A DNA stretch of 64,000 nt. Source: Rheinheimera aquimaris. Its GTDB lineage: Bacteria > Pseudomonadota > Gammaproteobacteria > Enterobacterales > Alteromonadaceae. How positions within the stretch are numbered: the stretch's first letter is position 1; each line of letters begins with the position of its first letter. The translations under genes and the position numbers were made by a program. This document shows positions 1-64,000 of the stretch, piece after piece. Location: contig NZ_JAJAVQ010000002.1 in NCBI RefSeq assembly GCF_020531985.1, positions 186,001 to 250,000 of the forward strand, given 5' to 3'. Under the pieces are notes generated by a model. The model did not search any database, was not told where the DNA came from, and saw only the letters and a list, made by a program, of their open reading frames with translations.

Positions 1-545
1 TAAGCGGCGTCCAGCTGACTGGTCAGGGTAATATCGCCGGAAAAATTCAGGGCGGTAATGGTCAGTTCAATTGCCATCAAGTGCGTATTGGCTTGCGACA
101 CGAAACGGCGGCTTGTTATGCGCAGCTGTTTGCCGCTTTTACTGCTCCAGTGCATGTCACGCTGCAGCACACCCTGCTGCATATCCAGCGTGCGCTGATG
201 TGAGCTTGCTGTGGCAACGCTGACAGTTTCACCATCCAGCTGCAGTTGCAGCACTTTACCGTTAGCGACCTGCAGCATTTTATGGTTATTGCGGGCAAAA
301 CCGTACGCTGACTCACCATAGTGAATTGGCTCGCTGCTGAAGACACCGTTTAAATAAGTGCCTTCACAGCTGGCGACGCCCTTGGGTGCGCCTTCTTCCA
401 GCGTGCCACGGCTGCCGATATAGCCATTTGCCAGGCTAAGCAGGGTTTCCTGCAGTAAAAGATGTTGTGGCTGATAATGGCTGTCGGTCAGCGTCCAGGG
501 AGCGACGGTCAGAGGCCGTACCGTAGCGGCAGGATGTAACGACAT
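1..545 (-). CDS. Glycoside hydrolase family 65 protein (disaccharide phosphorylase type), N-terminal part, cut by window edge
   Basis: About 181 N-terminal residues are present; the frame stays open to base 1. I read W17, then ETLLSLANGYIGSRGTLEE (residues 33-51) and GTYLNGVFSSEPIHYGESAYG-like sequence, followed by a beta-rich stretch with LDMQQGVLQRDMHW and SQLDA. This pattern is that of the N-terminal beta-sandwich of GH65 enzymes (maltose, kojibiose, trehalose or nigerose phosphorylases). The catalytic barrel with the acidic residue lies outside the window, so the substrate cannot be told. The ATG at 545 follows an AGGT a few bases upstream. It diverges from an MFS carrier across a LacI-type operator, which fits a disaccharide uptake and phosphorolysis unit in the cytoplasm. 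Confidence 0.85.
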   Translation of the reverse strand, partial: MSLHPAATVRPLTVAPWTLTDSHYQPQHLLLQETLLSLANGYIGSRGTLEEGAPKGVASCEGTYLNGVFSSEPIHYGESAYGFARNNHKMLQVANGKVLQLQLDGETVSVATASSHQRTLDMQQGVLQRDMHWSSKSGKQLRITSRRFVSQANTHLMAIELTITALNFSGDITLTSQLDAA

Positions 546-591
546 AAAGCGTACCTGATAAATTGCAGTAAATATGCTTAATATACAGCTT

Positions 592-607
592 TTGCAATCG
601 ATTGCAA
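592..607. promoter_or_regulatory. LacI/GalR-type operator between divergent GH65 and MFS genes
   Basis: The 16 bases TTGCAATCGATTGCAA form a perfect palindrome with a central CG. LacI/GalR-family operators are typically such palindromes around a central CG. It lies between the divergent starts at 545 and 711, so one bound repressor could control both. No LacI-family gene is in the window; it may lie beyond the left edge. Confidence 0.65.
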
Positions 608-710
608 TATGCGGTAAAACCGTTGTATAGTGCAAAATGTCAGCAAACAGTCTGACAACAGGGTAAAACAACAATAGCTGTATAAACGGCATAAAAATGA
701 GAACCAGACT

Positions 711-1937
711 ATGGCCACTTTGCGTATCCGCTTGTCGCTGCTACTGACCTACTTTGTGTTTGCTATTTTGCTAAACAGTGTTGGTACTGTGGTATTGCAG
801 GTGATCCACACTTATCAGATCAGTAAATCTGCCGCCAGCGTGCTGGAAGGTTTTAAAGATATTCCCATTGCTGTGGTGTCCTTTCTGATTGCCGCTTATC
901 TGCCCCGCCTGGGTTACAAGCGGGCGCTACAGCTGGCTCTGACTTTGGTGACAGCAGCCTGTGTGCTGATGCCGCTGGTGCCGGCATTCTGGACCACCAA
1001 ACTGCTGTTCTTTACTGTTGGCGCCAGTTTTGCGCTGGTTAAAGTGTCGGTATACGCCAGCATTGGCGTAGTAACCCGTAGTAAGGCCGAACATGCATCG
1101 CTGCTGAACTTTATCGAAGGCGGCTTTATGCTGGGAGTATTATCCGGCTACTGGCTGTTTTCGGCTTTTATGGACCCTGCTGCGCCGCAATCCAGCGGTT
1201 GGCTGCAGGTATATTGGCTGCTGGCCTTGCTGTGCGTGGCTAATTTGGTATTGCTAAGCAGTACCTCCTTTCCAACGCCGGAGTTACCTGCAGTGCAGCC
1301 GTTTCGGCAGGATTTTATCGCCATGCTGCAGCTGGTATATAAACCGCTGGTGTTTGTGTTTGTGTTGTCGGCGTTCTTGTATGTGTTGATTGAACAGGGT
1401 ATTGGCAGTTGGCTGCCAACCTTTAACAATGAAGTGCTGGCGCTGCCCAATCAGTTGAGTGTACAGCTAACCAGCATTTTTGCCGCCAGCCTGGCGCTTG
1501 GCAGGATCCTGGCCGGCGTAGTGCTAAAGAAAATATCTTGGTACAGCCTGTTAAATGGCTGCCTGCTGGCAATGGCATTATTGATCATACTGACATTGCC
1601 GCTGACGCACGATATTCACGTTGATGCCGATGTCAGTCTGCTCAGCGCGCCGCTGGCTGCCTATCTGTTCCCGCTGATCGGGTTATTTATGGCGCCGGTG
1701 TACCCGGTGATTAACTCAGTGATCTTAAGCGCACTGCCCAAGGCGCAGCATGCCGCGATGACCGGCCTTATCGTGGTGTTTTCCGCGCTTGGCGGCACCA
1801 CCGGCTCAATGGTTACCGGTTATACCTTTGCCAACTTTAACGGCCAGACCGCGTTTTATTTATGCCTGTTACCACTCAGTTTATTGTTGTTGTCGGTTGG
1901 TTTATTTCATCGTCAGAGCAAGCTCGTCACGGTCTGA
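711..1937 (+). CDS. MFS transporter, probable sugar carrier
   Basis: 408 residues, almost entirely hydrophobic, with about 12 membrane segments in two halves; an inner-membrane major facilitator. The look is that of the FucP/TsgA branch (early VLQVIH, EGFKDIP, then GASFALVKVSVYASIG and SLLNFIEGGFMLG in the first half). No periplasmic or ATPase domain. Start ATG is preceded by GAGAACC, a weak ribosome site. It diverges from the GH65 gene and shares the palindromic operator at 592-607, so the inferred cargo is a disaccharide or its product. No terminator is seen before the next MFS gene at about 2.0 kb. The family call is firm, the substrate is inference from the neighbour. Confidence 0.8.
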   Translation: MATLRIRLSLLLTYFVFAILLNSVGTVVLQVIHTYQISKSAASVLEGFKDIPIAVVSFLIAAYLPRLGYKRALQLALTLVTAACVLMPLVPAFWTTKLLFFTVGASFALVKVSVYASIGVVTRSKAEHASLLNFIEGGFMLGVLSGYWLFSAFMDPAAPQSSGWLQVYWLLALLCVANLVLLSSTSFPTPELPAVQPFRQDFIAMLQLVYKPLVFVFVLSAFLYVLIEQGIGSWLPTFNNEVLALPNQLSVQLTSIFAASLALGRILAGVVLKKISWYSLLNGCLLAMALLIILTLPLTHDIHVDADVSLLSAPLAAYLFPLIGLFMAPVYPVINSVILSALPKAQHAAMTGLIVVFSALGGTTGSMVTGYTFANFNGQTAFYLCLLPLSLLLLSVGLFHRQSKLVTV

Positions 1938-2025
1938 TAGCCGTTAAATAGGATGGAAATACGCTTAAAGCCAGTGTGTTCTGTGCTACACTGGCGCGCT
2001 TATTTCAGTGGTTAATTCTTATCTG

Positions 2026-3390
2026 ATGCATCATTTGAATTCGTTAGAAAAACGCTCTGCGGTTGCGCTGGCGCTGGTGTTTTCCAGCCGCATGCTGGGG
2101 CTGTTTATGTTGCTACCGGTGTTTGCGTTGTATGGCCGCGAGCTCACCGGTTTTTCACCCTTATGGATTGGCCTGGCCATTGGTGCTTATGGCCTTACTC
2201 AGGCAATACTGCAAATTCCGCTTGGCTGGTTATCTGATCGCATAGGCCGGCACAAAGTGATGCTGGGTGGCCTGGCGTTGTTCGCACTGGGGTCAGTGGT
2301 AGCGGCACTGGCTGACTCGGTGTACATGGTGACGTTGGGCCGGGTGCTGCAGGGCGCAGGTGCTATAGCCGGTGCCGTGCTGGCATTGGCGGCAGATCTT
2401 ACCCGCGATGAACAGCGGCCTAAAGTGATGGCGATTATCGGTGCCAGTATTGGCTTAAGCTTTGCCTTAGCGATGGTACTGGGGCCGCTGCTGGCGAAAT
2501 GGACTGGTTTAAGCGGCGTGTTCTGGGCGACCGCCGTGCTGGCCTGTGCGGCTATGTTACTGGTGGCTTTTGTGGTGCCGAAAAGTGTCAGTAAAGCGCC
2601 GATGGCAGAAACGCTGGCATTGCCACAAAGCCTGGGGGCGATGCTAAAACACCGCCAGCTGCTGCAACTGGACATGGGCGTCATGCTGCTGCATTTAATG
2701 CTGACCGCAATGTTTGTTGTGCTGCCGTCACTGCTGCAGAACTACGGCATGCAGCCGGTCAAGCATTGGCAGTTTTATCTGCCGGTGCTGCTTGGCTCTT
2801 TTGTGCTGATGATCCCGATGATGATTATTGCTATGCGCAAGTCACAGGAAAAAGGCTTTTTCCTGCTGGCGGTAGCCTTGCTGATAACGGCTATGTTGAT
2901 AGTTTTGTTGTTGCCGGGCTTTATCACGCTGACCTTAGCAGTAGTGTTATTTTTTATCGGTTTTAACTTTCTGGAAGCCAGTTTGCCGGCGTTGGTATCG
3001 CGCATAGCGCCGGCCGGGCAGCGTGGCAGCGCTATGGGCATTTATTCCAGCAGCCAGTTTTTCGGCGCTTTTTTAGGCGGCGCAGCCGGCGGTGCCGTCG
3101 TGCAACATTTTGGCTACCAAGCTCTGTTTGCTGTACTGGCGGTTATTGGTTTAATATGGCTGGCAGTGGCCAGCACCCTTTCTATTCCGCCACGCGCGCA
3201 GCGCTTATCTTTGGCGGTATCGGTACAGACGGAACATCAGGCTAATCAGTTAGCTGCGCAACTAACGGCGTTAGCCGGGGTGCAGGAAGTGACATTGCTA
3301 CTGGCAGAACAACGCTGTTATCTGAAAGTCAGCTCAGCACAATTTGACACAGCGCAGGCGCAGGCGGTGATCGCCGCTGCCGGGGCTTAA
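2026..3390 (+). CDS. yajR: YajR family MFS transporter
   Basis: 454 residues from the ATG at 2026, the same length as Escherichia coli YajR; an in-frame GTG at 2008 would add six residues, and neither start has a clear ribosome site. Signature stretches: SSRMLGLFMLLPVFALYG, IGLAIGAYGLTQAILQIPLG, LSDRIGRHKVMLGGL (motif A between TM2 and TM3), ALAADLTRDEQRPKVMAIIG, MGIYSSSQFFGAFLGG. Twelve membrane segments are followed from about residue 390 by a soluble C-terminal tail of about 65 residues (QTEHQANQLAAQLTALAGVQEV and so on) matching the ferredoxin-like YAM domain known from YajR. Physiological substrate of the family is unknown. It precedes ssb by 21 bp and may be co-transcribed. Confidence 0.9.
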   Translation: MHHLNSLEKRSAVALALVFSSRMLGLFMLLPVFALYGRELTGFSPLWIGLAIGAYGLTQAILQIPLGWLSDRIGRHKVMLGGLALFALGSVVAALADSVYMVTLGRVLQGAGAIAGAVLALAADLTRDEQRPKVMAIIGASIGLSFALAMVLGPLLAKWTGLSGVFWATAVLACAAMLLVAFVVPKSVSKAPMAETLALPQSLGAMLKHRQLLQLDMGVMLLHLMLTAMFVVLPSLLQNYGMQPVKHWQFYLPVLLGSFVLMIPMMIIAMRKSQEKGFFLLAVALLITAMLIVLLLPGFITLTLAVVLFFIGFNFLEASLPALVSRIAPAGQRGSAMGIYSSSQFFGAFLGGAAGGAVVQHFGYQALFAVLAVIGLIWLAVASTLSIPPRAQRLSLAVSVQTEHQANQLAAQLTALAGVQEVTLLLAEQRCYLKVSSAQFDTAQAQAVIAAAGA

Positions 3391-3411
3391 TTATTTTTTA
3401 GGAGAATTCGC

Positions 3412-4026
3412 ATGGCGCGTGGCATTAATAAAGTCATTCTGATTGGTAATCTGGGCACGGACCCGGAAGTACGCTATATGCCGCAAGGTGGTGCTGTGGC
3501 TAACTTAACGGTGGCGACATCAGAAAGCTGGACAGATAAAGCGACTAACGAACGTAAAGAACAAACTGAATGGCACCGCGTGGTGATTTATCAGCGTTTG
3601 GCCGAAATTGCCGGTGAGTACCTGCGTAAAGGCAGCAAAGTTTATATTGAAGGTAAACTGAAAACCCGCAAATGGCAGGATAAAGACGGCGTTGAGCGTT
3701 ACACCACGGAAATTATTGCTAACGAGCTGCAAATGTTAGATGGCCGTGGTGAAGGCCAGCAACAAGGCGGTGGTATGGGTGGCGGCCAGCAAGGTGGTTA
3801 CCAGAAACCTGCTGCGCCACAAGGTGGCTACCAGCAAGCGGCACCACAGCAGGCTTACCAGGCACCGGCACAAGGTGGTTATCAGCAAGCGGCACCACAG
3901 CAACAAAGCGGTGGTTACCAGCAACGTCCGGCCCAGCCGCAAGGTGGTTACCAGCAGCCGGCACAGCCGCAGCAACGCGCGCCGATGGAACCGCCAATCG
4001 ACTTTGATGACGATATTCCGTTCTAG
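3412..4026 (+). CDS. ssb: Single-stranded DNA-binding protein
   Basis: 204 residues. The first 110 form the OB fold ([66 protein letters not shown]-like). Residues about 115-190 are a low-complexity linker built on repeated QGGYQQ(A)APQQ units, followed by the acidic tip [11 protein letters not shown] that docks DNA replication and repair partners. Binds ssDNA as a tetramer during replication, repair and recombination. A strong GGAG ribosome site sits 7-8 bases before the ATG. The gene is followed by a rho-independent terminator at 4056. The linker is longer and more repetitive than in E. coli (178 aa total there). Confidence 0.97.
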
Positions 4027-4055
4027 AATTACAGTTCTAAACGCATTATCTGCAG

Positions 4056-4080
4056 AGACCTGTTTTTACAGGTCTTTTTT
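4056..4080 (+). terminator. Rho-independent terminator after ssb
   Basis: AGACCTGT-TTTT-ACAGGTCT gives an 8-bp stem with a 4-base loop followed by a run of T, 30 bases after the ssb stop. Confidence 0.85.
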
Positions 4081-4140
4081 ATTTCCGCATCTGTCAATCT
4101 TGAAACTGCCCAGGCTGGACCCCATTGCCTTTATAGTTTT

Positions 4141-4154
4141 ATACCATATGGTAT
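4141..4154. promoter_or_regulatory. Palindrome upstream of luciferase-like monooxygenase, candidate operator
   Basis: ATACCATATGGTAT is a perfect 14-base palindrome lying 35 bases before the monooxygenase ATG, in an AT-rich stretch that should hold its promoter. The cognate regulator is not known; no divergent regulator gene is adjacent. Confidence 0.4.
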
Positions 4155-4188
4155 GTAATTAAGCTGTGTACAGCAATGTGGAGAATTC

Positions 4189-5172
4189 ATGATCCCTTTA
4201 TCTATTCTGGACCTGGCGCCTGTATCAGCGGGCAGTACTGTGGCCGACAGCTTTGCCGCCAGCAAAGCACTGGCGCAACTGGCTGAAACGCTGGGTTACC
4301 ATCGTTACTGGCTGGCCGAGCACCACAATATGCCAGGCATTGCCAGTGCAGCAACGTCTTTGCTGATCAGCCACTTAGCCGCCGCTACATCACGTATCCG
4401 CTTGGGAGCCGGTGGTATTATGCTGCCGAATCATTCGCCGCTGGTGATTGCCGAGCAGTTTGGCACCCTGGCAACCTTATACCCGGACCGTATCGATTTG
4501 GGTTTGGGCAGAGCGCCGGGCAGTGATCAGGTGACGGCCCGGGCACTGCGGCGTAATCAGGTTGAAACGGAAGCCCAGTTTCCGGCCGATATCGCCCAGC
4601 TGCTGCAGTATTTTGCTGAGGCACAACCTGGTCAGCCGGTGCAGGCGGTGCCCGGCCAGGGGCTGCATGTGCCATTGTGGATCCTGGGGTCAAGTTTATA
4701 TGGTGCGCAATTGGCCGCGCAGCTGGGCTTACCCTATGCGTTTGCCTCGCATTTTGCGCCGGGCATGATGCAGCAGGCAGCAGAGCTGTACCGGCGTGAA
4801 TTTAAACCTTCGGCGCAGCTGGACAAGCCGTATCTGATGCTGGGGCTGAATGTGTTTGCGGCTGACACTACTGCAGAAGCCAAGCGCTTATTTACCTCTG
4901 TGCAGCAGCAGTTTGTTAATCTGGCGCGCGGCACGCCCGGCTTACTGCCAGCACCGGTGGACAGCATCGACAGCATCTGGCAGCCACATGAAAAAGCCTA
5001 TGTACAAAACGCACTGTCCTGCTCTGTGGTCGGTGATGCGCAAGCCGTGAAACAAGGTATTACTGACTTTATTGCCCGCTATCAGCCGGACGAACTGATG
5101 CTAACCAGCATGATGCATGACCCGGCGGCACGGCAGCATAGCTACCGGTTAGCGGCAGAGCTTATAAATTGA
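4189..5172 (+). CDS. Luciferase-like flavin monooxygenase (LLM class)
   Basis: 327 residues, single TIM-barrel domain. Conserved stretches: [13 protein letters not shown] at the N-terminus, [68 protein letters not shown]. These are typical of the bacterial luciferase-like group that contains E. coli YhbW and uses reduced FMN. The substrate is unknown. Start is ATG 4189 with GTGGAGA upstream. The gene is isolated between the ssb terminator and an AT-rich hairpin, so probably monocistronic, with a palindrome just upstream that could serve regulation. It opens a run of oxidoreductase genes to 9.4 kb. Confidence 0.88.
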
Positions 5173-5196
5173 TAATGGAATTATCAAATTTTATTT
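5169..5196 (+). terminator. Likely terminator after luciferase-like monooxygenase
   Basis: TTGATAAT-GGA-ATTATCAA followed by ATTTTATTT; an 8-bp AU-rich stem that includes the stop codon. Weak in G+C, hence moderate confidence. Confidence 0.45.
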
Positions 5197-5308
5197 GAAA
5201 GTAATTCGTGATTTTATAGCTTTTTTCTAAGCCACTGTGAGTTTACGCTAATTACAGCACGTTGATGCGGTGCTGATACAAGTTAACAACTTACAGTGGA
5301 GGGCTTTT

Positions 5309-6319
5309 ATGAAAGCCATAGGTTACAAACATGCTCATGCGATTAGTGAGAATAAATTAGTCGATATCGAATTACCGGCACCTGTAGCAAGCGGCCACGA
5401 TTTACTGGTTGAAGTAAAAGCGATTTCAGTTAATCCGGTCGATACCAAAATACGCAACAACGTCAGCGCAGCAGATAACGGCTACAAAGTGCTGGGCTGG
5501 GACGCTGTGGCAGTTGTGAAAGCTGTCGGCGACAAAGTATCCTTATTTCAGCCTGGTGACAGGGTCTGGTATGCCGGAGACATATCCCGGTCAGGCAGCA
5601 ATGCCGAGTTGCAACTGGTTGATGAGCGCATTGTTGGTTTTGCTCCTGATAGCCTGACCGATGCAGAAGCTGCTGCCTTACCCTTAACGGCAATTACCGC
5701 ATGGGAAATGTTGTTTGACCGCCTGCAGATCCAACCGGGTAAGCAGCATAGCGGGCAAAGCGTGCTAATCATAGGTGCAGCCGGCGGTGTTGGTTCCATT
5801 TTAGTGCAGCTCGCCCGTAAATTGACGGCGGCAACCGTGATCGGTACTGCATCGCGCCCGGAAACACAAACCTGGCTGACACAGCTAGGTGCTCATCATG
5901 TCATTGATCATAGCCAGTCTCTTAGCCAGCAATTAAAGCAATTGGGTATCGGACAAGTCAGCCATGTGATCAGCCTCAACAATAGCAGCGAACATTACGC
6001 AGAAATTATTGAAAGCCTGCAACCACAGGGTAAATTTGGCCTGATCGATGATCCAGAGTCGCTTGATGCCACCAAGCTTAAACGCAAGAGTTTGTCATTG
6101 CACTGGGAGCTAATGTTTACCCGATCTTTATACCAGACAGACGACATGATAGCGCAACATCGTTTACTCAATGAGATTGCCAGGCTGATTGACGACGGCA
6201 TTCTGGTTACCACTGTAGGCAGTCATTTTGGCCGTATCAATGCTGAGAATCTCTACCGCGCCCATCAACTGCTGGAATCGCAAAAAGCCCGCGGCAAGAT
6301 TGTGCTGGAGGGGTTTTAA
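5309..6319 (+). CDS. Zinc-independent alcohol dehydrogenase / quinone oxidoreductase family protein
   Basis: 336 residues from ATG 5309, chosen because GTGGAGG lies 8 bases upstream; a longer frame from 5270 lacks a ribosome site. Medium-chain dehydrogenase: N-terminal GroES-like domain (SVNPVDTKIRNN, LGWDAVAVVKAVG, PGDRVWYAGDI), then the Rossmann domain with IIGAAGGVGSILVQLARKL binding NADPH. The structural-zinc cysteine cluster is missing, as in quinone reductase-like members. Closest in pattern to the zinc-binding-type alcohol dehydrogenase family 1 (ADH_fam_1) group. The GTG start of the next gene lies one base after the stop, so it is co-transcribed with the ABM monooxygenase and MRJP-like gene. 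Confidence 0.85.
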   Translation: MKAIGYKHAHAISENKLVDIELPAPVASGHDLLVEVKAISVNPVDTKIRNNVSAADNGYKVLGWDAVAVVKAVGDKVSLFQPGDRVWYAGDISRSGSNAELQLVDERIVGFAPDSLTDAEAAALPLTAITAWEMLFDRLQIQPGKQHSGQSVLIIGAAGGVGSILVQLARKLTAATVIGTASRPETQTWLTQLGAHHVIDHSQSLSQQLKQLGIGQVSHVISLNNSSEHYAEIIESLQPQGKFGLIDDPESLDATKLKRKSLSLHWELMFTRSLYQTDDMIAQHRLLNEIARLIDDGILVTTVGSHFGRINAENLYRAHQLLESQKARGKIVLEGF

Positions 6320-6320
6320 A

Positions 6321-6605
6321 GTGTTGACGTTAGTTGCCGAAATCGTTGCCGAGCCCGGTGTGGCGAAACAGTTGAAGCCCCTGTTAGAGCAGCTTGTTGG
6401 CCTGACACGCAAAGAATATGGCTGTATCAGTTATGAGCTGTATCAGGAATCTGAAACGCATTTTCTGATGTTTGAAGAGTGGCTTGACCAAGCGGCATTA
6501 GACAAGCATATGGCCTCAGTTCATTTTGCCGAATTCAATGCCGCTGCAACACAATCTAATCTGCTGCAGCAGGTAAAAATCAGATACCTGTCGCGCCTGA
6601 ACTAA
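6321..6605 (+). CDS. Antibiotic biosynthesis monooxygenase (ABM) / YgiN-like quinol monooxygenase
   Basis: 94 residues from the GTG at 6321, with GGAGGGG 7-8 bases upstream inside the preceding gene; an upstream in-frame ATG at 6228 lies deep within the dehydrogenase and has no ribosome site. The pattern LVAEIVAEPGVAKQLKPLL, EYGCISYELYQ, FLMFEEWLDQAALDKHMAS, HFAEF is that of the dimeric ferredoxin-like ABM fold; YgiN-type members oxidise quinols without cofactor. Co-occurrence with a quinone-reductase-type dehydrogenase one base upstream supports a small quinone or electrophile redox unit, though no substrate can be read from sequence. Confidence 0.82.
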   Translation: MLTLVAEIVAEPGVAKQLKPLLEQLVGLTRKEYGCISYELYQESETHFLMFEEWLDQAALDKHMASVHFAEFNAAATQSNLLQQVKIRYLSRLN

Positions 6606-6620
6606 AACCGGAGACCATTA

Positions 6621-7694
6621 ATGAAAGCACTAATTTTATCCGCAGCTGTGTTGCTGCTCACACCCACCAGTTGGGTGATTGCTGCACAAACGAAAGGCAG
6701 TTTGGAAACTGTGGCTGAACTTCCGATCCGGCCGGGCAATGTTAGCGTGACCCGTGATGGCAGAGTCTTTGCCACTGTTCACCCATTGGATACGCCATCT
6801 GGCTTGCAATTGATTGAGATTAATCGTAGTACAGGTCAGTTCACCGCCTGGCCATCTGAACAACTTCAGAAAACAGGCAGCGCCAATGATGCACAATTCG
6901 ATACTTTACTAGGCATTACGCAGGACGGTGATAAGCACCTATGGGTAGTGGACATGGGGTTGGAGCTTGGCCAAACCCGGATCTGGGGTTTTTCCGTTGC
7001 AGACGGCAGCCTGTACAGGAAAATCACACTATCTCAGGAGCTGGCGCCACGCGGTAGTTTTATTCAGGATCTGGTTACCGATTCAGCGGCAGGTTGGATA
7101 TATCTGGCCGATATCGCCAACCCGGGCTTGCTGGCAGTTCGGATAACAGATGGTTTTACCGTAAGGTTTTCACATCATCCCTCCTTACAGGCTGAACCTG
7201 ACGCCGTTATGCAAGTGGACGGCAAACCTACGTTGTTTAATGGTGAGATTGCCAGTGTTGCCGTTAATCCATTGGCATTGTCAGCAGATGGTAAAACGCT
7301 GTTTTATGGCGCGATGAATGGCCGCAACTGGTATCAGCTATCTACTACAGCTTTACAAAGTGGGGATACGGAACAGATTGCGGCAACAGTATCTCTGGTT
7401 GGCGAAAAGCCGGTATCAGATGGTGCCACAACGTCAAAGCAGGGCATTCACTACTTCACCAATCTCAATAACAACGCTATTGATGTGCTGGACACTAGCG
7501 GCAAACTGACTACGTTGGTGCAATCCCCTTTGCTGGATTGGCCGGACAGCGTGCAATTTGGCGAAACCGGCTGGCTTTATATTTCGGTTAATCAACTACA
7601 TAAAGCCAAAGCATTTAATGGCAAGGCTGAAACTGCAGTGCCCCCTTACCGCATTATGCGGGTTTGGACGGGGGATGAGGCGGTTCGGCGTTAA
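6621..7694 (+). CDS. Secreted Yellow/major royal jelly protein (MRJP) family protein
   Basis: 357 residues with a clear Sec signal peptide (MKALILSAAVLLLTPTSWVIAAQ; cleavage likely after AA near residue 22). The rest reads as a beta-propeller: RPGNVSVTRDGRVFATVHP, LLGITQDGDKHLWVVDMG, FIQDLVTDSAAGWIYLADIANPGLLAVRI, GEIASVAVNPLALSADGKTLFYGAMNGRNWYQLST, GEKPVSDGATTSKQGIHYFTN. These blocks match the MRJP/Yellow family, whose insect members include dopachrome-conversion proteins; bacterial members are of unknown role. It follows the ABM gene by 15 bp with a GGAG ribosome site and is the last gene of the three-gene unit, ended by the hairpin at 7703. Confidence 0.8.
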   Translation: MKALILSAAVLLLTPTSWVIAAQTKGSLETVAELPIRPGNVSVTRDGRVFATVHPLDTPSGLQLIEINRSTGQFTAWPSEQLQKTGSANDAQFDTLLGITQDGDKHLWVVDMGLELGQTRIWGFSVADGSLYRKITLSQELAPRGSFIQDLVTDSAAGWIYLADIANPGLLAVRITDGFTVRFSHHPSLQAEPDAVMQVDGKPTLFNGEIASVAVNPLALSADGKTLFYGAMNGRNWYQLSTTALQSGDTEQIAATVSLVGEKPVSDGATTSKQGIHYFTNLNNNAIDVLDTSGKLTTLVQSPLLDWPDSVQFGETGWLYISVNQLHKAKAFNGKAETAVPPYRIMRVWTGDEAVRR

Positions 7695-7702
7695 CAGAAC
7701 AG

Positions 7703-7737
7703 ACCCGCTACTCTGCTGCGATGCCTCTGTAGCGGGT
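7703..7737. terminator. Hairpin between convergent MRJP-like and SDR genes
   Basis: ACCCGCTAC and GTAGCGGGT form a 9-bp perfect stem around a 17-base loop, in the 65-base gap between convergent genes. T content after the stem is modest on the plus strand (TGTATTT), so it may be a bidirectional or weak terminator. Confidence 0.5.
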
Positions 7738-7759
7738 TGTATTTGCGGCAAAAACACTT

Positions 7760-8545
7760 TTACTTCTTAAGATAGCGGGCGCCTGGGTTGGCATTGCCAA
7801 ACTTCTGGCTAAGCTGACGACGCTGAGCTTCGTAGTTCAGCCAGTCTGAGCCATCCTGTAACGGCGGAATTGTTACGACTTCTCCGGCATCAAGCCCCGC
7901 GAGGGCGGCATCAACCATATCCGTTGTGCTCATAACAATTTCATCCGGCAGCTGCTGGTGGGACAAGCCGGCTACCTGCCAGAAATCGGTTGCTGTAGCG
8001 CCGGGTAAGACGGCTTGCACCTGAATGCCGGAGTCGGCAAGCTCGTGTTGCAGAGACTGTGTTAATGCCAACACATATGCTTTGGTCGCGCCATATACCC
8101 CATTAAGTATCTCAGGCCCTACTGCAACGATAGAGGCAATGTTAATGATGGTGCCCCCGCCTCTTCTAACAAAAGCCGGTACCGCAGCATAGGTCAGGCG
8201 TGTTAGCGCAGTAACATTGATATCAATCATGTTGACCATGTCATCAACATTTGTTTGTAACAGTGTAGATACAGCACCAAAACCGGCATTGTTAACCAGA
8301 AAACTAACCTGCCCTGTTTTCAGTATGTCCTCCACAATGGCAGATCCCGCCGGGGTTGCCAGATCGGCAGGTACAATTTGAATATTGACGTCGTGCTCTT
8401 GGCTAATCCTCTGTGCTACCTGTTTTAATCGATCAGTATTACGAGCTACCAGTACCAGATCATAACCGCGACGCGCCAGGCGGTCGGCGTAAACCGCGCC
8501 AATTCCTGATGAAGCGCCGGTAATAAGTGCAGTATTGCGTGACAT
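7760..8545 (-). CDS. Short-chain dehydrogenase/reductase
   Basis: 261 residues, classical SDR. N-terminal TGASSGIG binds the dinucleotide, NNAG appears near residue 90 (LVNNAGFGAVS), the catalytic serine is in INIASIVA and the YxxxK pair in GVYGATKAYVLAL. Followed by the usual PGATATDFW loop. Basic residues after the second beta strand (VARNTDRLKQV) favour NADPH. Substrate unknown. It is transcribed after the related SDR at 8.6-9.4 kb, 76 bases apart with no obvious terminator, so the two probably share a promoter facing the GlxA-type regulator. Confidence 0.88.
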   Translation of the reverse strand: MSRNTALITGASSGIGAVYADRLARRGYDLVLVARNTDRLKQVAQRISQEHDVNIQIVPADLATPAGSAIVEDILKTGQVSFLVNNAGFGAVSTLLQTNVDDMVNMIDINVTALTRLTYAAVPAFVRRGGGTIINIASIVAVGPEILNGVYGATKAYVLALTQSLQHELADSGIQVQAVLPGATATDFWQVAGLSHQQLPDEIVMSTTDMVDAALAGLDAGEVVTIPPLQDGSDWLNYEAQRRQLSQKFGNANPGARYLKK

Positions 8546-8621
8546 AATGGTTCTCCGTTTATTCAGTGTTTAGTAATAAGGCTTTGCTGGCCCCGGCAGG
8601 CAAATAGCCGGGGTTTGTAGC

Positions 8622-9386
8622 TTAATGAGCAACCGGAATTGGGTTATCTTCAATTGATTGATTGAACGCATTAAAAAAATCATGCTCAGTGGAGCCAGGG
8701 TTATCACGCAGCGGTTTGATATCTGCGACATAGACTTCATCTGCGCCGGTCGCCAGTATCCGCATGGTCTCGTTAATAAAGGTCTTCAGTGGCATAGCCC
8801 GTGGATCGCCACTTTTGTAAATTAAGTCGGTATCAACCCAGGGAGGGGATATTTCTACAACTTTTACCCCCTGATTTCTCAATGCAAAGCGCTGAGACAT
8901 AGCGTAAGAGTGAATGGCAGCCTTCGTTGCGGAATACAAGGCGTTTGTCGCCAATGGTACAAAGGCCAGTACTGAGGAGTTATGAATAACAACCGCATTG
9001 TGTTGCTGTTTCAGATGTGGCAACAACGCTGCTGTCATTCTGACCGGGCCCAACAAATTGGTATTAATGGTAGCCAGAGCGCTCTCATCGTCGACATCAC
9101 CAGCGGCATCGTCGAACGGCATAATACCCGCATTGTTAAACAACACATTTAACGTCGGATGCTCGTGAACTAAACGGTTGGCGACCGCTTTAATTTGTTC
9201 AGGATCCTGAATATCCAGCTCTATGCCTGTCATGCCAGGATTGGCTTTTGTTACGTCATCCAGTAATGCTTTACGCCGGCCACTGATAATCACTTTATTG
9301 CCCAAAGCATGGAAAGCTTCAGCCATAGCACGGCCAATACCCGAAGTACCGCCGGTAATAAAAATGGTGTTGTCTGTCATGTTCAT
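8622..9386 (-). CDS. Short-chain dehydrogenase, DltE-like
   Basis: 254 residues from the ATG at 9386, chosen because AGGAATTAACC precedes it; a longer frame to 9428 has no ribosome site. Motifs: TGGTSGIGRAMAEAFHALG, LFNNAGIM, catalytic YxxxK in ALYSATKAAIHSYAMSQRFAL, then EISPPWVDTDL. This pattern resembles the DltE group (COG3967) of SDRs. It is only about 25-30% like its downstream neighbour by eye, so the two are not a recent duplication. Its promoter must lie in the 257-base AT-rich gap shared with the divergent GlxA-type regulator at 9644, which is the natural candidate controller. Confidence 0.85.
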   Translation of the reverse strand: MNMTDNTIFITGGTSGIGRAMAEAFHALGNKVIISGRRKALLDDVTKANPGMTGIELDIQDPEQIKAVANRLVHEHPTLNVLFNNAGIMPFDDAAGDVDDESALATINTNLLGPVRMTAALLPHLKQQHNAVVIHNSSVLAFVPLATNALYSATKAAIHSYAMSQRFALRNQGVKVVEISPPWVDTDLIYKSGDPRAMPLKTFINETMRILATGADEVYVADIKPLRDNPGSTEHDFFNAFNQSIEDNPIPVAH

Positions 9387-9643
9387 GGTTAATTCCTGTT
9401 GCAATACGTTAGTTTTTCCCTGTCGCAATACCTGTCAGGTCAGCAGGGTGTTGTATGTGGGCAAATTGCTGTCTTGCCCTGAGCAACATAATGCAAGTAA
9501 ATAAAAAAGTGTTAAATGACACAAAACACGCAAAATAGGACGTTTGTTTGGGGTGTTATTATTGAATTATGCCTGATATTTACCTTTACACAGATATACG
9601 CTAATGTCTTATTTATAGGTTTTTTTAACTTTAAGGATATTTT

Positions 9644-10603
9644 GTGATAAAGCGAATTGGTTTAATCGTCTTTGATGGCTTTCAGGTGCTCGACCTGGCA
9701 GCATTGACGGTGTTTGAGTTTGCTAACACCTTACAGACTACCACCAATTATCAGTTTACGGCTGTGTCTGTAGCAGGTGGGCCGGTACGAAGCTCAACTG
9801 GCATTCTCATCGAAACGCAGCCAATAGGTTTCGGCGCTTATGACACTTTATTGGTAGCCGGGGCTTTAGATATTCCCCCAGCTTCACCTGAGCTGGAAAA
9901 CATATTGCTGGAAGCCAGCAAGGTAACCCGTCGTATTGGTAGCATATGCTCCGGTGCTTTTATTTTGGCAAATGCAGGCTTGCTACAGGGTAAAAAAGCC
10001 ACTACACATTGGGCCTGGGGGCGTCAGTTGCAGCAGCTGTACCCGGACGTAAAGGTAGATGAGGATAAAATCTTTGTGAAAGATGGCGCCATTTGGTCAT
10101 CAGCAGGGGTTACTGCTTGTATTGATCTGTCATTAGCGCTGGTAGAGGCCGATCTGGGGACAGAGATCAGTAAGAAAATTGCCCGTCTGATGGTGGTTTA
10201 TCATCGGCGCAGTGGCGGACAATCACAGTTTTCGGCGATGACCGAGTTAGAACCTGGATCCGACCGTATAAGACAAGCGCTGCAGTTTGCCAAAGCGAAT
10301 TTGCATACCGACCTCAGTGTAGAGACGTTAGCAGAACATGTGCACTGGAGCCCACGTCATTTCAGCCGGGTATTTCAGAATCAAACCGGCATGGCGCCAG
10401 CCAAAGCGATAGAAAAGCTTCGTATTGAAGAAGCTCGCGAGCTAATAGAGCAGGGACATACCTCGGTTAGCCATATTGCTAACCTGACGGGGTTTGGTGA
10501 CGAGGAGCGGATGCGCCGCGCATTTATTCGTGTTTATGGTCAGTCGCCAAAAGTGTTTGTGCAGCAGGTAAAGGCACAATACGACACTGTTTACATTAAT
10601 TAG
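9644..10603 (+). CDS. GlxA family AraC-type regulator (DJ-1/PfpI domain + HTH)
   Basis: 319 residues from a GTG with AAGGAT upstream. Residues 1-170 form a DJ-1/PfpI-like sensor domain (IGLIVFDGFQVLDLAALTVFE, IGSICSGAFILANAGLL with the conserved elbow cysteine, KATTHWAWG). Residues 210-310 form the two-helix-turn-helix AraC DNA-binding region (LSVETLAEHVHWSPRHFSRVF, MAPAKAIEKLRIEEA, SVSHIANLTGFGDEERMRRAF). This architecture is the GlxA/FtrA type. It diverges from the two SDR genes and lies 17 bases before a LysR-type regulator, so both regulators may be co-expressed and govern the redox island. Confidence 0.92.
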   Translation: MIKRIGLIVFDGFQVLDLAALTVFEFANTLQTTTNYQFTAVSVAGGPVRSSTGILIETQPIGFGAYDTLLVAGALDIPPASPELENILLEASKVTRRIGSICSGAFILANAGLLQGKKATTHWAWGRQLQQLYPDVKVDEDKIFVKDGAIWSSAGVTACIDLSLALVEADLGTEISKKIARLMVVYHRRSGGQSQFSAMTELEPGSDRIRQALQFAKANLHTDLSVETLAEHVHWSPRHFSRVFQNQTGMAPAKAIEKLRIEEARELIEQGHTSVSHIANLTGFGDEERMRRAFIRVYGQSPKVFVQQVKAQYDTVYIN

Positions 10604-10620
10604 CTCCGGCAGGCAGAACA

Positions 10621-11547
10621 ATGCGAATTATGCATGACTTGAAAATCTTTATAGCGGTGGCCAGATTACAAAACCTGACACAGGTAGCACATCAGTTGAA
10701 CCTGACTCCTGCTGCCACCAGCGCAGCGATAAAACGCCTAGAACAACAAGTAGGTGCAGAGTTGTTTGTGCGCTCTACCCGTTCATTGCGGCTGACCAAA
10801 GCGGGTGACACTTTTTTGGCATATTGCCAGCAAGGCGTTGATCAGATTGACGAGGGTATCCGTCAGTTGCAGCAACAGCGGCAGTCGTTCAGTGGCCAGT
10901 TGCAACTGTCTGTACCGTCCGATTTGGGCAGAAACCTGTTATTAAACTGGCTGGACGAGTTTGGTTTGCTACACCCTGATCTGCATTTACGCTTATATAT
11001 CAGCGACAGGCTGACTGATTTATATAAACATCCGGTAGATGTTGCTATCCGTTATGGTCATCTCGCCGATTCATCCATGGTCGCGTTACCCCTGTGTGCT
11101 GAGAACTACAGAGTGTTATGCGCAGCGCCGGACTATATTGCGCAGTGCGGCGAACTAACCCATCCGCTGCAGCTGGCTGAGCATCGGTGTTTATGTTTCA
11201 TGTTAAGAGATAGTACCCACACCCGTTGGCAATTCCGCCAGGCTGGTAATCCGCTCAGCATTGATATTAAAGGTGACTATATTTCTGATGACGGCGACGT
11301 TGTCAGACGCTGGGCTGTTGCAGGCCGGGGCATAGCATTTAAATCTTTGCTTGATGTGAGTGAAGATCTGCTGTCGGGAAAGTTGCGGGTACTGTGTGCC
11401 GACTGGCAGGGTGAATCCGCTCCGTTAAGCTTGCTGGTACCCGGTCGTCAGCAGCTGACACCTGTAGTAATGGCGCTGCGGGATTTTCTGACGCAAAAGC
11501 TACAGCAGCAATTTGATAAAACACTCGCAACCGGCATTCGCCGCTGA
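10621..11547 (+). CDS. LysR family transcriptional regulator
   Basis: 308 residues. N-terminal winged helix (DLKIFIAVARLQNLTQVAHQLNLTPAATSAAIKRLE..GAELFVRSTRSLRLTKAG) followed by a periplasmic-binding-protein-like effector domain from about residue 90. The LTRRs of this branch (with HPVDVAIRYGHLADSSMVALPL and YISDDGDVVRRWAVAGRGI) often control neighbouring oxidoreductases. It follows the GlxA-type gene by 17 bases and precedes the RND efflux operon, from which it is separated by a recognisable promoter. Effector unknown. Confidence 0.92.
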   Translation: MRIMHDLKIFIAVARLQNLTQVAHQLNLTPAATSAAIKRLEQQVGAELFVRSTRSLRLTKAGDTFLAYCQQGVDQIDEGIRQLQQQRQSFSGQLQLSVPSDLGRNLLLNWLDEFGLLHPDLHLRLYISDRLTDLYKHPVDVAIRYGHLADSSMVALPLCAENYRVLCAAPDYIAQCGELTHPLQLAEHRCLCFMLRDSTHTRWQFRQAGNPLSIDIKGDYISDDGDVVRRWAVAGRGIAFKSLLDVSEDLLSGKLRVLCADWQGESAPLSLLVPGRQQLTPVVMALRDFLTQKLQQQFDKTLATGIRR

Positions 11548-11573
11548 TATGCAGCCATCTGCCGAGAGTGGCG

Positions 11574-11591
11574 TAATCTTTACTTAATCTT
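11574..11591 (+). promoter_or_regulatory. Direct repeat TAATCTT x2 at 11-bp period, candidate OmpR-family response-regulator box
   Basis: TAATCTT occurs at 11574-11580 and again at 11585-11591, exactly one helical turn apart and 13 bases before the -35 of the efflux operon. Tandem half-sites at 10-11-bp period upstream of a promoter are the usual binding pattern of OmpR/PhoB-family activators. The regulator is not in the window. Confidence 0.5.
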
Positions 11592-11604
11592 GACGTTTGC
11601 TGTG

Positions 11605-11633
11605 TTGAGCCCTTACCAAGCCGCCTTTATAGT
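11605..11633 (+). promoter_or_regulatory. Sigma-70-type promoter of the RND efflux operon
   Basis: TTGAGC, 17-base spacer, TATAGT. Transcription would begin near 11640, which leaves too short a leader for the ATG at 11645 and supports the adaptor start at 11669. Confidence 0.55.
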
Positions 11634-11668
11634 GTGGGCGACTTATGTTTGGGCTACAGGGATCACAG

Positions 11669-12880
11669 ATGGCGTCGTTAAATAAACCTTTACTGATAAC
11701 AGCAGTGGTTGTTGCTGCTGCAATCGCCACTTTTTGGTTCTGGCCAGCAACCGAGCAGGCTACTGCGCCAGCCGGCAGGCCAATGAATCCCTGGGCTATG
11801 CCGGTACCGGTAAGGGTGGTAACAGCGCAACCTGCAGACTTACGTGTGCAGGTAAAAACCATTGGTACCGTTACGCCGTTAAATACCGTAGTGGTGCAAA
11901 GCAGGGTATCCGGGCCTTTACAGCAATTGCTGTTTAAAGAGGGCGATAAAGTGGAACAGGGTCAGCTGCTGGCGCAGATTGACCCTGCCGATTATCAGGT
12001 GCAGCTGGCCCAGGCTCAGGGCCAGCTGGAACAGAATCAGGCGCAGCTGAAAAACGCCAGGCAGGATTTAGCCTTGTATGCCAAGCTGCGCGAGCAAAGC
12101 TCTATTTCCGCGCAGCAGTACAATCAGCAGCAGGCATTAGTGGGCCAGCTTGAGGGTACGATTAAAAGCAATGAAGCGCAGATTGATGCAGCCAGGCTGC
12201 AGCTGTCTTACACCCGCATTCAGGCACCGATAAGCGGCCGCTTAGGCTTACGCCGCGTTGATGCCGGTAACCTTGTTCAGGCTAATGATAGTGCAGGCCT
12301 GGTGACCATTACCCAAAGCTCGCCAATTAATGTGGTGTTTGCTATCCCGGAGAGCCAGCTGACTGCCGTGCGCAGTGCGGTGAGTCGGGGAGAAACGCTG
12401 ACGGTAGAGGCCTGGGACAGAAATGAGCAACAGCTGCTCAGTACCGGCGTGCTGACCACGCTGGATAATCAGATTGATACCGCGACCGGCACCTTGAAAA
12501 TTAAAGCCGAATTTGCCAACCAGCAGGAAGAACTGTTCCCAAACCAGTTTGTGAATGTGCGGCTGAACATTGCTGTGCGCGAGGGGGTTATCGCCATACC
12601 GCAGGATGCGGTGCAGTACGGCTCTGCCGGTACCTATGTTTATGTCATTGAACAGAACAAAGCGCAAATCCGTCAGGTAGAGCTCGGTGCAGCTGATAAT
12701 GGCAATATTGCTGTCATCAAAGGGCTGGAACAAGGCACCCAGGTGGTGCTGGAAGGTCTTGACAGGCTGCGGCCTGGCCGGGCAGTAGAAGTCATTACCG
12801 AACAAGCCGGCTCAGCAGCGGCTGCAAAACCAGAAGCCGCGCAGGAAAGGCCGGCGCGCCGGCCAAAGAGGTCTGAATAA
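11669..12880 (+). CDS. RND efflux periplasmic adaptor, MdtA-like
   Basis: 403 residues from ATG 11669 (AGGGAT 8 bases upstream). An N-terminal membrane anchor ([18 protein letters not shown]) is followed by the barrel-sandwich/lipoyl halves ([30 protein letters not shown] and [21 protein letters not shown]), a coiled-coil hairpin around residues 105-175 rich in Gln/Leu, and the beta-barrel domain ([25 protein letters not shown]). Membrane-fusion protein linking inner-membrane RND pumps to an outer-membrane channel; the pattern is that of MdtA. The stop overlaps the next start (TAATG). The C-terminal tail is Ala/Arg-rich. Confidence 0.92.
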
Positions 12881-15800
12881 TGAACCTGTCGCGCCCGTTT
12901 ATTCTGCGCCCGGTGGCGACATCGTTACTGATGTTCGCCATTCTGATTGCCGGAATTCTCAGCTGGCGGTTACTGCCTGTCGCGGCGCTGCCACAGGTAG
13001 ATTACCCAATTATTCAGGTGTTTAGTTTTAACCCCGGTGCCAGCCCGGATATTATGGCGCGTACCGTTACCGCACCGCTGGAACGGCGGCTGGGGCAAAT
13101 TCCCGGTTTAAAGCAAATGTCGTCAGCCAGCTCGGCCGGCGCGTCGGTGATTACGCTGCAGTTTGCGCTGGAAGTAGACATGGGCGTGGCCGAGCAGGAA
13201 GTACAGGCCGCCATTAATACCGCATCATCGTTACTGCCATCAGACTTACCGGCGCCGCCGGTGTACCGTAAAGTTAACCCGGCCGATGCGCCTATTCTGA
13301 CACTGGCGATCACATCAGACACACTGGCACTGCCTAAAGTGTACGATTTGGTCGATACCCGGATGGCACAAAAGCTGGCGCAGTTACCGGGTGTGGGTAT
13401 GGTTAGCCTGGCAGGCGGGCAGCGCCCGGCCATTCGGGTAAAAGCCAACCCGGCGGCGCTGGCCAATATGAACCTGAGCCTGGAAAACCTGCGCTCGGCC
13501 ATCGCATCGGCCAACACAAACCAGCCAAAAGGCAGTTTTGACGGCCCGTTTCGCTCCACCATGCTCGATGCCAATGATCAAATCCGTGATGTTGCCGAGT
13601 ACCAGAACCTGATTATTGCCTGGCGCGATAATGCACCGGTGCGGCTGCGTGATGTAGCCAGTGTTGAGCAAGGTGCTGAAGACCGTTTTCTGGCGGCCTG
13701 GGCCGACAAGCAGCCGGCGGTACTGCTGAACATTCAGCGTCAGCCCGGTGCCAATGTGATTGAAGTGGCTGACCGGGTGCAGGCACTGCTACCGCAATTG
13801 ACTGCCACTATGCCGGCAGCGGTGGATGTTGCAGTGCTGACCGACCGCACGCACAGCATTCGCGCCTCGGTACGCGATGTGCAAAAAGAGCTGGTGTTCG
13901 CGATTAGCCTGGTTATTCTGGTGACGTTCGCCTTTTTACGCACCATTCCGGCCACTATTATTCCGAGCCTGGCGGTACCGCTGTCACTGGTAGGCACCTT
14001 TGCTGTGATGTTGCTGCTGGATTTCTCGGTCAACAACCTAACCTTAATGGCACTGACTATTGCCACCGGCTTCGTCGTTGATGATGCCATCGTGATGCTG
14101 GAAAACATTGCCCGCCACCGTGAACAAGGGGCATCGCCGTTAGAGGCCGCCTTTAAAGGTGCGAAAGAGATTGGTTTCACGCTGATTTCACTGACATTTT
14201 CGCTGATTGCAGTACTCATTCCGCTGCTGTTTATGGCCGATGTGGTTGGCCGCTTGTTCTTTGAATTTGCCGTTACGCTGGCGGTGGCTATTTTGATCTC
14301 GCTGCTGGTCTCGCTGACCTTAACGCCGATGCTGTGTGCGCGCTTGCTGACCACTCTGCCAGCGCATCAGCAGCAGGAAGGCCTGATGGCGCGGATTATT
14401 GCCAGCTATGGCCGGGCGTTGCAGTGGGTACTGCGCCATCAAACGCTGGCGATGGCCGCGATGCTGGGCACGGTAGCCTTAACTGCGGCGCTTTATGTGG
14501 CAGTACCAAAAGGCTTTTTTCCGGTGCAGGACAGCGGCGTTATTCAGGTCATTACCGAAGCGCCGCAGGATATTTCGTTTGCAGCTATGGCGCAGCGTCA
14601 GCAAGAGCTGGCAAGCAATATGCTGACCCATCCGGCGGTCAGCAGTTTGTCGTCTTTTATCGGTGTCGATGGCAGTAACAGCAGTATAAACAGCGGCCGT
14701 ATTCTGCTTAACCTCAAACCGCATGGCGAGCGCTCACAATCGGCTACCGAGATCATCAGCGAGCTGGAGCAGCAGGTTCAGGCCGTTACAGGCATTAAAG
14801 GCTGGTTTCAGGCTGTACAGGAGCTGAGTATTGAAGACCGCGTCAGCCGCACTCAGTACCAATTTACGTTAAGTACGCCCGAGCACGAGGTATTAAGCCA
14901 GTGGCTACCTGAGCTGTTAGCTGCATTGCAGCAAAGGCCTGAGCTGTCTGAGGTAGCGCATGACCTGCAATATGAAGGCTTGCAGGCATATATTGATATT
15001 GACCGCACTGCAGCAGCACGGTTGGGGCTGAGCGTGTCGCAAATCAGTTCGGCGCTGCAAAGTGCTTACAGTCAGCGCCAGATCTCGACCTTATTTACCC
15101 AGTCGAATCAGTACCGGGTGGTGCTGGAAGTTGACCCGGCACAGGTACAGGGGCTGGATGCGCTGGACAAACTGTATTTAACCAGCAGCAGTGGTGCCAC
15201 TGTGCCTTTATCGTCTGTCGCCACCGTTAGCCAGCGTCCGGCGCGGCTGCTGATTAACCAGCAGGGCCAGTTCCCGGCGGTAACGTTATCTTTTAACCTG
15301 GCAAGCGGTTATTCACTGGGCGAGGCCGTGGCGGCCATTGAGCAGGTGCAGCAGCAATTGCAATTGCCAGCTGAAGTTGAGCTGAGTTTTCAGGGCGCCG
15401 CCGAAGCGTTCCGCGCCTCGCTCAGTAACACCTTATGGTTGGTGCTGGCGGCGATTATCACTATGTATATTGTGCTGGGTATTTTGTACGAAAGCCTTAT
15501 TCATCCGGTGACGATTTTATCGACACTGCCTTCAGCCACGGTCGGTGCGTTGGCTGCACTATTATTAACCGGTCAGCCGCTGGATCTGATCGCCGTTATC
15601 GGCATAGTACTGCTGATTGGTCTGGTGAAGAAAAACGGCATTATGATGGTCGACTTTGCACTGGATGCGCAGCGTAATCAGGGCATGGCGTCGCGTGAAG
15701 CGATCTATCAGGCGGCACTGATGCGGTTTCGGCCTATTCTGATGACCACCCTGGCGGCCCTGTTTGGTGCTATACCACTGATGTTGGCGTCCGGCTCGGG

Positions 15801-15945
15801 GGCTGAACTGCGCCAGCCGCTGGGCCTGGTGATGGTCGGTGGTTTACTGGTCAGCCAGGTACTGACACTGTTTACCACGCCGGTGGTGTACTTATGGTTT
15901 GACCGTCTGGTACGCCAGCGCGATACCCGGGCTGTAACAGCATGA
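12880..15945 (+). CDS. RND efflux pump permease, MdtB-like
   Basis: 1021 residues, full-length hydrophobe/amphiphile RND transporter: N-terminal [37 protein letters not shown], the TM4 proton-relay aspartates in [15 protein letters not shown], large periplasmic loops after TM1 and TM7, and a closing [37 protein letters not shown]. It is paired with a second RND permease in the same operon, the arrangement known from MdtABC, in which MdtB and MdtC assemble as a heterotrimer. Exports amphiphilic compounds across the envelope. Translationally coupled on both sides. Confidence 0.92.
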
Positions 15946-18900
15946 ACCTGGCGCAACCTTTTATTCAGCGGCCGGTCGCCAGTGGCTTAATTGCCACTGC
16001 TATTATGCTACTAGGGCTACTGAGCTGGCGTTTGCTGCCGGTATCACCGTTGCCGGCGATTGATTTTCCGATGATCGTGGTGACCGCCAGCTTGCCCGGT
16101 GCCAGCCCGGAAAGTATGGCGGCCACTGTCGCTACACCGCTTGAGCGGGCACTGGGTAGTATTTCCGGTATCCGCCGTATCAGCTCGTCCAGTAATCAGG
16201 GGTCTACCCAGGTACGGCTGGAGTTTGAGCTGGACCGCAACGTAGACGACGCCGCGCGTGAAGTACAGGCGGCCATTAATGCCGCCCGTAGTCAGTTGCC
16301 ATCAGGCATGCCGGGTAACCCGGTGTACCGTAAGTTTAACCCGTCACAGGCACCGATTATGGCGCTGGCGCTCAGCTCTTCGCATCTGGCCGGCAGTGTA
16401 CTGTACGACAACGCTTCTACCGTGCTGGCGCAGAAGCTGGCCCGGATCAGCGGTGTCGGTGAGGTTGAGGTGTCCGGCTCGTCACTGCCGGCCGTGCGGG
16501 TGCAGCTGAACCCCGGTATGCTGACTCACTATGGTGTGGCGCTGGATGAAGTACGCAGTGCCATCAGTGCCGTCAATGCCTCGGTACCGCTGGGGGTGCT
16601 GGAAAACGATAACCTGCGCTGGCAGCTGGCCACCAGTGAAACGTTGCGCCGGGCGTCTGACTATCAGGATTTGGTGGTGAAGTATGTCGATGGCGCTGCC
16701 ATACGTTTATCAGACGTGGCGCTGGTGACCGATTCTACCGAAAACCGTTATAGCTCGGGTTTTCACAACGACAAAGACGCCGTTATTCTGCTGATTAGCC
16801 GCCGCAGCGGTGCCAATATTGTTGAAACCATCGACGCCATTTACCAGCAATTACCGCTGCTGCAGGCATTAAGCCCGGCCGGTGCCGATTTAACCGTAGT
16901 GATGGATCGCAGCCCGGTTATTCGCGCGACGCTGGCCGAAGCGCAGCTTAGCCTGCTGATTGCCGTGGCGCTGGTGGTATTGGTGGTGTGGGCATTTTTA
17001 GGCAATTTGCGCAGTGCGCTTATTCCCAGCCTGGCCATACCAGTGTCGTTGGTCGGTGCTTTTACCGTGATGTATCTGTGCGACTTTTCACTGAATAATT
17101 TATCGGTAATGGCACTGATTGTTGCGGCTGGTCTGGTAGTGGATGATGCCATAGTGGTGGTTGAAAATATCCGCCGCCATCTGGAGCGTGGTTTGCCCGT
17201 GCTACAGGCAGCAAGGCAAGGCGTGGCCGAAGTGGGCTTTACCTTGCTGGCAATGAACCTGGCACTGATAGTGATCTTCCTGTCCATTCTGTTTATGGGC
17301 GGGCTGGTCGAGCGGCTGTTCCGCGAGTTTTCCATCACGCTGGTGGCGGCAATGGCGATTTCACTGCTGATCTCACTGACACTGACACCGAGTTTGTCGG
17401 CACTGCTGCTAAAAAGCGGCCCGGCGCAGCACAGCAAAAGCGTGTTCAGCCGGCTCAGTGCAGGCTACCGGCGCAGTATCGACTGGGGGCTTCAGCATTA
17501 CCGCGCACTGCTGGTATTGCTGGTGCTGCTGTTCGCAGCCACCGGCTGGCTGTTTAGCCAGGTACCGGCGGGATTATTGCCCGAGCAGGATACCGGCCAG
17601 CTGAATGGTTTTGTCCGCGGCGATGATGGTGCGTCATACCAGATGATGCAGCCGAAGATAGAAGCCTTTCGCCAGTATGTGCTGCAAGACCCAGCAGTAG
17701 CTGATCTGACCGGCTCCGCTGGTGGTAATACCGGTGTCAGTAACTCCTGGATGCGGGTGCGGTTAAAACCGCTGGCCGAGCGGCAAATCTCTGCCCGAGA
17801 GGTAGTAGACCGGCTACGCAACAATGCACCGAAAGTGCCGGGTGGTATTCTGTTTATGAATGTCGATCAGGATATCCGTTTATCGTCACCGTTCAGTCGC
17901 AGCGACTATGAAGTACAACTGCTGTCGGATGATTTACCGTTGCTTCGGCAGTGGGGTAAAAAGGTCGGTGAGAAACTGCAGGAAGTGCCAGAGCTGGTTG
18001 ATGTAAACACGCCGGGCGGCGAAGATGCGCAGCAAATAGAGTTGAAGATAGACCGCGAAGCCGCGCAGCGCCTCGGTGTCGATATGCGCACCGTGGCAAC
18101 CTTGCTTAACAATGCTTTTTCGCAGCGGCAGGTGGCTACGTTGTATGATCAGCAGAACCAGTACCGCGTCGTGATGGAGTTACTGCCAGGTTACACGGCC
18201 CAGCCAGAAGTGCTGCAGCAACTGCAGATTGTGACCGCAGACGGCCAGCAAATTCCGCTGGCGGCGATTGCCAGTTATCGGTATGGCCTGGCGACCGACC
18301 GGGTACAGCATGATGGCCAGTTTGCCTCGGTAAATATCGGTTATGCGTTGGCTGAGGGCGTCACGGTGCAGCAAGCATCGGCGGCGATTGATCAGGCGTT
18401 GGCAGAGCTGATGGTGCCGGGTGCTATTCATGCGATAAGCGGTGAGAACCAGCGTAATGCCATGTTCAGCACAGGCGATCAAACCTGGTTGATCATTGGT
18501 GTCATCGTGGCGGTGTACTTACTGCTGGGTGTGCTGTATGAAAGCTTACTGCAACCGCTGACCATCTTATCGACACTGCCTTGCGCGGCCCTGGGTGCTT
18601 TGCTGGCGCTGTATCTTACCGGCGGTGATTTTAACCTGATCGCCTTGCTGGGGCTGTTCCTGTTAATCGGTATAGTGATGAAAAATGCTATTTTGCTGGT
18701 CGACTTCGCGCTGGCCGCCGAGCGGCAGCAGGGGTTGTCAGCCCGTGAGGCTGTTGCACTGGCTGCTCAGCAGCGCTTAAGGCCAATTCTGATGACTAAC
18801 TTTGCCGCTGTGCTTGGCGCTTTGCCGCTATTACTGGGCGTAGGCGAAGGTTCAGAGCTGCGCCAGCCATTGGGTATTACCATCGTCGGTGGCTTGCTGG

Positions 18901-19007
18901 TAAGCCAGTTGCTAACGCTTTACACCACACCCGCGGTGTATGTGTTGATCAGTAAATTGCGTTATAAGCTGGCGGCGAAACAGATAGTACCGGCAGACGC
19001 GGCTTAG
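15942..19007 (+). CDS. RND efflux pump permease, MdtC-like
   Basis: 1021 residues, starting inside the stop of the preceding pump gene (ATGA overlap). Same fold and landmarks as its neighbour: [58 protein letters not shown] with the relay aspartates, and [21 protein letters not shown] near the end. The equal length is coincidental; sequence differs throughout, so this is an old paralogue as in MdtB/MdtC rather than a fresh copy. No outer-membrane channel gene follows, so a TolC encoded elsewhere is needed. Its last four bases overlap the end of the convergent cueR. Confidence 0.92.
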
Positions 19008-19402
19008 GGTGCTAGCTGCTGTAATATACTGCAGTGCGGTTTGCTGTCGCCAGCGCAACTGTCAGCCAGCGCTGCTAAAGTCTCGCGCATTTGCTGCAGT
19101 TCGCTGATTTTGGCATCAATATCGGCCAGATGTTGCTCTGCCAGCTGCTTAACGCTGCGGCTTTCCCGCGTCGGGTCCTGCCATAATTGCAGTAGTGACT
19201 GAATTTCTGCCAGCGAAAACCCCAGCTTACGGGCGCGGGCAATAAAGCCCAGTTGCTGTAATTGCTGGCTGTTATACAGCCGGTAACCGGCATCAGTGCG
19301 TGGCGCTTTCCCCAGTAAACCACTTTGCTCGTAATGACGGATCATCTTCGCCGACAAACCACTGTGCCGGGCTGCTTCGCCAATGGTTAACAGTGTGCTC
19401 AT
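19004..19402 (-). CDS. cueR: Copper-responsive MerR-type regulator CueR
   Basis: 132 residues. N-terminal winged HTH ([61 protein letters not shown]), a dimerisation helix, and the metal loop C-A-G-D-S-K-P-H-C, i.e. two cysteines spaced as C-x7-C near residues 114 and 122. This spacing matches the Cu(I)-binding Cys112/Cys120 of E. coli CueR and separates it from zinc- or mercury-sensing relatives. It starts within the last four bases of copA (ATGA overlap) and is therefore made from the promoter it controls at 21829-21859. Confidence 0.92.
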
Positions 19403-21792
19403 GCTGCCTCCTTATTGTCGGTTAGGTAGTGCCTGCGTTGCAGCAACAAGGCATTGCTGACAACAACTAAGCTGCTGCAGGCCATAGCAGCACCGGCGAT
19501 GACCGGGTTAAGAAAGCCCAATGCGGCCAGCGGAATACCGGTAACGTTAAAAATAAAGGCCCAGAACAGGTTCTGCCGGATTTTGCTGTAGGTATCACTG
19601 GCCAGCCTTAATGCAGTGCTAACCAGCGCTGGCTCGCTGCGCATTAGCGTTATGGCAGCGGCGCTAACCGCGACATCGGTGCCGCTGGCCATGGCTATAC
19701 CCAAATCAGCCTGCGCCAATGCTGGTGCATCATTAATACCGTCACCCACCATAGCCACTTTGTAGCCTTGTTGCTGGCACTGTTGTACAAAGCTGGCTTT
19801 ATCGGCCGGCAGCACTTCTGCCTGCAGCTGATCGGGTTTCAGCACAGCGGCGACCGCTTCAGCACTGGCCTGGCTGTCACCGGTTAACAGCGCCACCTTA
19901 ATGCCTTGCTGCTGCAGTGCTGATACAGCTGCCTGAGCGCTGGCTTTAATGCTGTCGCTAAAGCACAGTAAGCCCAACAATTCGCTATGCCCGTCCTGCT
20001 GTTTTGCCAGCCAGGATACCGATGCGCCTTCAACCCGGATTAACGCTGTCGGTAATGTCAGCCCTAGTTGCTGCATCCAATGGCTGCTGCCCAGCAACAG
20101 GCGGGTATCGCCTTGCTGTGCCTGCACGCCTTTACCGGCAACAACAGTAAAGTTACTGATCTCGGGCAGGCCGATGTTTTCCTGCTTCGCTTTGCTCATT
20201 ACCGCTTTGGCCAGCGGATGCTCACTATGTTGCTGCAGCGCAGCGGCCAGCTGCAGCAGGTGTTGCTCGCTGCCACTGACGGCGGTGATTTGCACCAGCT
20301 CGGGTTTGCCTTCGGTTAAGGTACCGGTTTTATCAAAGATCACGTAGTCAATTTTTGTTGCCTGCTCCAGCGCAATAGCATCTTTTATCAGAATGCCATG
20401 GCGGGCAGCGGTGCCGGTGCCTGCCATAATTGCTGCTGGTGTTGCCAGACCAAGTGCACAAGGGCAGGCTATTACCAATACCGCCACAGCGTTTAAAATA
20501 GCCTGTTGCCAGTTACCGCTTGCCAGCCCCCAGCTTAGTAAGGTGAGCAGTGCGATAACCAGTACTACAGGCACAAACACGGCGCTGACTTTATCAACCA
20601 GTGCCTGCACCGGTGCTTTAGCGCCCTGCGCCTGCTCAACCAGCCGGACAATACTGGCCAGAACCGACTCCGCCCCTACATTGGTTGCCCGCACCTCTAG
20701 CACGCCATCAAGATTGACCGCGCCGCCAATCACTTTGTCACCGATACTTTTATGTAAAGGCGTGCTTTCGCCGCTGATCAGCGCTTCATCGACATGGCTG
20801 TCGCCTTCAACCACCTCGCCATCAACGGCGATGCGCTCGCCGGGTTTTATCTGCACTATGTCGCCGGTTTTTACCTGCGCGGCGCTAACCCATTGCCAGC
20901 CGCCATCCTGTTGTACACGCGCTTTGCTTGGTTTCAGATTCTCCAACGCCCGCAGCGCATTGGTAGTGCGCCTTTTGGCACGTTGCTCCAGCCATTTACC
21001 CAGCAACACCAATGTCAGTACCGCGGCGCTGCTTTCAAAATACAAATGCAGTGCGCCGTGGTGGGCGTTTGCACTAAGCCACAGGTACAGTGACAAGCCA
21101 TAAGCGGCGCTGGTGCCAAGCGCGACCAGTAAGTCCATGTTGCCGGTGCCGGCCTTAACAGCACCCCAGCCGGCTTTGTAAAAGCGGGCGCCAAAGTAAA
21201 ACTGCACCGGGGTGGCCAACAGCCATTGCCAGAATGCCGGTAGCATCCAGTCAGCAGCAAACAGCATACCCAACATCGGTAGCACCAGTGGTAATGTCAG
21301 CAGGGCTGAGCCCAGTACCGGCCACCAATCCTGCCGGTAAAAAGGTTTGGCGCTGGCGGCGTTTGCATCGTTGGCTGTTTCAGGTTCGGGCTCAACCAGG
21401 CGGTAGTGGGAATTGGCTAGTGCCTGTTGCAAAGTGTGAAAGTCGATATCTGTCATCAGCTGCAGGCTGACTTGTTCTGTCGCCAGGTTAACATCAGCGC
21501 TTAGCACACCCGGTACCGCTGCCAGTGCTTTTTCCACCCGACCGGCGCAGGAAGCACAGCTCATACCGGTTACAACGTATTGCTGTGGTTGCAGGCTCAA
21601 ATGGTAACCTGCATCCGTTACAGCCTTAGCCAGTGCTTTAGCAGTTGCGTCACCGCTTACTGACGCTGTTTCACTGGCAAGATTAACACTGGCGTCGGTG
21701 ACGCCTTCAACCTGGCGCAGTGCCTTTTCAATTCGTCCAGCGCAAGAGGCACAGCTCATACCTCTGATATGTAACTGTTGTGTATGGCTCAT
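19399..21792 (-). CDS. copA: Copper-exporting P1B-type ATPase CopA
   Basis: 797 residues. Two N-terminal heavy-metal-associated domains each carry MSCASCAGR (residues about 13 and 80). Then eight membrane segments with the TGES actuator loop (ISGEST), the CPC transport motif ([15 protein letters not shown]), the phosphorylation motif DKTGTLTEG, the HP motif (HSEHPLAKA) and the hinge [19 protein letters not shown]. Pumps Cu(I) from cytoplasm to periplasm. First gene of a copA-cueR operon behind a CueR-type promoter; AGGA about 9 bases before the ATG. Confidence 0.96.
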
Positions 21793-21828
21793 ACTATAAA
21801 TCCTGATTACTGTTAACAGGGCGCTGCA

Positions 21829-21859
21829 AGCTTAAAGCTTGCCACTGGGGTAAGGTCAA
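21829..21859 (-). promoter_or_regulatory. copA promoter with CueR operator
   Basis: On the minus strand TTGACC (-35, 21854-21859), a 19-base spacer, and TAAGCT (-10, 21829-21834). The spacer contains the imperfect dyad ACCTTACC..GGCAAGCT (21836-21856). A 19-base spacer with such a dyad is the hallmark of MerR-family-activated copper promoters, including E. coli copA. Confidence 0.8.
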
Positions 21860-21946
21860 GCCATAAACTACAACTAAACTGTAAGTAATATGTAGTCTGT
21901 GCGGTCTTGTGTTTCAGTGTGCCAATCCCAACGAATGAGCGATAAC

Positions 21947-21959
21947 CGGCTATTAGCCG
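21947..21959. promoter_or_regulatory. Short dyad in the leader of the GST gene
   Basis: CGGCTA-T-TAGCCG, perfect 6-bp arms around one base, 17 bases before the GST start and overlapping the region just upstream of its ribosome site. It could be an operator or a small leader hairpin; no regulator can be assigned. Confidence 0.3.
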
Positions 21960-21975
21960 ATACTTAGGAGCAGCT

Positions 21976-22662
21976 ATGATTACGTTCTATTACCACCCGT
22001 CACCTAATCCGGCAAAAGTGGCGCTGTTACTGGAAGAAACCGGCTTGGCCTATAAGATGGTGCCGGTCGATACCCGTAAAGGTGAGCAGCACACGGCAGA
22101 GTTTCTCGCCGTTAACCCTAATGGCAAGACACCGGCAATTGTGGATGGCGACACTACTGTGTTTGATAGCAATGCGATCTTGTTGTATCTGGCGGAGAAA
22201 AGCGGTCAGTTTCTGGCAGATAATACGCCACAGCGCCGCGGGGAAATGCTGTCGTGGTTAATGTTTATCGCCACCGGTATTGGCCCTTACACCGGCCAGT
22301 ATGTGCACTTTAATCATTTTGCGCCTGATCCCAAAGCCTATGCTGTTAACCGCTATGAGTTTGAAGCCTGGCGGCACTGGAATATTATTGAGCAGCAGCT
22401 GGCCAAACAGCCCTATATGCTGGGTGAGCATTATAGCCTGGTTGATATGGCGGTGTGGGGCTGGGCGCGGGTTTTACCCTTTGCGCTGGGTGAAAACGCT
22501 TTTGCAAAATTGCCGAATGTAAAACGGTTGCTGGATACCATTAATGCCCGCCCGGCGGCGCAGCGCGCTGAAGCACTGAAAACACAGCATCAGTTTAAAA
22601 CCGAGATGGATGATGACGCCCGCAAAGCGATGTTTCCACAAAATGAGCGCTTAAAAGGTTAG
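21976..22662 (+). CDS. Glutathione S-transferase family protein
   Basis: 228 residues. Thioredoxin-like N-terminal domain (FYYHPSPNPAKVALLLEETGLAYKMVPVDTRKGEQ, VNPNGKTPAIVD, and the glutathione-binding DSNAILLYLAEKSG) followed by the all-helical GST C-domain (GEMLSWLMFIATGIGPYTGQ, MLGEHYSLVDMAVWGWARVL). The pattern resembles the Ure2p-like/YfcG-YghU branch, some of which act as glutathione-disulfide-bond reductases. AGGAGCAGCT precedes the ATG. Convergent with arfA, with four bases of overlap at the stops and a shared hairpin. Confidence 0.88.
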   Translation: MITFYYHPSPNPAKVALLLEETGLAYKMVPVDTRKGEQHTAEFLAVNPNGKTPAIVDGDTTVFDSNAILLYLAEKSGQFLADNTPQRRGEMLSWLMFIATGIGPYTGQYVHFNHFAPDPKAYAVNRYEFEAWRHWNIIEQQLAKQPYMLGEHYSLVDMAVWGWARVLPFALGENAFAKLPNVKRLLDTINARPAAQRAEALKTQHQFKTEMDDDARKAMFPQNERLKG

Positions 22663-22841
22663 TGGTACACCAAAACAAGAAGGGCGTAATCTTTGGAATT
22701 ACGCCCTTTTCGGTTATATGAGCCTTTGCCCTTCTTCGCCTTTACCACTCTGGTTTGAAACAGTTTACTGGTGACTAAAGCTTTTACTGCATTATCGCGG
22801 ATTTCACCGCGACCATGCTCAGTTGCCGCTGTTTTACTCAT
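22659..22841 (-). CDS. arfA: Alternative ribosome-rescue factor ArfA
   Basis: 60 residues. MSKTAATEHGRGEIRDNAVKAL, then LFQTRVVKAKKGKGSYNRKGR: the core GxIxDNA..AL, LF..RV.K.KKGKGSYxRKG is that of ArfA (YhdL). ArfA binds the empty mRNA channel of stalled ribosomes and recruits RF2 when tmRNA fails. CCAGGAG lies upstream of the ATG. As in other arfA genes, a long perfect hairpin (22680-22708) lies inside the frame, before the stop, so most transcripts should end or be cut without a stop codon. The encoded tail after the hairpin (LLVLVYH) is hydrophobic, as in E. coli. Confidence 0.92.
   Translation of the reverse strand: MSKTAATEHGRGEIRDNAVKALVTSKLFQTRVVKAKKGKGSYNRKGRNSKDYALLVLVYH
22680..22708. 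terminator. Intragenic hairpin/terminator in arfA, also downstream of GST
   Basis: AAGGGCGTAAT-CTTTGGA-ATTACGCCCTT: an 11-bp perfect stem with a 7-base loop, followed by T residues on the plus strand (serves GST) and by CTTGTTTTGG on the minus strand (within arfA codons about 46-56). On the arfA mRNA it can act as an intrinsic terminator or RNase III target, giving a non-stop message. Confidence 0.85.
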
Positions 22842-22944
22842 CTTTCTTACTCCTGGTTAAAAAACGTGCACAGTGTAACGCCCCGCTTTGACCAGGGCAA
22901 CGGCAATCAGTCCCGGCTGGTTTATCTGAATGGTTAGGAAAAGT

Positions 22945-22979
22945 GACTGTCTATACTGTCGTTATAGCAACAGTCTTTT
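22945..22979 (+). promoter_or_regulatory. Leader hairpin with U-run before the glutaredoxin-MauE gene
   Basis: GACTGT + CTATA, loop CTGTCGT, TATAG + (CA bulge) + ACAGTC, then TTTT. It looks like a terminator placed 13 bases before the ribosome site of the next gene. It may be an attenuator, or the TATACT inside it may be a -10 hexamer; the two readings cannot both hold for one start point. Confidence 0.4.
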
Positions 22980-23001
22980 AACCTTACTAACGGAGGAGCA
23001 A

Positions 23002-23733
23002 ATGACTAAGCAAGCCACGTTGTACCGGATGAAAACCGACGAACATATCTGCCCGTTCGGGCTGAAATCAAAACATCTGCTAAAGCAACAGGGGTTTGAG
23101 GTGTCAGATCATCTATTGACATCACGAGCACAAACCGATGAATTCAAGCAGCAACATGAGGTAAAAACCACACCGCAAACCTTTATCAATGGTAAACGCG
23201 TTGGCGGTTACGACGACCTGCGCCGTTACTTCGACAAACCGCCTGCCGGGCAACACGGCACCAGCTATACGCCGGTGATCACTATCTTTGCGATGGCTTT
23301 TGTCAGTGCGTTGGCTCTGGTTTATGGAAACGGCCAAAGCGGCGGTATTATTAAGCTGGCAGAGTTATTTGTCGCCTTTACAATGATCATGCTGGCGATA
23401 CAAAAACTGCGTGATCTGTATACCTTTTCCAACTCCTTTATTACCTATGATTTGCTGGCAATGAAGTTCATTCCTTACGCCTACGTGTATCCTTTTCTCG
23501 AAGCTTACGCTGGCGCTGGCATGATCGCCGGTTTACCGGCAGTGCTGGTGGCTCCGGTCGCTATTTTCATTGGTACTGTCGGTGCAGTATCGGTATTTAA
23601 AGCGGTGTATATCGATAAGCGTGAATTGACCTGCGCCTGTGTCGGCGGCGACAGTAAAGTACCACTGGGTTTTGTTTCACTGAGTGAAAACCTGATTATG
23701 CTGGCCGCCGGCATCTGGATGTTAGTGCGTTAG
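23002..23733 (+). CDS. Glutaredoxin-MauE/DoxX-like membrane fusion protein
   Basis: 243 residues from ATG 23002, set by the strong GGAGGAG 5 bases upstream (an upstream frame to 22930 lacks one). Residues 1-80: glutaredoxin fold with YRMKTDEHICPFGLKSKHLL, TTPQTFINGKRVGGYDDLRRYF. The redox motif is CPFG, so the resolving cysteine of a CPFC motif is absent. Residues about 93-240: four membrane segments of the methylamine-utilisation MauE type (ELFVAFTMIMLAIQKLRDLYTF, YAYVYPFLEAYAGAGMI) with a CACVGGDSKVPLG motif near the end. Probably an inner-membrane thiol-redox protein; partner unknown. Its stop overlaps the convergent ilvA stop by four bases. Confidence 0.8.
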   Translation: MTKQATLYRMKTDEHICPFGLKSKHLLKQQGFEVSDHLLTSRAQTDEFKQQHEVKTTPQTFINGKRVGGYDDLRRYFDKPPAGQHGTSYTPVITIFAMAFVSALALVYGNGQSGGIIKLAELFVAFTMIMLAIQKLRDLYTFSNSFITYDLLAMKFIPYAYVYPFLEAYAGAGMIAGLPAVLVAPVAIFIGTVGAVSVFKAVYIDKRELTCACVGGDSKVPLGFVSLSENLIMLAAGIWMLVR

Positions 23734-25298
23734 CCAGCAGTCAAAAACGTTTGATAGCTGCGATTATTGCTTACCAGTTGATACTGATAACCCAATTTAT
23801 CCAGATACTGCGCAATATCGTCATGGCTGGCCGCTTCAAACCCGGCCAGCACATCGCCGGTCGCAGCACCGTGGTTGCGGTAGTGAAACAGGGTAATATT
23901 CCAGTGCTCGCCAAGCGTGTTGAGAAAATTCATCAATGCGCCCGGGTATTCCGGAAAGTTAAACTGGTACACCTGCTCTTGCAGCTGACGCGGCGGCATA
24001 CCGCCCACCATGTGCCGTACATGCAGTTTGGCCAGTTCGTCATCGGATAAGTCCTGAAAATCATAGCCGGCTTTGGTTAGTAAATCGGTTACGGTGTTCA
24101 GCTCCTGCTGACCATGGCGCAGTTTAATACCGACAAAAATATGCGCTTTATTATCACTGGCATAGCGATAGTTAAACTCGGTAATAGCCCGTCCGCCCAA
24201 TGTCTGGCAAAAACGGCGGAAGCTGCCTTTTTCTTCCGGTATGGTAACGGCAAACACGGCTTCTTTTTTCTCTCCCAGCTCACAGCGTTCAGACACATAA
24301 CGCAGTGTATCGAAGTTTAAGTTCGCGCCGCTCAGCACTGCAGCCAGTTGCTGGGGTTTACTCAGGGTGCTGTTTTTCAGCTGCTGGCTGTATTTCTTTA
24401 AGCCTGCCAACGCCAGCGCGCCGGCAGGTTCAGCTACAGCACGTAAATCGTCAAAGATATCTTTAATCGCCGCGCAAATTTCATCGCTGGAGACAGTGAT
24501 CACCTCATCACAAAAGCGTTTCGCCAGATTAAAGGTTTCGTTGCCGATACGTTTTACTGCCACACCATCGGCGAATAAGCCGACACGATCCAGCGTGACT
24601 GGCTGCCCGGCATCGAGTGCGGCTTTTAAGCAGGCCGCGTCTTCCGGTTCTACGCCAACGACACGTACATGCGGCTGTATGGCCTTGATATACACCGCCA
24701 TACCGGCCAGCAAACCACCGCCACCGACCGGAATAAACACCGTGTTAAGCTGGTTATGCTGGCTGAGCAGCTCTTTGGCGACGGTGCCCTGGCCAGCGAT
24801 GACATCACTGTCGTCAAACGGTGGAATATAAATAGCACCTTCGGTATTGGCCAGATTTATAGCGTAGCTGTTAGCTTCATCAAAGGCAGTGCCATGCAGC
24901 ACGACATTACCGCCCAGCGCTTTTACCGCCGCGACTTTAATTTCCGGCGTGGTTATCGGCATCACGATAGTGGCTTTCAGCCCCAGTTTACTGGCTGAAA
25001 GTGCCACCCCTTGGGCATGATTACCGGCGGAAGCACACACCACACTGGCAGTGGGGTTTTGCTGCTGTACTTTATGCAGTTTGTTAAAAGCGCCGCGTAA
25101 TTTAAACGAATACACCGGCTGCTTGTCTTCACGTTTTAACAGTACATTATGCCCCAGTCGCTGGCTGAGTTTTGGCATCGCATCCAGCGGGGTTTCGACC
25201 GCAGCCTGGTATACCGGCGACAGCAAAATATCGCGCAGATACTGCTGCATGACATCGGTATCTGTTTGCGCTGTGGTTACTGTGGCCAGGTTGTTCAT
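23730..25298 (-). CDS. ilvA: Biosynthetic threonine deaminase
   Basis: 522 residues. PLP lysine in YSFKLRGAFNKLHK, CASAGNHAQGVALSASKLG, glycine-rich phosphate loop PVGGGGLLAGMAVYIK, and a C-terminal regulatory half with two ACT-like repeats (EKKEAVFAVTIPEEKGSFRRFCQTLGGRAITEFNYRY and PPRQLQEQVYQFNFPEYPGALMNFL). Full biosynthetic form, converts threonine to 2-oxobutanoate for isoleucine and is feedback-inhibited by isoleucine in the family. It lies after ilvD but across a 340-base hairpin-rich gap, so read-through from the ilvG promoter or its own promoter are both possible. Confidence 0.97.
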   Translation of the reverse strand: MNNLATVTTAQTDTDVMQQYLRDILLSPVYQAAVETPLDAMPKLSQRLGHNVLLKREDKQPVYSFKLRGAFNKLHKVQQQNPTASVVCASAGNHAQGVALSASKLGLKATIVMPITTPEIKVAAVKALGGNVVLHGTAFDEANSYAINLANTEGAIYIPPFDDSDVIAGQGTVAKELLSQHNQLNTVFIPVGGGGLLAGMAVYIKAIQPHVRVVGVEPEDAACLKAALDAGQPVTLDRVGLFADGVAVKRIGNETFNLAKRFCDEVITVSSDEICAAIKDIFDDLRAVAEPAGALALAGLKKYSQQLKNSTLSKPQQLAAVLSGANLNFDTLRYVSERCELGEKKEAVFAVTIPEEKGSFRRFCQTLGGRAITEFNYRYASDNKAHIFVGIKLRHGQQELNTVTDLLTKAGYDFQDLSDDELAKLHVRHMVGGMPPRQLQEQVYQFNFPEYPGALMNFLNTLGEHWNITLFHYRNHGAATGDVLAGFEAASHDDIAQYLDKLGYQYQLVSNNRSYQTFLTAG

Positions 25299-25638
25299 TA
25301 CTGCTCCGGTTATTTAGGTTTGTTGCTTAATTACAGGCGAAGACTAAAGCGCAGGCTCAAGCTCACGGCAAGGAAATGCTCTTTTCGCCGCCTTCGACAG
25401 CACGTCCCTGTGCTGTCTCAGCCTCCGCGGCATCCCTGCCGCTGCTGCAAGAGCACATCTTGCCTATCGCCGCGTGCTTTATTTACGCCATCTTTATCGC
25501 TTAATTTGCTAGCGAAGACCAGAAACTGCTAAACAAGGCGTCTCCGGCAGGGAAGCCGGAGAGGAGCCTACAGGGATGTATTTACGGCGTCCTTGTGTGC
25601 GGTTTGTGGTCGAAGCTCACTCTAGACATTTCCAATAC
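25299..25638. repeat. Intergenic mosaic of short hairpins between ilvD and ilvA
   Basis: No gene is seen in these 340 bases. I read four stem-loops whose loops all carry TCCC or its complement GGGA: ACAGCAC-GTCCCT-GTGCTGT (25397-25416), GCGGCA-TCCC-TGCCGC (25427-25442), CTCCGGC-AGGGAA-GCCGGAG (25542-25561) and TACA-GGGA-TGTA (25569-25580). The shared CAGGGA/TCCCTG core in different stems suggests a multicopy intergenic repeat family (REP-like) rather than a single terminator. The ilvA promoter may also lie here. Confidence 0.6.
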
Positions 25639-27489
25639 TTACTCTTCAAGTTTCGACAAATCCCGCACTGCGCCCTTATCGGCACTACTCGCTAATAAGG
25701 CGTAGGCTTTCAGCGCCGCACTTACCACGCGCTGACGGTCCAACGGTTTCCAGCCTTGCTTACCTTTGGCATCCATCGCTGCGCGCCTTGCTGCTAACTC
25801 GTCATCGCTAACGGCAATGCCAATTTTGCGATTCGGTATATCAATCTCGATGCGATCGCCTTCTTCAACCAGCGCGATAGCGCCGCCGCTGGCGGCTTCC
25901 GGCGACACATGGCCGATAGATAAACCCGAGGTACCACCAGAGAAGCGGCCATCAGTGATTAAAGCGCAGCTTTTGCCTAAGCCCATCGATTTTAAATAAC
26001 TGGTCGGGTACAGCATTTCCTGCATGCCAGGCCCGCCTTTAGGGCCTTCGTAGCGAATAATCACCGCATCGCCTGCGACCACTTTGCCTTTTAAGATGGC
26101 ATCGACTGCATCATCCTGGCTTTCGAAAATACGCGCCCGGCCATTAAACACTAAACATTCTTCATCAACTCCGGCGGTTTTTACGATACAGCCATTTGGT
26201 GCCAGGTTGCCAAACAGCACGGCCAAACCACCATCCTGAGAGTAGGCGTTTTCTTTACTGCGGATGCAGCCTTGTTCCCGGTCGTCATCCAGTGTCGGGT
26301 AACGACAATTCTGTGAAAACGCCTGAGTCGTGCGAATGCCAGCCGGGCCGGCCAGATACATTTGTTTGGCGTCTTCATTACTGCTGGTTTTAATGTCCCA
26401 CTGTTCCAGCACCGCAGCTAAGCTGCTACCGGCCACATGTGGCACATTCGGGTTTAATAAACCGGCGCGGTTTAGCTCAGCCAAAATACCGATAACGCCA
26501 CCGGCGCGGTGTACATCTTCCATATGATACTTTTGCGTTGACGGCGCAACTTTGCATAAATGCGGCACTATGCGCGATAAACGGTCGATATCGGCCATAC
26601 CAAAATCAATTTCGGCCTCCTGCGCCGCGGCCAGCAGGTGCAATACGGTGTTAGTTGAGCCGCCCATGGCGATATCCAGCATCATGGCATTTTCAAAAGC
26701 GGTTTTATTGGCGATGCTGCGCGGTAATGCAGTTTCGTCGTTTTGCTGATACCAGCGATTGCACAGCTGCATGATCCTAAAGCCCGCCTGCACAAATAGC
26801 TCTTTCCTGTCGGCATGCGTCGCCAGCAAGGAGCCGTTACCTGGTTGGCCCAGGCCCAGCGCTTCGACTAAGCAGTTCATCGAGTTAGCGGTAAACATGC
26901 CTGAGCAGCTGCCGCACGTTGGGCAGGCGCTGCGCTCGATTTGTTCACTTTGCGCATCAGTCACTTTGGGGTCGGCTGCTGATACCATGGCATCGACCAG
27001 ATCCAGCTTGATAATTTGCTCAGACAATTTGGTTTTACCGGCTTCCATCGGGCCACCGGAGACAAAGATCACCGGTATATTCAGCCGCATTGCTGCCATC
27101 AACATGCCGGGGGTAATTTTGTCGCAGTTGGAGATGCACACCATCGCATCGGCGCAGTGCGCATTAATCATATATTCCACTGAGTCAGCAATCAGCTCGC
27201 GCGACGGAAGACTGTACAACATGCCGCCGTGGCCCATGGCAATACCATCATCAACTGCGATGGTATTAAATTCTTTGGCAATGCCGCCTGCTTCATTGAT
27301 GCTGTTTGCTACCAACTTACCCAGATCGCGCAGGTGCACGTGGCCTGGCACAAACTCCACAAAAGAGTTCACCACCGCGACGATGGGCTTGCCAAAATCG
27401 GTATCTTTAACACCGGTGGCACGCCACAGTGCGCGGGCACCCGCCATATTGCGGCCTTCGGTAACAGTGGCGGATCTTAACTTTGGCAT
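25639..27489 (-). CDS. ilvD: Dihydroxy-acid dehydratase
   Basis: 616 residues, the family's usual length. [26 protein letters not shown] at the start, cluster cysteines in [10 protein letters not shown] and [21 protein letters not shown], and [24 protein letters not shown] at the C-terminal half. An Fe-S/Mg enzyme making 2-oxoisovalerate and 3-methyl-2-oxopentanoate in valine and isoleucine synthesis. Third structural gene of the ilvG-M-D operon, 50 bases after ilvM. The ilvE gene that sits between M and D in enterobacteria is absent here. Confidence 0.98.
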
Positions 27490-27539
27490 GGTACTACTCC
27501 GTGAAATCGGTAAATAAACAGTATAGGGTTAAATAACAG

Positions 27540-27791
27540 TCAGGCGCTCAGCACGGCGAGTTCGCTGCCCGCCAGCTCCAGCTGCACTACGTCATACAAC
27601 TTATGCAGTTGACTGGTCAGCAAATGAATAGGCTTATCGCCACTTACCGACAGGGTAATGGCGACGCTGCGATCTGAGCGTGGTTTCATCTCTAAGCCGG
27701 TCAGCTGATAACCGCGATAGCGGGTTACCTGTAATAAACGCTCAACAACGGCCGGGGTATTATTTGCCGTGATATTCAGTACATGGTTCAT
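27540..27791 (-). CDS. ilvM: Acetolactate synthase II small subunit
   Basis: 83 residues, an ACT domain ([67 protein letters not shown]). The short form is that of IlvM, partner of the IlvG catalytic subunit, rather than the longer IlvN/IlvH. Starts in a four-base overlap with the ilvG stop, which implies coupled translation and equal stoichiometry. Confidence 0.95.
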
Positions 27792-29440
27792 GCTTTAGCC
27801 TCCGTGATCATCTCTTCATTGGCAGCACCCGGCGGTACTAACGGCCAGACGTTGTCTTTATCATCAATGCAAACATGCAGCAAATAGGGGCCTGGCCAGG
27901 TGAACATGGCTTCCAGCGCATCTGTTACTTCATCTTTGCGGGTTATGCAGTGGCCTGGAATAGCAAAGGCAGCGGCCAGTGCAACAAAATCCGGGTTGTC
28001 GGATAAATCGGTTTCGCTATAACGCTCGTTAAAAAACAGTTGTTGCCACTGTTTCACCATGCCCAGGCGCTGATTGTCGATCACGACAATTTTTACCGGC
28101 AGGCGAAAACGTTTTATCGTGGCCAGCTCCTGCACGTTCATCATAAAAGAGCCGTCACCAGTGACTGTGATCACCGTATCCTGCGGCCGGGCTAATTTAG
28201 CACCGATGGCTGCTGGCAAGCCAAAGCCCATGGTACCCAAACCGCCGCTGGATAAATGATTGCGCGGGCTGCTGAAACGCATATGCTGCGCCACCCACAT
28301 CTGGTGCTGGCCAACGTCGCACGCCACCACGCTGTTATCCGGCATACGTTCACTTAACTGTTTTAACAATAAGGGCGCGTATATGCGCTCGCCCGGGTGG
28401 TCATAACGCCAGCCGTACTGTTGTTTTAACTGGGCACAATGTGTCAGCCAATCACTGCAGTTATTTTGCGTGCTGATGGCCGGCAGTATTTGCTTCATAT
28501 CGCCCAGCAGTGCGACCTGGGCAAAGCGCACTTTATTGATTTCAGCCGGGTCGATATCAACATGGATCACTTTGGCCAATGGCGCGAATTTTTGCAGATT
28601 GCCGGTAACCCGGTCATCAAAACGGGCGCCTAAACAAATCAGCAAATCACACTGCTGCACTGCTAAGTTAGCGGCCTGAGTACCATGCATGCCAAGCATG
28701 CCCAGATAATGTTCATTATCTTTCGCAACAGAGCCCATGCCTTTTAAGGTGGTAACCGACGGCATAGGGTTGCTGGCTAAAAACTGTTGCAGCTGGTTCA
28801 TAGCATCCGCCATATGCACGCCGCCACCGATATAGGCGACAGGTTTTTTCGCTGCGGCAATTAACTTGCGTGCCGCAGCTGCATTGGCTAAAGAGGTTTG
28901 AATATTGCTGTTACTTTTGCTGATAGCTTGTAGCTCGGCATCAATGTCAGCCAGTTGCACATCTTTGGGAATATCGACCAGCACCGGCCCTGGGCGGCCA
29001 GCCTGGGCAATAGTAAAAGCTTCGTTTAGCGTTGCTGCCAGTTCATCCACACTGCGAACCATAAAGCTGTGCTTGGTTACTGCCAGGCTTAAGCCCAAAA
29101 CGTCGACTTCCTGAAACGCATCGCTGCCCATCACGGCTTGCGACACCTGACCGGTAATGGCTACCACTGGCACTGAATCCAGCATCGCATCGGCCAGTGA
29201 GGTGATTAAATTGGTTGCACCTGGGCCAGAGGTGGCCATACAGACACCAACTTTGCCTGAAGCACGGGCATAGCCGATGGCGGAGAAGGCGCCACCCTGT
29301 TCATGCCGGCACAGGTAGTGCTTGATGCTGCTTTGATACAACGCATCGTAAATCGGCATAATAGCACCGCCAGGGTAACCGAAAACGGTATCTACCCCGT
29401 GTTGTTGCAGCACTTTAAGTACCAATTCTGCGCCTTTCAT
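27788..29440 (-). CDS. ilvG: Acetolactate synthase II large subunit
   Basis: 550 residues. Catalytic glutamate region [19 protein letters not shown], quinone/FAD middle domain, and the thiamine diphosphate motif [30 protein letters not shown]. Converts pyruvate (+2-oxobutanoate) to acetolactate/acetohydroxybutyrate, first common step of branched-chain amino acid synthesis. The frame is intact, unlike the frameshifted allele of E. coli K-12. Preceded by an ilvL leader ORF and attenuator, so it is probably controlled by charging of Val/Ile/Leu tRNAs. Confidence 0.97.
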
Positions 29441-29488
29441 TTTCTATCCTCTGTATGCTATGCCGCTTTTTTCGAGGCCCGGAAACGA

Positions 29489-29520
29489 CAAAACCCCCGG
29501 TCCTTTCGGAGCGGGGGTTT
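29489..29520 (-). terminator. ilv attenuator terminator
   Basis: On the minus strand CCCCCGCTCC-GAAA-GGACCGGGGG followed by TTTTG: ten positions, nine paired, GAAA tetraloop, then a T-run, located between the leader peptide stop (29542) and ilvG (29440). Position and strength are those of a transcription attenuator. Confidence 0.9.
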
Positions 29521-29541
29521 TGTTGGAATTCGCTTGCTAAG

Positions 29542-29631
29542 CTACTTTTTTTCCAAAACACCGCCCCCGCGGAGATTAATAATCACCACGACCACGAGGA
29601 CAATAATGTTCAGAACAGCAGCTAAACGCAT
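29542..29631 (-). CDS. ilvL: ilv operon leader peptide
   Basis: 29-residue frame from ATG 29631 to TAG 29542. Its centre is the run NIIVLVVVVIINL: between residues 6 and 26 nearly every codon is Ile, Val or Leu, as in E. coli IlvL (rich in Val, Ile, Leu). It ends shortly before the GC-rich attenuator. Ribosome stalling on these codons when Ile, Val or Leu tRNAs are uncharged would favour an antiterminator and let transcription enter ilvG. The peptide itself has no expected function. AAG and GA-rich bases upstream give only a weak ribosome site. Confidence 0.9.
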   Translation of the reverse strand: MRLAAVLNIIVLVVVVIINLRGGGVLEKK

Positions 29632-29866
29632 AATGTGTGTCTTACTTATTTACTTGGTTAAAATTCGTTTTAGTTATGTTGATCTGTCAGGCAGATCGAA
29701 TTGCTATTAGAAATAGCCGTCTATCAGTCCGAAGTCAACAGGTTTTTTGGCTTAGTTAAAAAATAATCAGTTTTGAGAGCAAGACGATTCTTAAGGCTAC
29801 AGCCATTTGCACCTAACGTTTGTCACAACGTACACTTAGGTTATTCGTTAACTTGCGTGGTGGCTT
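29632..29866. other. Intergenic region with ilv promoter and a dyad
   Basis: AT-rich, no gene recognised. It must contain the ilvL promoter (minus) and that of the DUF1289 gene (plus). One clear dyad, GATCTG-TCAGG-CAGATC (29681-29697), lies about 50 bases before ilvL and could be an operator. No convincing -35/-10 pair was fixed by eye. Confidence 0.4.
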
Positions 29867-30109
29867 GTGGATCAGTTAGAGCTGTTCGACTTACCCAATC
29901 CCTGCATCGGTGTTTGCCAAAGCAACAGCCGTGGTTACTGTATGGGTTGTTTGCGTTCGCGGGATGAACGTTTTAACTGGCACCAAAAACCGGTAGAAGA
30001 GCGCGCCCGCATTCTGAAGCTGCTGGCGCAGCGCCGGGCACGGCTCAATGCTAAAACCAAAAAAGACCATGACGCCCCACAAAGTGGCGAGTCACTGGAT
30101 TTGTTTTAA
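29867..30109 (+). CDS. DUF1289 family protein (small cysteine-rich)
   Basis: 80 residues from a GTG. The N-terminal half has NPCIGVCQSNSRGYCMGCLRSRDE, i.e. C-x3-C-x7-C-x2-C followed by R-x2-E, the defining pattern of DUF1289, thought to bind a metal or Fe-S cluster. The C-terminal half is basic and helical (RILKLLAQRRARLNAKTKK). Function unknown; no clear operon partner, the neighbours being divergent ilvL and a MITE-like element downstream. Confidence 0.85.
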   Translation: MDQLELFDLPNPCIGVCQSNSRGYCMGCLRSRDERFNWHQKPVEERARILKLLAQRRARLNAKTKKDHDAPQSGESLDLF

Positions 30110-30117
30110 GACAATCT

Positions 30118-30227
30118 ATCAGCGCGTTAGAACCCCGAGCTGGTCGCCACAGAGTGTCTGAGCCCTGCCGAAGGCTATAGGGCAAGTTGCTGTGGCGAGA
30201 CAGAGCGGGCGTTGTAACGATCAGCGC
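30118..30227. mobile_element. MITE-like inverted-repeat element with 8-bp direct repeats
   Basis: Direct repeats ATCAGCGC at 30118-30125 and 30220-30227 flank about 94 bases whose ends are imperfect inverted repeats (GTTAGAAC-CCCG inward versus CGGGCGTTGTAAC). Inside, TCGCCACAG (30144-30152) pairs perfectly with CTGTGGCGA (30190-30198), and GCCCT pairs with AGGGC further in. No coding capacity. The arrangement suggests a non-autonomous element with target-site duplication, sitting just after the DUF1289 stop; it might also serve as a hairpin terminator. Confidence 0.55.
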
Positions 30228-30243
30228 CCTGCCATTAAGACGT

Positions 30244-31224
30244 TCACTGCCCACTTAGCCTTTTACCAAACGAAATAGCATAAGCTGGTGAGCGCATCCG
30301 CAGCACCGGATCATCACTGGCAGTAAAGCCACGGCTTAGTACATTAGGGTCAAAGTTGATATTGTTGCAGCTGGCATCGCCACTGGCCTTAATACGCAAG
30401 GTGCCGGCATTTAATGTTGGCCTTGCCGGCCATTGTACCGATGGGTCATTTTCGCTATCGCTGGCCTCGCCCAAACTGATTATCCAGTCAAACTCGACCA
30501 TTCCGTCTTTTAAACGTTGGTTCAGTCTGTCGTTGAGGAAGTTTGCATTCTGCTGAACTACTTCAGCGTCTGTTAATCCTTTGATGCCGTCTTTTGGCTG
30601 CAAATGCCAGCGTATTTTTATATTTTCGCCACTTTTATCTGCCAGATAAAAGGTGTGAATGCCAAAATATTCCGCCGTAGTATAGCTCCATGGTGGTGGG
30701 TTAACGGCCAGCCACTGCGCCTGTGGTTGGGTGTCAGGGTGTGCAGTACGAAACGCCTGTACTTTCGCCATATCCGGCTTGCCATCTGCGCCCGGTACAG
30801 AGGCTTGAAGCAGGCCTAAAAAGTTCTCAGGGTCTTTGGCACCGAAGACCGGAGTGGTTAAGGTGGCAATGTTGTGTTTAGAACCATCTGGCAAATTAAA
30901 CTGAGCTGCTAAACCTCGGGGAGCGCGGGCATAGTCTGGCACGTTCGGGTTACCGCCGGCCATCGAAAACCGGTAAGTAACGGGCAGCGTAGCGCCGGAA
31001 AAAAGCGCCGCATCAAAGCGTGCTGTTGCTTCAGCGCTGGCGGTAAAATCACCTACAGCGCACACGCCTTTGGCATGGCCTTTGCGGATACCTTTATGCT
31101 CGCCAAATAACTTGGCAAACACTTCGATAAAGTCATTTGGTTGCGCCGGTTTAGTGTCGGCGGCCAGAGGTAAAGCGGCAAAGCTGACAGCCGTTGCCAG
31201 AAAATAACCAGAGAGCTTGTGCAT
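30244..31224 (-). CDS. Periplasmic catalase-family peroxidase (SrpA-like)
   Basis: 326 residues with a Sec signal peptide (MHKLSGYFLATAVSFAALPLAA). Short catalase fold: distal histidine in GIRKGHAKGVCAVGDF, FSMAGGNPNVPDYARAPRGLA, and the proximal heme tyrosine in RMRSPAYAISFGKR. Lengths near 320 residues without the C-terminal catalase domains are typical of the catalase-related peroxidases (SrpA group), which favour organic peroxidase over catalase activity. Exported to the periplasm. A stem-loop in the leader covers the Shine-Dalgarno (see the entry at 31230). Confidence 0.92.
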   Translation of the reverse strand: MHKLSGYFLATAVSFAALPLAADTKPAQPNDFIEVFAKLFGEHKGIRKGHAKGVCAVGDFTASAEATARFDAALFSGATLPVTYRFSMAGGNPNVPDYARAPRGLAAQFNLPDGSKHNIATLTTPVFGAKDPENFLGLLQASVPGADGKPDMAKVQAFRTAHPDTQPQAQWLAVNPPPWSYTTAEYFGIHTFYLADKSGENIKIRWHLQPKDGIKGLTDAEVVQQNANFLNDRLNQRLKDGMVEFDWIISLGEASDSENDPSVQWPARPTLNAGTLRIKASGDASCNNINFDPNVLSRGFTASDDPVLRMRSPAYAISFGKRLSGQ

Positions 31225-31229
31225 AAGAG

Positions 31230-31276
31230 TGTCCTGTCGGTTGGCGTAAAGGTGCTACGCGTCGCTTTACAGGACA
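31230..31276 (-). promoter_or_regulatory. Leader hairpin sequestering the ribosome site of the peroxidase gene
   Basis: In the mRNA (minus strand) TGTCCTGT pairs perfectly (8 bp) with ACAGGACA, which contains the AGGA Shine-Dalgarno seven bases before the ATG at 31224. Inside, GTAAAG can pair with CTTTAC. The structure would block initiation until opened, e.g. by a protein, sRNA or temperature. Confidence 0.5.
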
Positions 31277-31296
31277 GGGCGATGTGAATAAATATT

Positions 31297-31917
31297 TCAG
31301 CCTGGCGCTTTAATATTGTTACGAATGCTACAAGGCGGTATTCCGTCGTCCTCGCACAATGTAATTTCTGTATCGTTGTTCTGATGAACAAGACACAGCA
31401 TGTAGCCTGGCAGAGGAAAATGTTTATGCCGGATCTTGCCAGATATGCCATGGCGTAATACTCCAAGCAAGGCGTTGCCACTATACTTGCTATATGCTTC
31501 GGCTAGTGTCCACTGTTGGTAGAAAGTATTCAGGTCCGGTGCATGTTGTAAGGCAGTGTGGCCTTGCTGCAATTGCTTAAACTGTCTTGGTTTTATTTGC
31601 TCGATATCCAGACCGATTTTTTCATTAACACTGATTGCTGCGGCAATAGCTTCTTTTGAATGAGAGAGAGACAAATACCAGTGCTTCACGCCGACTATTA
31701 ATGTTGGAGCCTTGTCTGATGGCAATGATATGGCAATATCATTAGTACCTGTTGCTTGAATGTGTTGCAGCATTTTTCTTACTAATGCCCTGCCATTACA
31801 AAATTGTCTGGCTCTTTTTTCACTTAATGTCTGCGCATATTGCCATTCGGTATCTGTCAGCCAGCTTTGGCAATGCAGTGGTGATAACATTTTCAGGCGA
31901 TAATTAAGCCAAATCAT
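31297..31917 (-). CDS. 4'-Phosphopantetheinyl transferase of the APE cluster
   Basis: 206 residues, Sfp/AcpT-type. Diagnostic motifs: IGLDIE at 101-106 (Mg-binding D and E) and WTLAEAYSK at 136-144 (W-x3-EA-x2-K). It attaches phosphopantetheine from CoA to acyl carrier proteins; the natural targets are the two ACPs at 33.5 and 33.8 kb. It diverges from the cluster and shares its promoter region at 31918-32031. The sequence is somewhat richer in A+T than the cluster genes. Role by analogy with ApeB-type enzymes of APE loci. Confidence 0.88.
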   Translation of the reverse strand: MIWLNYRLKMLSPLHCQSWLTDTEWQYAQTLSEKRARQFCNGRALVRKMLQHIQATGTNDIAISLPSDKAPTLIVGVKHWYLSLSHSKEAIAAAISVNEKIGLDIEQIKPRQFKQLQQGHTALQHAPDLNTFYQQWTLAEAYSKYSGNALLGVLRHGISGKIRHKHFPLPGYMLCLVHQNNDTEITLCEDDGIPPCSIRNNIKAPG

Positions 31918-31957
31918 TTGCTTAGAATTTTTGCCATGCCAAACTCCGGCATTTTAA

Positions 31958-31987
31958 TTTACTTTTGACGCTAACTTTATATATGAT
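31958..31987 (+). promoter_or_regulatory. Probable APE operon promoter
   Basis: TTTACT, 18-base spacer, TATGAT (31982-31987), 45 bases before the first cluster gene. It is the only good -10 in the short divergent gap. A GAAGG ribosome site follows at 32017. Confidence 0.5.
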
Positions 31988-32031
31988 ACCGCGCTTTCGC
32001 TACCGTTGTTTTCGGTGAAGGTAATGACTGC

Positions 32032-32715
32032 ATGGAACTGTTTATAAAATCCTGGGCAATGTGGATGCCGCCGAAACACAACGATGATACCTCGCTCTTT
32101 CCCGAGTTGAAACAAGTACCGGCAATAACCCGGCGTCGTCTGAGCAAACTGACCAAGCTGGCTTTTGATGTGGCGCTGCAGGCTGCTGAACAGCAGTGCG
32201 ATGAACCCTTACCCACTATCTTTGCGTCACGTCACGGTGATTTACACAAAACATTGATGTTATTGCAGCAGCTGGGTAATGGTGAAGAATTATCCCCATC
32301 GCAGTTTGCTCTGTCTGTACACAACGCGATCAGCGGTCAGTTTAGTATCTACAGCCAGAATCAGGCCGACAGTAATGCGATCGCAGCCGGTGCCGACAGC
32401 TTGCACTATGCCGTGCTTGATGCAGCTGCACGTTTTCGCGCTGAGCCCAAACTAAGTCAGCAACTGATTGTTTATGCCGATGAAGCAATACCTGAGCCTT
32501 ATCAGGCATTTTGTCAGGATCCTTCAACGTCGGTTGCGTTAGCGCTGTTATTGCACCGTACGCAGGGACAACCCGTGCACTTTACCCTGTGTGCTGACAA
32601 CGATTCAGAAGCAGAGCCGGACCAGGCAATAAAATTGTTGCCATTTTTGCAGCAGCAAAGCCAACAGCTGACACTTAGCGGAAACAAACGACGCTGGCAG
32701 TGGCAGCGGGTATAA
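32032..32715 (+). CDS. apeC: Ketosynthase-like chain length factor of the APE cluster
   Basis: 227 residues, matching the beta-ketoacyl synthase N-terminal-like proteins that open APE clusters. It keeps traces of the thiolase fold (PTIFASRHGDLHKTLMLLQQL, SPSQFALSVHNAISGQFSIYSQN, AIAAGADSLHYAVLDAAARF) but has no active-site cysteine (the equivalent stretch reads NAIAAGADS) and lacks the C-terminal histidine half. In characterised APE systems (Xenorhabdus, E. coli) ApeC pairs with the ketosynthase ApeO as a chain length factor. First gene of the operon; an ATG eight bases earlier is out of frame. Confidence 0.82.
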   Translation: MELFIKSWAMWMPPKHNDDTSLFPELKQVPAITRRRLSKLTKLAFDVALQAAEQQCDEPLPTIFASRHGDLHKTLMLLQQLGNGEELSPSQFALSVHNAISGQFSIYSQNQADSNAIAAGADSLHYAVLDAAARFRAEPKLSQQLIVYADEAIPEPYQAFCQDPSTSVALALLLHRTQGQPVHFTLCADNDSEAEPDQAIKLLPFLQQQSQQLTLSGNKRRWQWQRV

Positions 32716-32718
32716 CAG

Positions 32719-33504
32719 ATGCAAAAGCTGAATCACCTGTACCGTATTCTGGCGACCGGCCTGTGTTTTGTTGTGTTTGGTATCGGTGCTGTGCTGCTGT
32801 CTGCAACGGTATTGCCGTTGCAGCGCTTAGTTATTTCTGATCCAGAGCGGCGTAAACAAAGAGCGCGTTATATTGTCCATCAGACATTTCGCTTTTTTAT
32901 TAGCCTGATGCACTTTGTTCGGGTGTTTAATTTCGACTTCGCTGCAGCCTCAGTTCTGAAAAACGCGCGCGGCAGAATCATTATTGCTAATCACCCCAGT
33001 TTAATCGATGTGGTCGCCTTGATAGCGATGACACCACAAGCAGATTGTGTTGTTAAAGCACAGTTGTTCCGCAACCCCTTTATCCGCGGTGTAATTAACA
33101 GTACCGGTTATATCAGTAATTCTGATCCCGATAAGCTTTTGGATGATTGCGCTGCATCCTTGCACAAAGGCAATAACCTGATTATTTTCCCGGAGGGCAC
33201 CCGTAGTACCCCGGGTGAACCACTGGCATTTCAGCGCGGCGCAGCCAATATAGCGCTCAGGGCTAACCGGGGTTATCTGGCATTGTATATTCAATGTCAG
33301 CCCAGTACTCTGACCAAGCAGGAGCAATGGTATCAGGTACCAAACAGCAAACCGACTTTGGCTATCCGCTACCTGCGGGACATTCAGCTGACGGATGAGC
33401 TGCAGCAGAGTCAATCTCCTGCTCTTGCTGCCCGGCAGCTGACCAGGGAGCTACAACATTTTTATCAAAAGGCAGTGGACCAACATGGACTCTTTGAAAC
33501 TTGA
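32719..33504 (+). CDS. 1-Acyl-glycerol-3-phosphate-type acyltransferase of the APE cluster
   Basis: 261 residues, PlsC/LPLAT family. One N-terminal membrane segment (ATGLCFVVFGIGAVLLSATVLPL), then the catalytic IIIANHPSLIDVVALIA (H-x4-D) and the substrate motif LIIFPEGTRSTPGEPLAFQRGAANIAL. Inner-membrane acyltransferase that may transfer the aryl polyene chain or a fatty acyl chain to a lipid acceptor. Three bases after the previous stop; its end overlaps the first ACP by 20 bases. Confidence 0.88.
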   Translation: MQKLNHLYRILATGLCFVVFGIGAVLLSATVLPLQRLVISDPERRKQRARYIVHQTFRFFISLMHFVRVFNFDFAAASVLKNARGRIIIANHPSLIDVVALIAMTPQADCVVKAQLFRNPFIRGVINSTGYISNSDPDKLLDDCAASLHKGNNLIIFPEGTRSTPGEPLAFQRGAANIALRANRGYLALYIQCQPSTLTKQEQWYQVPNSKPTLAIRYLRDIQLTDELQQSQSPALAARQLTRELQHFYQKAVDQHGLFET

Positions 33505-33742
33505 ACTTAAACAGTTGATTATCAGTACTCTTGAGCTGGAAGATATTACACCGGACGATATCGATGACGATGCGCCGTTGTTTGTCGATGGCCTGGGCCT
33601 GGATTCAATAGACGCACTTGAGTTAGGGCAGGCACTAAAGAAACAGTACAATATTAAGCCTGACGCTGACTCGGAAAAGAATAAGCAACATTTTGCCAGC
33701 CTGAATACTCTGGCGCAGTATGTTAAGCAGCAACAGCAGTAA
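33485..33742 (+). CDS. apeE: Acyl carrier protein 1 of the APE cluster
   Basis: 85 residues, four-helix ACP with the phosphopantetheine serine in GLGLDSIDALELGQALKKQYN. Acidic N-terminal half (EDITPDDIDDDAPL). It starts within the end of the acyltransferase gene. In characterised APE systems two distinct ACPs carry the starter and the growing chain. The assignment as the first of the two is by gene order. Confidence 0.9.
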   Translation: MDSLKLELKQLIISTLELEDITPDDIDDDAPLFVDGLGLDSIDALELGQALKKQYNIKPDADSEKNKQHFASLNTLAQYVKQQQQ

Positions 33743-33754
33743 GCGGAGCTAACA

Positions 33755-34003
33755 ATGAAAACCCAGCAAGACGTATTTAATCTTCTGCAGCAATTAATGG
33801 TCAAAGAGTTTGAACTCGATGCCAGCCAAATTACACCCGATGCCAACTTATACGAAGATTTGGACCTGGATAGCATTGATGCAGTTGATCTGGTGGTAAA
33901 ACTGCGTGAAATCACCGGTAAGAAAATCGAGCCGGAAGCCTTTAAGTCTGTGCGCACGGTCAATGATGTCGTCAATGCTGTGTATGTATTAATCGAAGCC
34001 TGA
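33755..34003 (+). CDS. apeF: Acyl carrier protein 2 of the APE cluster
   Basis: 82 residues; attachment serine in DLDLDSIDAVDLVVKLREITG. Similar to, but clearly diverged from, ACP 1 (an MKTQQDVFNLLQQLMVKEFELD start replaces MDSLKLELKQLI). Ribosome site AAGCGGAG upstream. Ends in a TGATG overlap with the membrane protein gene, so coupled. Confidence 0.9.
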   Translation: MKTQQDVFNLLQQLMVKEFELDASQITPDANLYEDLDLDSIDAVDLVVKLREITGKKIEPEAFKSVRTVNDVVNAVYVLIEA

Positions 34004-34560
34004 TGCATTTCAGATCTGCACTTGAGATCAGCCTGAAATGTGCCCTGGTGCTTTACCCGCTGTATGTCTGGTGGGCAATGCACCATTGGCATCCGGCGGC
34101 GGCGTTGCTGCCGGTTGCCGGTATAGCGCTAATTAAATCTTTTATCAGTGGTACCGGAGCTGCAAGCCGGGGCTTTTTTCTGCTGACTTGTGCCGGCTTA
34201 TTGCTGGCAATGGGATTTGGACGGGCAGAACACGCCATGTTGTACTATCCAGTTTGGATGAACGCCGGTATGTTGTTGCTTTTTGCCGCGTCGCTTTGGT
34301 TTCCGCCAACGGTGATTGAACGGCTGGCGCGGCTGATGGAAGGTGAACTGGATCACCATGCTGTGGCCTACACCCGCAAGGTAACCCAGGTATGGTGTCT
34401 GTTTTTTCTGTTTAATGGTGCTGTCGCCTTTGCCACGGCCTGGTGGGGAGACTGGGATATCTGGGTGCTGTACAACGGGCTGATTTCGTACATTCTGATG
34501 GGTTTGCTGATGTTTATTGAATGGCAGGTGCGGCGAGTTGTTAAAGCAGCAAAGCGATAG
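34003..34560 (+). CDS. COG4648-type integral membrane protein of the APE cluster
   Basis: 185 residues, about five membrane segments (SLKCALVLYPLYVWWAM, ALLPVAGIALIKSFI, GFFLLTCAGLLLAMGF, YPVWMNAGMLLLFAASLWFPPTVIERLARL, VWCLFFLFNGAVAFATAWWGDWDIWVLYNGLISYILMGLLMFI split by loops). It corresponds to the membrane protein found between the ACPs and the AMP ligase in APE loci; function unknown. The next gene begins inside its end. Confidence 0.82.
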   Translation: MHFRSALEISLKCALVLYPLYVWWAMHHWHPAAALLPVAGIALIKSFISGTGAASRGFFLLTCAGLLLAMGFGRAEHAMLYYPVWMNAGMLLLFAASLWFPPTVIERLARLMEGELDHHAVAYTRKVTQVWCLFFLFNGAVAFATAWWGDWDIWVLYNGLISYILMGLLMFIEWQVRRVVKAAKR

Positions 34561-35872
34561 CTGGCAACTGGCGTGGCCGGATGCCAGCCGGCCTGTATTT
34601 ACCGATGGTGTCGCCGTAGTGACTGCTCAGCAGTGGCAACAGCAACTGCAGGCCGTTAAACGTTTTATCGCTATGCAACCCGGCGATACGGTGTTGCTGT
34701 ATCAGGCCGACCCGATACTATTTTCTGTCTGGTTTATCGCCTTGAGTCAGCTTGGCAAACATATCGTACTGGCACCAGACGGGCAGCCTGATACGCTGCA
34801 ACTTGCTGGCGCGCAGTGCGACTGGCAGGCGCCCCAAGCCGCTGTCAGGGCCGACACTGTTGCTTATCAGCCGCGGCTGTTGCTGCAAAACAGTTGTCGG
34901 GTCAGTTTCTTTACTTCTGGCTCCACTGGCCTGCCCAAATTGGTCACTAAACGCTTGTCACAATTACTGCTCGAAGTACAAACCTTGCAGCAGCAATTTG
35001 GTGTGGCATTAAGCGGGCAAACTCTGTTTGCTGCAACAGTGTCGTTTCAGCATATCTATGGTTTGCTGTTTCGTATGTTGTGGCCACTATGTTATGGCTT
35101 CACACAGCATCGCACACAGCTGAGTTATCTGGAGCAGTGGCAGGCGCTGCTGCAGCAGTATGATGTGGTGCTGGTTGCCAGCCCGGCGCATCTTGCCAGG
35201 TTTGATGATGTGGCGATTCTGGCACCTTATACCAGCCGGTGTCAGCGTATATTCAGCTCGGGCGGCCCGCTAAATGATGTTGTACCGCCGCGCTATGTTG
35301 CGGCGTTACAACAAGCCCCCACTGAAGTATTTGGTAGCACTGAAACCGGCGGCATTGCCTATCGTCAGCGTAATACAGCAGATGTTGGCTGGCAGGTATT
35401 TGATGGTGTGTCGGTAAGCCAGGGGCCAGAGCAGGCATTGCAGGTGAGCTCGGCTTATCTTGATAGCGCGGGTTGGTTTACCACGTCAGATCAGGTAGCG
35501 CTTGTGACAGAGCGCTCATTCAGGTTAATCGGCCGGCTGGACCGCATTGTGAAGATTGAAGAGAAACGCTTGTCGCTACCTGAGCTGGAACAATACTGCC
35601 TTAACAGCGTATTGGTAAGCCAGGTAGCTGCCGTGGTGCTGACAACAACAAAGCCCCAGCTGGCGCTGGCAATAGTGCTGAGTAATCAGGGCGAACAGCT
35701 ATTAAAACTGCACGGTAAACTGGTGCTGAATCAGCAAATAAAGCAGCATTTATTGCAGCGTTTTGAGCGGGTGTTGCTACCGAGAAAGTTTCGTTATGTG
35801 GCCAGCCTGCCATACAATCAACAAGGCAAGTTACCCAGGTCAGAATTGGAAGCACTTTTTGAGCATGACTAA
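34517..35872 (+). CDS. apeH: AMP-dependent aryl/acyl ligase of the APE cluster
   Basis: 451 residues if begun at TTG 34517; TTG 34538, with AGG 10 bases upstream, is an equally good start. ANL-fold adenylating enzyme: SFFTSGSTGLPKLVTKR binds ATP phosphates, VFGSTETGGI is the A5 motif, FTTSDQ and RLDRIVKIEEKRLSL follow, and the catalytic lysine is in YNQQGKLPRSEL. It activates the aromatic starter acid as an acyl-AMP and loads it onto an ACP. In this cluster the natural substrate is the product of the ammonia-lyase at 37.9 kb. Ends eight bases inside the dehydratase gene. Confidence 0.88.
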   Translation: MNGRCGELLKQQSDSWQLAWPDASRPVFTDGVAVVTAQQWQQQLQAVKRFIAMQPGDTVLLYQADPILFSVWFIALSQLGKHIVLAPDGQPDTLQLAGAQCDWQAPQAAVRADTVAYQPRLLLQNSCRVSFFTSGSTGLPKLVTKRLSQLLLEVQTLQQQFGVALSGQTLFAATVSFQHIYGLLFRMLWPLCYGFTQHRTQLSYLEQWQALLQQYDVVLVASPAHLARFDDVAILAPYTSRCQRIFSSGGPLNDVVPPRYVAALQQAPTEVFGSTETGGIAYRQRNTADVGWQVFDGVSVSQGPEQALQVSSAYLDSAGWFTTSDQVALVTERSFRLIGRLDRIVKIEEKRLSLPELEQYCLNSVLVSQVAAVVLTTTKPQLALAIVLSNQGEQLLKLHGKLVLNQQIKQHLLQRFERVLLPRKFRYVASLPYNQQGKLPRSELEALFEHD

Positions 35873-36212
35873 TTTATTTCCTGCAGTGCAGCTATTGCAG
35901 CACTGCGATAACAAAGTTGAGTTACAGCTGGATATCCGGGCCGACATCGCCTACTTCGAAGGTCATTTCCCGAATGCGCCGGTATTGGCGGGTGTGACTC
36001 AGCTGCATTGGGTGGTGCAGTACTGTAAACAGTATTTTCCGCAACTGGCAGCTGTTAGCAGCGTTGAAGTGCTGAAGTTTCAGTTGATGATCCGGCCAAA
36101 CGACAGCTTAACTTTGTTGCTGGAGCGCACGGCTGATGCAACAGTGCTGTTTAGTTATAGCCGTGAGGGTAGCAAAGTCGCGTCTGGTCGGCTGAAATGG
36201 ACGCTGGCGTAG
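35865..36212 (+). CDS. apeI: 3-Hydroxyacyl-ACP dehydratase (hot-dog fold) of the APE cluster
   Basis: 115 residues from ATG 35865, in the overlap with the ligase gene; the open frame extends further upstream but only inside that gene. FabA/FabZ-like: FEGHFPNAPVLAGVTQLHWVV contains the catalytic H of GHFP. It lacks the acidic partner helix of a full FabZ, as expected for ApeI-type subunits, which form a heterodimeric dehydratase with ApeP (45.7 kb). Dehydrates beta-hydroxy intermediates to build conjugated double bonds. Confidence 0.85.
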   Translation: MTNLFPAVQLLQHCDNKVELQLDIRADIAYFEGHFPNAPVLAGVTQLHWVVQYCKQYFPQLAAVSSVEVLKFQLMIRPNDSLTLLLERTADATVLFSYSREGSKVASGRLKWTLA

Positions 36213-36213
36213 T

Positions 36214-36960
36214 ATGAACTGCTGTTTTCTGATCCCGATATATAACCACCATGAAACCATTGCTGCTACGGTGCAGCAACTGCTGCCGTTTGGCTTTGCC
36301 GTTATTATTGCCGATGATGGCTCAGATGCGGCAACAAAAGCTGTGCTGGCTGAGTTGGCGCAAAGATACGCACAGGTAGAGATTATTACCCTGCCACAAA
36401 ACGGCGGCAAAGGCGCAGCTATGTGCGCTGCTATGTTAAGGGCGCATCAGCTGGGGTTTAGCCACGGTTTGCAGATAGATGCTGATGGGCAGCACGATGT
36501 TGCCGATGTCCCTAAGTTCTGGCAGGCAGCAGCGAAGTGTCCTGCAGCGCTTATCAGCGGTGCGCCGGTATATGACAGTTCTATGCCGCTGGGGCGGAAG
36601 ATTGGCCGCGAGATCACCCATTTCTGGGTACGGATTGAAACGCTATCATTACAAATCAAAGACTCCATGCTGGGGTTTCGGGTTTACCCACTGCAAAGCT
36701 GTGTTGATATTATTCAAACGCACCGCATTGGCCAGAGGATGGATTTTGATATCGAAATTATGGTGCGGCTGTTCTGGCATGGTGTGCCGGTGCAGTTTCT
36801 GCCGACCAAGGTGATTTATCCTGTGGGCGGCCGCTCGCATTTTAATATGCTGAAAGACAACTGGCTGATCAGCAAAATGCATACCCGGTTGTTTTTTGGC
36901 ATGTTATGGCGGTTGCCCGGATTGTTGAAACGTCATTGGCAAGTAAAGTATGAAAACTGA
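36214..36960 (+). CDS. Family 2 glycosyltransferase of the APE cluster
   Basis: 248 residues, GT-A fold: CCFLIPIYNHHETIAATVQQLL, VIIADDGSDAATKAVL, GGKGAAMCAAML and the metal-binding LQIDADGQHD. No membrane segment except perhaps the C-terminal hydrophobic part near residue 230. Likely adds a sugar to the polyene or its lipid carrier at the cytoplasmic face. Starts one base after the dehydratase stop and overlaps the next gene by 11 bases. Confidence 0.88.
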   Translation: MNCCFLIPIYNHHETIAATVQQLLPFGFAVIIADDGSDAATKAVLAELAQRYAQVEIITLPQNGGKGAAMCAAMLRAHQLGFSHGLQIDADGQHDVADVPKFWQAAAKCPAALISGAPVYDSSMPLGRKIGREITHFWVRIETLSLQIKDSMLGFRVYPLQSCVDIIQTHRIGQRMDFDIEIMVRLFWHGVPVQFLPTKVIYPVGGRSHFNMLKDNWLISKMHTRLFFGMLWRLPGLLKRHWQVKYEN

Positions 36961-37933
36961 TAGCGGACACTGGGCAACCAAGCAGGAAAACGGCAGCTAT
37001 CATGCTATCCGGCTGTTACTACTGTTATACCGCTTTGGCGGCAAATGGCTGATTATGATAAGCCTTGCGCCTGTGCTGGCCTATTTTTTTGTTAAAGACG
37101 GTAGTGCCCGTCGTGCTTCACTGCAGTTTTTGCAACAGTTGCACCGCTTTAAAGCTGAGCAGAGCCCTTTTAAACAGAAGCCCGGTTACTGGCTGAGCTA
37201 TCAGCATTTCTGGCATTTTGCGTTGGCTGCACTGGCGAAAATAGACAGCTGGCTTGGCCGCATTGCGCAGGACAGTGTGGTGTATGGCGGCAGTGCAACA
37301 TTTGAACAGATCAGGCAATCGGGTAAAGGCGCCATACTGATTGGCAGCCATTTGGGAAATATTGAAGTTTGCCGGGCGTTGGTGCAAACCAAATACCCGG
37401 TAAGGATAAACATTCTGGCGCACACCAAGCATACGGCAGCTTTTAACCGTATTTTGAAAGAGAGTAACAGTGCAGTTGATCTGAACCTGATTGAAGTAAC
37501 AGAGCTGACACCCGCGGTAAGTGTGATGCTGAGTGAGTGTATTGAACGCAATGAACTGGTGGTGATTGTTGGCGATCGTATTTCGGCACAAGCGCCTGAG
37601 CGCGCGGTCTGGGCTGAGTTTCTCGGCAAGCCTGCGCCCTTTGCAGTCGGGCCCTGGATACTGGCCAGCTTGCTGCAATGCCCGGTTTACCTGATGTTTT
37701 GCATGAAGCAAACCGGTGGTTATAACCTGATGTTTGAACCCTTCGCTGAGCAACTGCGTTTACCGCGTAAACAGCGGCAACAGGTATTAACACAAGTGGT
37801 GCAGCGTTACGCCGCTGAGCTTGAGCGAGTAGCCTGCCAATACCCGCTACAATGGTTTAATTTTTACGATTTCTGGCAATTGCCCCTAACGACACAACAA
37901 AAGGAACACCGTGGTGAACACAGCAGTAACTGA
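36950..37933 (+). CDS. LpxL/HtrB-type lysophospholipid acyltransferase of the APE cluster
   Basis: 327 residues of the lipid A acyltransferase (LABLAT) family: N-terminal membrane segment (LLLYRFGGKWLIMISLAPVLAYFFV), then GAILIGSHLGNIEVCRAL with the catalytic H-x4-E, ELVVIVGDRISAQAPER and a C-terminal basic/aromatic stretch. Such enzymes acylate lipid head groups at the inner membrane. Together with the glycosyltransferase it implies a glycosylated, acylated aryl-polyene lipid. Its last 23 bases overlap the ammonia-lyase gene. Confidence 0.87.
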   Translation: MKTDSGHWATKQENGSYHAIRLLLLLYRFGGKWLIMISLAPVLAYFFVKDGSARRASLQFLQQLHRFKAEQSPFKQKPGYWLSYQHFWHFALAALAKIDSWLGRIAQDSVVYGGSATFEQIRQSGKGAILIGSHLGNIEVCRALVQTKYPVRINILAHTKHTAAFNRILKESNSAVDLNLIEVTELTPAVSVMLSECIERNELVVIVGDRISAQAPERAVWAEFLGKPAPFAVGPWILASLLQCPVYLMFCMKQTGGYNLMFEPFAEQLRLPRKQRQQVLTQVVQRYAAELERVACQYPLQWFNFYDFWQLPLTTQQKEHRGEHSSN

Positions 37934-39506
37934 GCCGGTTAAGTCTACTTTGTCAGGCCCTGTTGCCTTTGGCTGCGGCTGGATCAGTATTGAGCAAATC
38001 AACGCTATTGCACAGCAGCAGTTACAGGTTGTGTTAAGCGACAACCCTCAGTTTCAGCAGCAGATAGACGCTGGCGTAGCTTTTCTGGATAAATTACTGC
38101 AGGAAGACGGTGTGATTTACGGTGTCACCACCGGCTATGGCGACAGCTGTACCGTTAAGGTGCCGCTGTCTCAGGTGCATGAATTGCCCATTCATTTAAC
38201 CCGGTTTCACGGCTGTGGCCTGGGTGAGTATTTCAGCCCCGAGCAGGGTCGCGCTATTCTGGCAACCAGGTTGTGTTCTTTGACGCAGGGTTACTCCGGT
38301 GTCAGTTGGCCTTTGCTGCGCCAGTTAGCCGCATATTTAAACCATGACATAGTGCCACGTATCCCGCAGGAAGGCAGTGTCGGCGCCAGCGGCGATTTAA
38401 CGCCGTTATCTTATGTGGCTGCCAGTTTAATTGGTGAGCGTGATGTGTATCACAAAGGTGATATTCGCCAGGTTGCTGATGTACTGCCTGAACATGGCCT
38501 GACGCCCATCCGGCTGCGGCCAAAAGAAGGTCTGGCGATTATGAACGGCACTGCCGTCATGACGGCGCTGGCATGTTTGGCGTATCAACGCGCAGAATAT
38601 CTTACCCGCTTATCCAGCCGCATTACGGCACTGGCGAGTTTGGCACTGAAAGGCAACAGCAACCACTTTGATGACATCTTGTTCAGCGTGAAACCGCACC
38701 CGGGGCAAAACGAGGTGGCTGGCTGGATCAGGCATGATTTAAATCATCATGAACATCCGCGTAATTCAGACCGGCTGCAGGACCGATATTCGATTCGCTG
38801 TGCACCGCATATTATTGGTGTGCTGCGGGATGCTTTGCCATGGTTTAAGCAAACTATCGAAAATGAGTTAAACAGCGCTAACGATAACCCTATTATCGAT
38901 GGTATTGGTGAGCACGTATTACACGGCGGCCATTTTTACGGCGGCCACATTGCGATGGTAATGGACAGCATGAAAGCCGCTGTGGCAAACCTGGCTGATT
39001 TACATGACAGGCAAATGGCGTTGTTGATGGACACTAAATATAACAACGGCTTACCGTCTAATTTATCTGGCGCTGCGCCAGAGCGGCGTTACATTAACCA
39101 TGGTTTTAAAGCGGTGCAGATTGGTTGCAGTGCCTGGACAGCTGAAGCACTGAAGCTAACGATGCCTGCCAGTGTATTTTCGCGTTCCACAGAGTGCCAC
39201 AATCAGGACAAAGTCAGTATGGGCACTATAGCCGCGCGCGATTGTTTGCGCGTGCTGCAACTGACCGAACAGGTAGTGGCGGCGTCATTGCTGGCGGTAC
39301 AGCAGGGGGTGCAACTTCGTATCGCCCAGGGTGAATTGACCGCTTCAAGCCTGAGCAATGATATTCAGCAGATGTTAACCAGCCTGCAGCAGGATTATCC
39401 GTTATTGCAGGAAGACAGGCCGCTGGAGACCAGCTTGCGCCAGTTAATTGCGCAAATTCAGCAACAACACTGGCCGCTGTATCAGGAGCATACCGATGCC
39501 AAATAA
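37911..39506 (+). CDS. MIO-type aromatic amino acid ammonia-lyase (HAL/PAL/TAL family)
   Basis: 531 residues from GTG 37911 (AAGGAACACC upstream; GTG 37914 is an alternative). The MIO cofactor triad Ala159-Ser160-Gly161 is in VGASGDLTPLSYVA, catalytic Tyr70 in VIYGVTTGYG, and QDRYSIRCAPH and NSANDNPIID are present. The specificity pair (Ser-His in histidases, His-Leu in Rhodobacter tyrosine ammonia-lyase) reads Phe99-His100 in LTRFHGCG, so histidine is not the clear substrate. In APE and flexirubin clusters such lyases make a (hydroxy)cinnamate starter from Tyr or Phe. It stands between the lipid-tailoring and thioesterase genes and overlaps both. Confidence 0.9.
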   Translation: MVNTAVTEPVKSTLSGPVAFGCGWISIEQINAIAQQQLQVVLSDNPQFQQQIDAGVAFLDKLLQEDGVIYGVTTGYGDSCTVKVPLSQVHELPIHLTRFHGCGLGEYFSPEQGRAILATRLCSLTQGYSGVSWPLLRQLAAYLNHDIVPRIPQEGSVGASGDLTPLSYVAASLIGERDVYHKGDIRQVADVLPEHGLTPIRLRPKEGLAIMNGTAVMTALACLAYQRAEYLTRLSSRITALASLALKGNSNHFDDILFSVKPHPGQNEVAGWIRHDLNHHEHPRNSDRLQDRYSIRCAPHIIGVLRDALPWFKQTIENELNSANDNPIIDGIGEHVLHGGHFYGGHIAMVMDSMKAAVANLADLHDRQMALLMDTKYNNGLPSNLSGAAPERRYINHGFKAVQIGCSAWTAEALKLTMPASVFSRSTECHNQDKVSMGTIAARDCLRVLQLTEQVVAASLLAVQQGVQLRIAQGELTASSLSNDIQQMLTSLQQDYPLLQEDRPLETSLRQLIAQIQQQHWPLYQEHTDAK

Positions 39507-39921
39507 TGCACCGAAAAGTGCCGAAGTGATCATTGATGTGCCGTTTTTTGACGTTGATGCGATGCAGGTGGTCTGGCATGGCCACTATGTAAAATATCTG
39601 GAAGTGGCGCGCTGCGAGCTGCTGCGCAGTTTTCACTATGACTACAACGAGATGTCGGAATCAGGCTACATGTGGCCTATCGTTGATATGTCGCTGAAAT
39701 ATGTCGGTTCTGCGCTGTTTGCGCACAAAATTAAGGTAACAGCCACCTTGAAAGAGTGGGAAAACCGGCTGCGTATTGATTATCTGATCACCGACGTCGC
39801 TTCCGGTAAAAAACTGACCAAAGCCAGTACGACACAGGTGGCAATCGATATGAAAACCAGACAGATGTGCTTTGAATCGCCAGCTGTTTTGTTTGAAAAG
39901 CTGGGGTATGCCAAACCATGA
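39496..39921 (+). CDS. apeK: Hot-dog thioesterase of the APE cluster
   Basis: 141 residues from ATG 39496, eleven bases before the lyase stop; the ORF upstream lies within the lyase. 4-Hydroxybenzoyl-CoA thioesterase-like: PFFDVDAMQVVWHGHYVKYLEVARCELLR carries the D-x-M-x-V-H pattern and catalytic aspartate. Could release or hydrolyse the polyene thioester, or edit misloaded chains. Ends in a four-base overlap with the LolA-like gene. Confidence 0.87.
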   Translation: MPNNAPKSAEVIIDVPFFDVDAMQVVWHGHYVKYLEVARCELLRSFHYDYNEMSESGYMWPIVDMSLKYVGSALFAHKIKVTATLKEWENRLRIDYLITDVASGKKLTKASTTQVAIDMKTRQMCFESPAVLFEKLGYAKP

Positions 39922-40454
39922 AGCGTTTAATACGGTTGTTAAGTGTAATGCTTGTTGCCGCTGTTTTGCCGCTGCAGGCCGCTGCTGACAATACGTTATT
40001 ACCCTGGCAGCCGGTGCAGGGACGCTTTGTTTTTACCCAGCTAAAGCAGCTGCAGGGGCTGCCGGTGCCGCTGCGCAGCAGTGGCACCATTGAACTGACA
40101 GATAATGAAATGCTCTGGCATACCACTACGCCGGTAGATAGCAAGTTATTGATCACCGCGGCAGGGGTTAGTCAGTGGCAGCAACAGCAGTTTGTTGCTG
40201 TAGCAGGCAGTGAGTTTGTCGGTCAGCTAATGCTGGCGGTATTGCAGCAAGATATAGACTTTATTACGCAACAGTTCGGCATACAGCAAGCTGACAATCA
40301 CTGCTCCCTGTTGCGGCCGGTTGAGGCGCCACTGAACCAGTTTTTCAGCCAGATTGAGCTGTGTGGTGAAACCCAGCTTAGCAGCCTGACATTGCAGGAA
40401 ACAAACGGCAATACTACACAAATAACGCTGCAACCCGAGGCCGAGGCACAGTGA
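39918..40454 (+). CDS. LolA-like periplasmic carrier of the APE cluster
   Basis: 178 residues with a signal peptide (RLIRLLSVMLVAAVLPLQAAA). The rest fits the LolA/LolB-like fold seen in APE loci: QGRFVFTQLKQLQGLPVPLRSSGTIEL, MLWHTTTPVDSKLLI, then a Gln-rich stretch and QTEL-like strands. By analogy with LolA it could ferry the hydrophobic product across the periplasm from the MMPL exporter to the outer membrane. Coupled by four-base overlaps to both neighbours. Confidence 0.82.
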   Translation: MKRLIRLLSVMLVAAVLPLQAAADNTLLPWQPVQGRFVFTQLKQLQGLPVPLRSSGTIELTDNEMLWHTTTPVDSKLLITAAGVSQWQQQQFVAVAGSEFVGQLMLAVLQQDIDFITQQFGIQQADNHCSLLRPVEAPLNQFFSQIELCGETQLSSLTLQETNGNTTQITLQPEAEAQ

Positions 40455-42727
40455 ATCAGCAGGCAAGGAAGCTGACATTTTATGGGTGGTTGCTGGCAGT
40501 ACTGGCCACAGTGTTGTACCTGCTGCTGAGCGCGCCAACCGCACATTGGAACACCAATATCAGCGCGGCTATGCCCGGCAGTGTAACGGGCTGGCAGCAG
40601 CAATTACTGAAGCAAAATAACAGCAGCAGACATATCAGCCTGTTACTGAGTGGGCAAACGATAGCTGAGCTGCGCCAGGCCGCTGCACAGTTGCAACAGC
40701 ACCAGATCAGCCAGTTACACTGGGTCGAACCCGGCGTTACGATGCTGCAATTACAGACGGTTTATCAGCAGCATCAGGCATTGCTGGCGAGCCCGCAACA
40801 GCTGACATTATTACGTAATGGCGAATATCAACCACTGGTTGATGCAGCTTTACAGCGTTTATACAGCCCGGCGCCCCTACTTCCCGGTGCATTGCAACAA
40901 GACCCACTGCTGCTAACACAGCAAAAGCTTGAGCAATACCGCAGTCAGAGCGGTTTACAACTGCGCCAGCATTGGTTTGAACTAAAGCAGCAGGGCCAGA
41001 GCGCACTGTTGCTGATGGCTGCACTGGAGACAGACCCTTTTGACCGCGGCAATGCCAGTGCTATTGCCACCGCATTGGAGCAACAACTGCAGCAGCTACA
41101 GCAGCAGTGGCCAATGCTAACAGTAGCCCGCAGCGGCGTGTTGTTTCATGCTGTTGTTGCTGCAGAGCGTGCCAGTTTTGAAATGCAGTTTTATGGAGGC
41201 ATGTCGCTGGCGGCGATATTGCTGTTGTTGTGGTTTAGTTTCCGTAGCTGGCGGCCATTATTGCTGGCGCTGACCACCTTGGGTTGTGCTTCTGCCTTTG
41301 GTTTAGCCGCGGTGTTACTGGTTTTTAAGCAGCCGCATATCCTGGGGCTGGTGTTTGCCACTACGTTGATTGGTATCGCAATTGATTACTCGTTTCATGG
41401 CATGCTGGCAGCTAATCAGGGGCAGACAGCATTCCGGCGTATGTTGCCGTCGCTGCTGCTCGGCTTGCTGACAACGGTATTGGGCTATCTGGCGCTGGTA
41501 CTTTTGCCATTGCCGGTGTTAAACCAGGTCGCAGTGTTTATCTGTGCCGGCTTGCTGGCCGCTTTTATCACTGTTTACATCGTTTTCCCGCGTTGGTTAC
41601 CGGCTAATAGTATGCAGGTTAGTCCTGCATTTTTGCGCTGCTGCGCTGCAATCAGCCGCGGTTACACCAGGGTGCCGGCCAAAGCAGTATTGCTGGTTGC
41701 ATTACCAGCGCTTCTGGCTATTGGTGGTAGCCTGGTTTATTTGATGCAGTTTAACGACGACGTGCGGTTATTTAATCAAAGCCCGCAGGCTCTGATCGCA
41801 CAGGAGCGGCAGGTGCGAAGCGTTGGCGGGCAAAACTGGGATAGCCGTTTTATCGTGGTATTGGGTGACAGTTACCAGCAATTATTGCAGCGCGAGCAGC
41901 AACTACAGCCGCAGCTGCAGCGCTGGCAGCAACAGGCAAAACTGACAACATGGCAGTCCACGGTACAATCTGTGCCGCCTTTGCAACAACAGACAGAGTT
42001 GCAGCAGTTACTGCAACAGGCTTATCGCAGTGACGCTGTGCAGCAGTATCTGACCCAATTGCAACTTAGCCCGCCGCCAACGACGCAGCAATGGCTGACG
42101 CCAGAGCGATTACCGGCTGATATGCTGCAGCAAATTCAACCATTGCAGGATGCGCAGGCACAGTTTGTCTCTGTCACCTTACTAAAAGATGTGGCCTTGA
42201 ATGCAGATGACATAGCGTTATTGCAGCAGTATCAGGACACGTATTGGTTTGACCCTATTGCTGATACCAATACCAGCTTGCAGCATTTGCGTAGTCAGCT
42301 CAGCTTGTGGCTGGTGCTGGCGTTGTGTTCTGCCGTGGTATTACTTGGCTGGCGTCTTGGCATAAGGCCGGCAGCGGCTATCGTTTTATTATTACTACTG
42401 GCGATTGGCAGTGCTTTGCTGATCAGCCTTCTGTTGCAGCAGCAGTTGAATATTTTTAATCTGGTCGCGGCGCTGCTGGTGTTAGCATTGGCGCTTGATT
42501 ACGGCATTTTCTTTACAGCCAGATTGCAGCATCAGGATGTGGTGCAGGCGGTGTTGCTATCGGCAACGACCAGCAGCCTGGCGTTTGGTCTGCTGAGTTT
42601 TAGCAGTACGCCGGCGATTGCCAGTTTTGGTTTAACGGTGTTTTTGGGGGTGGCGCTATCTTGTACCTTGGCGCCGCTGCTAAGTGTGATGGTGGTCAGG
42701 GAGAGTGAAAAGCGTGCAGCACTTTGA
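40451..42727 (+). CDS. MMPL/RND-type lipid exporter of the APE cluster
   Basis: 758 residues from GTG 40451. Two repeats of six membrane segments: TM1 near residue 12-27, a long Gln-rich periplasmic domain, then SLAAILLLLWFSFRSWRPLLLALTTLG and LGLVFATTLIGIAIDYSFHGML in the first half, and AAALLVLALALDYGIFFTARL (with D corresponding to the MMPL proton-relay site) in the second. MMPL proteins flip or export lipids. It should drive the aryl polyene lipid out of the inner membrane toward the LolA-like protein. Overlaps the flavoprotein gene by 23 bases. Confidence 0.87.
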   Translation: MNQQARKLTFYGWLLAVLATVLYLLLSAPTAHWNTNISAAMPGSVTGWQQQLLKQNNSSRHISLLLSGQTIAELRQAAAQLQQHQISQLHWVEPGVTMLQLQTVYQQHQALLASPQQLTLLRNGEYQPLVDAALQRLYSPAPLLPGALQQDPLLLTQQKLEQYRSQSGLQLRQHWFELKQQGQSALLLMAALETDPFDRGNASAIATALEQQLQQLQQQWPMLTVARSGVLFHAVVAAERASFEMQFYGGMSLAAILLLLWFSFRSWRPLLLALTTLGCASAFGLAAVLLVFKQPHILGLVFATTLIGIAIDYSFHGMLAANQGQTAFRRMLPSLLLGLLTTVLGYLALVLLPLPVLNQVAVFICAGLLAAFITVYIVFPRWLPANSMQVSPAFLRCCAAISRGYTRVPAKAVLLVALPALLAIGGSLVYLMQFNDDVRLFNQSPQALIAQERQVRSVGGQNWDSRFIVVLGDSYQQLLQREQQLQPQLQRWQQQAKLTTWQSTVQSVPPLQQQTELQQLLQQAYRSDAVQQYLTQLQLSPPPTTQQWLTPERLPADMLQQIQPLQDAQAQFVSVTLLKDVALNADDIALLQQYQDTYWFDPIADTNTSLQHLRSQLSLWLVLALCSAVVLLGWRLGIRPAAAIVLLLLLAIGSALLISLLLQQQLNIFNLVAALLVLALALDYGIFFTARLQHQDVVQAVLLSATTSSLAFGLLSFSSTPAIASFGLTVFLGVALSCTLAPLLSVMVVRESEKRAAL

Positions 42728-43955
42728 TGTGGTAATTATTGGTGCCGGTCCGGCGGGTAGCTGTGCCGGCGCTATGCTGGCCAAAGCCGGTAAGCAGGTG
42801 CTGTGTATTGAAAAACAGCATTTCCCCCGCTTTAGTATTGGCGAAAGTTTATTGCCGCATTGTATGGAGTTTCTGGCGCAGGCCGGTTTGGAAAATGCTC
42901 TGCGGCAACAGGCTGAAACATTGGGGTATCAGTTTAAAAATGGCGCTGCTTTTTTAAAAAATGGTGTGCACAGTCAGTTTGATTTCACTGATAAATTTAG
43001 CCCCGGCCCCGGCACAACCTTTCAGGTAAGACGGGCGTCGTTTGACAAGCTACTGGCCGATGAAGCACAAAAACAGGGCTTGCGGATCCATTATGGTATT
43101 AGCGTAACAGCCTTTGATAATACTGATCCGGCAACAGCAATACTGACGGTGCAGGATGAGCAGCAGCAAAGCAGTCAGATCAGTGCTGGCTTTGTACTTG
43201 ATGCCAGCGGTTTTGGTCGGGTATTACCGCGCTTACTGGATTTGGAGGTGCCGTCTGATTTTCCGGTGCGTCAGGCCTGTTTCTGTCATATCCGTGACGG
43301 TATTCGCGCGCAGAGTTTTGACCGCAATAAAATTTTGATCACTGTACATGATGAATACCCGGATGTCTGGTTCTGGTTGATCCCGTTTAGTGATGGTACC
43401 GCCAGCCTGGGTGTGGTGGGCAAAACCAGCCGTTTTAATGACGGCATCAGTGCTGCAGACAACTTATGGCAGCATGTAAAGCAAACCGGCGAGCTGGCAG
43501 CGTTGCTGGCAGAGGCAGAACCGATAAATACCGCACAAAGCCTGGTAGGCTATTCTGCCAATGTACGTCAGCTGTATGGCGACAACTTTGCGTTGCTGGG
43601 TAACGCCGGTGAGTTTCTCGACCCGGTGTTTTCGTCCGGTGTCACTATAGCGCTGCGCTCAGCCGCTACTGCTGTGCCGTTGGTATTACAGCAGCTAAAC
43701 GGCGAACAACCAGACTGGCAGCAGCAGTACAGTGTGCCGCTGCGTAAGGGTATTACCACCTTCCGCCGCTTTGTCGAAGCCTGGTACGATGGCCGGTTTC
43801 AGGACATTATTTTCAGCAAATCCCGCAATAGCACTATTACGGCGATGATTAGCGCCATACTGGCAGGGTACGCATGGGATGAGAAAAACCCCTATGTAGC
43901 AGAAACAGAGCGGCGTCTTAACGTGTTAAGGGAAGTATGTCTCGATTCAGTCTGA
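42705..43955 (+). CDS. FAD-dependent oxidoreductase with flavin-halogenase motifs, APE cluster
   Basis: 416 residues from GTG 42705. FAD loop GAGPAGSCAG at 13-22, PRFSIGESLLP at 41-51, and a Lys78 in FKNGAAF where the catalytic lysine of phenol/pyrrole halogenases sits. Two further motifs are present: WFWLIP (222-227; consensus W-x-W-x-I-P) and FLDPVFSSG (304-312; consensus F-x2-P-x2-S-x-G), the pattern used to separate halogenases from ordinary FAD hydroxylases. It needs reduced FAD from a separate reductase, none of which is in the cluster. Possible role: halogenation (or hydroxylation) of the aryl head. Activity is unproven; similar proteins occur in APE loci without known halogenated products. 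Confidence 0.83.
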   Translation: MKSVQHFDVVIIGAGPAGSCAGAMLAKAGKQVLCIEKQHFPRFSIGESLLPHCMEFLAQAGLENALRQQAETLGYQFKNGAAFLKNGVHSQFDFTDKFSPGPGTTFQVRRASFDKLLADEAQKQGLRIHYGISVTAFDNTDPATAILTVQDEQQQSSQISAGFVLDASGFGRVLPRLLDLEVPSDFPVRQACFCHIRDGIRAQSFDRNKILITVHDEYPDVWFWLIPFSDGTASLGVVGKTSRFNDGISAADNLWQHVKQTGELAALLAEAEPINTAQSLVGYSANVRQLYGDNFALLGNAGEFLDPVFSSGVTIALRSAATAVPLVLQQLNGEQPDWQQQYSVPLRKGITTFRRFVEAWYDGRFQDIIFSKSRNSTITAMISAILAGYAWDEKNPYVAETERRLNVLREVCLDSV

Positions 43956-44500
43956 TTTTTATTTTACTGCTGACAGGCTGCCAGTTACTGAGCGTTAAAC
44001 CCGATAGTCAGGTACCATTGGGTACGGGCTACTACCAGCTAAGCGATAGCTGGCCCGGCCCCGCACAGCAATTATTACAGCAGGCAAGCTGGAGTGATGG
44101 TACTGAGCAACATCAATTTACCATCAGCGCTTTACTGCGCTCTGATGTGACATTGCTGGTGGCGCTGTCACCAATGGGGCAAGAGCTGTGGCGCGTGCAG
44201 TACAAGCGCGGCCACCAATTGTCGGTTTCCGGTATAGCACCTTTTAATCAGCCGCAGTTTGCCAGGTTGTTACTGGCGCAAATGCAACTGGCTGTATTAG
44301 ATAGCGCGCAGCTGAGCGGCAGACTGCATGCGCTGAAGCTTGAACAAGACAGCAGCAGCCGGGTTGTGCTGGATGATAAGGGCAATACTGTACTGCAGAT
44401 AGCACAGCCACAGCAGCTTGGCCCTGGCCAGACTATAACCATTACAGCGACGGCTTACAGCCTGAAAATCACCACCTTACAGCAGGACTTTTTACCATGA
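43937..44500 (+). CDS. DUF3261 lipoprotein of the APE cluster
   Basis: 187 residues with a lipobox (SLIFILLLTGCQLLS, cysteine at residue 15), so outer- or inner-membrane anchored. Contains the DUF3261 pattern (GQELWRVQYKRGHQLSV near 90, LLLAQMQLAVLDSAQL). LolB-like in size and context: an outer-membrane lipoprotein that would receive the product from the LolA-like carrier. Starts 19 bases before the flavoprotein stop and ends ATGA-overlapped with the ketosynthase. Confidence 0.82.
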   Translation: MSRFSLIFILLLTGCQLLSVKPDSQVPLGTGYYQLSDSWPGPAQQLLQQASWSDGTEQHQFTISALLRSDVTLLVALSPMGQELWRVQYKRGHQLSVSGIAPFNQPQFARLLLAQMQLAVLDSAQLSGRLHALKLEQDSSSRVVLDDKGNTVLQIAQPQQLGPGQTITITATAYSLKITTLQQDFLP

Positions 44501-45681
44501 CCCCGACCACGCTAACGGCACTGGGTATTTGTTGTGCCCTGGGGCAATCGAAACAGCAGGTCTGGCAGAATGCTATCAGTGCCAGTCGCGCCGGTATGCA
44601 GTGGCGTAGCGACTTGTTGCAGTCTGGCGAGGCTATAGTGGTAGGACAAGTTGCTGGCCAGCTGCCGGATCTGTCGGCCTGGCCGGCGCAGTTTCAAAGC
44701 CGCAATAATCAGCTGGCGGCGCTGGCGTATCAGCAAATTGCTGCCGAGGTTGCAGCACTGCGCCAGCAGATGGGCAGTGACAGGATAGCGGTGATTATCG
44801 GCAGCAGTACGTCAGGTATTGCTGAGGGTGAGCAGGCGATGCAGCATTATGTGCAGCAGCAGCGCTTTCCGGCAGGTTTTCACTATCAGATGCAGGAGAT
44901 GATAGCGCCGGCGGAGTTTATTGCGCAGCTGGCTAATGTCAGCGGGCCTTGCTATGCCATTTCAACCGCGTGCTCTTCCAGCGCCAGAGCGCTGATGAGC
45001 GCGCGTAACTTAATACTAGCTGATATGGCAGACGCTGTTATTGTGGGCGGTGTCGACTCGCTGTGCCGCTTAACGCTAAATGGCTTTAAAGCGCTGGAGT
45101 CCGTATCTGCCGGCTTTTGCCAGCCTTTTAGTGTCAACCGTGACGGCATTAATATCGGTGAAGGTGCAGCACTGTTTGTCATGCAGAAACACCAGCCTGG
45201 CATTGCGTTGTTGGGCGCTGCAGCCTCTTCTGATGCGCATCATATGTCTGCACCTCATCCGCAGGGCCGCGGCGCGGTGGACGCTATTTTACGGGCATGC
45301 GAAGACGCTGCTATAAAACCGGCCCAGCTCGATTACATAAACCTGCATGGTACAGCAACACCTTTAAATGACAGCATGGAAAGTCAGGCGCTGGTGCAGC
45401 TGGCCTTAACGCAGGTTGCCGCCAGTTCCAGCAAAGCAATGACCGGCCATACACTTGGCGCCGCCGGGGCAATAGAAGCGGCGCTTTGCTGGCTTACATT
45501 GTCGCCTTATAATAGCGACAACCATTTGATCCCACATTGCTGGGATGAACAGCAAGACCCCGATTTACCTGCGTTGCAACTGGTGCAACCCAAACAGAGG
45601 CATAAGGTAACGCACTGCCTGTCTAACTCGTTTGCGTTTGGCGGTAATAACGTGGCATTAATATTAGGTAAAACGCTATGA
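44497..45681 (+). CDS. apeO: Beta-ketoacyl-ACP synthase (first KS) of the APE cluster
   Basis: 394 residues, FabB/F-type thiolase fold. Nucleophile Cys159 in AISTACSSSARAL, histidines in NLHGTATPLNDSMES and MTGHTLGAAGAIEAAL. The active site is complete, unlike the paired chain length factor at 32 kb. Carries out Claisen condensation with malonyl-ACP during polyene growth. Four-base overlaps at both ends place it in a coupled KS-DH-KR-KS block. Confidence 0.9.
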   Translation: MTPTTLTALGICCALGQSKQQVWQNAISASRAGMQWRSDLLQSGEAIVVGQVAGQLPDLSAWPAQFQSRNNQLAALAYQQIAAEVAALRQQMGSDRIAVIIGSSTSGIAEGEQAMQHYVQQQRFPAGFHYQMQEMIAPAEFIAQLANVSGPCYAISTACSSSARALMSARNLILADMADAVIVGGVDSLCRLTLNGFKALESVSAGFCQPFSVNRDGINIGEGAALFVMQKHQPGIALLGAAASSDAHHMSAPHPQGRGAVDAILRACEDAAIKPAQLDYINLHGTATPLNDSMESQALVQLALTQVAASSSKAMTGHTLGAAGAIEAALCWLTLSPYNSDNHLIPHCWDEQQDPDLPALQLVQPKQRHKVTHCLSNSFAFGGNNVALILGKTL

Positions 45682-46130
45682 TCACGGGTTACAGCATCGA
45701 GCAGGTATTGCCACACAGGTCACCGATGATTCTGCTGGATAATTTTATTGAAGCGGGTGCAGATTACGCTGTTTGCAAAGTAACGATCTCAGAGCACAGC
45801 CAGTTTTATGATGCCGCTAGTCAAACGGTACCCGCTTACGTTGGTATTGAATATATGGCACAAACGATTGCCGCCTATGCTGGTGCAAGTAATCTGGCCA
45901 AAGGCGGCGCGGTTAAAATTGGCTTTTTGCTTGGTTGTCGTAAGTATCAGCCAGAAGTAACCGCTTTTACGCTTGGTACCGAGCTGACTATTACCGCGAC
46001 GGAGCTGGTAACCGAAGATAATGGTTTAAGCGTGTTTGACTGCAGTATCATGCAGCAACAACAGTTATTAGTCAGCGCCAGATTAAATGTGTTTCAACCT
46101 GACAATCATCAGGCATGGCTAACGGAGTAG
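45678..46130 (+). CDS. apeP: 3-Hydroxyacyl-ACP dehydratase (second DH) of the APE cluster
   Basis: 150 residues. IEQVLPHRSPMILLDNFIEAG has the FabA/Z-type catalytic histidine and VGIEYMAQTIAAYAGAS the acidic partner helix (glutamate), so this is the catalytically more complete of the two dehydratase subunits. Probably pairs with the 115-residue subunit at 35.9 kb. Overlaps the preceding KS stop by four bases; its end lies two bases before the ketoreductase ATG. Confidence 0.88.
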   Translation: MITGYSIEQVLPHRSPMILLDNFIEAGADYAVCKVTISEHSQFYDAASQTVPAYVGIEYMAQTIAAYAGASNLAKGGAVKIGFLLGCRKYQPEVTAFTLGTELTITATELVTEDNGLSVFDCSIMQQQQLLVSARLNVFQPDNHQAWLTE

Positions 46131-46132
46131 TA

Positions 46133-46855
46133 ATGAAAAGAGTATTGGTCACAGGTTCTGGCCGTGGTATCGGAAAAGCCATTGCACTGCAACTGGCGGC
46201 ACAGGGTTTTGATATCGCCGTACATTGCCGTTCAGACCGCGCCAGCGCAGATGCGGTTGTTGCCGCCATCACTGCACTTGGCCGTCAGGCCAGTTTACTG
46301 CAGTTTGATGTCGCCGACCGCAGTGGTGCAAAAGCGGCGCTGGAGCAGGATATTGCGCAGCATGGTGCTTATTACGGTGTGGTATGCAACGCTGGCATTA
46401 CCCGTGACGGCGCTTTTCCTGCGCTGACTGAGCAGGACTGGGATCAGGTGATCCATACCAACCTTGACGGCTTTTATAATGTGTTGCACCCGGCGGTTAT
46501 GCCGATGATCCAGCTACGCAGTGGTGGCCGCATTGTCACTATTGCCTCAGTATCAGGTGTTGCCGGTAACCGTGGTCAGGTTAATTACAGCGCGTCAAAA
46601 GCAGGTTTAATCGGTGCTACCAAGGCGTTAGCGCTGGAACTGGCAAAGCGTAAAATCACGGTTAACTGCGTGGCGCCGGGCCTTATTGATACCGACATGG
46701 TGCAGGATATCGCCACTGAAGAGCTGATGAAAATGATCCCACTGCGACGTGCCGGCACGGCAGATGAGGTTGCAGCAACAGTGGCATTCTTATTTTCTGA
46801 ACCGGCGGCCTACATTACCCGGCAGGTTATCTCTGTAAACGGCGGGATGGTGTAA
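46133..46855 (+). CDS. apeQ: 3-Ketoacyl-ACP reductase of the APE cluster
   Basis: 240 residues from ATG 46133 (ACGGAG upstream; an ATG at 46115 is possible but lies before it). FabG-type SDR: VTGSGRGIGKAIALQL, VCNAGITRDGAFPAL, catalytic VNYSASKAGLIGATKALALEL, CVAPGLIDTDMV. Reduces beta-ketoacyl-ACP before dehydration. The stop overlaps the next ATG by one base. Confidence 0.93.
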   Translation: MKRVLVTGSGRGIGKAIALQLAAQGFDIAVHCRSDRASADAVVAAITALGRQASLLQFDVADRSGAKAALEQDIAQHGAYYGVVCNAGITRDGAFPALTEQDWDQVIHTNLDGFYNVLHPAVMPMIQLRSGGRIVTIASVSGVAGNRGQVNYSASKAGLIGATKALALELAKRKITVNCVAPGLIDTDMVQDIATEELMKMIPLRRAGTADEVAATVAFLFSEPAAYITRQVISVNGGMV

Positions 46856-48084
46856 TGAAGCGGGTGGTTGTCACAGGCATGTCGGTTATTACCGCACTGG
46901 GAGATTCCTGGGCTGATTTTAAGCAGCAGTTGTGTCAGGGGAAAAATGCCGTTCGTGTTATGCCGCAGTGGGATAAATTCAGCAGCATGAGCACCCGGCT
47001 TGCCGCGCCTGTTCAGCATTTTCAGCGGCCAGAGCATTACTCGCGTAAAATGGTGCGTTCAATGGGCCGGGTATCTCTGATGGCAACGCGCACCACTGAG
47101 CTGGCACTGGAGGCGGCAGGTTTGCTCGGCCATCCGGCGCTCAGCGATGGCCGCTGCGGTATAGCTTATGGCTCATCCACCGGCAGTACCGACCCTATTC
47201 TTGCCTTTGGCCGCATGATGGATACCGGTGATATGACCGGTGTCACGGCAACCAGTTATATTCAGATGATGGCGCATACTACAGCGGTAAACGTAGGGGT
47301 ATTTTTTGGTATAAAAGGCCGGGTCTATACCACCAGTTCGGCCTGTACATCCGGCTCGCAAGGTATTGGCTATGCCTATGAAGCCATAAAATACGGCAAG
47401 CAAACCCTGATGGTCGCCGGTGGCGCCGAAGAGTTGTGTGCCACCGAAGCCGCTGTTTTTGACACTTTGTATGCTACCAGTACTAAAAATGACACGCCGG
47501 ATTTAACCCCCCGGCCTTTTGATCAGGCCCGTGATGGTCTGGTAATCGGCGAAGGCGCCGGCACACTGATCCTGGAAGAACTGGAGCATGCGCTGGCGCG
47601 TGGCGCCACTATTTACGCCGAAGTAGTAGGTTTTGGCACTAACTCTGATGGGGTGCATGTTACCCAGCCGACAGACAGCACGATGGAAACTGCGATGCGT
47701 CTGGCACTGGACGATGCAGCCGTGACTGCGGCAGATATCGGCTACATCAATGCTCATGGCACAGCCACCGACAGAGGGGATGTTGCTGAGAGTCAGGCTA
47801 CAGCGCGGATATTTGGCAGTAACACGCCTATCAGTTCATTAAAAAGCTATCTGGGTCATACCCTGGGTGCCTGTGGTGCAATTGAAAGCTGGGCCAGCAT
47901 CCACATGATGCAGGACGACTGGTATGCGCCGACATTAAACCTGACGCAACCTGATATGGCCTGTGGCGAGCTGGATTATATTATGCAGCATGGGCGAGAG
48001 CTGCGGGCTGACTATGTGATGAGCAATAACTTCGCATTTGGCGGCATCAATACCTCACTGATTTTTAAACGGTGGCTTGGTTAA
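46855..48084 (+). CDS. apeR: Beta-ketoacyl-ACP synthase (second KS) of the APE cluster
   Basis: 409 residues. Cys164 in TSSACTSGSQGIGYAYEAIK, histidines in INAHGTATDRGDVAES and YLGHTLGACGAIES. Longer and more FabF/FabB-like than the first KS; the cluster thus has two full KS plus a CLF. In APE systems this KS is thought to handle initiation or extension separately from ApeO-ApeC. Preceded in operon by the ketoreductase; followed directly by the outer-membrane protein gene. Confidence 0.92.
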   Translation: MKRVVVTGMSVITALGDSWADFKQQLCQGKNAVRVMPQWDKFSSMSTRLAAPVQHFQRPEHYSRKMVRSMGRVSLMATRTTELALEAAGLLGHPALSDGRCGIAYGSSTGSTDPILAFGRMMDTGDMTGVTATSYIQMMAHTTAVNVGVFFGIKGRVYTTSSACTSGSQGIGYAYEAIKYGKQTLMVAGGAEELCATEAAVFDTLYATSTKNDTPDLTPRPFDQARDGLVIGEGAGTLILEELEHALARGATIYAEVVGFGTNSDGVHVTQPTDSTMETAMRLALDDAAVTAADIGYINAHGTATDRGDVAESQATARIFGSNTPISSLKSYLGHTLGACGAIESWASIHMMQDDWYAPTLNLTQPDMACGELDYIMQHGRELRADYVMSNNFAFGGINTSLIFKRWLG

Positions 48085-48888
48085 ATGCGGTTGATTGCGG
48101 CAGTAATGCTTTTGTGCCTTGGATTGGCAATCCCGGTATTAGCAGAGGACGTTTCGTGGCAGCTGGGGGCCGGAGTGGCATACAGCCAGCTACCTGATTA
48201 CCCGGGCGCCTCACAGCGGCAACATTATTTGCTGCCCTTTCCGTACTTTACCTACCGTAGTGACAAAATTACGCTTAACCGTTCAGAAGCCTTAGGTCAG
48301 CTTTTTGCCAATGGCAATTTTACGTTGAACCTCAGCCTGGCTGCGGCATTACCAGTGAATAGTGACGACAATGCTGCCCGGCAAGATATGCCAGATCTGC
48401 TGTGGTTGACGGAAATTGGGCCCACAGCCGATTATCAGCTATTTCAAAGCGACACCAGCCGGTTGCAGTTGAGGTTGCCTGTGCGCAAAGCAATTGCGAC
48501 CGATATTCAGCACTGGCAAGATGCCGGCTGGCGCGTTGAGCCGCAACTGCGCTGGCAGCAGAACTTAGTGAGCAATGTGCACTGGACCAGCCAATTCGCG
48601 ATAAACTGGAGTAACAAGCGCTACCACCAGTATCTGTATGGCGTGGCACCAGTTTATGCGACTGCTGAACGACCGCAATACGATGCCAGCTCCGGTTATG
48701 CCGGCTGGCGCTGGTCAAATGGCGTAACCTGGCAGCGCAAGCGTTGGTGGCTGGGCGCTTTTATTCGTTACGATAATTTGCAGGGGGCCAGCTTCGAGCA
48801 CAGCCCACTGCTGCAACGTGAACACAATGTCAGTTTTGGTGTAGCGCTGGCATGGATATTTAAACAACAAGGACATTACTATGAATAA
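48085..48888 (+). CDS. MipA/OmpV family outer-membrane protein
   Basis: 267 residues with signal peptide (LIAAVMLLCLGLAIPVLAE, cleavage after AE/EDV). Beta-barrel style alternation with aromatic turns (YPGASQRQHYLLPFPYFTYRSDKITLNR, VEPQLRWQQNLVSNVHWTSQFAINWSN, WWLGAFIRYDNLQGASFE) and a C-terminal hydrophobic strand (GVALAWIFK) match MipA/OmpV proteins. Immediately follows the second KS and overlaps the next gene by eight bases, so it is part of the APE operon, perhaps as the outer-membrane anchor or pore for the pigment. Confidence 0.8.
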   Translation: MRLIAAVMLLCLGLAIPVLAEDVSWQLGAGVAYSQLPDYPGASQRQHYLLPFPYFTYRSDKITLNRSEALGQLFANGNFTLNLSLAAALPVNSDDNAARQDMPDLLWLTEIGPTADYQLFQSDTSRLQLRLPVRKAIATDIQHWQDAGWRVEPQLRWQQNLVSNVHWTSQFAINWSNKRYHQYLYGVAPVYATAERPQYDASSGYAGWRWSNGVTWQRKRWWLGAFIRYDNLQGASFEHSPLLQREHNVSFGVALAWIFKQQGHYYE

Positions 48889-49312
48889 AGTTATGACGAT
48901 ACTGGCGTTATCTGCAGCTGTGATAAGTGGTGCAGCCCAGGCTCGTAACGATGTACTGACATTACCGCTGGACAGCATTATTGGCACTGAGAAAGCAAAA
49001 CAGGCGTTGCACGAAGTACCAGTGTACTTCGCTGGTCAGAACCACCCGGCCATCAGCAAAAACTGGGGCGAAGTATCAACCAGCCGGAAAACCAATGCTT
49101 TTGGTAAGTCAGACGAAGAAGCTTGCCAGTGGGTATTGTTGTCGGCATTAAAAGTGTTGCAGGAAGCAGCACAACAGCGTGGTTACGATGCGGTAGTGAA
49201 TATCCGTTCAAACTATCAGAATAAAGAATTTACCAGCGCAACTGAATTTCAGTGTGGCGCCGGCGCCATCATGGCCGGTGTGGCCTTGAAAGGTGATTTA
49301 GTTAAGTTCTGA
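48881..49312 (+). CDS. Small secreted protein at the end of the APE operon
   Basis: 143 residues with a signal peptide (KVMTILALSAAVISGAAQA). The mature part reads NDVLTLPLDSIIGTEKAKQAL, VPVYFAG, DEEACQWVLLSALKVLQEAAQQRGYDAVVNIRSNY, ATEFQCGAGAIMAGVALKG, similar to small periplasmic proteins often filed as 'excinuclease ATPase subunit' for no good reason; the GYDAVVNIR..GVALKG part resembles YbjQ-type heavy-metal-binding-like folds. It has two cysteines. No enzyme function can be stated. Followed by a terminator, so it is the last gene of the operon. Confidence 0.72.
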   Translation: MNKVMTILALSAAVISGAAQARNDVLTLPLDSIIGTEKAKQALHEVPVYFAGQNHPAISKNWGEVSTSRKTNAFGKSDEEACQWVLLSALKVLQEAAQQRGYDAVVNIRSNYQNKEFTSATEFQCGAGAIMAGVALKGDLVKF

Positions 49313-49313
49313 A

Positions 49314-49339
49314 AAAGGCGCCGTTAAGGCGCCTTTCTT
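49314..49339 (+). terminator. Terminator closing the APE operon
   Basis: AAAGGCGCC-GTTAA-GGCGCCTTT followed by CTT; a 9-bp GC-rich stem one base after the stop of the last cluster gene. Confidence 0.85.
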
Positions 49340-49357
49340 ATAACTTCTTATCTGGAG

Positions 49358-49975
49358 TTACATAGCTGCCACAGTGGCAGCTTTACTATCATTTATAAAG
49401 TCGCGCAGAATTTCATCAATCGCAAACTTTGTTGATTGTTGCGTAGCATTTTTCATTGCAAAAGGGCCACCAAAAAACATCTTTCCACCCTGAGACTTTC
49501 CTTTGGCGTGGTATGTTTTGTTTAACACTGTTTTACCATTTTGCTCCAGACTGATGTTCAATGAAACATGAGCCATATGATCTTTAAACTCGTAGTTTTC
49601 CAGGTTAAAGCGCAGAAGCCCCGGATTTTGTTGAGAGCCATTTGACTTACTTAACTTGCCAAATGCTGCCTGTACATCATCTGACTTTAATGTCGCATCG
49701 AGCATATCGCCAAATTCAACTATCCATAAATGAGCATAACCTACTGTAGCTGCGCGAAATTCATATTTATGAGTTTCTGTCGCACTGGCAATCTCGTAGT
49801 CTGCTTCAATAGTTGTTTTTGGTAAAACAAACTCGCCTTTATTATTTGCCAGATATTGGGAATAGTCTTTGGCTACCGGGTGTTTAATTGTACAGCCGGT
49901 TACCAGGCTTAATGTAAGTAAAACTGCTGACAGGTATATTTTATTCAACTTGATGTCCTTGTTTTTATAGTTCAT
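49358..49975 (-). CDS. Uncharacterised lipoprotein
   Basis: 205 residues. Signal and lipobox LLTLSLVTGC near residue 28 mark it as a lipoprotein; the start is at the beginning of a KNKDIKLNK tract and could be shorter. Mature part: AKDYSQYLANNKGEFVLPKTTIEADYEI, YAHLWIVEFGDMLDATLKSDDVQAAFGKLSK, VSLNISLEQNGKTVLNKTYHAKG, MKNATQQSTKFAIDEILRDFIND, which recalls LptE/YajG-like lipoproteins but I do not recognise a family. Base composition is clearly more A+T rich than the flanking genes, which hints at a different origin. Convergent with the APE operon. Confidence 0.75.
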   Translation of the reverse strand: MNYKNKDIKLNKIYLSAVLLTLSLVTGCTIKHPVAKDYSQYLANNKGEFVLPKTTIEADYEIASATETHKYEFRAATVGYAHLWIVEFGDMLDATLKSDDVQAAFGKLSKSNGSQQNPGLLRFNLENYEFKDHMAHVSLNISLEQNGKTVLNKTYHAKGKSQGGKMFFGGPFAMKNATQQSTKFAIDEILRDFINDSKAATVAAM

Positions 49976-50158
49976 ACAGATACTGTCCTGCTGATACGTA
50001 GCAGGTAGTTAGAAGAAAGGCATAAGCTCAGCAATCCTTGCTTTAACAAGTTGTATCCGCTATGCGGCAAGCGCTGTAGAAATGTACTTGAATAACAATA
50101 TTGTTTCAAGCTGTAGAAAATGGATAAAATTATTGTTTTTCAGGTGTTTCGGCGAAGT
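49976..50158. other. Intergenic gap with a small dyad
   Basis: 183 bases without a gene. CCTGCT-GATACGT-AGCAGG (49987-50005) lies 12-30 bases before the lipoprotein ATG and may be an operator or leader hairpin. The rest is A+T rich and presumably holds the lipoprotein promoter. Confidence 0.35.
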
Positions 50159-50785
50159 CTATTGTTCCAGCACAGTGGCGTAAGGCTGCTGATACTGCGG
50201 CAATACTTTCTCCAACCCGGTAAAGGTTTTGAACAGCGCTTTCAGCGCGACTTTGTCGGCAATAAATCGCGGTAATTTGCCGGCGGGGTCTGCCTGGCCC
50301 TGATATTGGATCTGCAGTAAACCATTTTCGAGAGGTGTGAGTGTCCAGCTGCCCTGTACCTGCTGCATCCGCACATAGCCCTGTTCAGGCGGGAAGTGCT
50401 GGCCCATATCAGACACCGTCATCGTCAGCACACCTGTTGTTGGGTCTTGCTGCCAGCTCGATTGTGTAATCATATCGCGTTTAGATACCGGCCAAATCGC
50501 AGTGAAATAAGTGTGTACAACATGGGTTTGACTATCCGGTTGGGCGAGTAACAAGGCTTTTTCAGTGTTCTGCGCCCAGCTACTGATACTCTCCGTATCC
50601 TCCAGCAAATGCAAAAATGCGCCGGTCAGTGACGGTACTTTTGTGGTAGCCCGCAGTTGCAACAGGCCGCTTTCACTATGGCGATACTCCACCGTGGTAA
50701 CGCCGTCAGTTTTGTACTCTTGCCAGTCAGCGGCTTGGGCCACGACAACAAAGCAGAGTAAAACAGACCACAGTAGGGCACGCAC
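50159..50785 (-). CDS. START domain-containing periplasmic protein
   Basis: 208 residues with a signal peptide (RALLWSVLLCFVVVAQAA). The mature domain has START-like features: DTESISSWAQNTEKALLLAQPDSQTHVVHTYFTAIWPVSKRDMITQSSW and LPRFIADKVALKALFKTFTGLEKVL. START domains bind a lipid or hydrophobic ligand in a helix-grip fold. It lies three bases after rsuA, so the two may be co-transcribed. Ligand unknown. Confidence 0.78.
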   Translation of the reverse strand: MRALLWSVLLCFVVVAQAADWQEYKTDGVTTVEYRHSESGLLQLRATTKVPSLTGAFLHLLEDTESISSWAQNTEKALLLAQPDSQTHVVHTYFTAIWPVSKRDMITQSSWQQDPTTGVLTMTVSDMGQHFPPEQGYVRMQQVQGSWTLTPLENGLLQIQYQGQADPAGKLPRFIADKVALKALFKTFTGLEKVLPQYQQPYATVLEQ

Positions 50786-50788
50786 CGG

Positions 50789-51484
50789 TTATACCTTCAG
50801 CATCGCCAGCTCAGCCGGCTCCAACTCGCGATATTCACCTTCTGCTAAGTCTTCGGGCAGTTGCAGTTCGCCGATTTTCTCCCGGTGCAACTGCACTACT
50901 TTATTGCCGATAGCAGCAAACATGCGTTTTACCTGATGGTAGCGGCCTTCGTGGATGGTCAATAAGGCTTCGTTGTCGGCCACAATTTCCAGCTCGGCGG
51001 GCAGGGTGGCGGTTTTCTCGTTACGCAGCATCACGCCTTCGGCAAACTGCGTGATTGCTGACGCCGGTATAGGATCAGCCGTCCAGACGCGGTAGGTTTT
51101 CGCAACGTGATGTTTCGGGCTGCTGATGCGGTGTGACCACTGACCGTCGTCAGTTATCAGCACCAGGCCTGTGGTGTCCAAATCCAATCTGCCAACGGTA
51201 TGCAGGCGCTCGACCAAAGGTTCATCCATCAGTGTGAATACGGTAGGGTGATCGGGATCGTCGGTTGAGCAAACATAACCATCAGGCTTGTGCATGATGA
51301 AATAGCGCAGGCCTATCAGCTGCAACTCTTCGTCGTCCAGGCAGACGGTATCGCTGTCCTTTACCTGCAGCGCGGCTTGTTTTACTTTGTCACCGTTTAA
51401 CGTCACCAGGCCCTGGCGGATCACTTTGCCAGCCTGGCTTCGGGTCAGGCCGGTGCAGTCGCATATAAATTTGTCTAAACGCAT
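50789..51484 (-). CDS. rsuA: 16S rRNA pseudouridine(516) synthase
   Basis: 231 residues from ATG 51484; the open frame runs upstream through 51721 but the sequence before MRLDKFICDC does not fit the family. S4-like N-terminal domain (RLDKFICDCTGLTRSQAGKVIRQGLV) followed by the RsuA catalytic domain with the aspartate in TVGRLDLDTTGLVLITDDGQWSHR and VKRMFAAIGNKVVQLHREKIG. Isomerises U516 of 16S rRNA. Its 5' part is 65 bases after cysQ with an overlap-free gap. Confidence 0.93.
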   Translation of the reverse strand: MRLDKFICDCTGLTRSQAGKVIRQGLVTLNGDKVKQAALQVKDSDTVCLDDEELQLIGLRYFIMHKPDGYVCSTDDPDHPTVFTLMDEPLVERLHTVGRLDLDTTGLVLITDDGQWSHRISSPKHHVAKTYRVWTADPIPASAITQFAEGVMLRNEKTATLPAELEIVADNEALLTIHEGRYHQVKRMFAAIGNKVVQLHREKIGELQLPEDLAEGEYRELEPAELAMLKV

Positions 51485-51548
51485 AAGTCTTTCATCACCT
51501 GTAGTTATGCGCTTTAGTGTAACGAATTTTGCCGGTTTAGTCGCTAGC

Positions 51549-52310
51549 TCAATCTGGCAGTGCAGAAACGATAAAGTTAGGGTTAAGAAGGTTTTCGCGC
51601 TGATACACCTGGCGGCTAATACCGTCAAAGCTGACAGTGGCGCCGGCTTCCTGTGCAATAATGTGGCCGGCACCGGTGTCCCATTGCATGGTCGGGCCAA
51701 AGCGCGGGTATACATCGGCACTGCCTTCTGCCACTAAACAGAACTTTAGTGAACTGCCGACCGGCACCATATCATGCTTAACAAATTGCGCCAGATAACC
51801 GGCTAACTCGGGGCTGGGGTGGCTGCGGCTGCCAACTACCCGCACGCTAGAGCCGGGCTTAGCAACCTGTATCGGCTTAGTGGTATCAGCGGTTTTTACA
51901 AAGGCGCCTTCACTCTTAGCGGCAAAATAGGTTTTGTTCAGCACGGGGGCATATATTACGCCCAGCACCGGTTCACCATCTTCGATAAGCGCGATATTAA
52001 CGGTGAATTCGCCATTACGCTTAATAAACTCTTTGGTGCCATCTAACGGATCAACCAGCCAGTAGCGTTGCCAGGTTTTACGGATATCCCAGCTGATATC
52101 AGCGGCTTCCTCTGACAGGATCGGCAGCTCCGGCGTGAGCGCCTGCAATGCGCTGACAATCAGTTGATGTGAGGCCAGATCGGCGGCGGTCAGCGGTGAG
52201 TTATCGGCCTTATCAGTAACATTAAAAGCAGCACTATCTTGTTGATAAATATCAAAAATGGCAGCGCCGGCCTGTTCGGCAATGCTAATTACGGCGTTTA
52301 GCAATATCAT
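51549..52310 (-). CDS. cysQ: 3'(2'),5'-Bisphosphate nucleotidase
   Basis: 253 residues. Metal sites of the FIG superfamily: EEAADISW (about 62), WLVDPLDGTKEFIKRNGEFTVNIALIEDG and WDTGAGHIIAQEAGATVSF near the end. Hydrolyses phosphoadenosine phosphate (PAP), the toxic by-product of PAPS reductase, and also PAPS itself. Last gene of the cysG-D-N-permease-cysC-cysQ block, one base after cysC. Confidence 0.95.
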   Translation of the reverse strand: MILLNAVISIAEQAGAAIFDIYQQDSAAFNVTDKADNSPLTAADLASHQLIVSALQALTPELPILSEEAADISWDIRKTWQRYWLVDPLDGTKEFIKRNGEFTVNIALIEDGEPVLGVIYAPVLNKTYFAAKSEGAFVKTADTTKPIQVAKPGSSVRVVGSRSHPSPELAGYLAQFVKHDMVPVGSSLKFCLVAEGSADVYPRFGPTMQWDTGAGHIIAQEAGATVSFDGISRQVYQRENLLNPNFIVSALPD

Positions 52311-52910
52311 TTAACTGATAATCCCTTTTAACGTCAGCAGTTGTAATAGCTGTTTCACGCTGTCTTCCAGCGATGTGACAGAGGTGTCCAGCACTAAATC
52401 AGCGTGCTCCGGTGCTTCGTATGGGTCGGAAATACCGGTAAAATTACTTATTTCACCGGCACGGGCTTTTTTGTACAGGCCCTTAACGTCACGCTGCTCG
52501 CATACCTCTAATGGTGTCGAGATATGTATTTCAATAAAACGGTCTGCCGGGATAAAGCTCTTCACCAGCTCGCGCTGGTTACGGTAAGGTGAAATAAAGG
52601 CACTTAACACCAACAGGCCAGCGTCGACCATCAGGCCCGCCACCGCGCCTACGCGGCGCAGGTTTTCGGTTCTGTCCTCGGCGCTAAAGCCCAGGTCCGC
52701 GCACAGGCCGTGGCGCACATTGTCGCCATCGAGCAGGTAGGTATGTTTACCCTGCTCGACCAGCGCCTGCTCCAGTGCATTGGCCACCGTTGATTTGCCT
52801 GAACCCGACAAACCGGTAAACCAAATCACCGCACTTTTGTGGCCGAACAAGGCTTCACGCTGGGCGGCGTCAGTGGTATGTTGCTGCCATTTAATATCGT
52901 TATGTGTCAT
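52311..52910 (-). CDS. cysC: Adenylylsulfate kinase
   Basis: 199 residues. Walker [19 protein letters not shown], then [20 protein letters not shown] and [30 protein letters not shown]. Makes PAPS from APS and ATP. Stop is one base before the cysQ start. Confidence 0.97.
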
Positions 52911-52923
52911 TGCTCTTAATCAC

Positions 52924-54645
52924 TTAAAACGGATAAATCAGCGGTAAAAAAATCAATACTACCGCACTGTACGCCAGCGCCATAGGTACGCCAAGGCGGA
53001 TATAGTCGCGCAACTGATAATTACCGGCCGAATACACCATTAAATTAGTCTGATAACCAAAGGGTGAGATAAAACTGGCTGAGGCGCCAAAGGCCACCGC
53101 CATAAAAAACGGTACCGGATCAGCGCCAAGGTTTTGTGCAATAGCGTAGGCAATTGGAAATGTCAGTGCCGCGGCAGCATTGTTGGTCACCAGTTCAGTA
53201 AACAGCCAGGTGGCGACAAACACGGCGACAAGTGCACCATAAGCCCCCGAGCCGTCAACCAATGCGATTAAAGCATCGGCTACGGTGCCGGCAACGCCGG
53301 TTTGGATCATCAGCTGCGCCAGGCCGATGGCTGAGCCGACAATTAACCACAGCTCAAGCGGAAAGCGGTTTTTTAGCTCTTTTATCGTCACCGCACCCAT
53401 TGCAACATACGCCAGCAGCAGCACCGGCAGGCTTTTGACCAAAGGCACCAGGTTAAACACCGATAATGCCAGTGCGGCAACAAAACCCAGTAATACCCAG
53501 TTGCTGGCTTGTTTCGCCAGGGGGGTGGCGATAGACAGACCATTTACATAAATAAATTCCTGGCTTAGTTGGTGCTGGCCGGGAAAGTGTTTGCCGACCG
53601 ACAGAATCAGTACATCGCCGGCATGCAAAATCAAATCGCCGAGGCCACCCTGCAGACGCTCGTGGCCACGACGCACTGCGATAACCACAGCATCATACTC
53701 GTGCCGGAAACGCAGTTGTTTCAGGCTCTTGCCGACCAGACGCGAGCTGTAGCTGATTACCGCTTCCAGCAGCTCGCCTTGTTGCTGATCCTGGCGTAAT
53801 AACTCTAACCCGGGGAACTGCTGTAAACGTGATACGGCAGCGATATCGCCAACAAAGCGCAGTTCATCGCCTGCTTCGATCACCGTTTCCGGCGTTACCG
53901 GGCAAATACGTTCAGGGCCGCGCTGAATTTCAGCCAGAAACAACGCCTGCAGTTCACGCAGCTGGTTTTGTTCGACGCTTTTGCCAATTAACTGGCTGTC
54001 ATCACGCACATGGGCAGTTAGGTAATACGGTGTGGCATCGGTATCCTGTTCGCGGTTATCCGGCAGCCAGCGGCTGCCAATCACCAGCACAATAATGCCG
54101 GCCGTCAGCACCAGCGCGCCTAACAAGGTAAAGTCGAAAAAGCCCAGTACCGGCTCACCGGTTTGCTCAACAAAGCCGTTGACGATAAGGTTGGTTGAGG
54201 TGCCGATCAACGTCAGCATGCCACCGAGAATGGCACTGTAAGACAGCGGCAACAGCAGCTTGGACGGCGCAAAGTGGTTATGGTGCCTAAGCGACGACAT
54301 CAGCGTTGATACCACAGCGGTATTGTTGATAAAGGCCGACATAAAAGCAGTTGATAAGCTTAAACGGGCTATAACGCTGCCTAAACGTTTACCGGCAAAA
54401 CCACGGCTTAACCAGCTGACCAGCTGCGATTTTTCAATAGCGATAGACACCAACAGTAACAGCAGCAGCGTCACCAGAGACGGGTTAGCGAAGTTTTGCA
54501 GCGCCTTTTCCAGTGGCAACCAGCCTACCAGATAACTCAGCAGCAGGGCGCCGCCAAACCACAGCGCCGGTGAGCGTTTACTGAAAATCAGCGCCGCTAC
54601 CAGCGCCAGCAGCAGCGCTATCACACCATACTGCTGATAGGCCAT
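52924..54645 (-). CDS. SLC13-type anion permease with two RCK-C (TrkA-C) domains, probable sulfate transporter
   Basis: 573 residues. Five or six membrane segments at each end; NADC/Na+-sulfate symporter motifs IEKSQLVSWLSRGFAGKR, FMSAFINNTAVVSTLMSSLRHHN, GGMLTLIGTSTNLIVNGFV and in the second half ELWLIVGSAIGLAQLMIQTGV, FTELVTNNAAAALTFPIAYAIAQ. Two TrkA-C type regulatory domains lie between (residues about 205-365: EAGDELRFVGDIAAVSRLQQFPG). Placed between cysN and cysC, its substrate is most likely sulfate. One-base overlap with cysN. No ABC sulfate importer genes in the window. Confidence 0.9.
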   Translation of the reverse strand: MAYQQYGVIALLLALVAALIFSKRSPALWFGGALLLSYLVGWLPLEKALQNFANPSLVTLLLLLLVSIAIEKSQLVSWLSRGFAGKRLGSVIARLSLSTAFMSAFINNTAVVSTLMSSLRHHNHFAPSKLLLPLSYSAILGGMLTLIGTSTNLIVNGFVEQTGEPVLGFFDFTLLGALVLTAGIIVLVIGSRWLPDNREQDTDATPYYLTAHVRDDSQLIGKSVEQNQLRELQALFLAEIQRGPERICPVTPETVIEAGDELRFVGDIAAVSRLQQFPGLELLRQDQQQGELLEAVISYSSRLVGKSLKQLRFRHEYDAVVIAVRRGHERLQGGLGDLILHAGDVLILSVGKHFPGQHQLSQEFIYVNGLSIATPLAKQASNWVLLGFVAALALSVFNLVPLVKSLPVLLLAYVAMGAVTIKELKNRFPLELWLIVGSAIGLAQLMIQTGVAGTVADALIALVDGSGAYGALVAVFVATWLFTELVTNNAAAALTFPIAYAIAQNLGADPVPFFMAVAFGASASFISPFGYQTNLMVYSAGNYQLRDYIRLGVPMALAYSAVVLIFLPLIYPF

Positions 54646-56096
54646 TACTGCTCTGCCTTCGGCGGTTGTGTATTAAACAGTTCACGCACATCGCGCGCAC
54701 CCCAGTGCGGGAAATGTTTGCGGATCAGTGCATTCAGCTCCAGCTCAAAAGCGCTGATGTTTGTTGTCGCTTTTTCCTCGGCCAGCACGTTCTGAATTAA
54801 ACCGGCCGCAACGGTCGCGTTGGTTAAGCGGTCAATCAGAATAAAGTTGCCGGTACCGGGCTGATTTTTAAAAGTATCCAGCGGCAGAGTTTCAGTCAGC
54901 TCCAGCTCGACCAGCGCAATGTCGTTCATCGCTACCTGCTCGGCAGCTTCCTGCGCCAGCGTGTTTACGTTCACTTTATGGTTCAGGCGGTTAATGCTGA
55001 CACTGGTTTTACGTGTCGCCAGCTTTAAATCGTACAAACGGCCTGCTTCTAATGGCTGATCGTTAAACCAGACCACATAGGCCAGTGCACGGTTGGTCAG
55101 CGTGACGTTTTCATCTGACGGCACCAGCCAATCGCCACGGCTGATATCAATTTCGTCATTCAGTGTCACTGTAATCGCCTGGCCGGCAATGGCTGAGGCG
55201 TGCTCACCTTCAAAGCTAACCAGTTGCTTAATGGTACTTTTTTTACCTGACGGGTAAGCCGTAACGGCCTGGCCTACTGCTAAACGGCCGCTGACCAGGG
55301 TGCCGGCAAAACCACGGAAGTTCAGATCCGGCCGGTTAACATACTGCACCGGAAAGCGGGTCGCCGCGCCACCGCGTTGCGGAATAGGTAAGGTTTCCAG
55401 TAATGGCAGCAGTGCGGTACCGGTGTACCACGGCATATTGGCCGATAACGTCAGAATATTTTCGCCTTTCAGTGCGCTGATGGGCACGACATCGACAGTA
55501 GGCACCTGCAGCTGTGCCATCAGCGCCTGCACATCTTGCTTGATCGCCTGATATGTTTGCTCGCTGTAGCTGACGATATCCATTTTATTCACCGCTACAA
55601 TTAAATGCCTAATACCCAACAGCGAGCAGATAAAGCTGTGGCGGCGGGTTTGGGTTTGCACACCATAACGCGCGTCAATCAGCAGTATGGCAACATCAGA
55701 GGTAGACGCACCGGTGGCCATATTGCGGGTATATTGCTCGTGGCCCGGCGTATCGGCCAGAATAAATTTACGCTCTGTGGTCGAGAAATAACGGTAGGCG
55801 ACATCAATGGTAATGCCTTGCTCGCGCTCAGCCTGCAAGCCGTCGACCAACATAGCCAATTCCAGCTCGCCTTCACTGTTACGGCCTTTGTGGTCGCGTT
55901 TTAACGCATCCAGCTGATCATCATACAGCTGCTGGCTGTCGTGCAGTAAGCGGCCGATTAAGGTGCTTTTACCATCATCGACACTGCCGCAGGTCAGTAC
56001 GCGCAGCAGGCCTTTGTCCTGATGCTGTTGCAGGTAACCGCGAATACCAAGGGTGTTTAATTGCTCGTTTAACGAGGTAACATTTGCAGCTGACAT
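54645..56096 (-). CDS. cysN: Sulfate adenylyltransferase subunit 1
   Basis: 483 residues, a translation-GTPase-like protein: P-loop GSVDDGKSTLIGRLLHD, G3 DTPGHEQYTRNMATGAS, G4 NKMD, then domain II and III beta-barrels. With CysD it makes APS from sulfate and ATP, driven by GTP. Start shares a base with the cysD stop. Confidence 0.97.
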   Translation of the reverse strand: MSAANVTSLNEQLNTLGIRGYLQQHQDKGLLRVLTCGSVDDGKSTLIGRLLHDSQQLYDDQLDALKRDHKGRNSEGELELAMLVDGLQAEREQGITIDVAYRYFSTTERKFILADTPGHEQYTRNMATGASTSDVAILLIDARYGVQTQTRRHSFICSLLGIRHLIVAVNKMDIVSYSEQTYQAIKQDVQALMAQLQVPTVDVVPISALKGENILTLSANMPWYTGTALLPLLETLPIPQRGGAATRFPVQYVNRPDLNFRGFAGTLVSGRLAVGQAVTAYPSGKKSTIKQLVSFEGEHASAIAGQAITVTLNDEIDISRGDWLVPSDENVTLTNRALAYVVWFNDQPLEAGRLYDLKLATRKTSVSINRLNHKVNVNTLAQEAAEQVAMNDIALVELELTETLPLDTFKNQPGTGNFILIDRLTNATVAAGLIQNVLAEEKATTNISAFELELNALIRKHFPHWGARDVRELFNTQPPKAEQ

Positions 56097-57007
56097 TAGA
56101 AATAACCCTCGCGTTTTTTCAGTTCCATACCGGACTGATCCTGATCGATAACCCGGCCCTGACGCTCAGAAGTGCGGGCGCGTAACATCTCTTCTACTAT
56201 GCCCTCAAGCGTATCGGCGGTGGACTCAATCGCCCCGGTCAGCGGGTAGCAACCCAGTGTTCTGAAGCGTACCGACTTCATTTGCGGCACTTCACCGCTT
56301 TCCAGTGGCATCCGATCATCATCGACCATGATCAGGGTGCCGCTGCGCTCTACCACCGGCCGCGGTTTGGCCAAATACAGCGGGACTATGTCGATATTTT
56401 CCTGCAGGATGTACAGCCAGATATCCAGCTCAGTCCAGTTCGATAGTGGGAACACGCGGATACTTTCGCCTTCGTTAATGGCACCGTTGTACAGGTTCCA
56501 CAGCTCTGGCCGCTGGTTTTTCGGATCCCAACGGTGGTGTTTATCACGGAATGAATATACCCGCTCTTTGGCGCGCGATTTTTCCTCATCGCGGCGTGCG
56601 CCACCAAAGGCGGCATCAAAACCATACTTGTTCAGTGCCTGCTTTAAGCCCTGGGTTTTCATAATATCGGTATGCTTGGCGCTGCCGTGTACGAAAGGGT
56701 TGATATTCATCGCCAGGCCTTCCGGGTTCTTATGTACCAGCAGCTCAAAGTTGTACTCTTTGGCCAAGCGATCGCGAAATTCAATCATCTCGCGAAACTT
56801 CCAATTGGTATCAACATGCAACAGCGGAAACGGGATTTTACCCGGCGCAAAGGCTTTACGCGCCAGATGCAGCAGTACCGAAGAATCCTTACCGATGGAA
56901 TACAGCATCACCGGCTTTTTAAATTCGGCCGCTACTTCGCGAAAGATATGAATACTTTCTGCTTCCAGTTGCTGTAAGTGCGATAACGCACTGGCTAATT
57001 CAGACAT
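56096..57007 (-). CDS. cysD: Sulfate adenylyltransferase subunit 2
   Basis: 303 residues, PP-loop ATPase family: [69 protein letters not shown] and the C-terminal [27 protein letters not shown]. Catalytic subunit of ATP sulfurylase. Ten bases after cysG. Confidence 0.98.
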
Positions 57008-57017
57008 CTGTTAATCC

Positions 57018-58439
57018 TCACTCCATCCGGGTCAGAGCCTGGCCGAATACCGCGCTCTGCGGTTTCTGGCCAAACCAATGTAAATCTTGCTGTAAACTTA
57101 CTACTTCACCTATCACCAAAAGCGCTGGCGAGCTTACCTGATGCTGTTGCACCAATGCTGCCAGGTTATCCAGCTGGCCGGTGACAATACGCTGCTCACG
57201 CCGGGTGCCGTTCTCAATAATGGCGACTGGTGTCTTACCACTGCGACCGGCAATGGTAAGTTGTTGCTGAATATGTGCGGCTTTCATCAAGCCCATATAG
57301 ATCACCAGGGTCTGATTGCTTTTGCTCATGCTATGCCAGTCGGGCTCGGTACCATCGGGCCGGCAATGGCCGGTAACAAACTGCACGCTTTGTGCATAGT
57401 CACGGTGTGTCAGTGGTATACCGGCATAGGCGGCACAACCTGCGGCAGCCGTAACGCCAGGTACCACCTGAAACGCAATGTTATGTGGCAGCAGCGCCTG
57501 GATCTCTTCGCCGCCGCGGCCGAAGATAAAAGGGTCGCCACCTTTTAAACGGCAGACTTTTTTACCTGCCAATGCCAGCGCAATTAATAGCTGATTCGTA
57601 TCCTGCTGTGGCACGGAATGGTCGCCAGCACGTTTACCCACGCAAATCCGCTCGGCGTCGCGGCGCACCAGCTGCATAATCTCATCTGATACCAGGTAGT
57701 CATACACCACCACATCGGCCTGCTGCATCAGCTGCAGTGCTTTTAGCGTCAGCAATTCCGGGTCGCCAGGGCCAGCGCCAACTACGTACACTTCACCTGC
57801 TTGTTGCTGCGGCTGGGCTAAAAGTTGTTCCAGCCGCTGCTCTGCCTGTTGCAGCTGGTTTGCCTGGACGTCACGTACTACGTCTGAGTCGAACACCTGC
57901 TCCCAGAACTGACGGCGGGCGGCAAAACCACTGATTTTGGCTTTTACCTTGCTGCGAAAGCGGCCAACCAGCTGCGCCAGCGGGCCTAAATGCTGCGGCA
58001 GCAAAGCTTCCAGTTTCTCACGTAAACGCCTCGCCAGCACGGGGGCTGTACCAAAGCTGGAAATCGCGATAAGAATAGGGCTACGGTCGATAATCGATGG
58101 GAAAATAAAGCTGCACTTGGGTTGGTCATCAACGGTATTTACGAGCATATTGCGCGCCGTTGCGGCCTGGTACACGGTATCGTTTAGCTGGTCATCATCG
58201 GTTGCCGCTATCACCAGTAACATACCGTCTAGCTGCACCGGGTCAAAACTGCCGTGGATCAGCGTGGCTTTGCCTTGCTGTTGCCACTGCACAAAATCAT
58301 TGGTGAATTGTTTGGCGACAACGGTTAGCCTGGCACCGGCACCAAGCAAGGTGCCCGCTTTACGCAGTGCCACCGAACCGCCGCCGATAATCAGCACCGG
58401 TTTATCGGTTAACTTCACGAAAAGAGGTAAATACTGCAC
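57018..58439 (-). CDS. cysG: Siroheme synthase (uroporphyrin-III methyltransferase/precorrin-2 dehydrogenase/ferrochelatase)
   Basis: 473 residues, both halves present. N-terminal CysGB (VLIIGGGSVALRKAGTLLGAGARLTVVA; NTVDDQPKCSFIFPSIIDRSPILIAISSFGTAPVLARRLREKLEALLP), C-terminal CysGA (VYVVGAGPGDPELLTLKALQLMQQADVVVYDYLV, RLKGGDPFIFGRGGEEI, PLTHRDYAQSVQFVTGH). Makes siroheme for CysI. First gene of the operon; in its promoter region TAGTTA..TAACTA (58521-58546, 14-base gap) is an inverted repeat that could be a regulator (e.g. CysB) site. Confidence 0.97.
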   Translation of the reverse strand: MQYLPLFVKLTDKPVLIIGGGSVALRKAGTLLGAGARLTVVAKQFTNDFVQWQQQGKATLIHGSFDPVQLDGMLLVIAATDDDQLNDTVYQAATARNMLVNTVDDQPKCSFIFPSIIDRSPILIAISSFGTAPVLARRLREKLEALLPQHLGPLAQLVGRFRSKVKAKISGFAARRQFWEQVFDSDVVRDVQANQLQQAEQRLEQLLAQPQQQAGEVYVVGAGPGDPELLTLKALQLMQQADVVVYDYLVSDEIMQLVRRDAERICVGKRAGDHSVPQQDTNQLLIALALAGKKVCRLKGGDPFIFGRGGEEIQALLPHNIAFQVVPGVTAAAGCAAYAGIPLTHRDYAQSVQFVTGHCRPDGTEPDWHSMSKSNQTLVIYMGLMKAAHIQQQLTIAGRSGKTPVAIIENGTRREQRIVTGQLDNLAALVQQHQVSSPALLVIGEVVSLQQDLHWFGQKPQSAVFGQALTRME

Positions 58440-58603
58440 GCTGGCTCCTGCTGTCGGGTCGCTGGCAATTAAGCTTATTGTTCAGTGCGCAGAATAGCCG
58501 TCTGTATGGCTTTTATAAAATAGTTAATTACGCTCAGATATAACTAAAAGGAATTAACGGTTAGATTGGAATAAGGCGGTCTGGCCCGGCTATTGCCGGA
58601 GCA

Positions 58604-58630
58604 TAAAAAAACGGCAACCGAAGTTGCCGT
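58604..58630 (-). terminator. Terminator after ahpF
   Basis: On the minus strand ACGGCAAC-TTCG-GTTGCCGT followed by a run of seven T residues; 8-bp stem with a TTCG tetraloop, 48 bases after the ahpF stop. Confidence 0.93.
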
Positions 58631-58677
58631 AAAAGCTCAGAGAGGAGAATGAAAACTAAAATTAAACAGCCTGGCTG

Positions 58678-60222
58678 TTAATGGCGGATCATATAGTCAA
58701 AGGCGCCAAGGGCCGCGTTAGCACCAGACCCCATCGCAATAATGATTTGCTTGTACGGTGCTGTTGTCGCATCGCCAGCGGCAAATACACCCGGCACTGA
58801 CGTCTGGCCACGTTCATCAACAATGATTTCACCGCGTGGCGATAATTCCACTGCGCCGCGTAACCATTCCGTATTTGGTACCAGGCCGATTTGGACAAAG
58901 ATACCTGCCAGTTCAATATGGTGCGCGTCGCCGGTTTTACGGTCGGTATAGTTAATACCGGTTACACGGGTACCGTCGCCTGTTACTTCAGTGCTTTGTG
59001 CTTCAGTAATAATGGTGATATTGACCATAGAGTTGGCTTTTTTCACCAGTACTGCATCGGCGCGCAGCTCGGCAGCGAACTCCAGTACGGTAACGTGTTC
59101 GACAATACCGGCCAGGTCGATTGCGGCCTCGATACCCGAGTTACCACCACCAATAACGGCAACTTTTTTACCTTTAAACAGTGGACCGTCGCAGTGCGGG
59201 CAGTATGCTACGCCTTTACCACGGTATTCCTGCTCGCCCGGTACGTTCATTTCACGCCAGCGCGCACCCGGGCTTAAGATCAGGGTTTTACTTTTCAGAA
59301 CAGCACCGTTTTGCAATTCAAGCTGGATTTTATCCGCTTTGCTCAACTTCACCGCGCGCTGGTTATTCATAATATCAACGTTATATTCGCGGACATGTGC
59401 CTCTAAGCTGTTTACCAGTTTTGGCCCTTCGGTGTACTGCACAGAGATAAAGTTCTCAATACCAACAGTGTCAGCCACCTGGCCGCCAAAGCGCTCAGCG
59501 ACTATACCGGTGTTCAAACCTTTACGGGCTGCATAGATTGATGCTGCTGCACCGGCCGGGCCGCCGCCTACGACTAATACGTCAAAGTCTGCTTTGCTTT
59601 TCAGCGCTTCGGCCTGGCGTTTTTCGGCGTTAACGTCAATTTTCTGGATAATTTTCTCAAGCGTAATAGCACCTTGCGAGAACAGCTCGCCATTCAGGTA
59701 CACACTCGGTACTGCCATAATGTTTTTCGCTGCCACTTCATCCTGGAACATAGCGCCATCGATCATCACGTTGGTAATGTTCGGGTTTATCGCGGACATA
59801 ATATTCAGCGCCTGGACTACTTCAGGGCAGGTCTGGCAGCTTAATGAAACATAGGTTTCAAATTCAAACTTGCCAGGTAACTGGCGGATTTGCTCAATGG
59901 TGTCGGCCTCAACCTTGATTGGGTGGCCACCAGAGTGCAACAGCGCTAAAACCAGAGAGGTGAACTCGTGGCCCAGCGGTACACCGGCAAAAGTAATATT
60001 GGTGTCATTGGCGACAGAGCGCACCAGCATAGCCGGTTTACGTGCCATGGCATTGTCATCGCGGCGCAATGACACTAAATCAGATAATTCGGCAATCTCG
60101 TTTGCCAGCGTATTTACTTCATTGGCTTTGGCGCTATCGTCTAAAGATACCACCAGCTCAACTTGTGTTTTCAGGTTCTGCAAATAAGTTTTAAGTGTTT
60201 GCTTCAGGTTAGTATCTAACAT
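58678..60222 (-). CDS. ahpF: Alkyl hydroperoxide reductase subunit F
   Basis: 514 residues from ATG 60222 (GGAG upstream; the frame continues to 60360 without family sequence). N-terminal tandem thioredoxin-fold domain with [12 protein letters not shown], then FAD and NAD(P)H domains with [19 protein letters not shown], redox CPHCDGPLF (C-x2-C) and [17 protein letters not shown], ending [38 protein letters not shown]:AhpC disulfide reductase. 233 bases after ahpC; the gap has a GAAGCTG-AGTTA-CAGCTTC hairpin (60381-60399) and a ribosome site, as in split ahpC-ahpF mRNAs. Confidence 0.96.
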
Positions 60223-60455
60223 AAAAACTCCATATAACGTAAGACGATGCTTAATCCGATAAGAAAGTTCGGGCGTCAAAAAGCCGCAGCCTGTGGTGTC
60301 AGACTGTTCAAAATTACATTTTGGATATACCGGACAGGCACATGCCTGCCCGGTGACCAAACTAGCTTGTTTGGCTGAGGGAAGCTGAGTTACAGCTTCT
60401 TATATGAGGGCTGTAATCAGGTTCCGCTGCAGTAAACTGCAGAGCAAAGCACTGC

Positions 60456-61022
60456 TTAGATTTTACCAACCAGGTCCAGTGAAGGCGCTAAAGTCGCTTC
60501 ACCCGGAGTCCATTTAGCTGGGCATACTTCGCCGTCGTGGTTAGCAACGTACTGAGCTGCCTGTACTTTACGGAACAGTTCAGCTGCACTGCGGCCGATA
60601 CCTAAGTCGTGAATTTCAGCAACTTTGATTTCGCCTTCAGGGTTGATTACGAAAGTACCGCGCAGAGCCAGACCTTCTTCTTCAATCATCACACCGAAGT
60701 TACGGGTGATAGTGCCTGTTGGGTCGCCGATCATCGGGTAGTTGATTTTCTTGATAGTTTCAGACGCATCGTGCCACGCTTTGTGCGTGAAGTGTGTGTC
60801 AGTTGATACTGAATACACTTCTACACCGATTTCCTGGAACTTAGCATAGAAATCAGCCAGGTCGCCCAGCTCAGTTGGACATACGAAAGTGAAGTCAGCT
60901 GGGTAGAACACAACAACAGACCATTTACCTGCTAAATCCTGGTCAGAAACTGGTACGAATTTACCCTGATGAAATGCAGTAGCTTTGAACGGCTTGATTT
61001 TGGTATTGATAATAGAAGACAT
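60456..61022 (-). CDS. ahpC: Alkyl hydroperoxide peroxidase subunit C
   Basis: 188 residues, typical 2-Cys peroxiredoxin: peroxidatic cysteine in [12 protein letters not shown], resolving cysteine in [13 protein letters not shown]. Reduces hydrogen peroxide and organic hydroperoxides; recycled by AhpF. Strong GGAG ribosome site. Promoter at 61071-61098. An OxyR site was sought further upstream and not found with confidence. Confidence 0.97.
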
Positions 61023-61070
61023 AGTCTTACTCCTTTAGGTTAGTTCACACGTCATGTTTCAACTGCGGCT

Positions 61071-61098
61071 ATGTTACCGCGCTCACTTCAATTGTCAA
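61071..61098 (-). promoter_or_regulatory. ahpC promoter
   Basis: Minus strand TTGACA (61093-61098), 16-base spacer, TAACAT (61071-61076). About 50 bases before the ahpC ATG. Confidence 0.65.
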
Positions 61099-61222
61099 AA
61101 CGAATAAAACAAATCGGTTTAATCGCTTTAATTGATTATTGCGTTGTTTAACTGTTATTCAGCGGGCATTAGGGTGCTCTGTGTCACGCTGCCGGGCATT
61201 GTTACCGCTTTGGAGTGCTGAA

Positions 61223-61870
61223 ATGCCGACTAAATCCCTTATACCCTTATGTTTATTACCTTTGCTGGTTGCCTGTCAGCAGCCGGTGTCTGTGCAGGGT
61301 GAATACACACAGCTCACTACTGCAACCGCACAAAAACCACTGCGGCTAAAACTGGAAGACGGCCGCCTGTCTGGCTTTACCGGCTGTAATAATGCCATGG
61401 GCAACTACAGCCTAGATAGGGGCGAGCTGGTGGTTTCTCAACTGGCCAGCACCATGATGGCGTGTTCGCCTGAAATTATGCAGCGCGAGCAGCAGTTCAG
61501 TCAGCTACTACAACAGCGCCCCCGGGTCAGTGTCGACGGTAAAATACTGACATTAAGTAAAGATGACACCGTGTATCAGTTTAGCCTGCTACCGGATCTG
61601 AGTAATGCCAGCACCCGGTTGATTTATGTCGCGCCCGAACGCAAGGCATGCACCGGTGTTGGTAAAATGCAGTGTCTGCAGGTGCGCGACAGCGCTAGCG
61701 ACGATTGGCAGCTGCATTATGGCGAAATTGAAGGTTTTACGCCTGAGCCGGGTATTGAATACCGGGTGCGGATTAAAGAGTTGCCGGTAGCCAACCCGCC
61801 AGCCGATGCGCCGGCAAAACGCTGGATCCTTGATATGGTGGTAGAGCAGAAATTGGTTAAGACAGAATAA
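61223..61870 (+). CDS. META/DUF4377 domain lipoprotein
   Basis: 215 residues from ATG 61223 (TGGAG upstream; the longer frame from 61139 lacks one). Lipobox LLPLLVAC. First domain: META/HslJ-like (LSGFTGCNNAMGNYSLDRGELVVSQLASTMMACSPEIMQREQQF). Second: DUF4377 (IYVAPERKACTGVGKMQCLQVRDSASDDWQLHYGEIEGFTPEPGIEYRVRI). Both are envelope-stress type domains; HslJ is associated with novobiocin/heat sensitivity. Divergent from ahpC, convergent with cysH. Confidence 0.88.
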   Translation: MPTKSLIPLCLLPLLVACQQPVSVQGEYTQLTTATAQKPLRLKLEDGRLSGFTGCNNAMGNYSLDRGELVVSQLASTMMACSPEIMQREQQFSQLLQQRPRVSVDGKILTLSKDDTVYQFSLLPDLSNASTRLIYVAPERKACTGVGKMQCLQVRDSASDDWQLHYGEIEGFTPEPGIEYRVRIKELPVANPPADAPAKRWILDMVVEQKLVKTE

Positions 61871-61897
61871 ACCCGTGTTTATTCTGTCTTCGGGCGG

Positions 61898-62674
61898 TTA
61901 AATACCGTCACCGTCCATATGCAGGCCGCATTCGCGGCCGAAGCCGTTAAAGCGGGTGTCTTCTTCGCTCATGCCCAGCTCCAGTTTGCGGGTGGAATGG
62001 GTATCGCCGACAGAGACATAGCCTTGTTCCCACAGCGGATGATAGCTTAAGCCATGTTCTTTTAAGTAATAAAACACGTCTTTGTTGCTCCAGTCGATAA
62101 TCGGCTGGATTTTCACTACACCACGGCTGATCTCGACAATGGCTTTGTCGGCACGGGTGCTGCTTTGGCTGCGGCGCAAGCCGGTAAACCAAGTGCCCAC
62201 ATTCAGCTCTTTGAGTGCGCGTTGCATCGGCTCAACTTTATTCAGCTGGTTATATTGCTTAATACCCTCTGCGGTTTGCCACAATTTACCAAAACGTGCT
62301 TCCTGCCAGGCCGGGCTTAACGGCGAGCTGTATACTTTCAGGTTGAGCTTCAACTGCTCAGTCAGCGTATCGATAAACTGATAGGTTTCCGGGAATAAAT
62401 AACCGGTATCCGTTAACACCACCGGGATATCCGGCTGTTGCTGCGTGACCAGATGCAGCATCACCGCCGCCTGAATACCAAAGCTGGAACTTAGCATTGG
62501 ATTTAACGGCAGATGCTGCAGTGCCCAGCGCACACGTTCACTTGCTGACAGTGGCGCCAGCAGCGCATTGGCTTCAGCCAGCCACGCCTGTTGCGTGGCA
62601 TTGTCCTGCTGCAGAATCGTTTGATACTTACTGTCTGCGGCCGGGTTAAGGGTTTGCTTAGCTGTGGAAGTCAT
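61898..62674 (-). CDS. cysH: Phosphoadenosine phosphosulfate reductase
   Basis: 258 residues. PP-loop-like [98 protein letters not shown] and the active-site cysteine in [10 protein letters not shown]. It reduces PAPS to sulfite with thioredoxin. Starts 17 bases before the cysI stop, hence coupled. Confidence 0.97.
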
Positions 62675-64000
62675 CTTTTGGTACCACTACCGGTGCAACA
62701 ACACCGGCCCTTATCACAAAATCACCAAAACCTTCGCTGCTGTCGCTACGCTCACTGGCCCAGCGGCCAATTAAGCCATCCAGTGTGGAGAGGATCTCGC
62801 TTTCACCAACGTTATCCAGCAGCAGGCGTGGAATACGGGTGCCTTCACGGTTGCCACCCAGGTACAGGTTATACTTGCCAGGCCCGCGGCCAACTAAACC
62901 CACTTCCGCCAGCATGGCGCGGCCACAGCCGTTAGGGCAACCGGTAACGCGCAGCACTATATGTTCATCAGCAACATCGTGCTTGCCCAATAAGCCTTCT
63001 ACTTTAGTAACCAGCTCGGGCAGGTAACGTTCAGCTTCGGCCATCGCCAGCGGGCAGGTCGGGAACGATACACAGGCCATTGAGTTTTTGCGCTGTTCGC
63101 TGTGGCTGTCGTCAATCAGGCCGTGAGCGCGGGCAATGGCGTCTATTTCCGCTTTTTGCTCGGCCGGTACACCGGCAATGATCAGGTTCTGGTTTGCCGT
63201 CATGCGCAAGTCGCCCTGGTGTATGGCAGCGATTTTGGCCAGGCCGGTTTTCAGCGGCTTACCGGGGAAGTCGAGCACCCGGCCATTTTCAATAAACAGT
63301 GTTAAGTGCTGTTTGCCGTCGATGCCATCAACCCAGCCAATACGGTCGCCACGGCTGCTGAAGCTGTAAGGTTTTACCGGTTCAAATGCGACGCCGGTGC
63401 GGGCTTCAACTTCCGCGCGAAAGGCATCAATACCGATACGGTCGATGGTGTATTTAGTCTTGGCATTTTTGCGGTTCGAGCGGTTACCGTAATCACGTTG
63501 CACAGTCACCACATGTTCGGCCACTTTCAGCACATGCTCAAGCGGTATATACCCCAGGTCGTCTGCCATACGCGGATAAGTGGCGGTATCGCCCCAGGTC
63601 ATTGCCAGGCCGGCACCCACCAGGACGTTAAAGCCCACCAACTGACCGTTTTCGGCCACGGCAACAAAGCTTAAATCGTTGGCGTGTACATCAATATCGT
63701 TATGTGGCGGAATAACCACAGCCGTTTTAAATTTGCGCGGCAGGTAGCTGTCGCCTAATACCGGTTCGGTTTCGGTGGTTTCAACTTTTTCTTCGTCCAG
63801 CCAGATTTCAGCATAAGCGCGGGTTTTTGGCAGTAAATGCTCACTGATCTTTGCTGCCCACTGATAGGCCTGCTGGTGCAGCTCAGACTCTACCGGGTTA
63901 GAGGTACACAACACGTTACGGTTAACGTCACCGGCGGTGGCGATAGAATCGATACCGATCTGGTTTAAAAACTGGTGCATCGGCTTAATATTGGGCTTTA
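62658..64000 (-). CDS. cysI: Sulfite reductase hemoprotein subunit, 3' part (5' end outside window)
   Basis: The last ~447 codons are present; about 120 N-terminal residues by comparison with the E. coli protein (570 aa) lie beyond base 64000, as the frame stays open (PKIKP upstream of an internal ATG at 63980). Conserved: [11 protein letters not shown]-like [52 protein letters not shown], siroheme-[4Fe-4S] cysteines in [18 protein letters not shown] and [16 protein letters not shown]. Six-electron reduction of sulfite to sulfide, with CysJ presumably just upstream. Uses siroheme from CysG in this window. Confidence 0.97.

Follow-up and report, generated by a model that had tools for sequence, protein, structure and literature searches.

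The region at positions 31297..49312 of the window, the 64,000-nucleotide stretch of Rheinheimera aquimaris DNA analysed here, is a complete aryl polyene (APE) cluster that combines a type II PKS with genes for lipid attachment and export, and by its gene content and its relatives it is a representative of a widespread APE subtype with a dedicated ammonia-lyase and a dedicated flavoenzyme. Aryl polyenes are yellow outer-membrane pigments of many Gram-negative bacteria. By itself, the Rheinheimera locus is one further copy of a known APE cluster type; new here is the comparison of loci, which suggests that the FAD enzyme and the ApeB-type methyltransferase of other clusters are alternative means of tailoring the head group. 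On balance, it is probable that the locus makes an APE pigment using its own lyase and flavoenzyme.

All of the parts named in the initial annotation were located by Pfam and NCBIfam profiles, by position, and by similarity to relatives. A gene for a 4'-phosphopantetheinyl transferase (PPTase; 31297..31917, minus strand), with weak matches to Pfam 4PPT_N (26.4 bits, cut-off 27) and ACPS (25.2 bits, cut-off 25), is divergent from 21 closely spaced genes, all on the plus strand, whose intergenic spacing ranges from -44 to +12 bases with the starts chosen for the first dehydratase (DH1, ATG 35865 in an ORF listed from 35763) and the thioesterase (TE, ATG 39496 in an ORF listed from 39448). Profile searches and comparison with E. 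coli identified the APE core set, consisting of an ApeC-type CLF-like protein (32032..32715; PF13723, 197 bits, the sole match of the genome), two acyl carrier proteins resembling ApeE (33485..33742) and ApeF (33755..34003), both matching PF00550 and at 61% and 56% to their E. coli counterparts, an ApeH-like AMP-dependent acyl-ACP/CoA ligase (34517..35872; PF00501), the ApeI-like DH1 (35865..36212; PF22818, 52.7 bits), an ApeP-like dehydratase (45678..46130; PF22817, 77 bits), an ApeQ-like ketoreductase (KR; 46115..46855; PF13561, 188 bits; 63% to the E. coli counterpart), and two ketosynthases (KS), one ApeO-like (44497..45681; PRK09185, 514 bits, passing the cut-off of 407) and one ApeR-like (46855..48084; PRK09116, 744 bits, passing the cut-off of 470; 63% to the E. 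coli counterpart).

Genes for lipid attachment encode an ApeD-like acyltransferase of the lysophospholipid type (32719..33504; PF01553, 62 bits), a family 2 glycosyltransferase (36214..36960; PF00535), a lipid A-type acyltransferase (36950..37933; PF03279, 44 bits), and the ApeK-like TE (39496..39921; PF13279, 48 bits; 50% to the E. coli counterpart). The glycosyltransferase and the lipid A-type acyltransferase correspond to the first and later parts of a single E. coli gene, ApeJ, at 52% and 39%, respectively. The export set includes an ApeN-like DUF3261 lipoprotein (43937..44500; PF11659, 66 bits), together with an ApeL-like, LolA-like periplasmic carrier (39918..40454) and an ApeM-like MMPL/RND-type transporter (40451..42727), both of which lack a Pfam match and are assigned by position and weak similarity only, the former to LolA-annotated relatives and the latter to the E. 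coli MMPL gene (28%) and the NCBIfam model HpnN (29 bits, weak). An ApeG-like membrane protein (34003..34560), also without a Pfam match, aligns at 48% over part of the E. coli gene at the ApeG position. The last two genes encode a MipA-family outer-membrane protein (48085..48888; PF06629, 134 bits) and a small protein with a signal-like start, as judged by eye (48881..49312; no Pfam match; 38% to its positional counterpart in A. baumannii), and were matched at 14 and 11 of 82 loci, respectively. The A. baumannii relative of the small protein is annotated as an 'excinuclease'.

The lyase and the FAD enzyme were initially regarded as additions to the APE set, a view that gives way on comparison with other genomes, as both are usual in those Alteromonadales APE clusters that were found with the lyase, and both are present in the A. 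baumannii record. The view that they are peculiar to the Rheinheimera locus was rejected on the loci of relatives, on A. baumannii, and on a Pseudoalteromonas region that is a near gene-for-gene match. Among 80 named loci, which were collected by their lyase, both APE ketosynthases were found in 77, the FAD enzyme in 72 of these 77, and an identical order of 17 genes in 62 of the 80. Pairwise distances of the lyase, the FAD enzyme, the KR, and both KSs are correlated (r=0.91-0.96) across the 69 loci in which all of these genes are present. In a sample of 369 genomes of the class, the 16 that carry the lyase clade (E<=1e-90) all fall within the 23 that have a CLF match of at least 138 bits.

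The A. baumannii cluster (CP035931 region) resembles that of Rheinheimera nearly gene for gene from the CLF through the PPTase, the lyase (59% identical) and the FAD oxidoreductase (53.5% identical) included. Gene order is the same save for the PPTase, which lies at the far end in A. baumannii; other differences are an ApeI-like dehydratase match within the ligase gene, indicative of a fusion, and the lack of a listed MipA gene. The E. coli cluster (apeA-R, strain D8) shares the core PKS, ligase, and export genes, but it possesses an ApeB methyltransferase that Rheinheimera does not, and the lyase, FAD enzyme, MipA, and PPTase genes are all absent from the stretch shown. More distant clusters were likened by description. 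Xanthomonadin of Xanthomonas and arcuflavin of Azoarcus are described as products of APE clusters with a halogenase gene, and Azoarcus arcC is listed as a MipA gene, as in Rheinheimera; their starter is reported to come from chorismate via XanB2, unlike the one proposed for the lyase-type cluster (PMC3691225, PMC3949708).

The FAD enzyme (42705..43955, plus strand; PF04820, 85 bits) had been credited with both halogenase motifs, and it contains GAGPAG, FPRFSIGES, K78, WFWLIP, and FLDPVFSSG. The hallmarks of flavin halogenases are GxGxxG, a catalytic Lys, WxWxIP, and FxDP..SSG, and all are found in the window enzyme. Lys78, W.W.IP, and FLDP[VI]FSSG are conserved in 73 of 73 FAD enzymes, and GxGxxG in 71, the exceptions being one GAGPSA and one incomplete reading. 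By motif, halogenation would be the likeliest reaction of the enzyme, and a halogenated head group is possible. The PF04820 match was rejected as proof of a halogenase because the same model also matches 5 of 14 control genomes, including E. coli and three archaea.

The chance is not far short of even that the enzyme is instead no halogenase but acts on the head group or the polyene by hydroxylation or some other oxidation, leaving the pigment halogen-free. Such a role is consistent with the best PDB match, 3nix (335 bits, with CmlS at 140 bits), which is named only 'Flavoprotein/dehydrogenase', with the lack of a match to the flavin reductase model PF01613 in the genome, and with Azoarcus, where arcA, annotated as a halogenase, is paired with an arcuflavin described as non-brominated (PMC3949708). 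It is harder to square with the strict conservation of the halogenase hallmark residues and with the best NCBIfam profile being the CmlS halogenase, a curated equivalog model whose cut-off of 900 bits the enzyme fails at 156. According to PMC3691225, moreover, two Xanthomonas species have a halogenase gene in the cluster and the genus has brominated pigments, whereas a Lysobacter cluster described as having no halogenase gene yields no bromine pattern.

The methyltransferase bears on this question through its distribution. None had been seen in the initial annotation, and a search of the whole genome at E<=1e-25 likewise returned no ApeB-like match. Across the 77 named APE loci, the FAD enzyme is present in 72 and the methyltransferase in 3, with no locus having both, and at three loci of Colwellia the slot of the FAD enzyme is taken by the methyltransferase; because of this mutual absence and the shared slot, the two genes may be alternatives in head-group tailoring. 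The exclusivity is significant only for high-scoring clusters and not over all 86 CLF genomes (p=0.15). One genome (G307) has both genes, on different contigs, whereas neither gene is present at L025 or at the APE locus of G109. In Azoarcus, both a halogenase and a methyltransferase gene are reported in two loci, and the product is described as methylated and non-brominated (PMC3949708). We advance only tentatively, and with odds rather below even, the proposal that the conserved FAD enzyme of lyase-type clusters is a phenol halogenase in the tailoring role of ApeB; if so, a considerable proportion of proteobacterial aryl polyenes, that of A. baumannii included, would be head-halogenated and that of E. 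coli methylated. The comparison makes the role of the enzyme directly testable with natural pairs of strains, in which Colwellia carries the methyltransferase and its partner, from Rheinheimera or Shewanella, carries the FAD enzyme.

The lyase (37911..39506, plus strand) is an aromatic amino acid ammonia-lyase of probable TAL/PAL type and belongs to the MIO family, with an Ala-Ser-Gly (MIO-forming) triad and a PF00221 match of 532 bits. Its selectivity positions read FH and NQD, compared with TH and QED in the HutH of the same genome. By motif the enzyme is no histidine ammonia-lyase, as NQDKVSMG stands in place of the QED motif; its score against the hutH equivalog (387 bits) is below the cut-off of 539. 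Where R. sphaeroides TAL has the selectivity pair H-L, the enzyme has F99-H100, and it scores 344 bits against the FlxA model, under the cut-off of 700. FlxA is reported to act as a TAL despite a HAL-like first motif (PMC3992019), so the Rheinheimera enzyme could also have TAL activity. The substrate is most likely L-tyrosine, which would give 4-coumarate.

A hydroxycinnamoyl-type starter fits precedents from two other systems. The flexirubin cluster of Chitinophaga pinensis starts its aryl polyene with an ammonia-lyase (the TAL FlxA) and a 4-coumarate-CoA ligase (FlxY), as proposed here (PMC3992019); it differs in being from Bacteroidota and in having its pigment esterified with dialkylresorcinol. 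For the alterochromides (alt) of Pseudoalteromonas piscicida, AltA is reported to turn tyrosine into the coumarate starter, and deletion of altN to remove the brominated forms, which bear bromine on the phenolic group (PMC5577590); these are NRPS lipopeptides described without a KS-CLF (PMC8358021), and AltA and AltN are likened by description. A match of the ligase to the 4-coumarate ligase model TIGR02372 (86.6 bits, far below the cut-off of 334.7) was discarded as proof of a coumarate starter, since E. coli ApeH, with a predicted 4-hydroxybenzoate starter, scores alike (75.1 bits).

An unlikely but serious alternative is that the lyase is a PAL supplying a cinnamate starter, with an unsubstituted phenyl head, or that it is accessory to a 4-hydroxybenzoate starter made by UbiC. 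F99 is shared with chain 2o78, a PAL-like variant (H89F) of the R. sphaeroides TAL, and since F99 is a PAL-type residue, phenylalanine could serve as substrate; 4-hydroxybenzoate would also be on hand because the genome encodes UbiC; and four APE loci (L085, L087, L088, and L089) have the FAD enzyme and no lyase. Against this alternative, the His at position 100 agrees with that of tyrosine aminomutase 2ohy, and phenol-acting flavin halogenases require a hydroxyl; the TAL activity of FlxA counts in the same direction. It is very improbable that the lyase has another function, for instance to provide a photoreceptor with free coumarate, and owes its place in the operon to chance. Clade members with no APE genes in the sequence inspected do occur, namely in Photobacterium (L080) and in 3 of the 32 family genomes (L092, L094, and L095), and two DNA photolyase genes adjoin the lyase of L095. 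A crude motif scan of 10 loci and the window for a gene encoding photoactive yellow protein close to these orphan lyases gave no credible match. Against a chance placement, the Rheinheimera lyase overlaps both neighbours, by 23 and 11 bases, and in 26 of the 32 family genomes with the lyase clade the FAD enzyme lies no more than about 5 kb away. In the comparison of loci, the lyase and the FAD enzyme thus behave as modules that can be separated.

In the proposed pathway, the lyase would deaminate L-tyrosine, the likeliest of the aromatic amino acids, and the ligase would load the resulting 4-coumarate onto an ACP, by analogy with ApeH, which uses 4-hydroxybenzoate. ApeO-CLF, ApeR, ApeQ, and the two dehydratases would then elongate the starter to the polyene, as is known for the APE family, while the FAD enzyme, judging from the swap with ApeB, may alter the aryl head in place of methylation, perhaps beside the phenol. 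The thioesterase, the glycosyltransferase, and the two acyltransferases would join the polyene to lipid, and the MMPL, LolA-like, and DUF3261 proteins would carry the product to the outer membrane, following the model described for the family (PMC8253772).

The window as a whole contains no tRNA genes and no Rfam matches at gathering score, and promoter-like sites are no commoner than in shuffles (17 versus 18.0, sd 4.1); terminator-like sites number 30, compared with 23.7 in shuffles (sd 4.9).

The aryl polyene (APE) locus of the window (G000:C9:186001-250000, in a host genome of 4.23 Mb) spans positions 31297-49312 and consists of a divergent PPTase gene and 21 plus-strand genes with intergenic gaps of -44 to +12 bases. 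Family scans bore out the parts listed in the initial annotation, a correct observation with sensible biology; the LolA-like and MMPL proteins match no Pfam model, and their assignment comes from position together with likeness to annotated relatives and a weak NCBIfam match. Two genes of the same run that the annotation did not name encode a MipA protein (48085-48888, +) and a small protein (48881-49312, +) with an A. baumannii relative at the equivalent place; of 82 loci, 14 show a match to MipA and 11 to the small protein. Adjoining the PPTase gene is a short catalase-family protein of 326 aa (30244-31224, -; PF00199, 98.6 bits), whose start looks by eye like a signal sequence and which is matched near the cluster in loci L005, L006 and L007.

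The aromatic amino acid ammonia-lyase of the cluster (37911-39506) has its nearest relatives in Rheinheimera (77-84% identity) and in two gammaproteobacterial assemblies. Used as a query against genome contigs, it found 88 relatives, of which 80 named loci were kept, from Rheinheimera, Shewanella, Pseudoalteromonas, Colwellia, Paraglaciecola and other genera. Both APE ketosynthases are present in 77 of these loci by our own cut (leaving out L020, L046 and L080) and an identical 17-gene order in 62 of the 80, in a set biased to lyase carriers because the lyase served as query. In a sample of 147 genomes of the family (cuts of at least 460 bits for the halogenase-motif FAD enzyme, 42705-43955 in the window, and at least 735 bits for the lyase clade), the FAD enzyme occurs in 29, leaving out one match of 113 bits in G013, the lyase clade in 32, and both in 26, always on one contig and within about 5 kb; four of six genomes of the window's genus, its own counted, carry the two. 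An A. baumannii region and a Pseudoalteromonas replicon correspond to the window cluster in almost every gene. Pairwise distances of the lyase, FAD enzyme, KR and both ketosynthases are correlated (r=0.91-0.96; 69 loci having all five), as expected from whole-cluster inheritance, and host relatedness alone would likewise give high values. Gene set and order, wide conservation, conserved catalytic motifs and an enzyme swap in three loci can be read from the sequences, and the locus is a common representative of a cluster family already known, of low interest in itself; the role of the FAD enzyme is a question of moderate interest. On the A. baumannii record (L084, CP035931.1, 'plasmid unnamed1', 1.02 Mb) lie genes of the hisS, der, bamB and holA types, and it may therefore be a chromosome piece filed as a plasmid.

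With the E. coli head methyltransferase ApeB as probe, the 77 named loci having both ketosynthases divide into 72 with the FAD enzyme, three with an ApeB-like methyltransferase, two with neither and none with both. In the three, all from Colwellia (L013, L015, L019), the methyltransferase lies between the MMPL gene and the first ketosynthase (KS1), the slot of the FAD enzyme. The loci with neither are L025 and L034; the latter may share a contig with G003:C2, where a methyltransferase gene lies downstream of MipA and the small ORF, beyond the flank fetched for L034. No ApeB-like match was found in four APE loci with the FAD enzyme but without the lyase (L085, L087-L089), nor in the A. baumannii and Pseudoalteromonas regions. 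Two of the 147 family genomes (G003, G122) carry the methyltransferase, both without the FAD enzyme, and the APE locus of G109 lacks the two alike. In a class sample of 369 genomes, 23 have a CLF match of at least 138 bits, a cut chosen after the list was seen; the FAD enzyme is present in 15 (14 times no farther than about 12 kb from the CLF gene, and 64 kb away in G394) and the methyltransferase in seven (sharing a contig with the CLF gene in three and with the lyase in two more). One of the 23 has both (G307, different contigs) versus 4.6 expected (p=0.0017), and when every genome with a CLF match of whatever score is taken (86), 17 have the FAD enzyme, 15 the methyltransferase and one both, versus 3.0 expected (p=0.15, not significant). 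These p-values are rough because few candidates were scored in each genome, and because of fragmented assemblies and relatedness among the genomes. Our reading is that the two are alternative tailoring enzymes of the aryl head, in an alternation that is not strict, since Azoarcus has both genes, in two loci, according to the available portion of PMC3949708.

The FAD enzyme would thus act on the head group, with halogenation as a possible chemistry, the most likely one by its motifs. FPRFSIGES, Lys78, WxWxIP and FLDP[VI]FSSG are conserved in 73 of 73 relatives and also in L084-L089; the best PDB match is 3nix (335 bits), named merely a flavoprotein/dehydrogenase, and the next are halogenases, for example 8zop (155 bits) and CmlS (140 bits). 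That the enzyme is instead not a halogenase would agree with its passing the cut-off of no curated model, with the unspecific nature of the Pfam model it matches, with the lack of a match in the window genome to PF01613, the one flavin reductase family searched, and with Azoarcus arcA, an annotated halogenase that accompanies a non-brominated pigment in the text available (PMC3949708). Against this, excerpts of PMC3691225 describe two Xanthomonas clusters with a halogenase gene and Xanthomonas pigments with up to two bromines, Lysobacter having neither; that paper, of 2013, also points to several genomes where the CLF-KS pair is flanked by halogenase genes. The Azoarcus and Xanthomonas enzymes are set beside that of the window by description. 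No published test of either enzyme, the lyase or the FAD protein, was found for this subtype in the part of the literature covered, and one may exist. Elsewhere in the window genome are two full-length Trp_halogenase-family genes (C9:612188-613534, -, and C9:331738-333096, +; 624 and 620 bits).

The window lyase has the ASG triad and the selectivity pair F99-H100. The corresponding pair is H-L in R. sphaeroides TAL (2o6y), F-L in 2o78, which we take to be the H89F variant, and S-H in the tyrosine aminomutase 2ohy; in the host's own HutH the two motifs are TH and QEDHVSMG. Of the 82 loci, 80, with that of the window among them, have FH with NQDKVSMG, the remaining two being HutH itself and an incomplete reading. 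The best NCBIfam model is the BagA/FevW tyrosine lyase (402 bits, cut-off 1000), and two histidine lyase models come next (396 bits against a cut-off of 524, and 387 bits against 539), scores so close, and all under cut-off, that these models do not decide the class. From its motifs we take the lyase to be a TAL/PAL-type enzyme, not HAL. Its substrate may be tyrosine, with phenylalanine as the alternative, read from motifs with caution because FlxA has a HAL-like first motif yet prefers tyrosine ~1000-fold, as given in the accessible part of PMC3992019.

A coumaroyl starter is accordingly suggested for the window pigment. In the alterochromide pathway, coumarate is made by AltA, and feeding it restored production in an AltA mutant (PMC5577590, in part). 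The window genome also encodes UbiC, so 4-hydroxybenzoate should be available, as it is in E. coli (PMC8253772, from the portion available). The ligase does not settle the starter, because on a 4-coumarate ligase model it scores nearly alike with E. coli ApeH (87 vs 75 bits). Because the FAD enzyme occurs in certain APE loci without the lyase (L085, L087-L089), and in a few genomes lyases occur without APE genes in the stretches read (L080, L092, L094, L095), the lyase is an optional starter module. Same-clade copies of the latter kind, 64-71% identical, lie at L094 9522-11063, L095 9808-11349 and L092 8546-10144; that of L095 comes immediately after two DNA photolyase genes, as probably does that of L094, judging by ORF sizes. 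In Photobacterium galatheae (L080 9977-11524) the lyase has an ABC exporter with its HlyD-type partner on one side and, on the other, LPS genes for LpxK and a cytidylyltransferase.

In the APE cluster of G003:C2 (L101 5805-17219), nearly 10 kb separate the KR from the ApeR-like KS; among the products encoded there are BtrH_N/DUF4872 and a protein carrying a KSIII C-terminal domain. This insert may be a dialkylresorcinol module, so that the pigment could be a hybrid like flexirubin or arcuflavin.

Follow-up and report, generated by a model that had tools for sequence, protein, structure and literature searches.

What does an aryl-polyene (APE) lipid cluster make if, among its genes, there are also found an aromatic ammonia-lyase and a flavoenzyme bearing halogenase motifs? 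The locus raising this question is from Rheinheimera aquimaris, contig NZ_JAJAVQ010000002.1 (186,001-250,000). Coordinates are positions in that stretch, which is the whole of the DNA analysed, 64,000 nt, and which is referred to here as the window. Judging by its sequence, the locus almost certainly encodes an APE pathway, and it is quite probably an ordinary, complete APE lipid cluster of a lyase-plus-flavoenzyme type. It adds one more example to a pigment family that is very common.

Locus and Gene Content

An open reading frame (ORF) survey finds, at 31297-49312, a divergent phosphopantetheinyl transferase (PPTase) along with 21 packed plus-strand genes, the latter spanning 32032-49312 with intergenic gaps of at most 12 bases. 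Larger ORF overlaps (44, 59, and 110 bases) involve ORFs drawn from their first TTG, so true starts probably lie downstream, i.e., for ApeH, ApeI, and ApeK. The genes for the polyene synthase are as follows, with percentages being identities to E. coli (Ec) counterparts:

31297..31917, minus strand: 4'-phosphopantetheinyl transferase, divergent (PF17837/PF01648 borderline, E about 1e-5)
32032..32715, plus strand: ApeC-type chain length factor (CLF), short KS-N domain (PF13723, 197 bits; EcApeC 29%)
33485..33742, plus strand: acyl carrier protein (ACP) ApeE (PF00550; EcApeE 62%)
33755..34003, plus strand: acyl carrier protein ApeF (PF00550; EcApeF 57%)
34517..35872, plus strand: ApeH acyl-ACP/CoA ligase (PF00501; EcApeH 32%)
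35763..36212, plus strand: ApeI dehydratase subunit (PF22818; EcApeI 29%)
44497..45681, plus strand: ApeO ketosynthase, partner of ApeC (best solved matches 6qsp_A, 7f28_B; EcApeO 43%)
45678..46130, plus strand: ApeP dehydratase subunit (PF22817, 77 bits; EcApeP 33%)
46115..46855, plus strand: ApeQ ketoreductase (best solved matches 6nrp/7caw AbApeQ, 360 bits; EcApeQ 63%)
46855..48084, plus strand: ApeR second ketosynthase (best solved matches 4ewg, 7f27 AbApeR; EcApeR 63%)

The ApeO-ApeC ketosynthase/CLF pair and the second ketosynthase, ApeR, are thus recognised via solved-structure matches and BLASTP, and the two ACPs, ApeH, ApeI/ApeP, and ApeQ via Pfam and BLASTP. The only solved matches to ApeC, 6qsp_B and 7f28_A, are both from ApeO-ApeC entries. 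The divergent PPTase, presumed to activate both ACPs, is present as had been proposed, though its Pfam scores are borderline (PF17837, 26.4 bits, just under the cut-off of 27; PF01648, 25.2, just over 25). Lipid assembly, export, and end-of-operon genes are these:

32719..33504, plus strand: ApeD lysophospholipid-type acyltransferase (PF01553; EcApeD 38%)
34003..34560, plus strand: ApeG membrane protein (EcApeG 48% over 112 aa)
36214..36960, plus strand: glycosyltransferase, first half of ApeJ (PF00535; EcApeJ N-half 52%)
36950..37933, plus strand: LpxL-type acyltransferase, second half of ApeJ (PF03279; EcApeJ C-half 39%)
39448..39921, plus strand: ApeK thioesterase (PF13279; EcApeK 50%)
39918..40454, plus strand: ApeL LolA-like periplasmic carrier (NCBIfam LolA weak, 25.6 of 112 bits; EcApeL 31%)
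40451..42727, plus strand: ApeM MMPL/RND-like exporter (EcApeM 28% over 666 aa)
43937..44500, plus strand: ApeN DUF3261 LolB-like lipoprotein (PF11659, 66 bits; position as EcApeN)
48085..48888, plus strand: MipA/OmpV outer-membrane protein (PF06629, 134 bits)
48881..49312, plus strand: 143-aa presumed secreted protein at the operon end (no Pfam or NCBIfam match)

Pfam, scanned at an E of 0.001, backs the CLF (PF13723), LPLAT (PF01553), both ACPs (PF00550), the AMP ligase, ApeI, GT2, the PF03279 acyltransferase, the ammonia-lyase, the thioesterase, FAD/halogenase families, DUF3261, the ketosynthase, ApeP, SDR, the second ketosynthase, and MipA. Four of the 21 genes have no such match, i.e., the ApeG-like, LolA-like, MMPL-like, and last genes, and the first three of these match E. 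coli counterparts by BLASTP (48, 31, and 28% identity). No methyltransferase is seen by Pfam among the 21 genes, just as the earlier note had said, and a scan of the cluster's 22 ORFs shows no nonribosomal peptide synthetase (NRPS) either.

The E. coli CFT073 ape cluster (APE_Ec; PMC8253772) shares the ApeC-to-ApeR order, with BLASTP recovering 15 of its 18 genes at the locus. ApeN, which has no BLASTP match to EcApeN, is recognised by domain (PF11659) and position. The module for lipid assembly and export (ApeD, ApeJ, ApeK, ApeL, ApeM, ApeN) is complete with ApeN so counted, and the outer-membrane export genes are present as in E. coli. Unlike the Rheinheimera locus, E. coli has a methyltransferase (ApeB), ApeA, and ApeJ as one fused gene rather than two separate ones, and its ape cluster is without the lyase, FAD gene, PPTase, and MipA, all four of which are found here. 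Within the otherwise collinear order the extras are the lyase, the FAD enzyme, MipA, and a small protein of no recognised family. That collinearity, in combination with identical order in many other genomes, excludes chance assembly. GC content in 2-kb windows is 0.47-0.54 over the cluster and 0.46-0.57 in the remainder of the window, with no sign of recent import. A promoter scan, with 17 sites found versus 19.2 expected, is given no weight.

The components previously listed for this DNA were all recovered in their places (ORFs, Pfam, BLASTP), and the claim of a complete APE-lipid gene set holds (Pfam, BLASTP versus E. coli ape). The count of about 20 coupled genes stands as 21 packed ORFs, but MipA and the 143-aa gene were missing from the earlier list. 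Of 80 related loci, 33 carry a homologue of the latter and three carry MipA; an Azoarcus cluster also has a gene for an MltA-interacting protein, arcC (PMC3949708).

Distribution

Lyase and FAD enzyme had been viewed as additions special to this locus. They are instead regular components of a cluster type that occurs widely, not special to this strain, with the same order recurring in Idiomarina, Shewanella, Colwellia, Acinetobacter, and Pseudomonas. Among 148 genomes of the order, a lyase is found near 45 of 61 ApeP genes and the FAD gene near 24 of 61, and the lyase version therefore is the majority form of the APE cluster in this sample. All 46 lyase-bearing genomes of the order possess ApeP. 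Lyase presence splits cleanly by family (14 families all with, 6 without), many of these families being one or two genomes. The counts retained FAD matches of at least 430 bits and lyase matches of at least 62% identity, leaving out FAD fragments in two genomes (G001, G069), all weaker FAD-family matches, HutH-type matches near 30-36%, and one 42% lyase (G027). The 80 related loci were found via the FAD gene and query peptide patterns, and so give no rate of FAD-less APE clusters; lyase absence among them is in part due to short contigs.

For Acinetobacter, the source of APE structures 7F27, 7F28, and 7CAW, the comparison locus is that of A. nosocomialis L018. Its ApeO matches 7f28_B over 394 residues (767 bits) and its ApeR matches 7f27_A over 408 residues (854 bits). 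It shares the order, lyase and FAD gene included, but has ApeH and ApeI fused, these being separate genes in Rheinheimera.

The Ammonia-Lyase and the Starter Unit

37911..39506, plus strand: aromatic amino acid ammonia-lyase, probably tyrosine (PF00221, 532 bits)

This enzyme has an MIO triad ASG at 159-161, a dyad F99-H100, and NQD at 431. It scores below the NCBIfam HutH cut-offs, which the genome's other family member passes. A published rule for lyases other than histidine ammonia-lyase (HAL) is MIO Ala-Ser-Gly plus Gln replacing Glu at motif 2 (PMC3992019 supporting text), and both are seen here, with the alignment of that Gln to the HAL Glu made by eye. Among 60 relatives, ASG is found in 59 (one gap), as it is in the window lyase, and NQDKVS in all 60. 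By these residues the lyase is of the aromatic rather than histidine type, as the earlier note had it, and this makes a 4-coumaroyl starter likely, in keeping with the hydroxycinnamoyl-type starter then suggested.

From gene context and motifs, the lyase very probably supplies the starter. That its substrate is tyrosine is likely but is judged separately, since a Phe-first dyad occurs in phenylalanine lyases as well. The His-first selectivity dyad of tyrosine ammonia-lyase (TAL) is absent, with Phe-His in its place, as in 57 of the 60 relatives (Tyr-His in two, a gap in one). FlxA is a TAL although it is without TAL/PAL motif 1 (PMC3992019). Scores against curated TAL models all fall below cut-off, the best being BagA/FevW at 402 of 1000, with FlxA at 344 of 700.

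A different possibility, an unlikely one, is that the starter is 4-hydroxybenzoate (4-HBA) made from chorismate as in E. coli, with the lyase being used otherwise, e.g., toward a free coumarate pool. Such a start retains some probability because the genome carries the chorismate lyase UbiC, and Acinetobacter APE work uses 4-HBA, which the enzymes take in vitro (PMC8041823). The lyase gene, however, sits within the operon; it is tied across the order to ApeP, as noted above; and its distances track those of polyene genes (r 0.95-0.97; 51 loci plus the window), as those of co-inherited genes would do likewise. No match to photoactive yellow protein, which also uses coumarate, turned up in the genome. 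Ligase family models were rejected as a starter test: TIGR02372 is the best model both for the window ligase (87 bits) and for EcApeH (75 bits), the latter being a 4-HBA enzyme; these models thus carry no starter information, and NCBIfam does not tell coumarate-type from 4-HBA-type ligases for ApeH. Coumaroyl and 4-hydroxybenzoyl starts, one malonyl unit apart, give an identical skeleton, such that the two are separable only by labelling or mutants. The coumaroyl start remains the preferred reading.

The flexirubin cluster of Chitinophaga pinensis (PMC3992019) likewise starts an aryl polyene with a TAL and a coumarate ligase, and like the Rheinheimera locus has LolA, acyltransferase, glycosyltransferase, and exporter genes, but flexirubin is a dialkylresorcinol ester. 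A flexirubin/arcuflavin-type ester is highly improbable here, as the only candidate partner is a divergent DarB-like ketosynthase in another neighbourhood about 45 kb downstream (G000:C9:280127-281221), which at 332 bits is below the DarB (550) and StlD/DarB (450) cut-offs, its neighbours being one DUF6999, one haem-oxygenase-like, and others unmatched, with no DarA recognised among them, and as the lyase falls short of the FlxA equivalog.

The FAD Enzyme

42705..43955, plus strand: FAD enzyme, flavin-dependent halogenase type (motifs, Pfam, fold of AF2 model)

Lysine and WxWxIP are marks of flavin-dependent halogenases. The enzyme has G13xGxxG18, K78, W222xWxIP227, and D306PVFSSG312, and its GxGxxG, WxWxIP, and lysine align with those of PltA, CmlS, Mpy16, and FasV. 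All 80 relatives retain K78 and WxWxIP, and 77 retain G13 and G15, with gaps in the other three. The two halogenase motifs previously remarked upon are indeed present, and the halogenase-type lysine in addition. The AF2 model (pLDDT 93.8) is of halogenase-family fold, nearest to 3nix and then to Bmp2, PltA, ChlB4, and Mpy16.

These motifs and the modelled fold give a somewhat better than even chance that this is a flavin-dependent halogenase. It could instead be, with a probability somewhat short of even, a ring hydroxylase or other flavin oxidoreductase of APE tailoring, the pigment then being non-halogenated. The nearest solved relative, 3nix, is uncharacterised, and its name (flavoprotein/dehydrogenase) suggests a non-halogenase role; the next seven by sequence, however, are halogenases (113-155 bits), seven of eight halogenases rank above hydroxylases by fold, and the conserved lysine and WxWxIP speak against such a role as well. 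As for family models, the CmlS score is 155.7, below its cut-off of 900, and PF04820, at 85.4, exceeds its cut-off of 21, but of 14 control genomes five pass that cut-off as well, one being E. coli and three being archaea. That the strain's pigment is halogenated, as predicted from sequence, is possible though not favoured. An Azoarcus APE cluster with a gene annotated as halogenase (arcA) has a pigment proposed to be non-brominated (PMC3949708).

The idea of a halogenase replacing the methyltransferase was rejected. In relatives, the FAD gene has methyltransferase families close by, U13 in 10 loci (most of them Pseudomonas) and U15 in seven (most of them Vibrio), each family identified by Pfam check of one representative, so halogenase-like gene and methyltransferase are not mutually exclusive.

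Halogenated aryl polyenes are known. The bromoalterochromide alt cluster of Pseudoalteromonas shares the lyase (altA), ligase, ACP, ketosynthase, dehydratase, and SDR, and has a flavin-dependent halogenase, altN, likened here by description, with a brominated aryl-polyene product (PMC7333567). The lyase-halogenase combination is already published, but that polyene joins an NRPS lipopeptide, and equivalents of altKLM are absent beside the Rheinheimera polyene genes. Xanthomonadin clusters (PMC3691225, PMC3949708) combine APE-type genes with a halogenase gene, again likened by description; Xanthomonas pigments bear zero to two Br, and their starter is 3-hydroxybenzoate, unlike the coumaroyl proposed here. 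No study of a Rheinheimera-type locus was recognised in the openly accessible aryl-polyene, halogenase, and ammonia-lyase literature.

Proposed Pathway

As inferred from gene content, order, homology, motifs, and predicted fold, the ammonia-lyase would convert L-tyrosine to 4-coumarate, which ApeH would load onto an ACP. ApeR and ApeO-ApeC would then elongate this starter with malonyl units, with ApeQ reducing and ApeI/ApeP dehydrating to yield a conjugated polyene. ApeK would free the finished polyene, ApeD and the GT2/acyltransferase pair would incorporate it into a lipid, and ApeM, ApeL, ApeN, and perhaps MipA would transport that lipid to the outer membrane. Most likely a halogenase, the FAD enzyme would receive reduced flavin from a reductase encoded elsewhere than in the cluster and would halogenate the phenol at the ring position ortho to its hydroxyl.

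Significance

In the APE papers considered here for E. coli, Xenorhabdus, and Acinetobacter, the starter is 4-hydroxybenzoate, yet in the sample of this order it is the lyase form that predominates. An aryl starter derived from an amino acid is known for flexirubin (PMC3992019), is suggested by altA in alterochromides (PMC7333567), and has been demonstrated in clostridial flavoaffinins through labelling (PMC11839114). It is conceivable, if speculative, that a sizeable fraction of the APE clusters in Gammaproteobacteria, among them the crystallised Acinetobacter type, make tyrosine-started (coumaroyl), ring-halogenated outer-membrane polyene lipids rather than 4-hydroxybenzoate-started, non-halogenated ones as in E. 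coli, with the FAD family, 3nix included, being a distinct, aryl-polyene-specific halogenase clade that has been gained, lost, and moved out independently of the cluster. If confirmed chemically, then starter and head-group predictions would change for many APE clusters.

Cluster Architecture

The stretch lies on contig C9 of a 4.23-Mb genome, which among named genomes is most closely related to Rheinheimera. Its aryl polyene (APE) locus and immediate surroundings are as follows.

Features of the APE locus, in window coordinates
30244-31224, catalase-related protein whose N-terminus is signal-like, adjoining the PPTase gene and left outside the cluster
31297-31917, PPTase gene, divergent from the block that follows, with 114 bases between
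32032-49312 (+), block of 21 ORFs, intergenic gaps of 12 bases or fewer
37911-39506 (+), aromatic ammonia-lyase ('lyase')
42705-43955 (+), flavoenzyme of halogenase type ('FAD gene')
48881-49312, 143-aa presumed secreted protein, no Pfam or NCBIfam match

Three kinds of comparison give concordant gene identities: Pfam domains, PDB sequence searches, and BLASTP with the ape cluster of E. coli CFT073 as reference. The ApeN counterpart is assigned by DUF3261 and position only. That the locus is a complete APE lipid cluster, as the earlier note had claimed, is very likely: ApeC through ApeR follow gene for gene the order seen in E. coli, and 15 of the 18 E. coli ape proteins have BLASTP matches (E <= 1e-3). 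Unlike in E. coli, however, ApeJ is represented by two genes, one encoding a glycosyltransferase and the other an acyltransferase. Further differences are the lyase, which follows ApeJ and precedes ApeK; the FAD gene, placed between ApeM and ApeN; MipA and the 143-aa protein at the operon's end; and the absence of ApeA and the methyltransferase ApeB from the cluster.

Homologues of the 143-aa protein occur in 33 of 80 loci found through the FAD gene and in 32 of the 59 which show both ApeR and ApeM, and a protein of unknown function is described as adjoining ApeR in A. baumannii (PMC8358021). This protein is possibly an overlooked APE envelope component. Separately, about 45 kb from the cluster, the same contig carries a divergent StlD/DarB-like ketosynthase gene (280127-281221 of C9; 8119-9297 of region L106), neighboured by DUF6999 and haem-oxygenase-like genes. 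Six genomes of the order sample described below have stronger DarB matches (448-522 bits), all six with ApeP.

A Probable Core Lyase and a Probably Optional FAD Gene

An order sample, chosen independently of the FAD gene, consisted of 148 evenly drawn genomes, 60 of them with ApeP (61 loci). The lyase, counted at 62% identity or above, is near ApeP (within 25 kb) at 45 of these loci and the FAD gene at 24, with both near at 22. The lyase is otherwise near with the FAD gene elsewhere in the genome (7 loci) or with no FAD gene kept (16), while 14 loci have neither near and no FAD gene elsewhere; the remaining 2 have the FAD gene but no lyase within that distance, and in one of these genomes (G017) the lyase is on another contig. 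ApeP is present in all 46 lyase genomes and in 31 of 32 FAD genomes. By family the lyase splits cleanly, being found in all ApeP genomes of 14 families and in none of 6, though Fisher tests on this split ignore kinship and are not taken as proof.

Eight FAD genes stand alone, seven in genomes with ApeP and one (G027) without. In the five of these regions that were examined (L086, L087, L088, L089 and L091, from genus g9 and genome G014) no other ORF matched any window ape gene, and the few neighbours' translations inspected are, by eye, housekeeping- or stress-like. In two further genomes (G001, G069) the FAD gene is reduced to fragments. Given the counts and these standalone copies, the lyase seems to belong to the core of this APE cluster type, and the FAD gene to be an optional tailoring gene.

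A search of named genomes with the FAD protein gave 95 relatives, of which 80 were kept; as chosen via the FAD gene, this set does not convey how frequent FAD-less APE clusters are. The lyase is present in 60 of the 80 loci, several contigs being too short to reveal it, and in 52 of the 59 showing both ApeR and ApeM. A shared order, LPLAT-ACP-ACP-ApeG-ApeH-ApeI-GT2-acyltransferase-lyase-TE-LolA-MMPL-FAD-lipoprotein-KS-ApeP-KR-KS, is seen with minor changes in Idiomarina, Colwellia, Shewanella, Pseudoalteromonas, Acinetobacter, Pseudomonas and Stutzerimonas, with Vibrio-type loci rearranged. Pairwise distances (51 loci plus the window, seven genes each) correlate at 0.91-0.97 for all gene pairs. 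Such values would be expected had the lyase and the FAD gene mostly moved with the cluster, but vertical descent by itself would also produce them. Two distinct SAM methyltransferase families also occur near the FAD gene, in Pseudomonas-type (L073:11077-11976) and Vibrio-type (L027:8903-9976) loci, which suggests lineage-specific head-group decoration.

Lyase Type and Starter

The window lyase has the MIO triad and, aligned by eye, carries Gln (within NQDKVS) at the position of the histidine-lyase Glu, a rule separating lyase types that is quoted in supporting text of PMC3992019. All 60 lyase relatives from the 80 loci retain NQDKVS, and 59 retain ASG (a gap in one). The protein scores 396 and 387 bits on two HutH models, below their cut-offs of 524 and 539, and 402 on the BagA/FevW TAL model (cut-off 1000); the genome's other family member passes both HutH models (617 and 585 bits) and scores 245 on BagA/FevW.

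The most economical reading of these sequence features is a tyrosine ammonia-lyase (TAL). Action on phenylalanine is nevertheless possible. The selectivity dyad, according to PMC3992019, begins with His in TALs and with Phe or His in PALs; that of the window lyase begins with Phe, which would fit a PAL as well, and the relatives are Phe-His (57), Tyr-His (2) or gapped (1). FlxA, however, is a proven TAL with a 1010-fold tyrosine preference, yet likewise lacks the expected motif 1 (PMC3992019). Of the hydroxycinnamoyl-type starter previously proposed, an amino-acid-derived start stands as likely, with tyrosine probably that amino acid.

An A. nosocomialis APE locus (L018:1-15889) is very close to that behind the Acinetobacter crystal structures (ApeO against 7F28, 767 bits over 394 residues; ApeR against 7F27, 854 bits over 408, both A. 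baumannii). It has lyase and FAD gene in the window's order, but with ApeH-ApeI fused rather than separate, a fusion reported for A. baumannii (PMC8041823). By analogy the A. baumannii locus would also have a lyase. The Acinetobacter APE papers give 4-hydroxybenzoate as starter (PMC8041823, PMC8358021); 'lyase' and 'halogen' occur in neither main text, nor 'coumar' in that of PMC8358021 or 'tyrosine' in that of PMC8041823. That 4-hydroxybenzoate works in vitro argues against an exclusively coumaroyl start in A. baumannii.

Halogenation and Precedents

That the aryl-polyene head is halogenated, as had been suggested, is possible, with about even odds. APE heads are described as tailorable by methylation or halogenation (PMC8253772). 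Xanthomonas clusters with a halogenase are reported with pigments of 0-2 Br, and Lysobacter, in the same account, with neither halogenase gene nor bromine (PMC3691225). The Azoarcus arcuflavin cluster has arcA, annotated as a halogenase, and a MipA gene, with a product proposed to be non-brominated (PMC3949708). The genome studied here also carries, elsewhere on C9, two strong tryptophan-halogenase family genes (331738-333096 and 612188-613534; L099 and L098; 620 and 624 bits).

A TAL and a coumarate ligase begin the flexirubin pathway (PMC3992019). Clostridial flavoaffinins are labelled from both Phe and Tyr (PMC11839114). The brominated bromoalterochromide, its side chain termed an aryl polyene (PMC7551054), has a lyase (altA), a ligase (altC), altD, altG, altH and a halogenase (altN), the role of the last termed proposed (PMC7333567). 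With such precedents the combination of lyase and halogenase-like enzyme is not new in kind. The earlier note had presented the two as additions here; the pairing was already published, its gene order is common to many genera, and the cluster is an ordinary member of a widespread, published system type.
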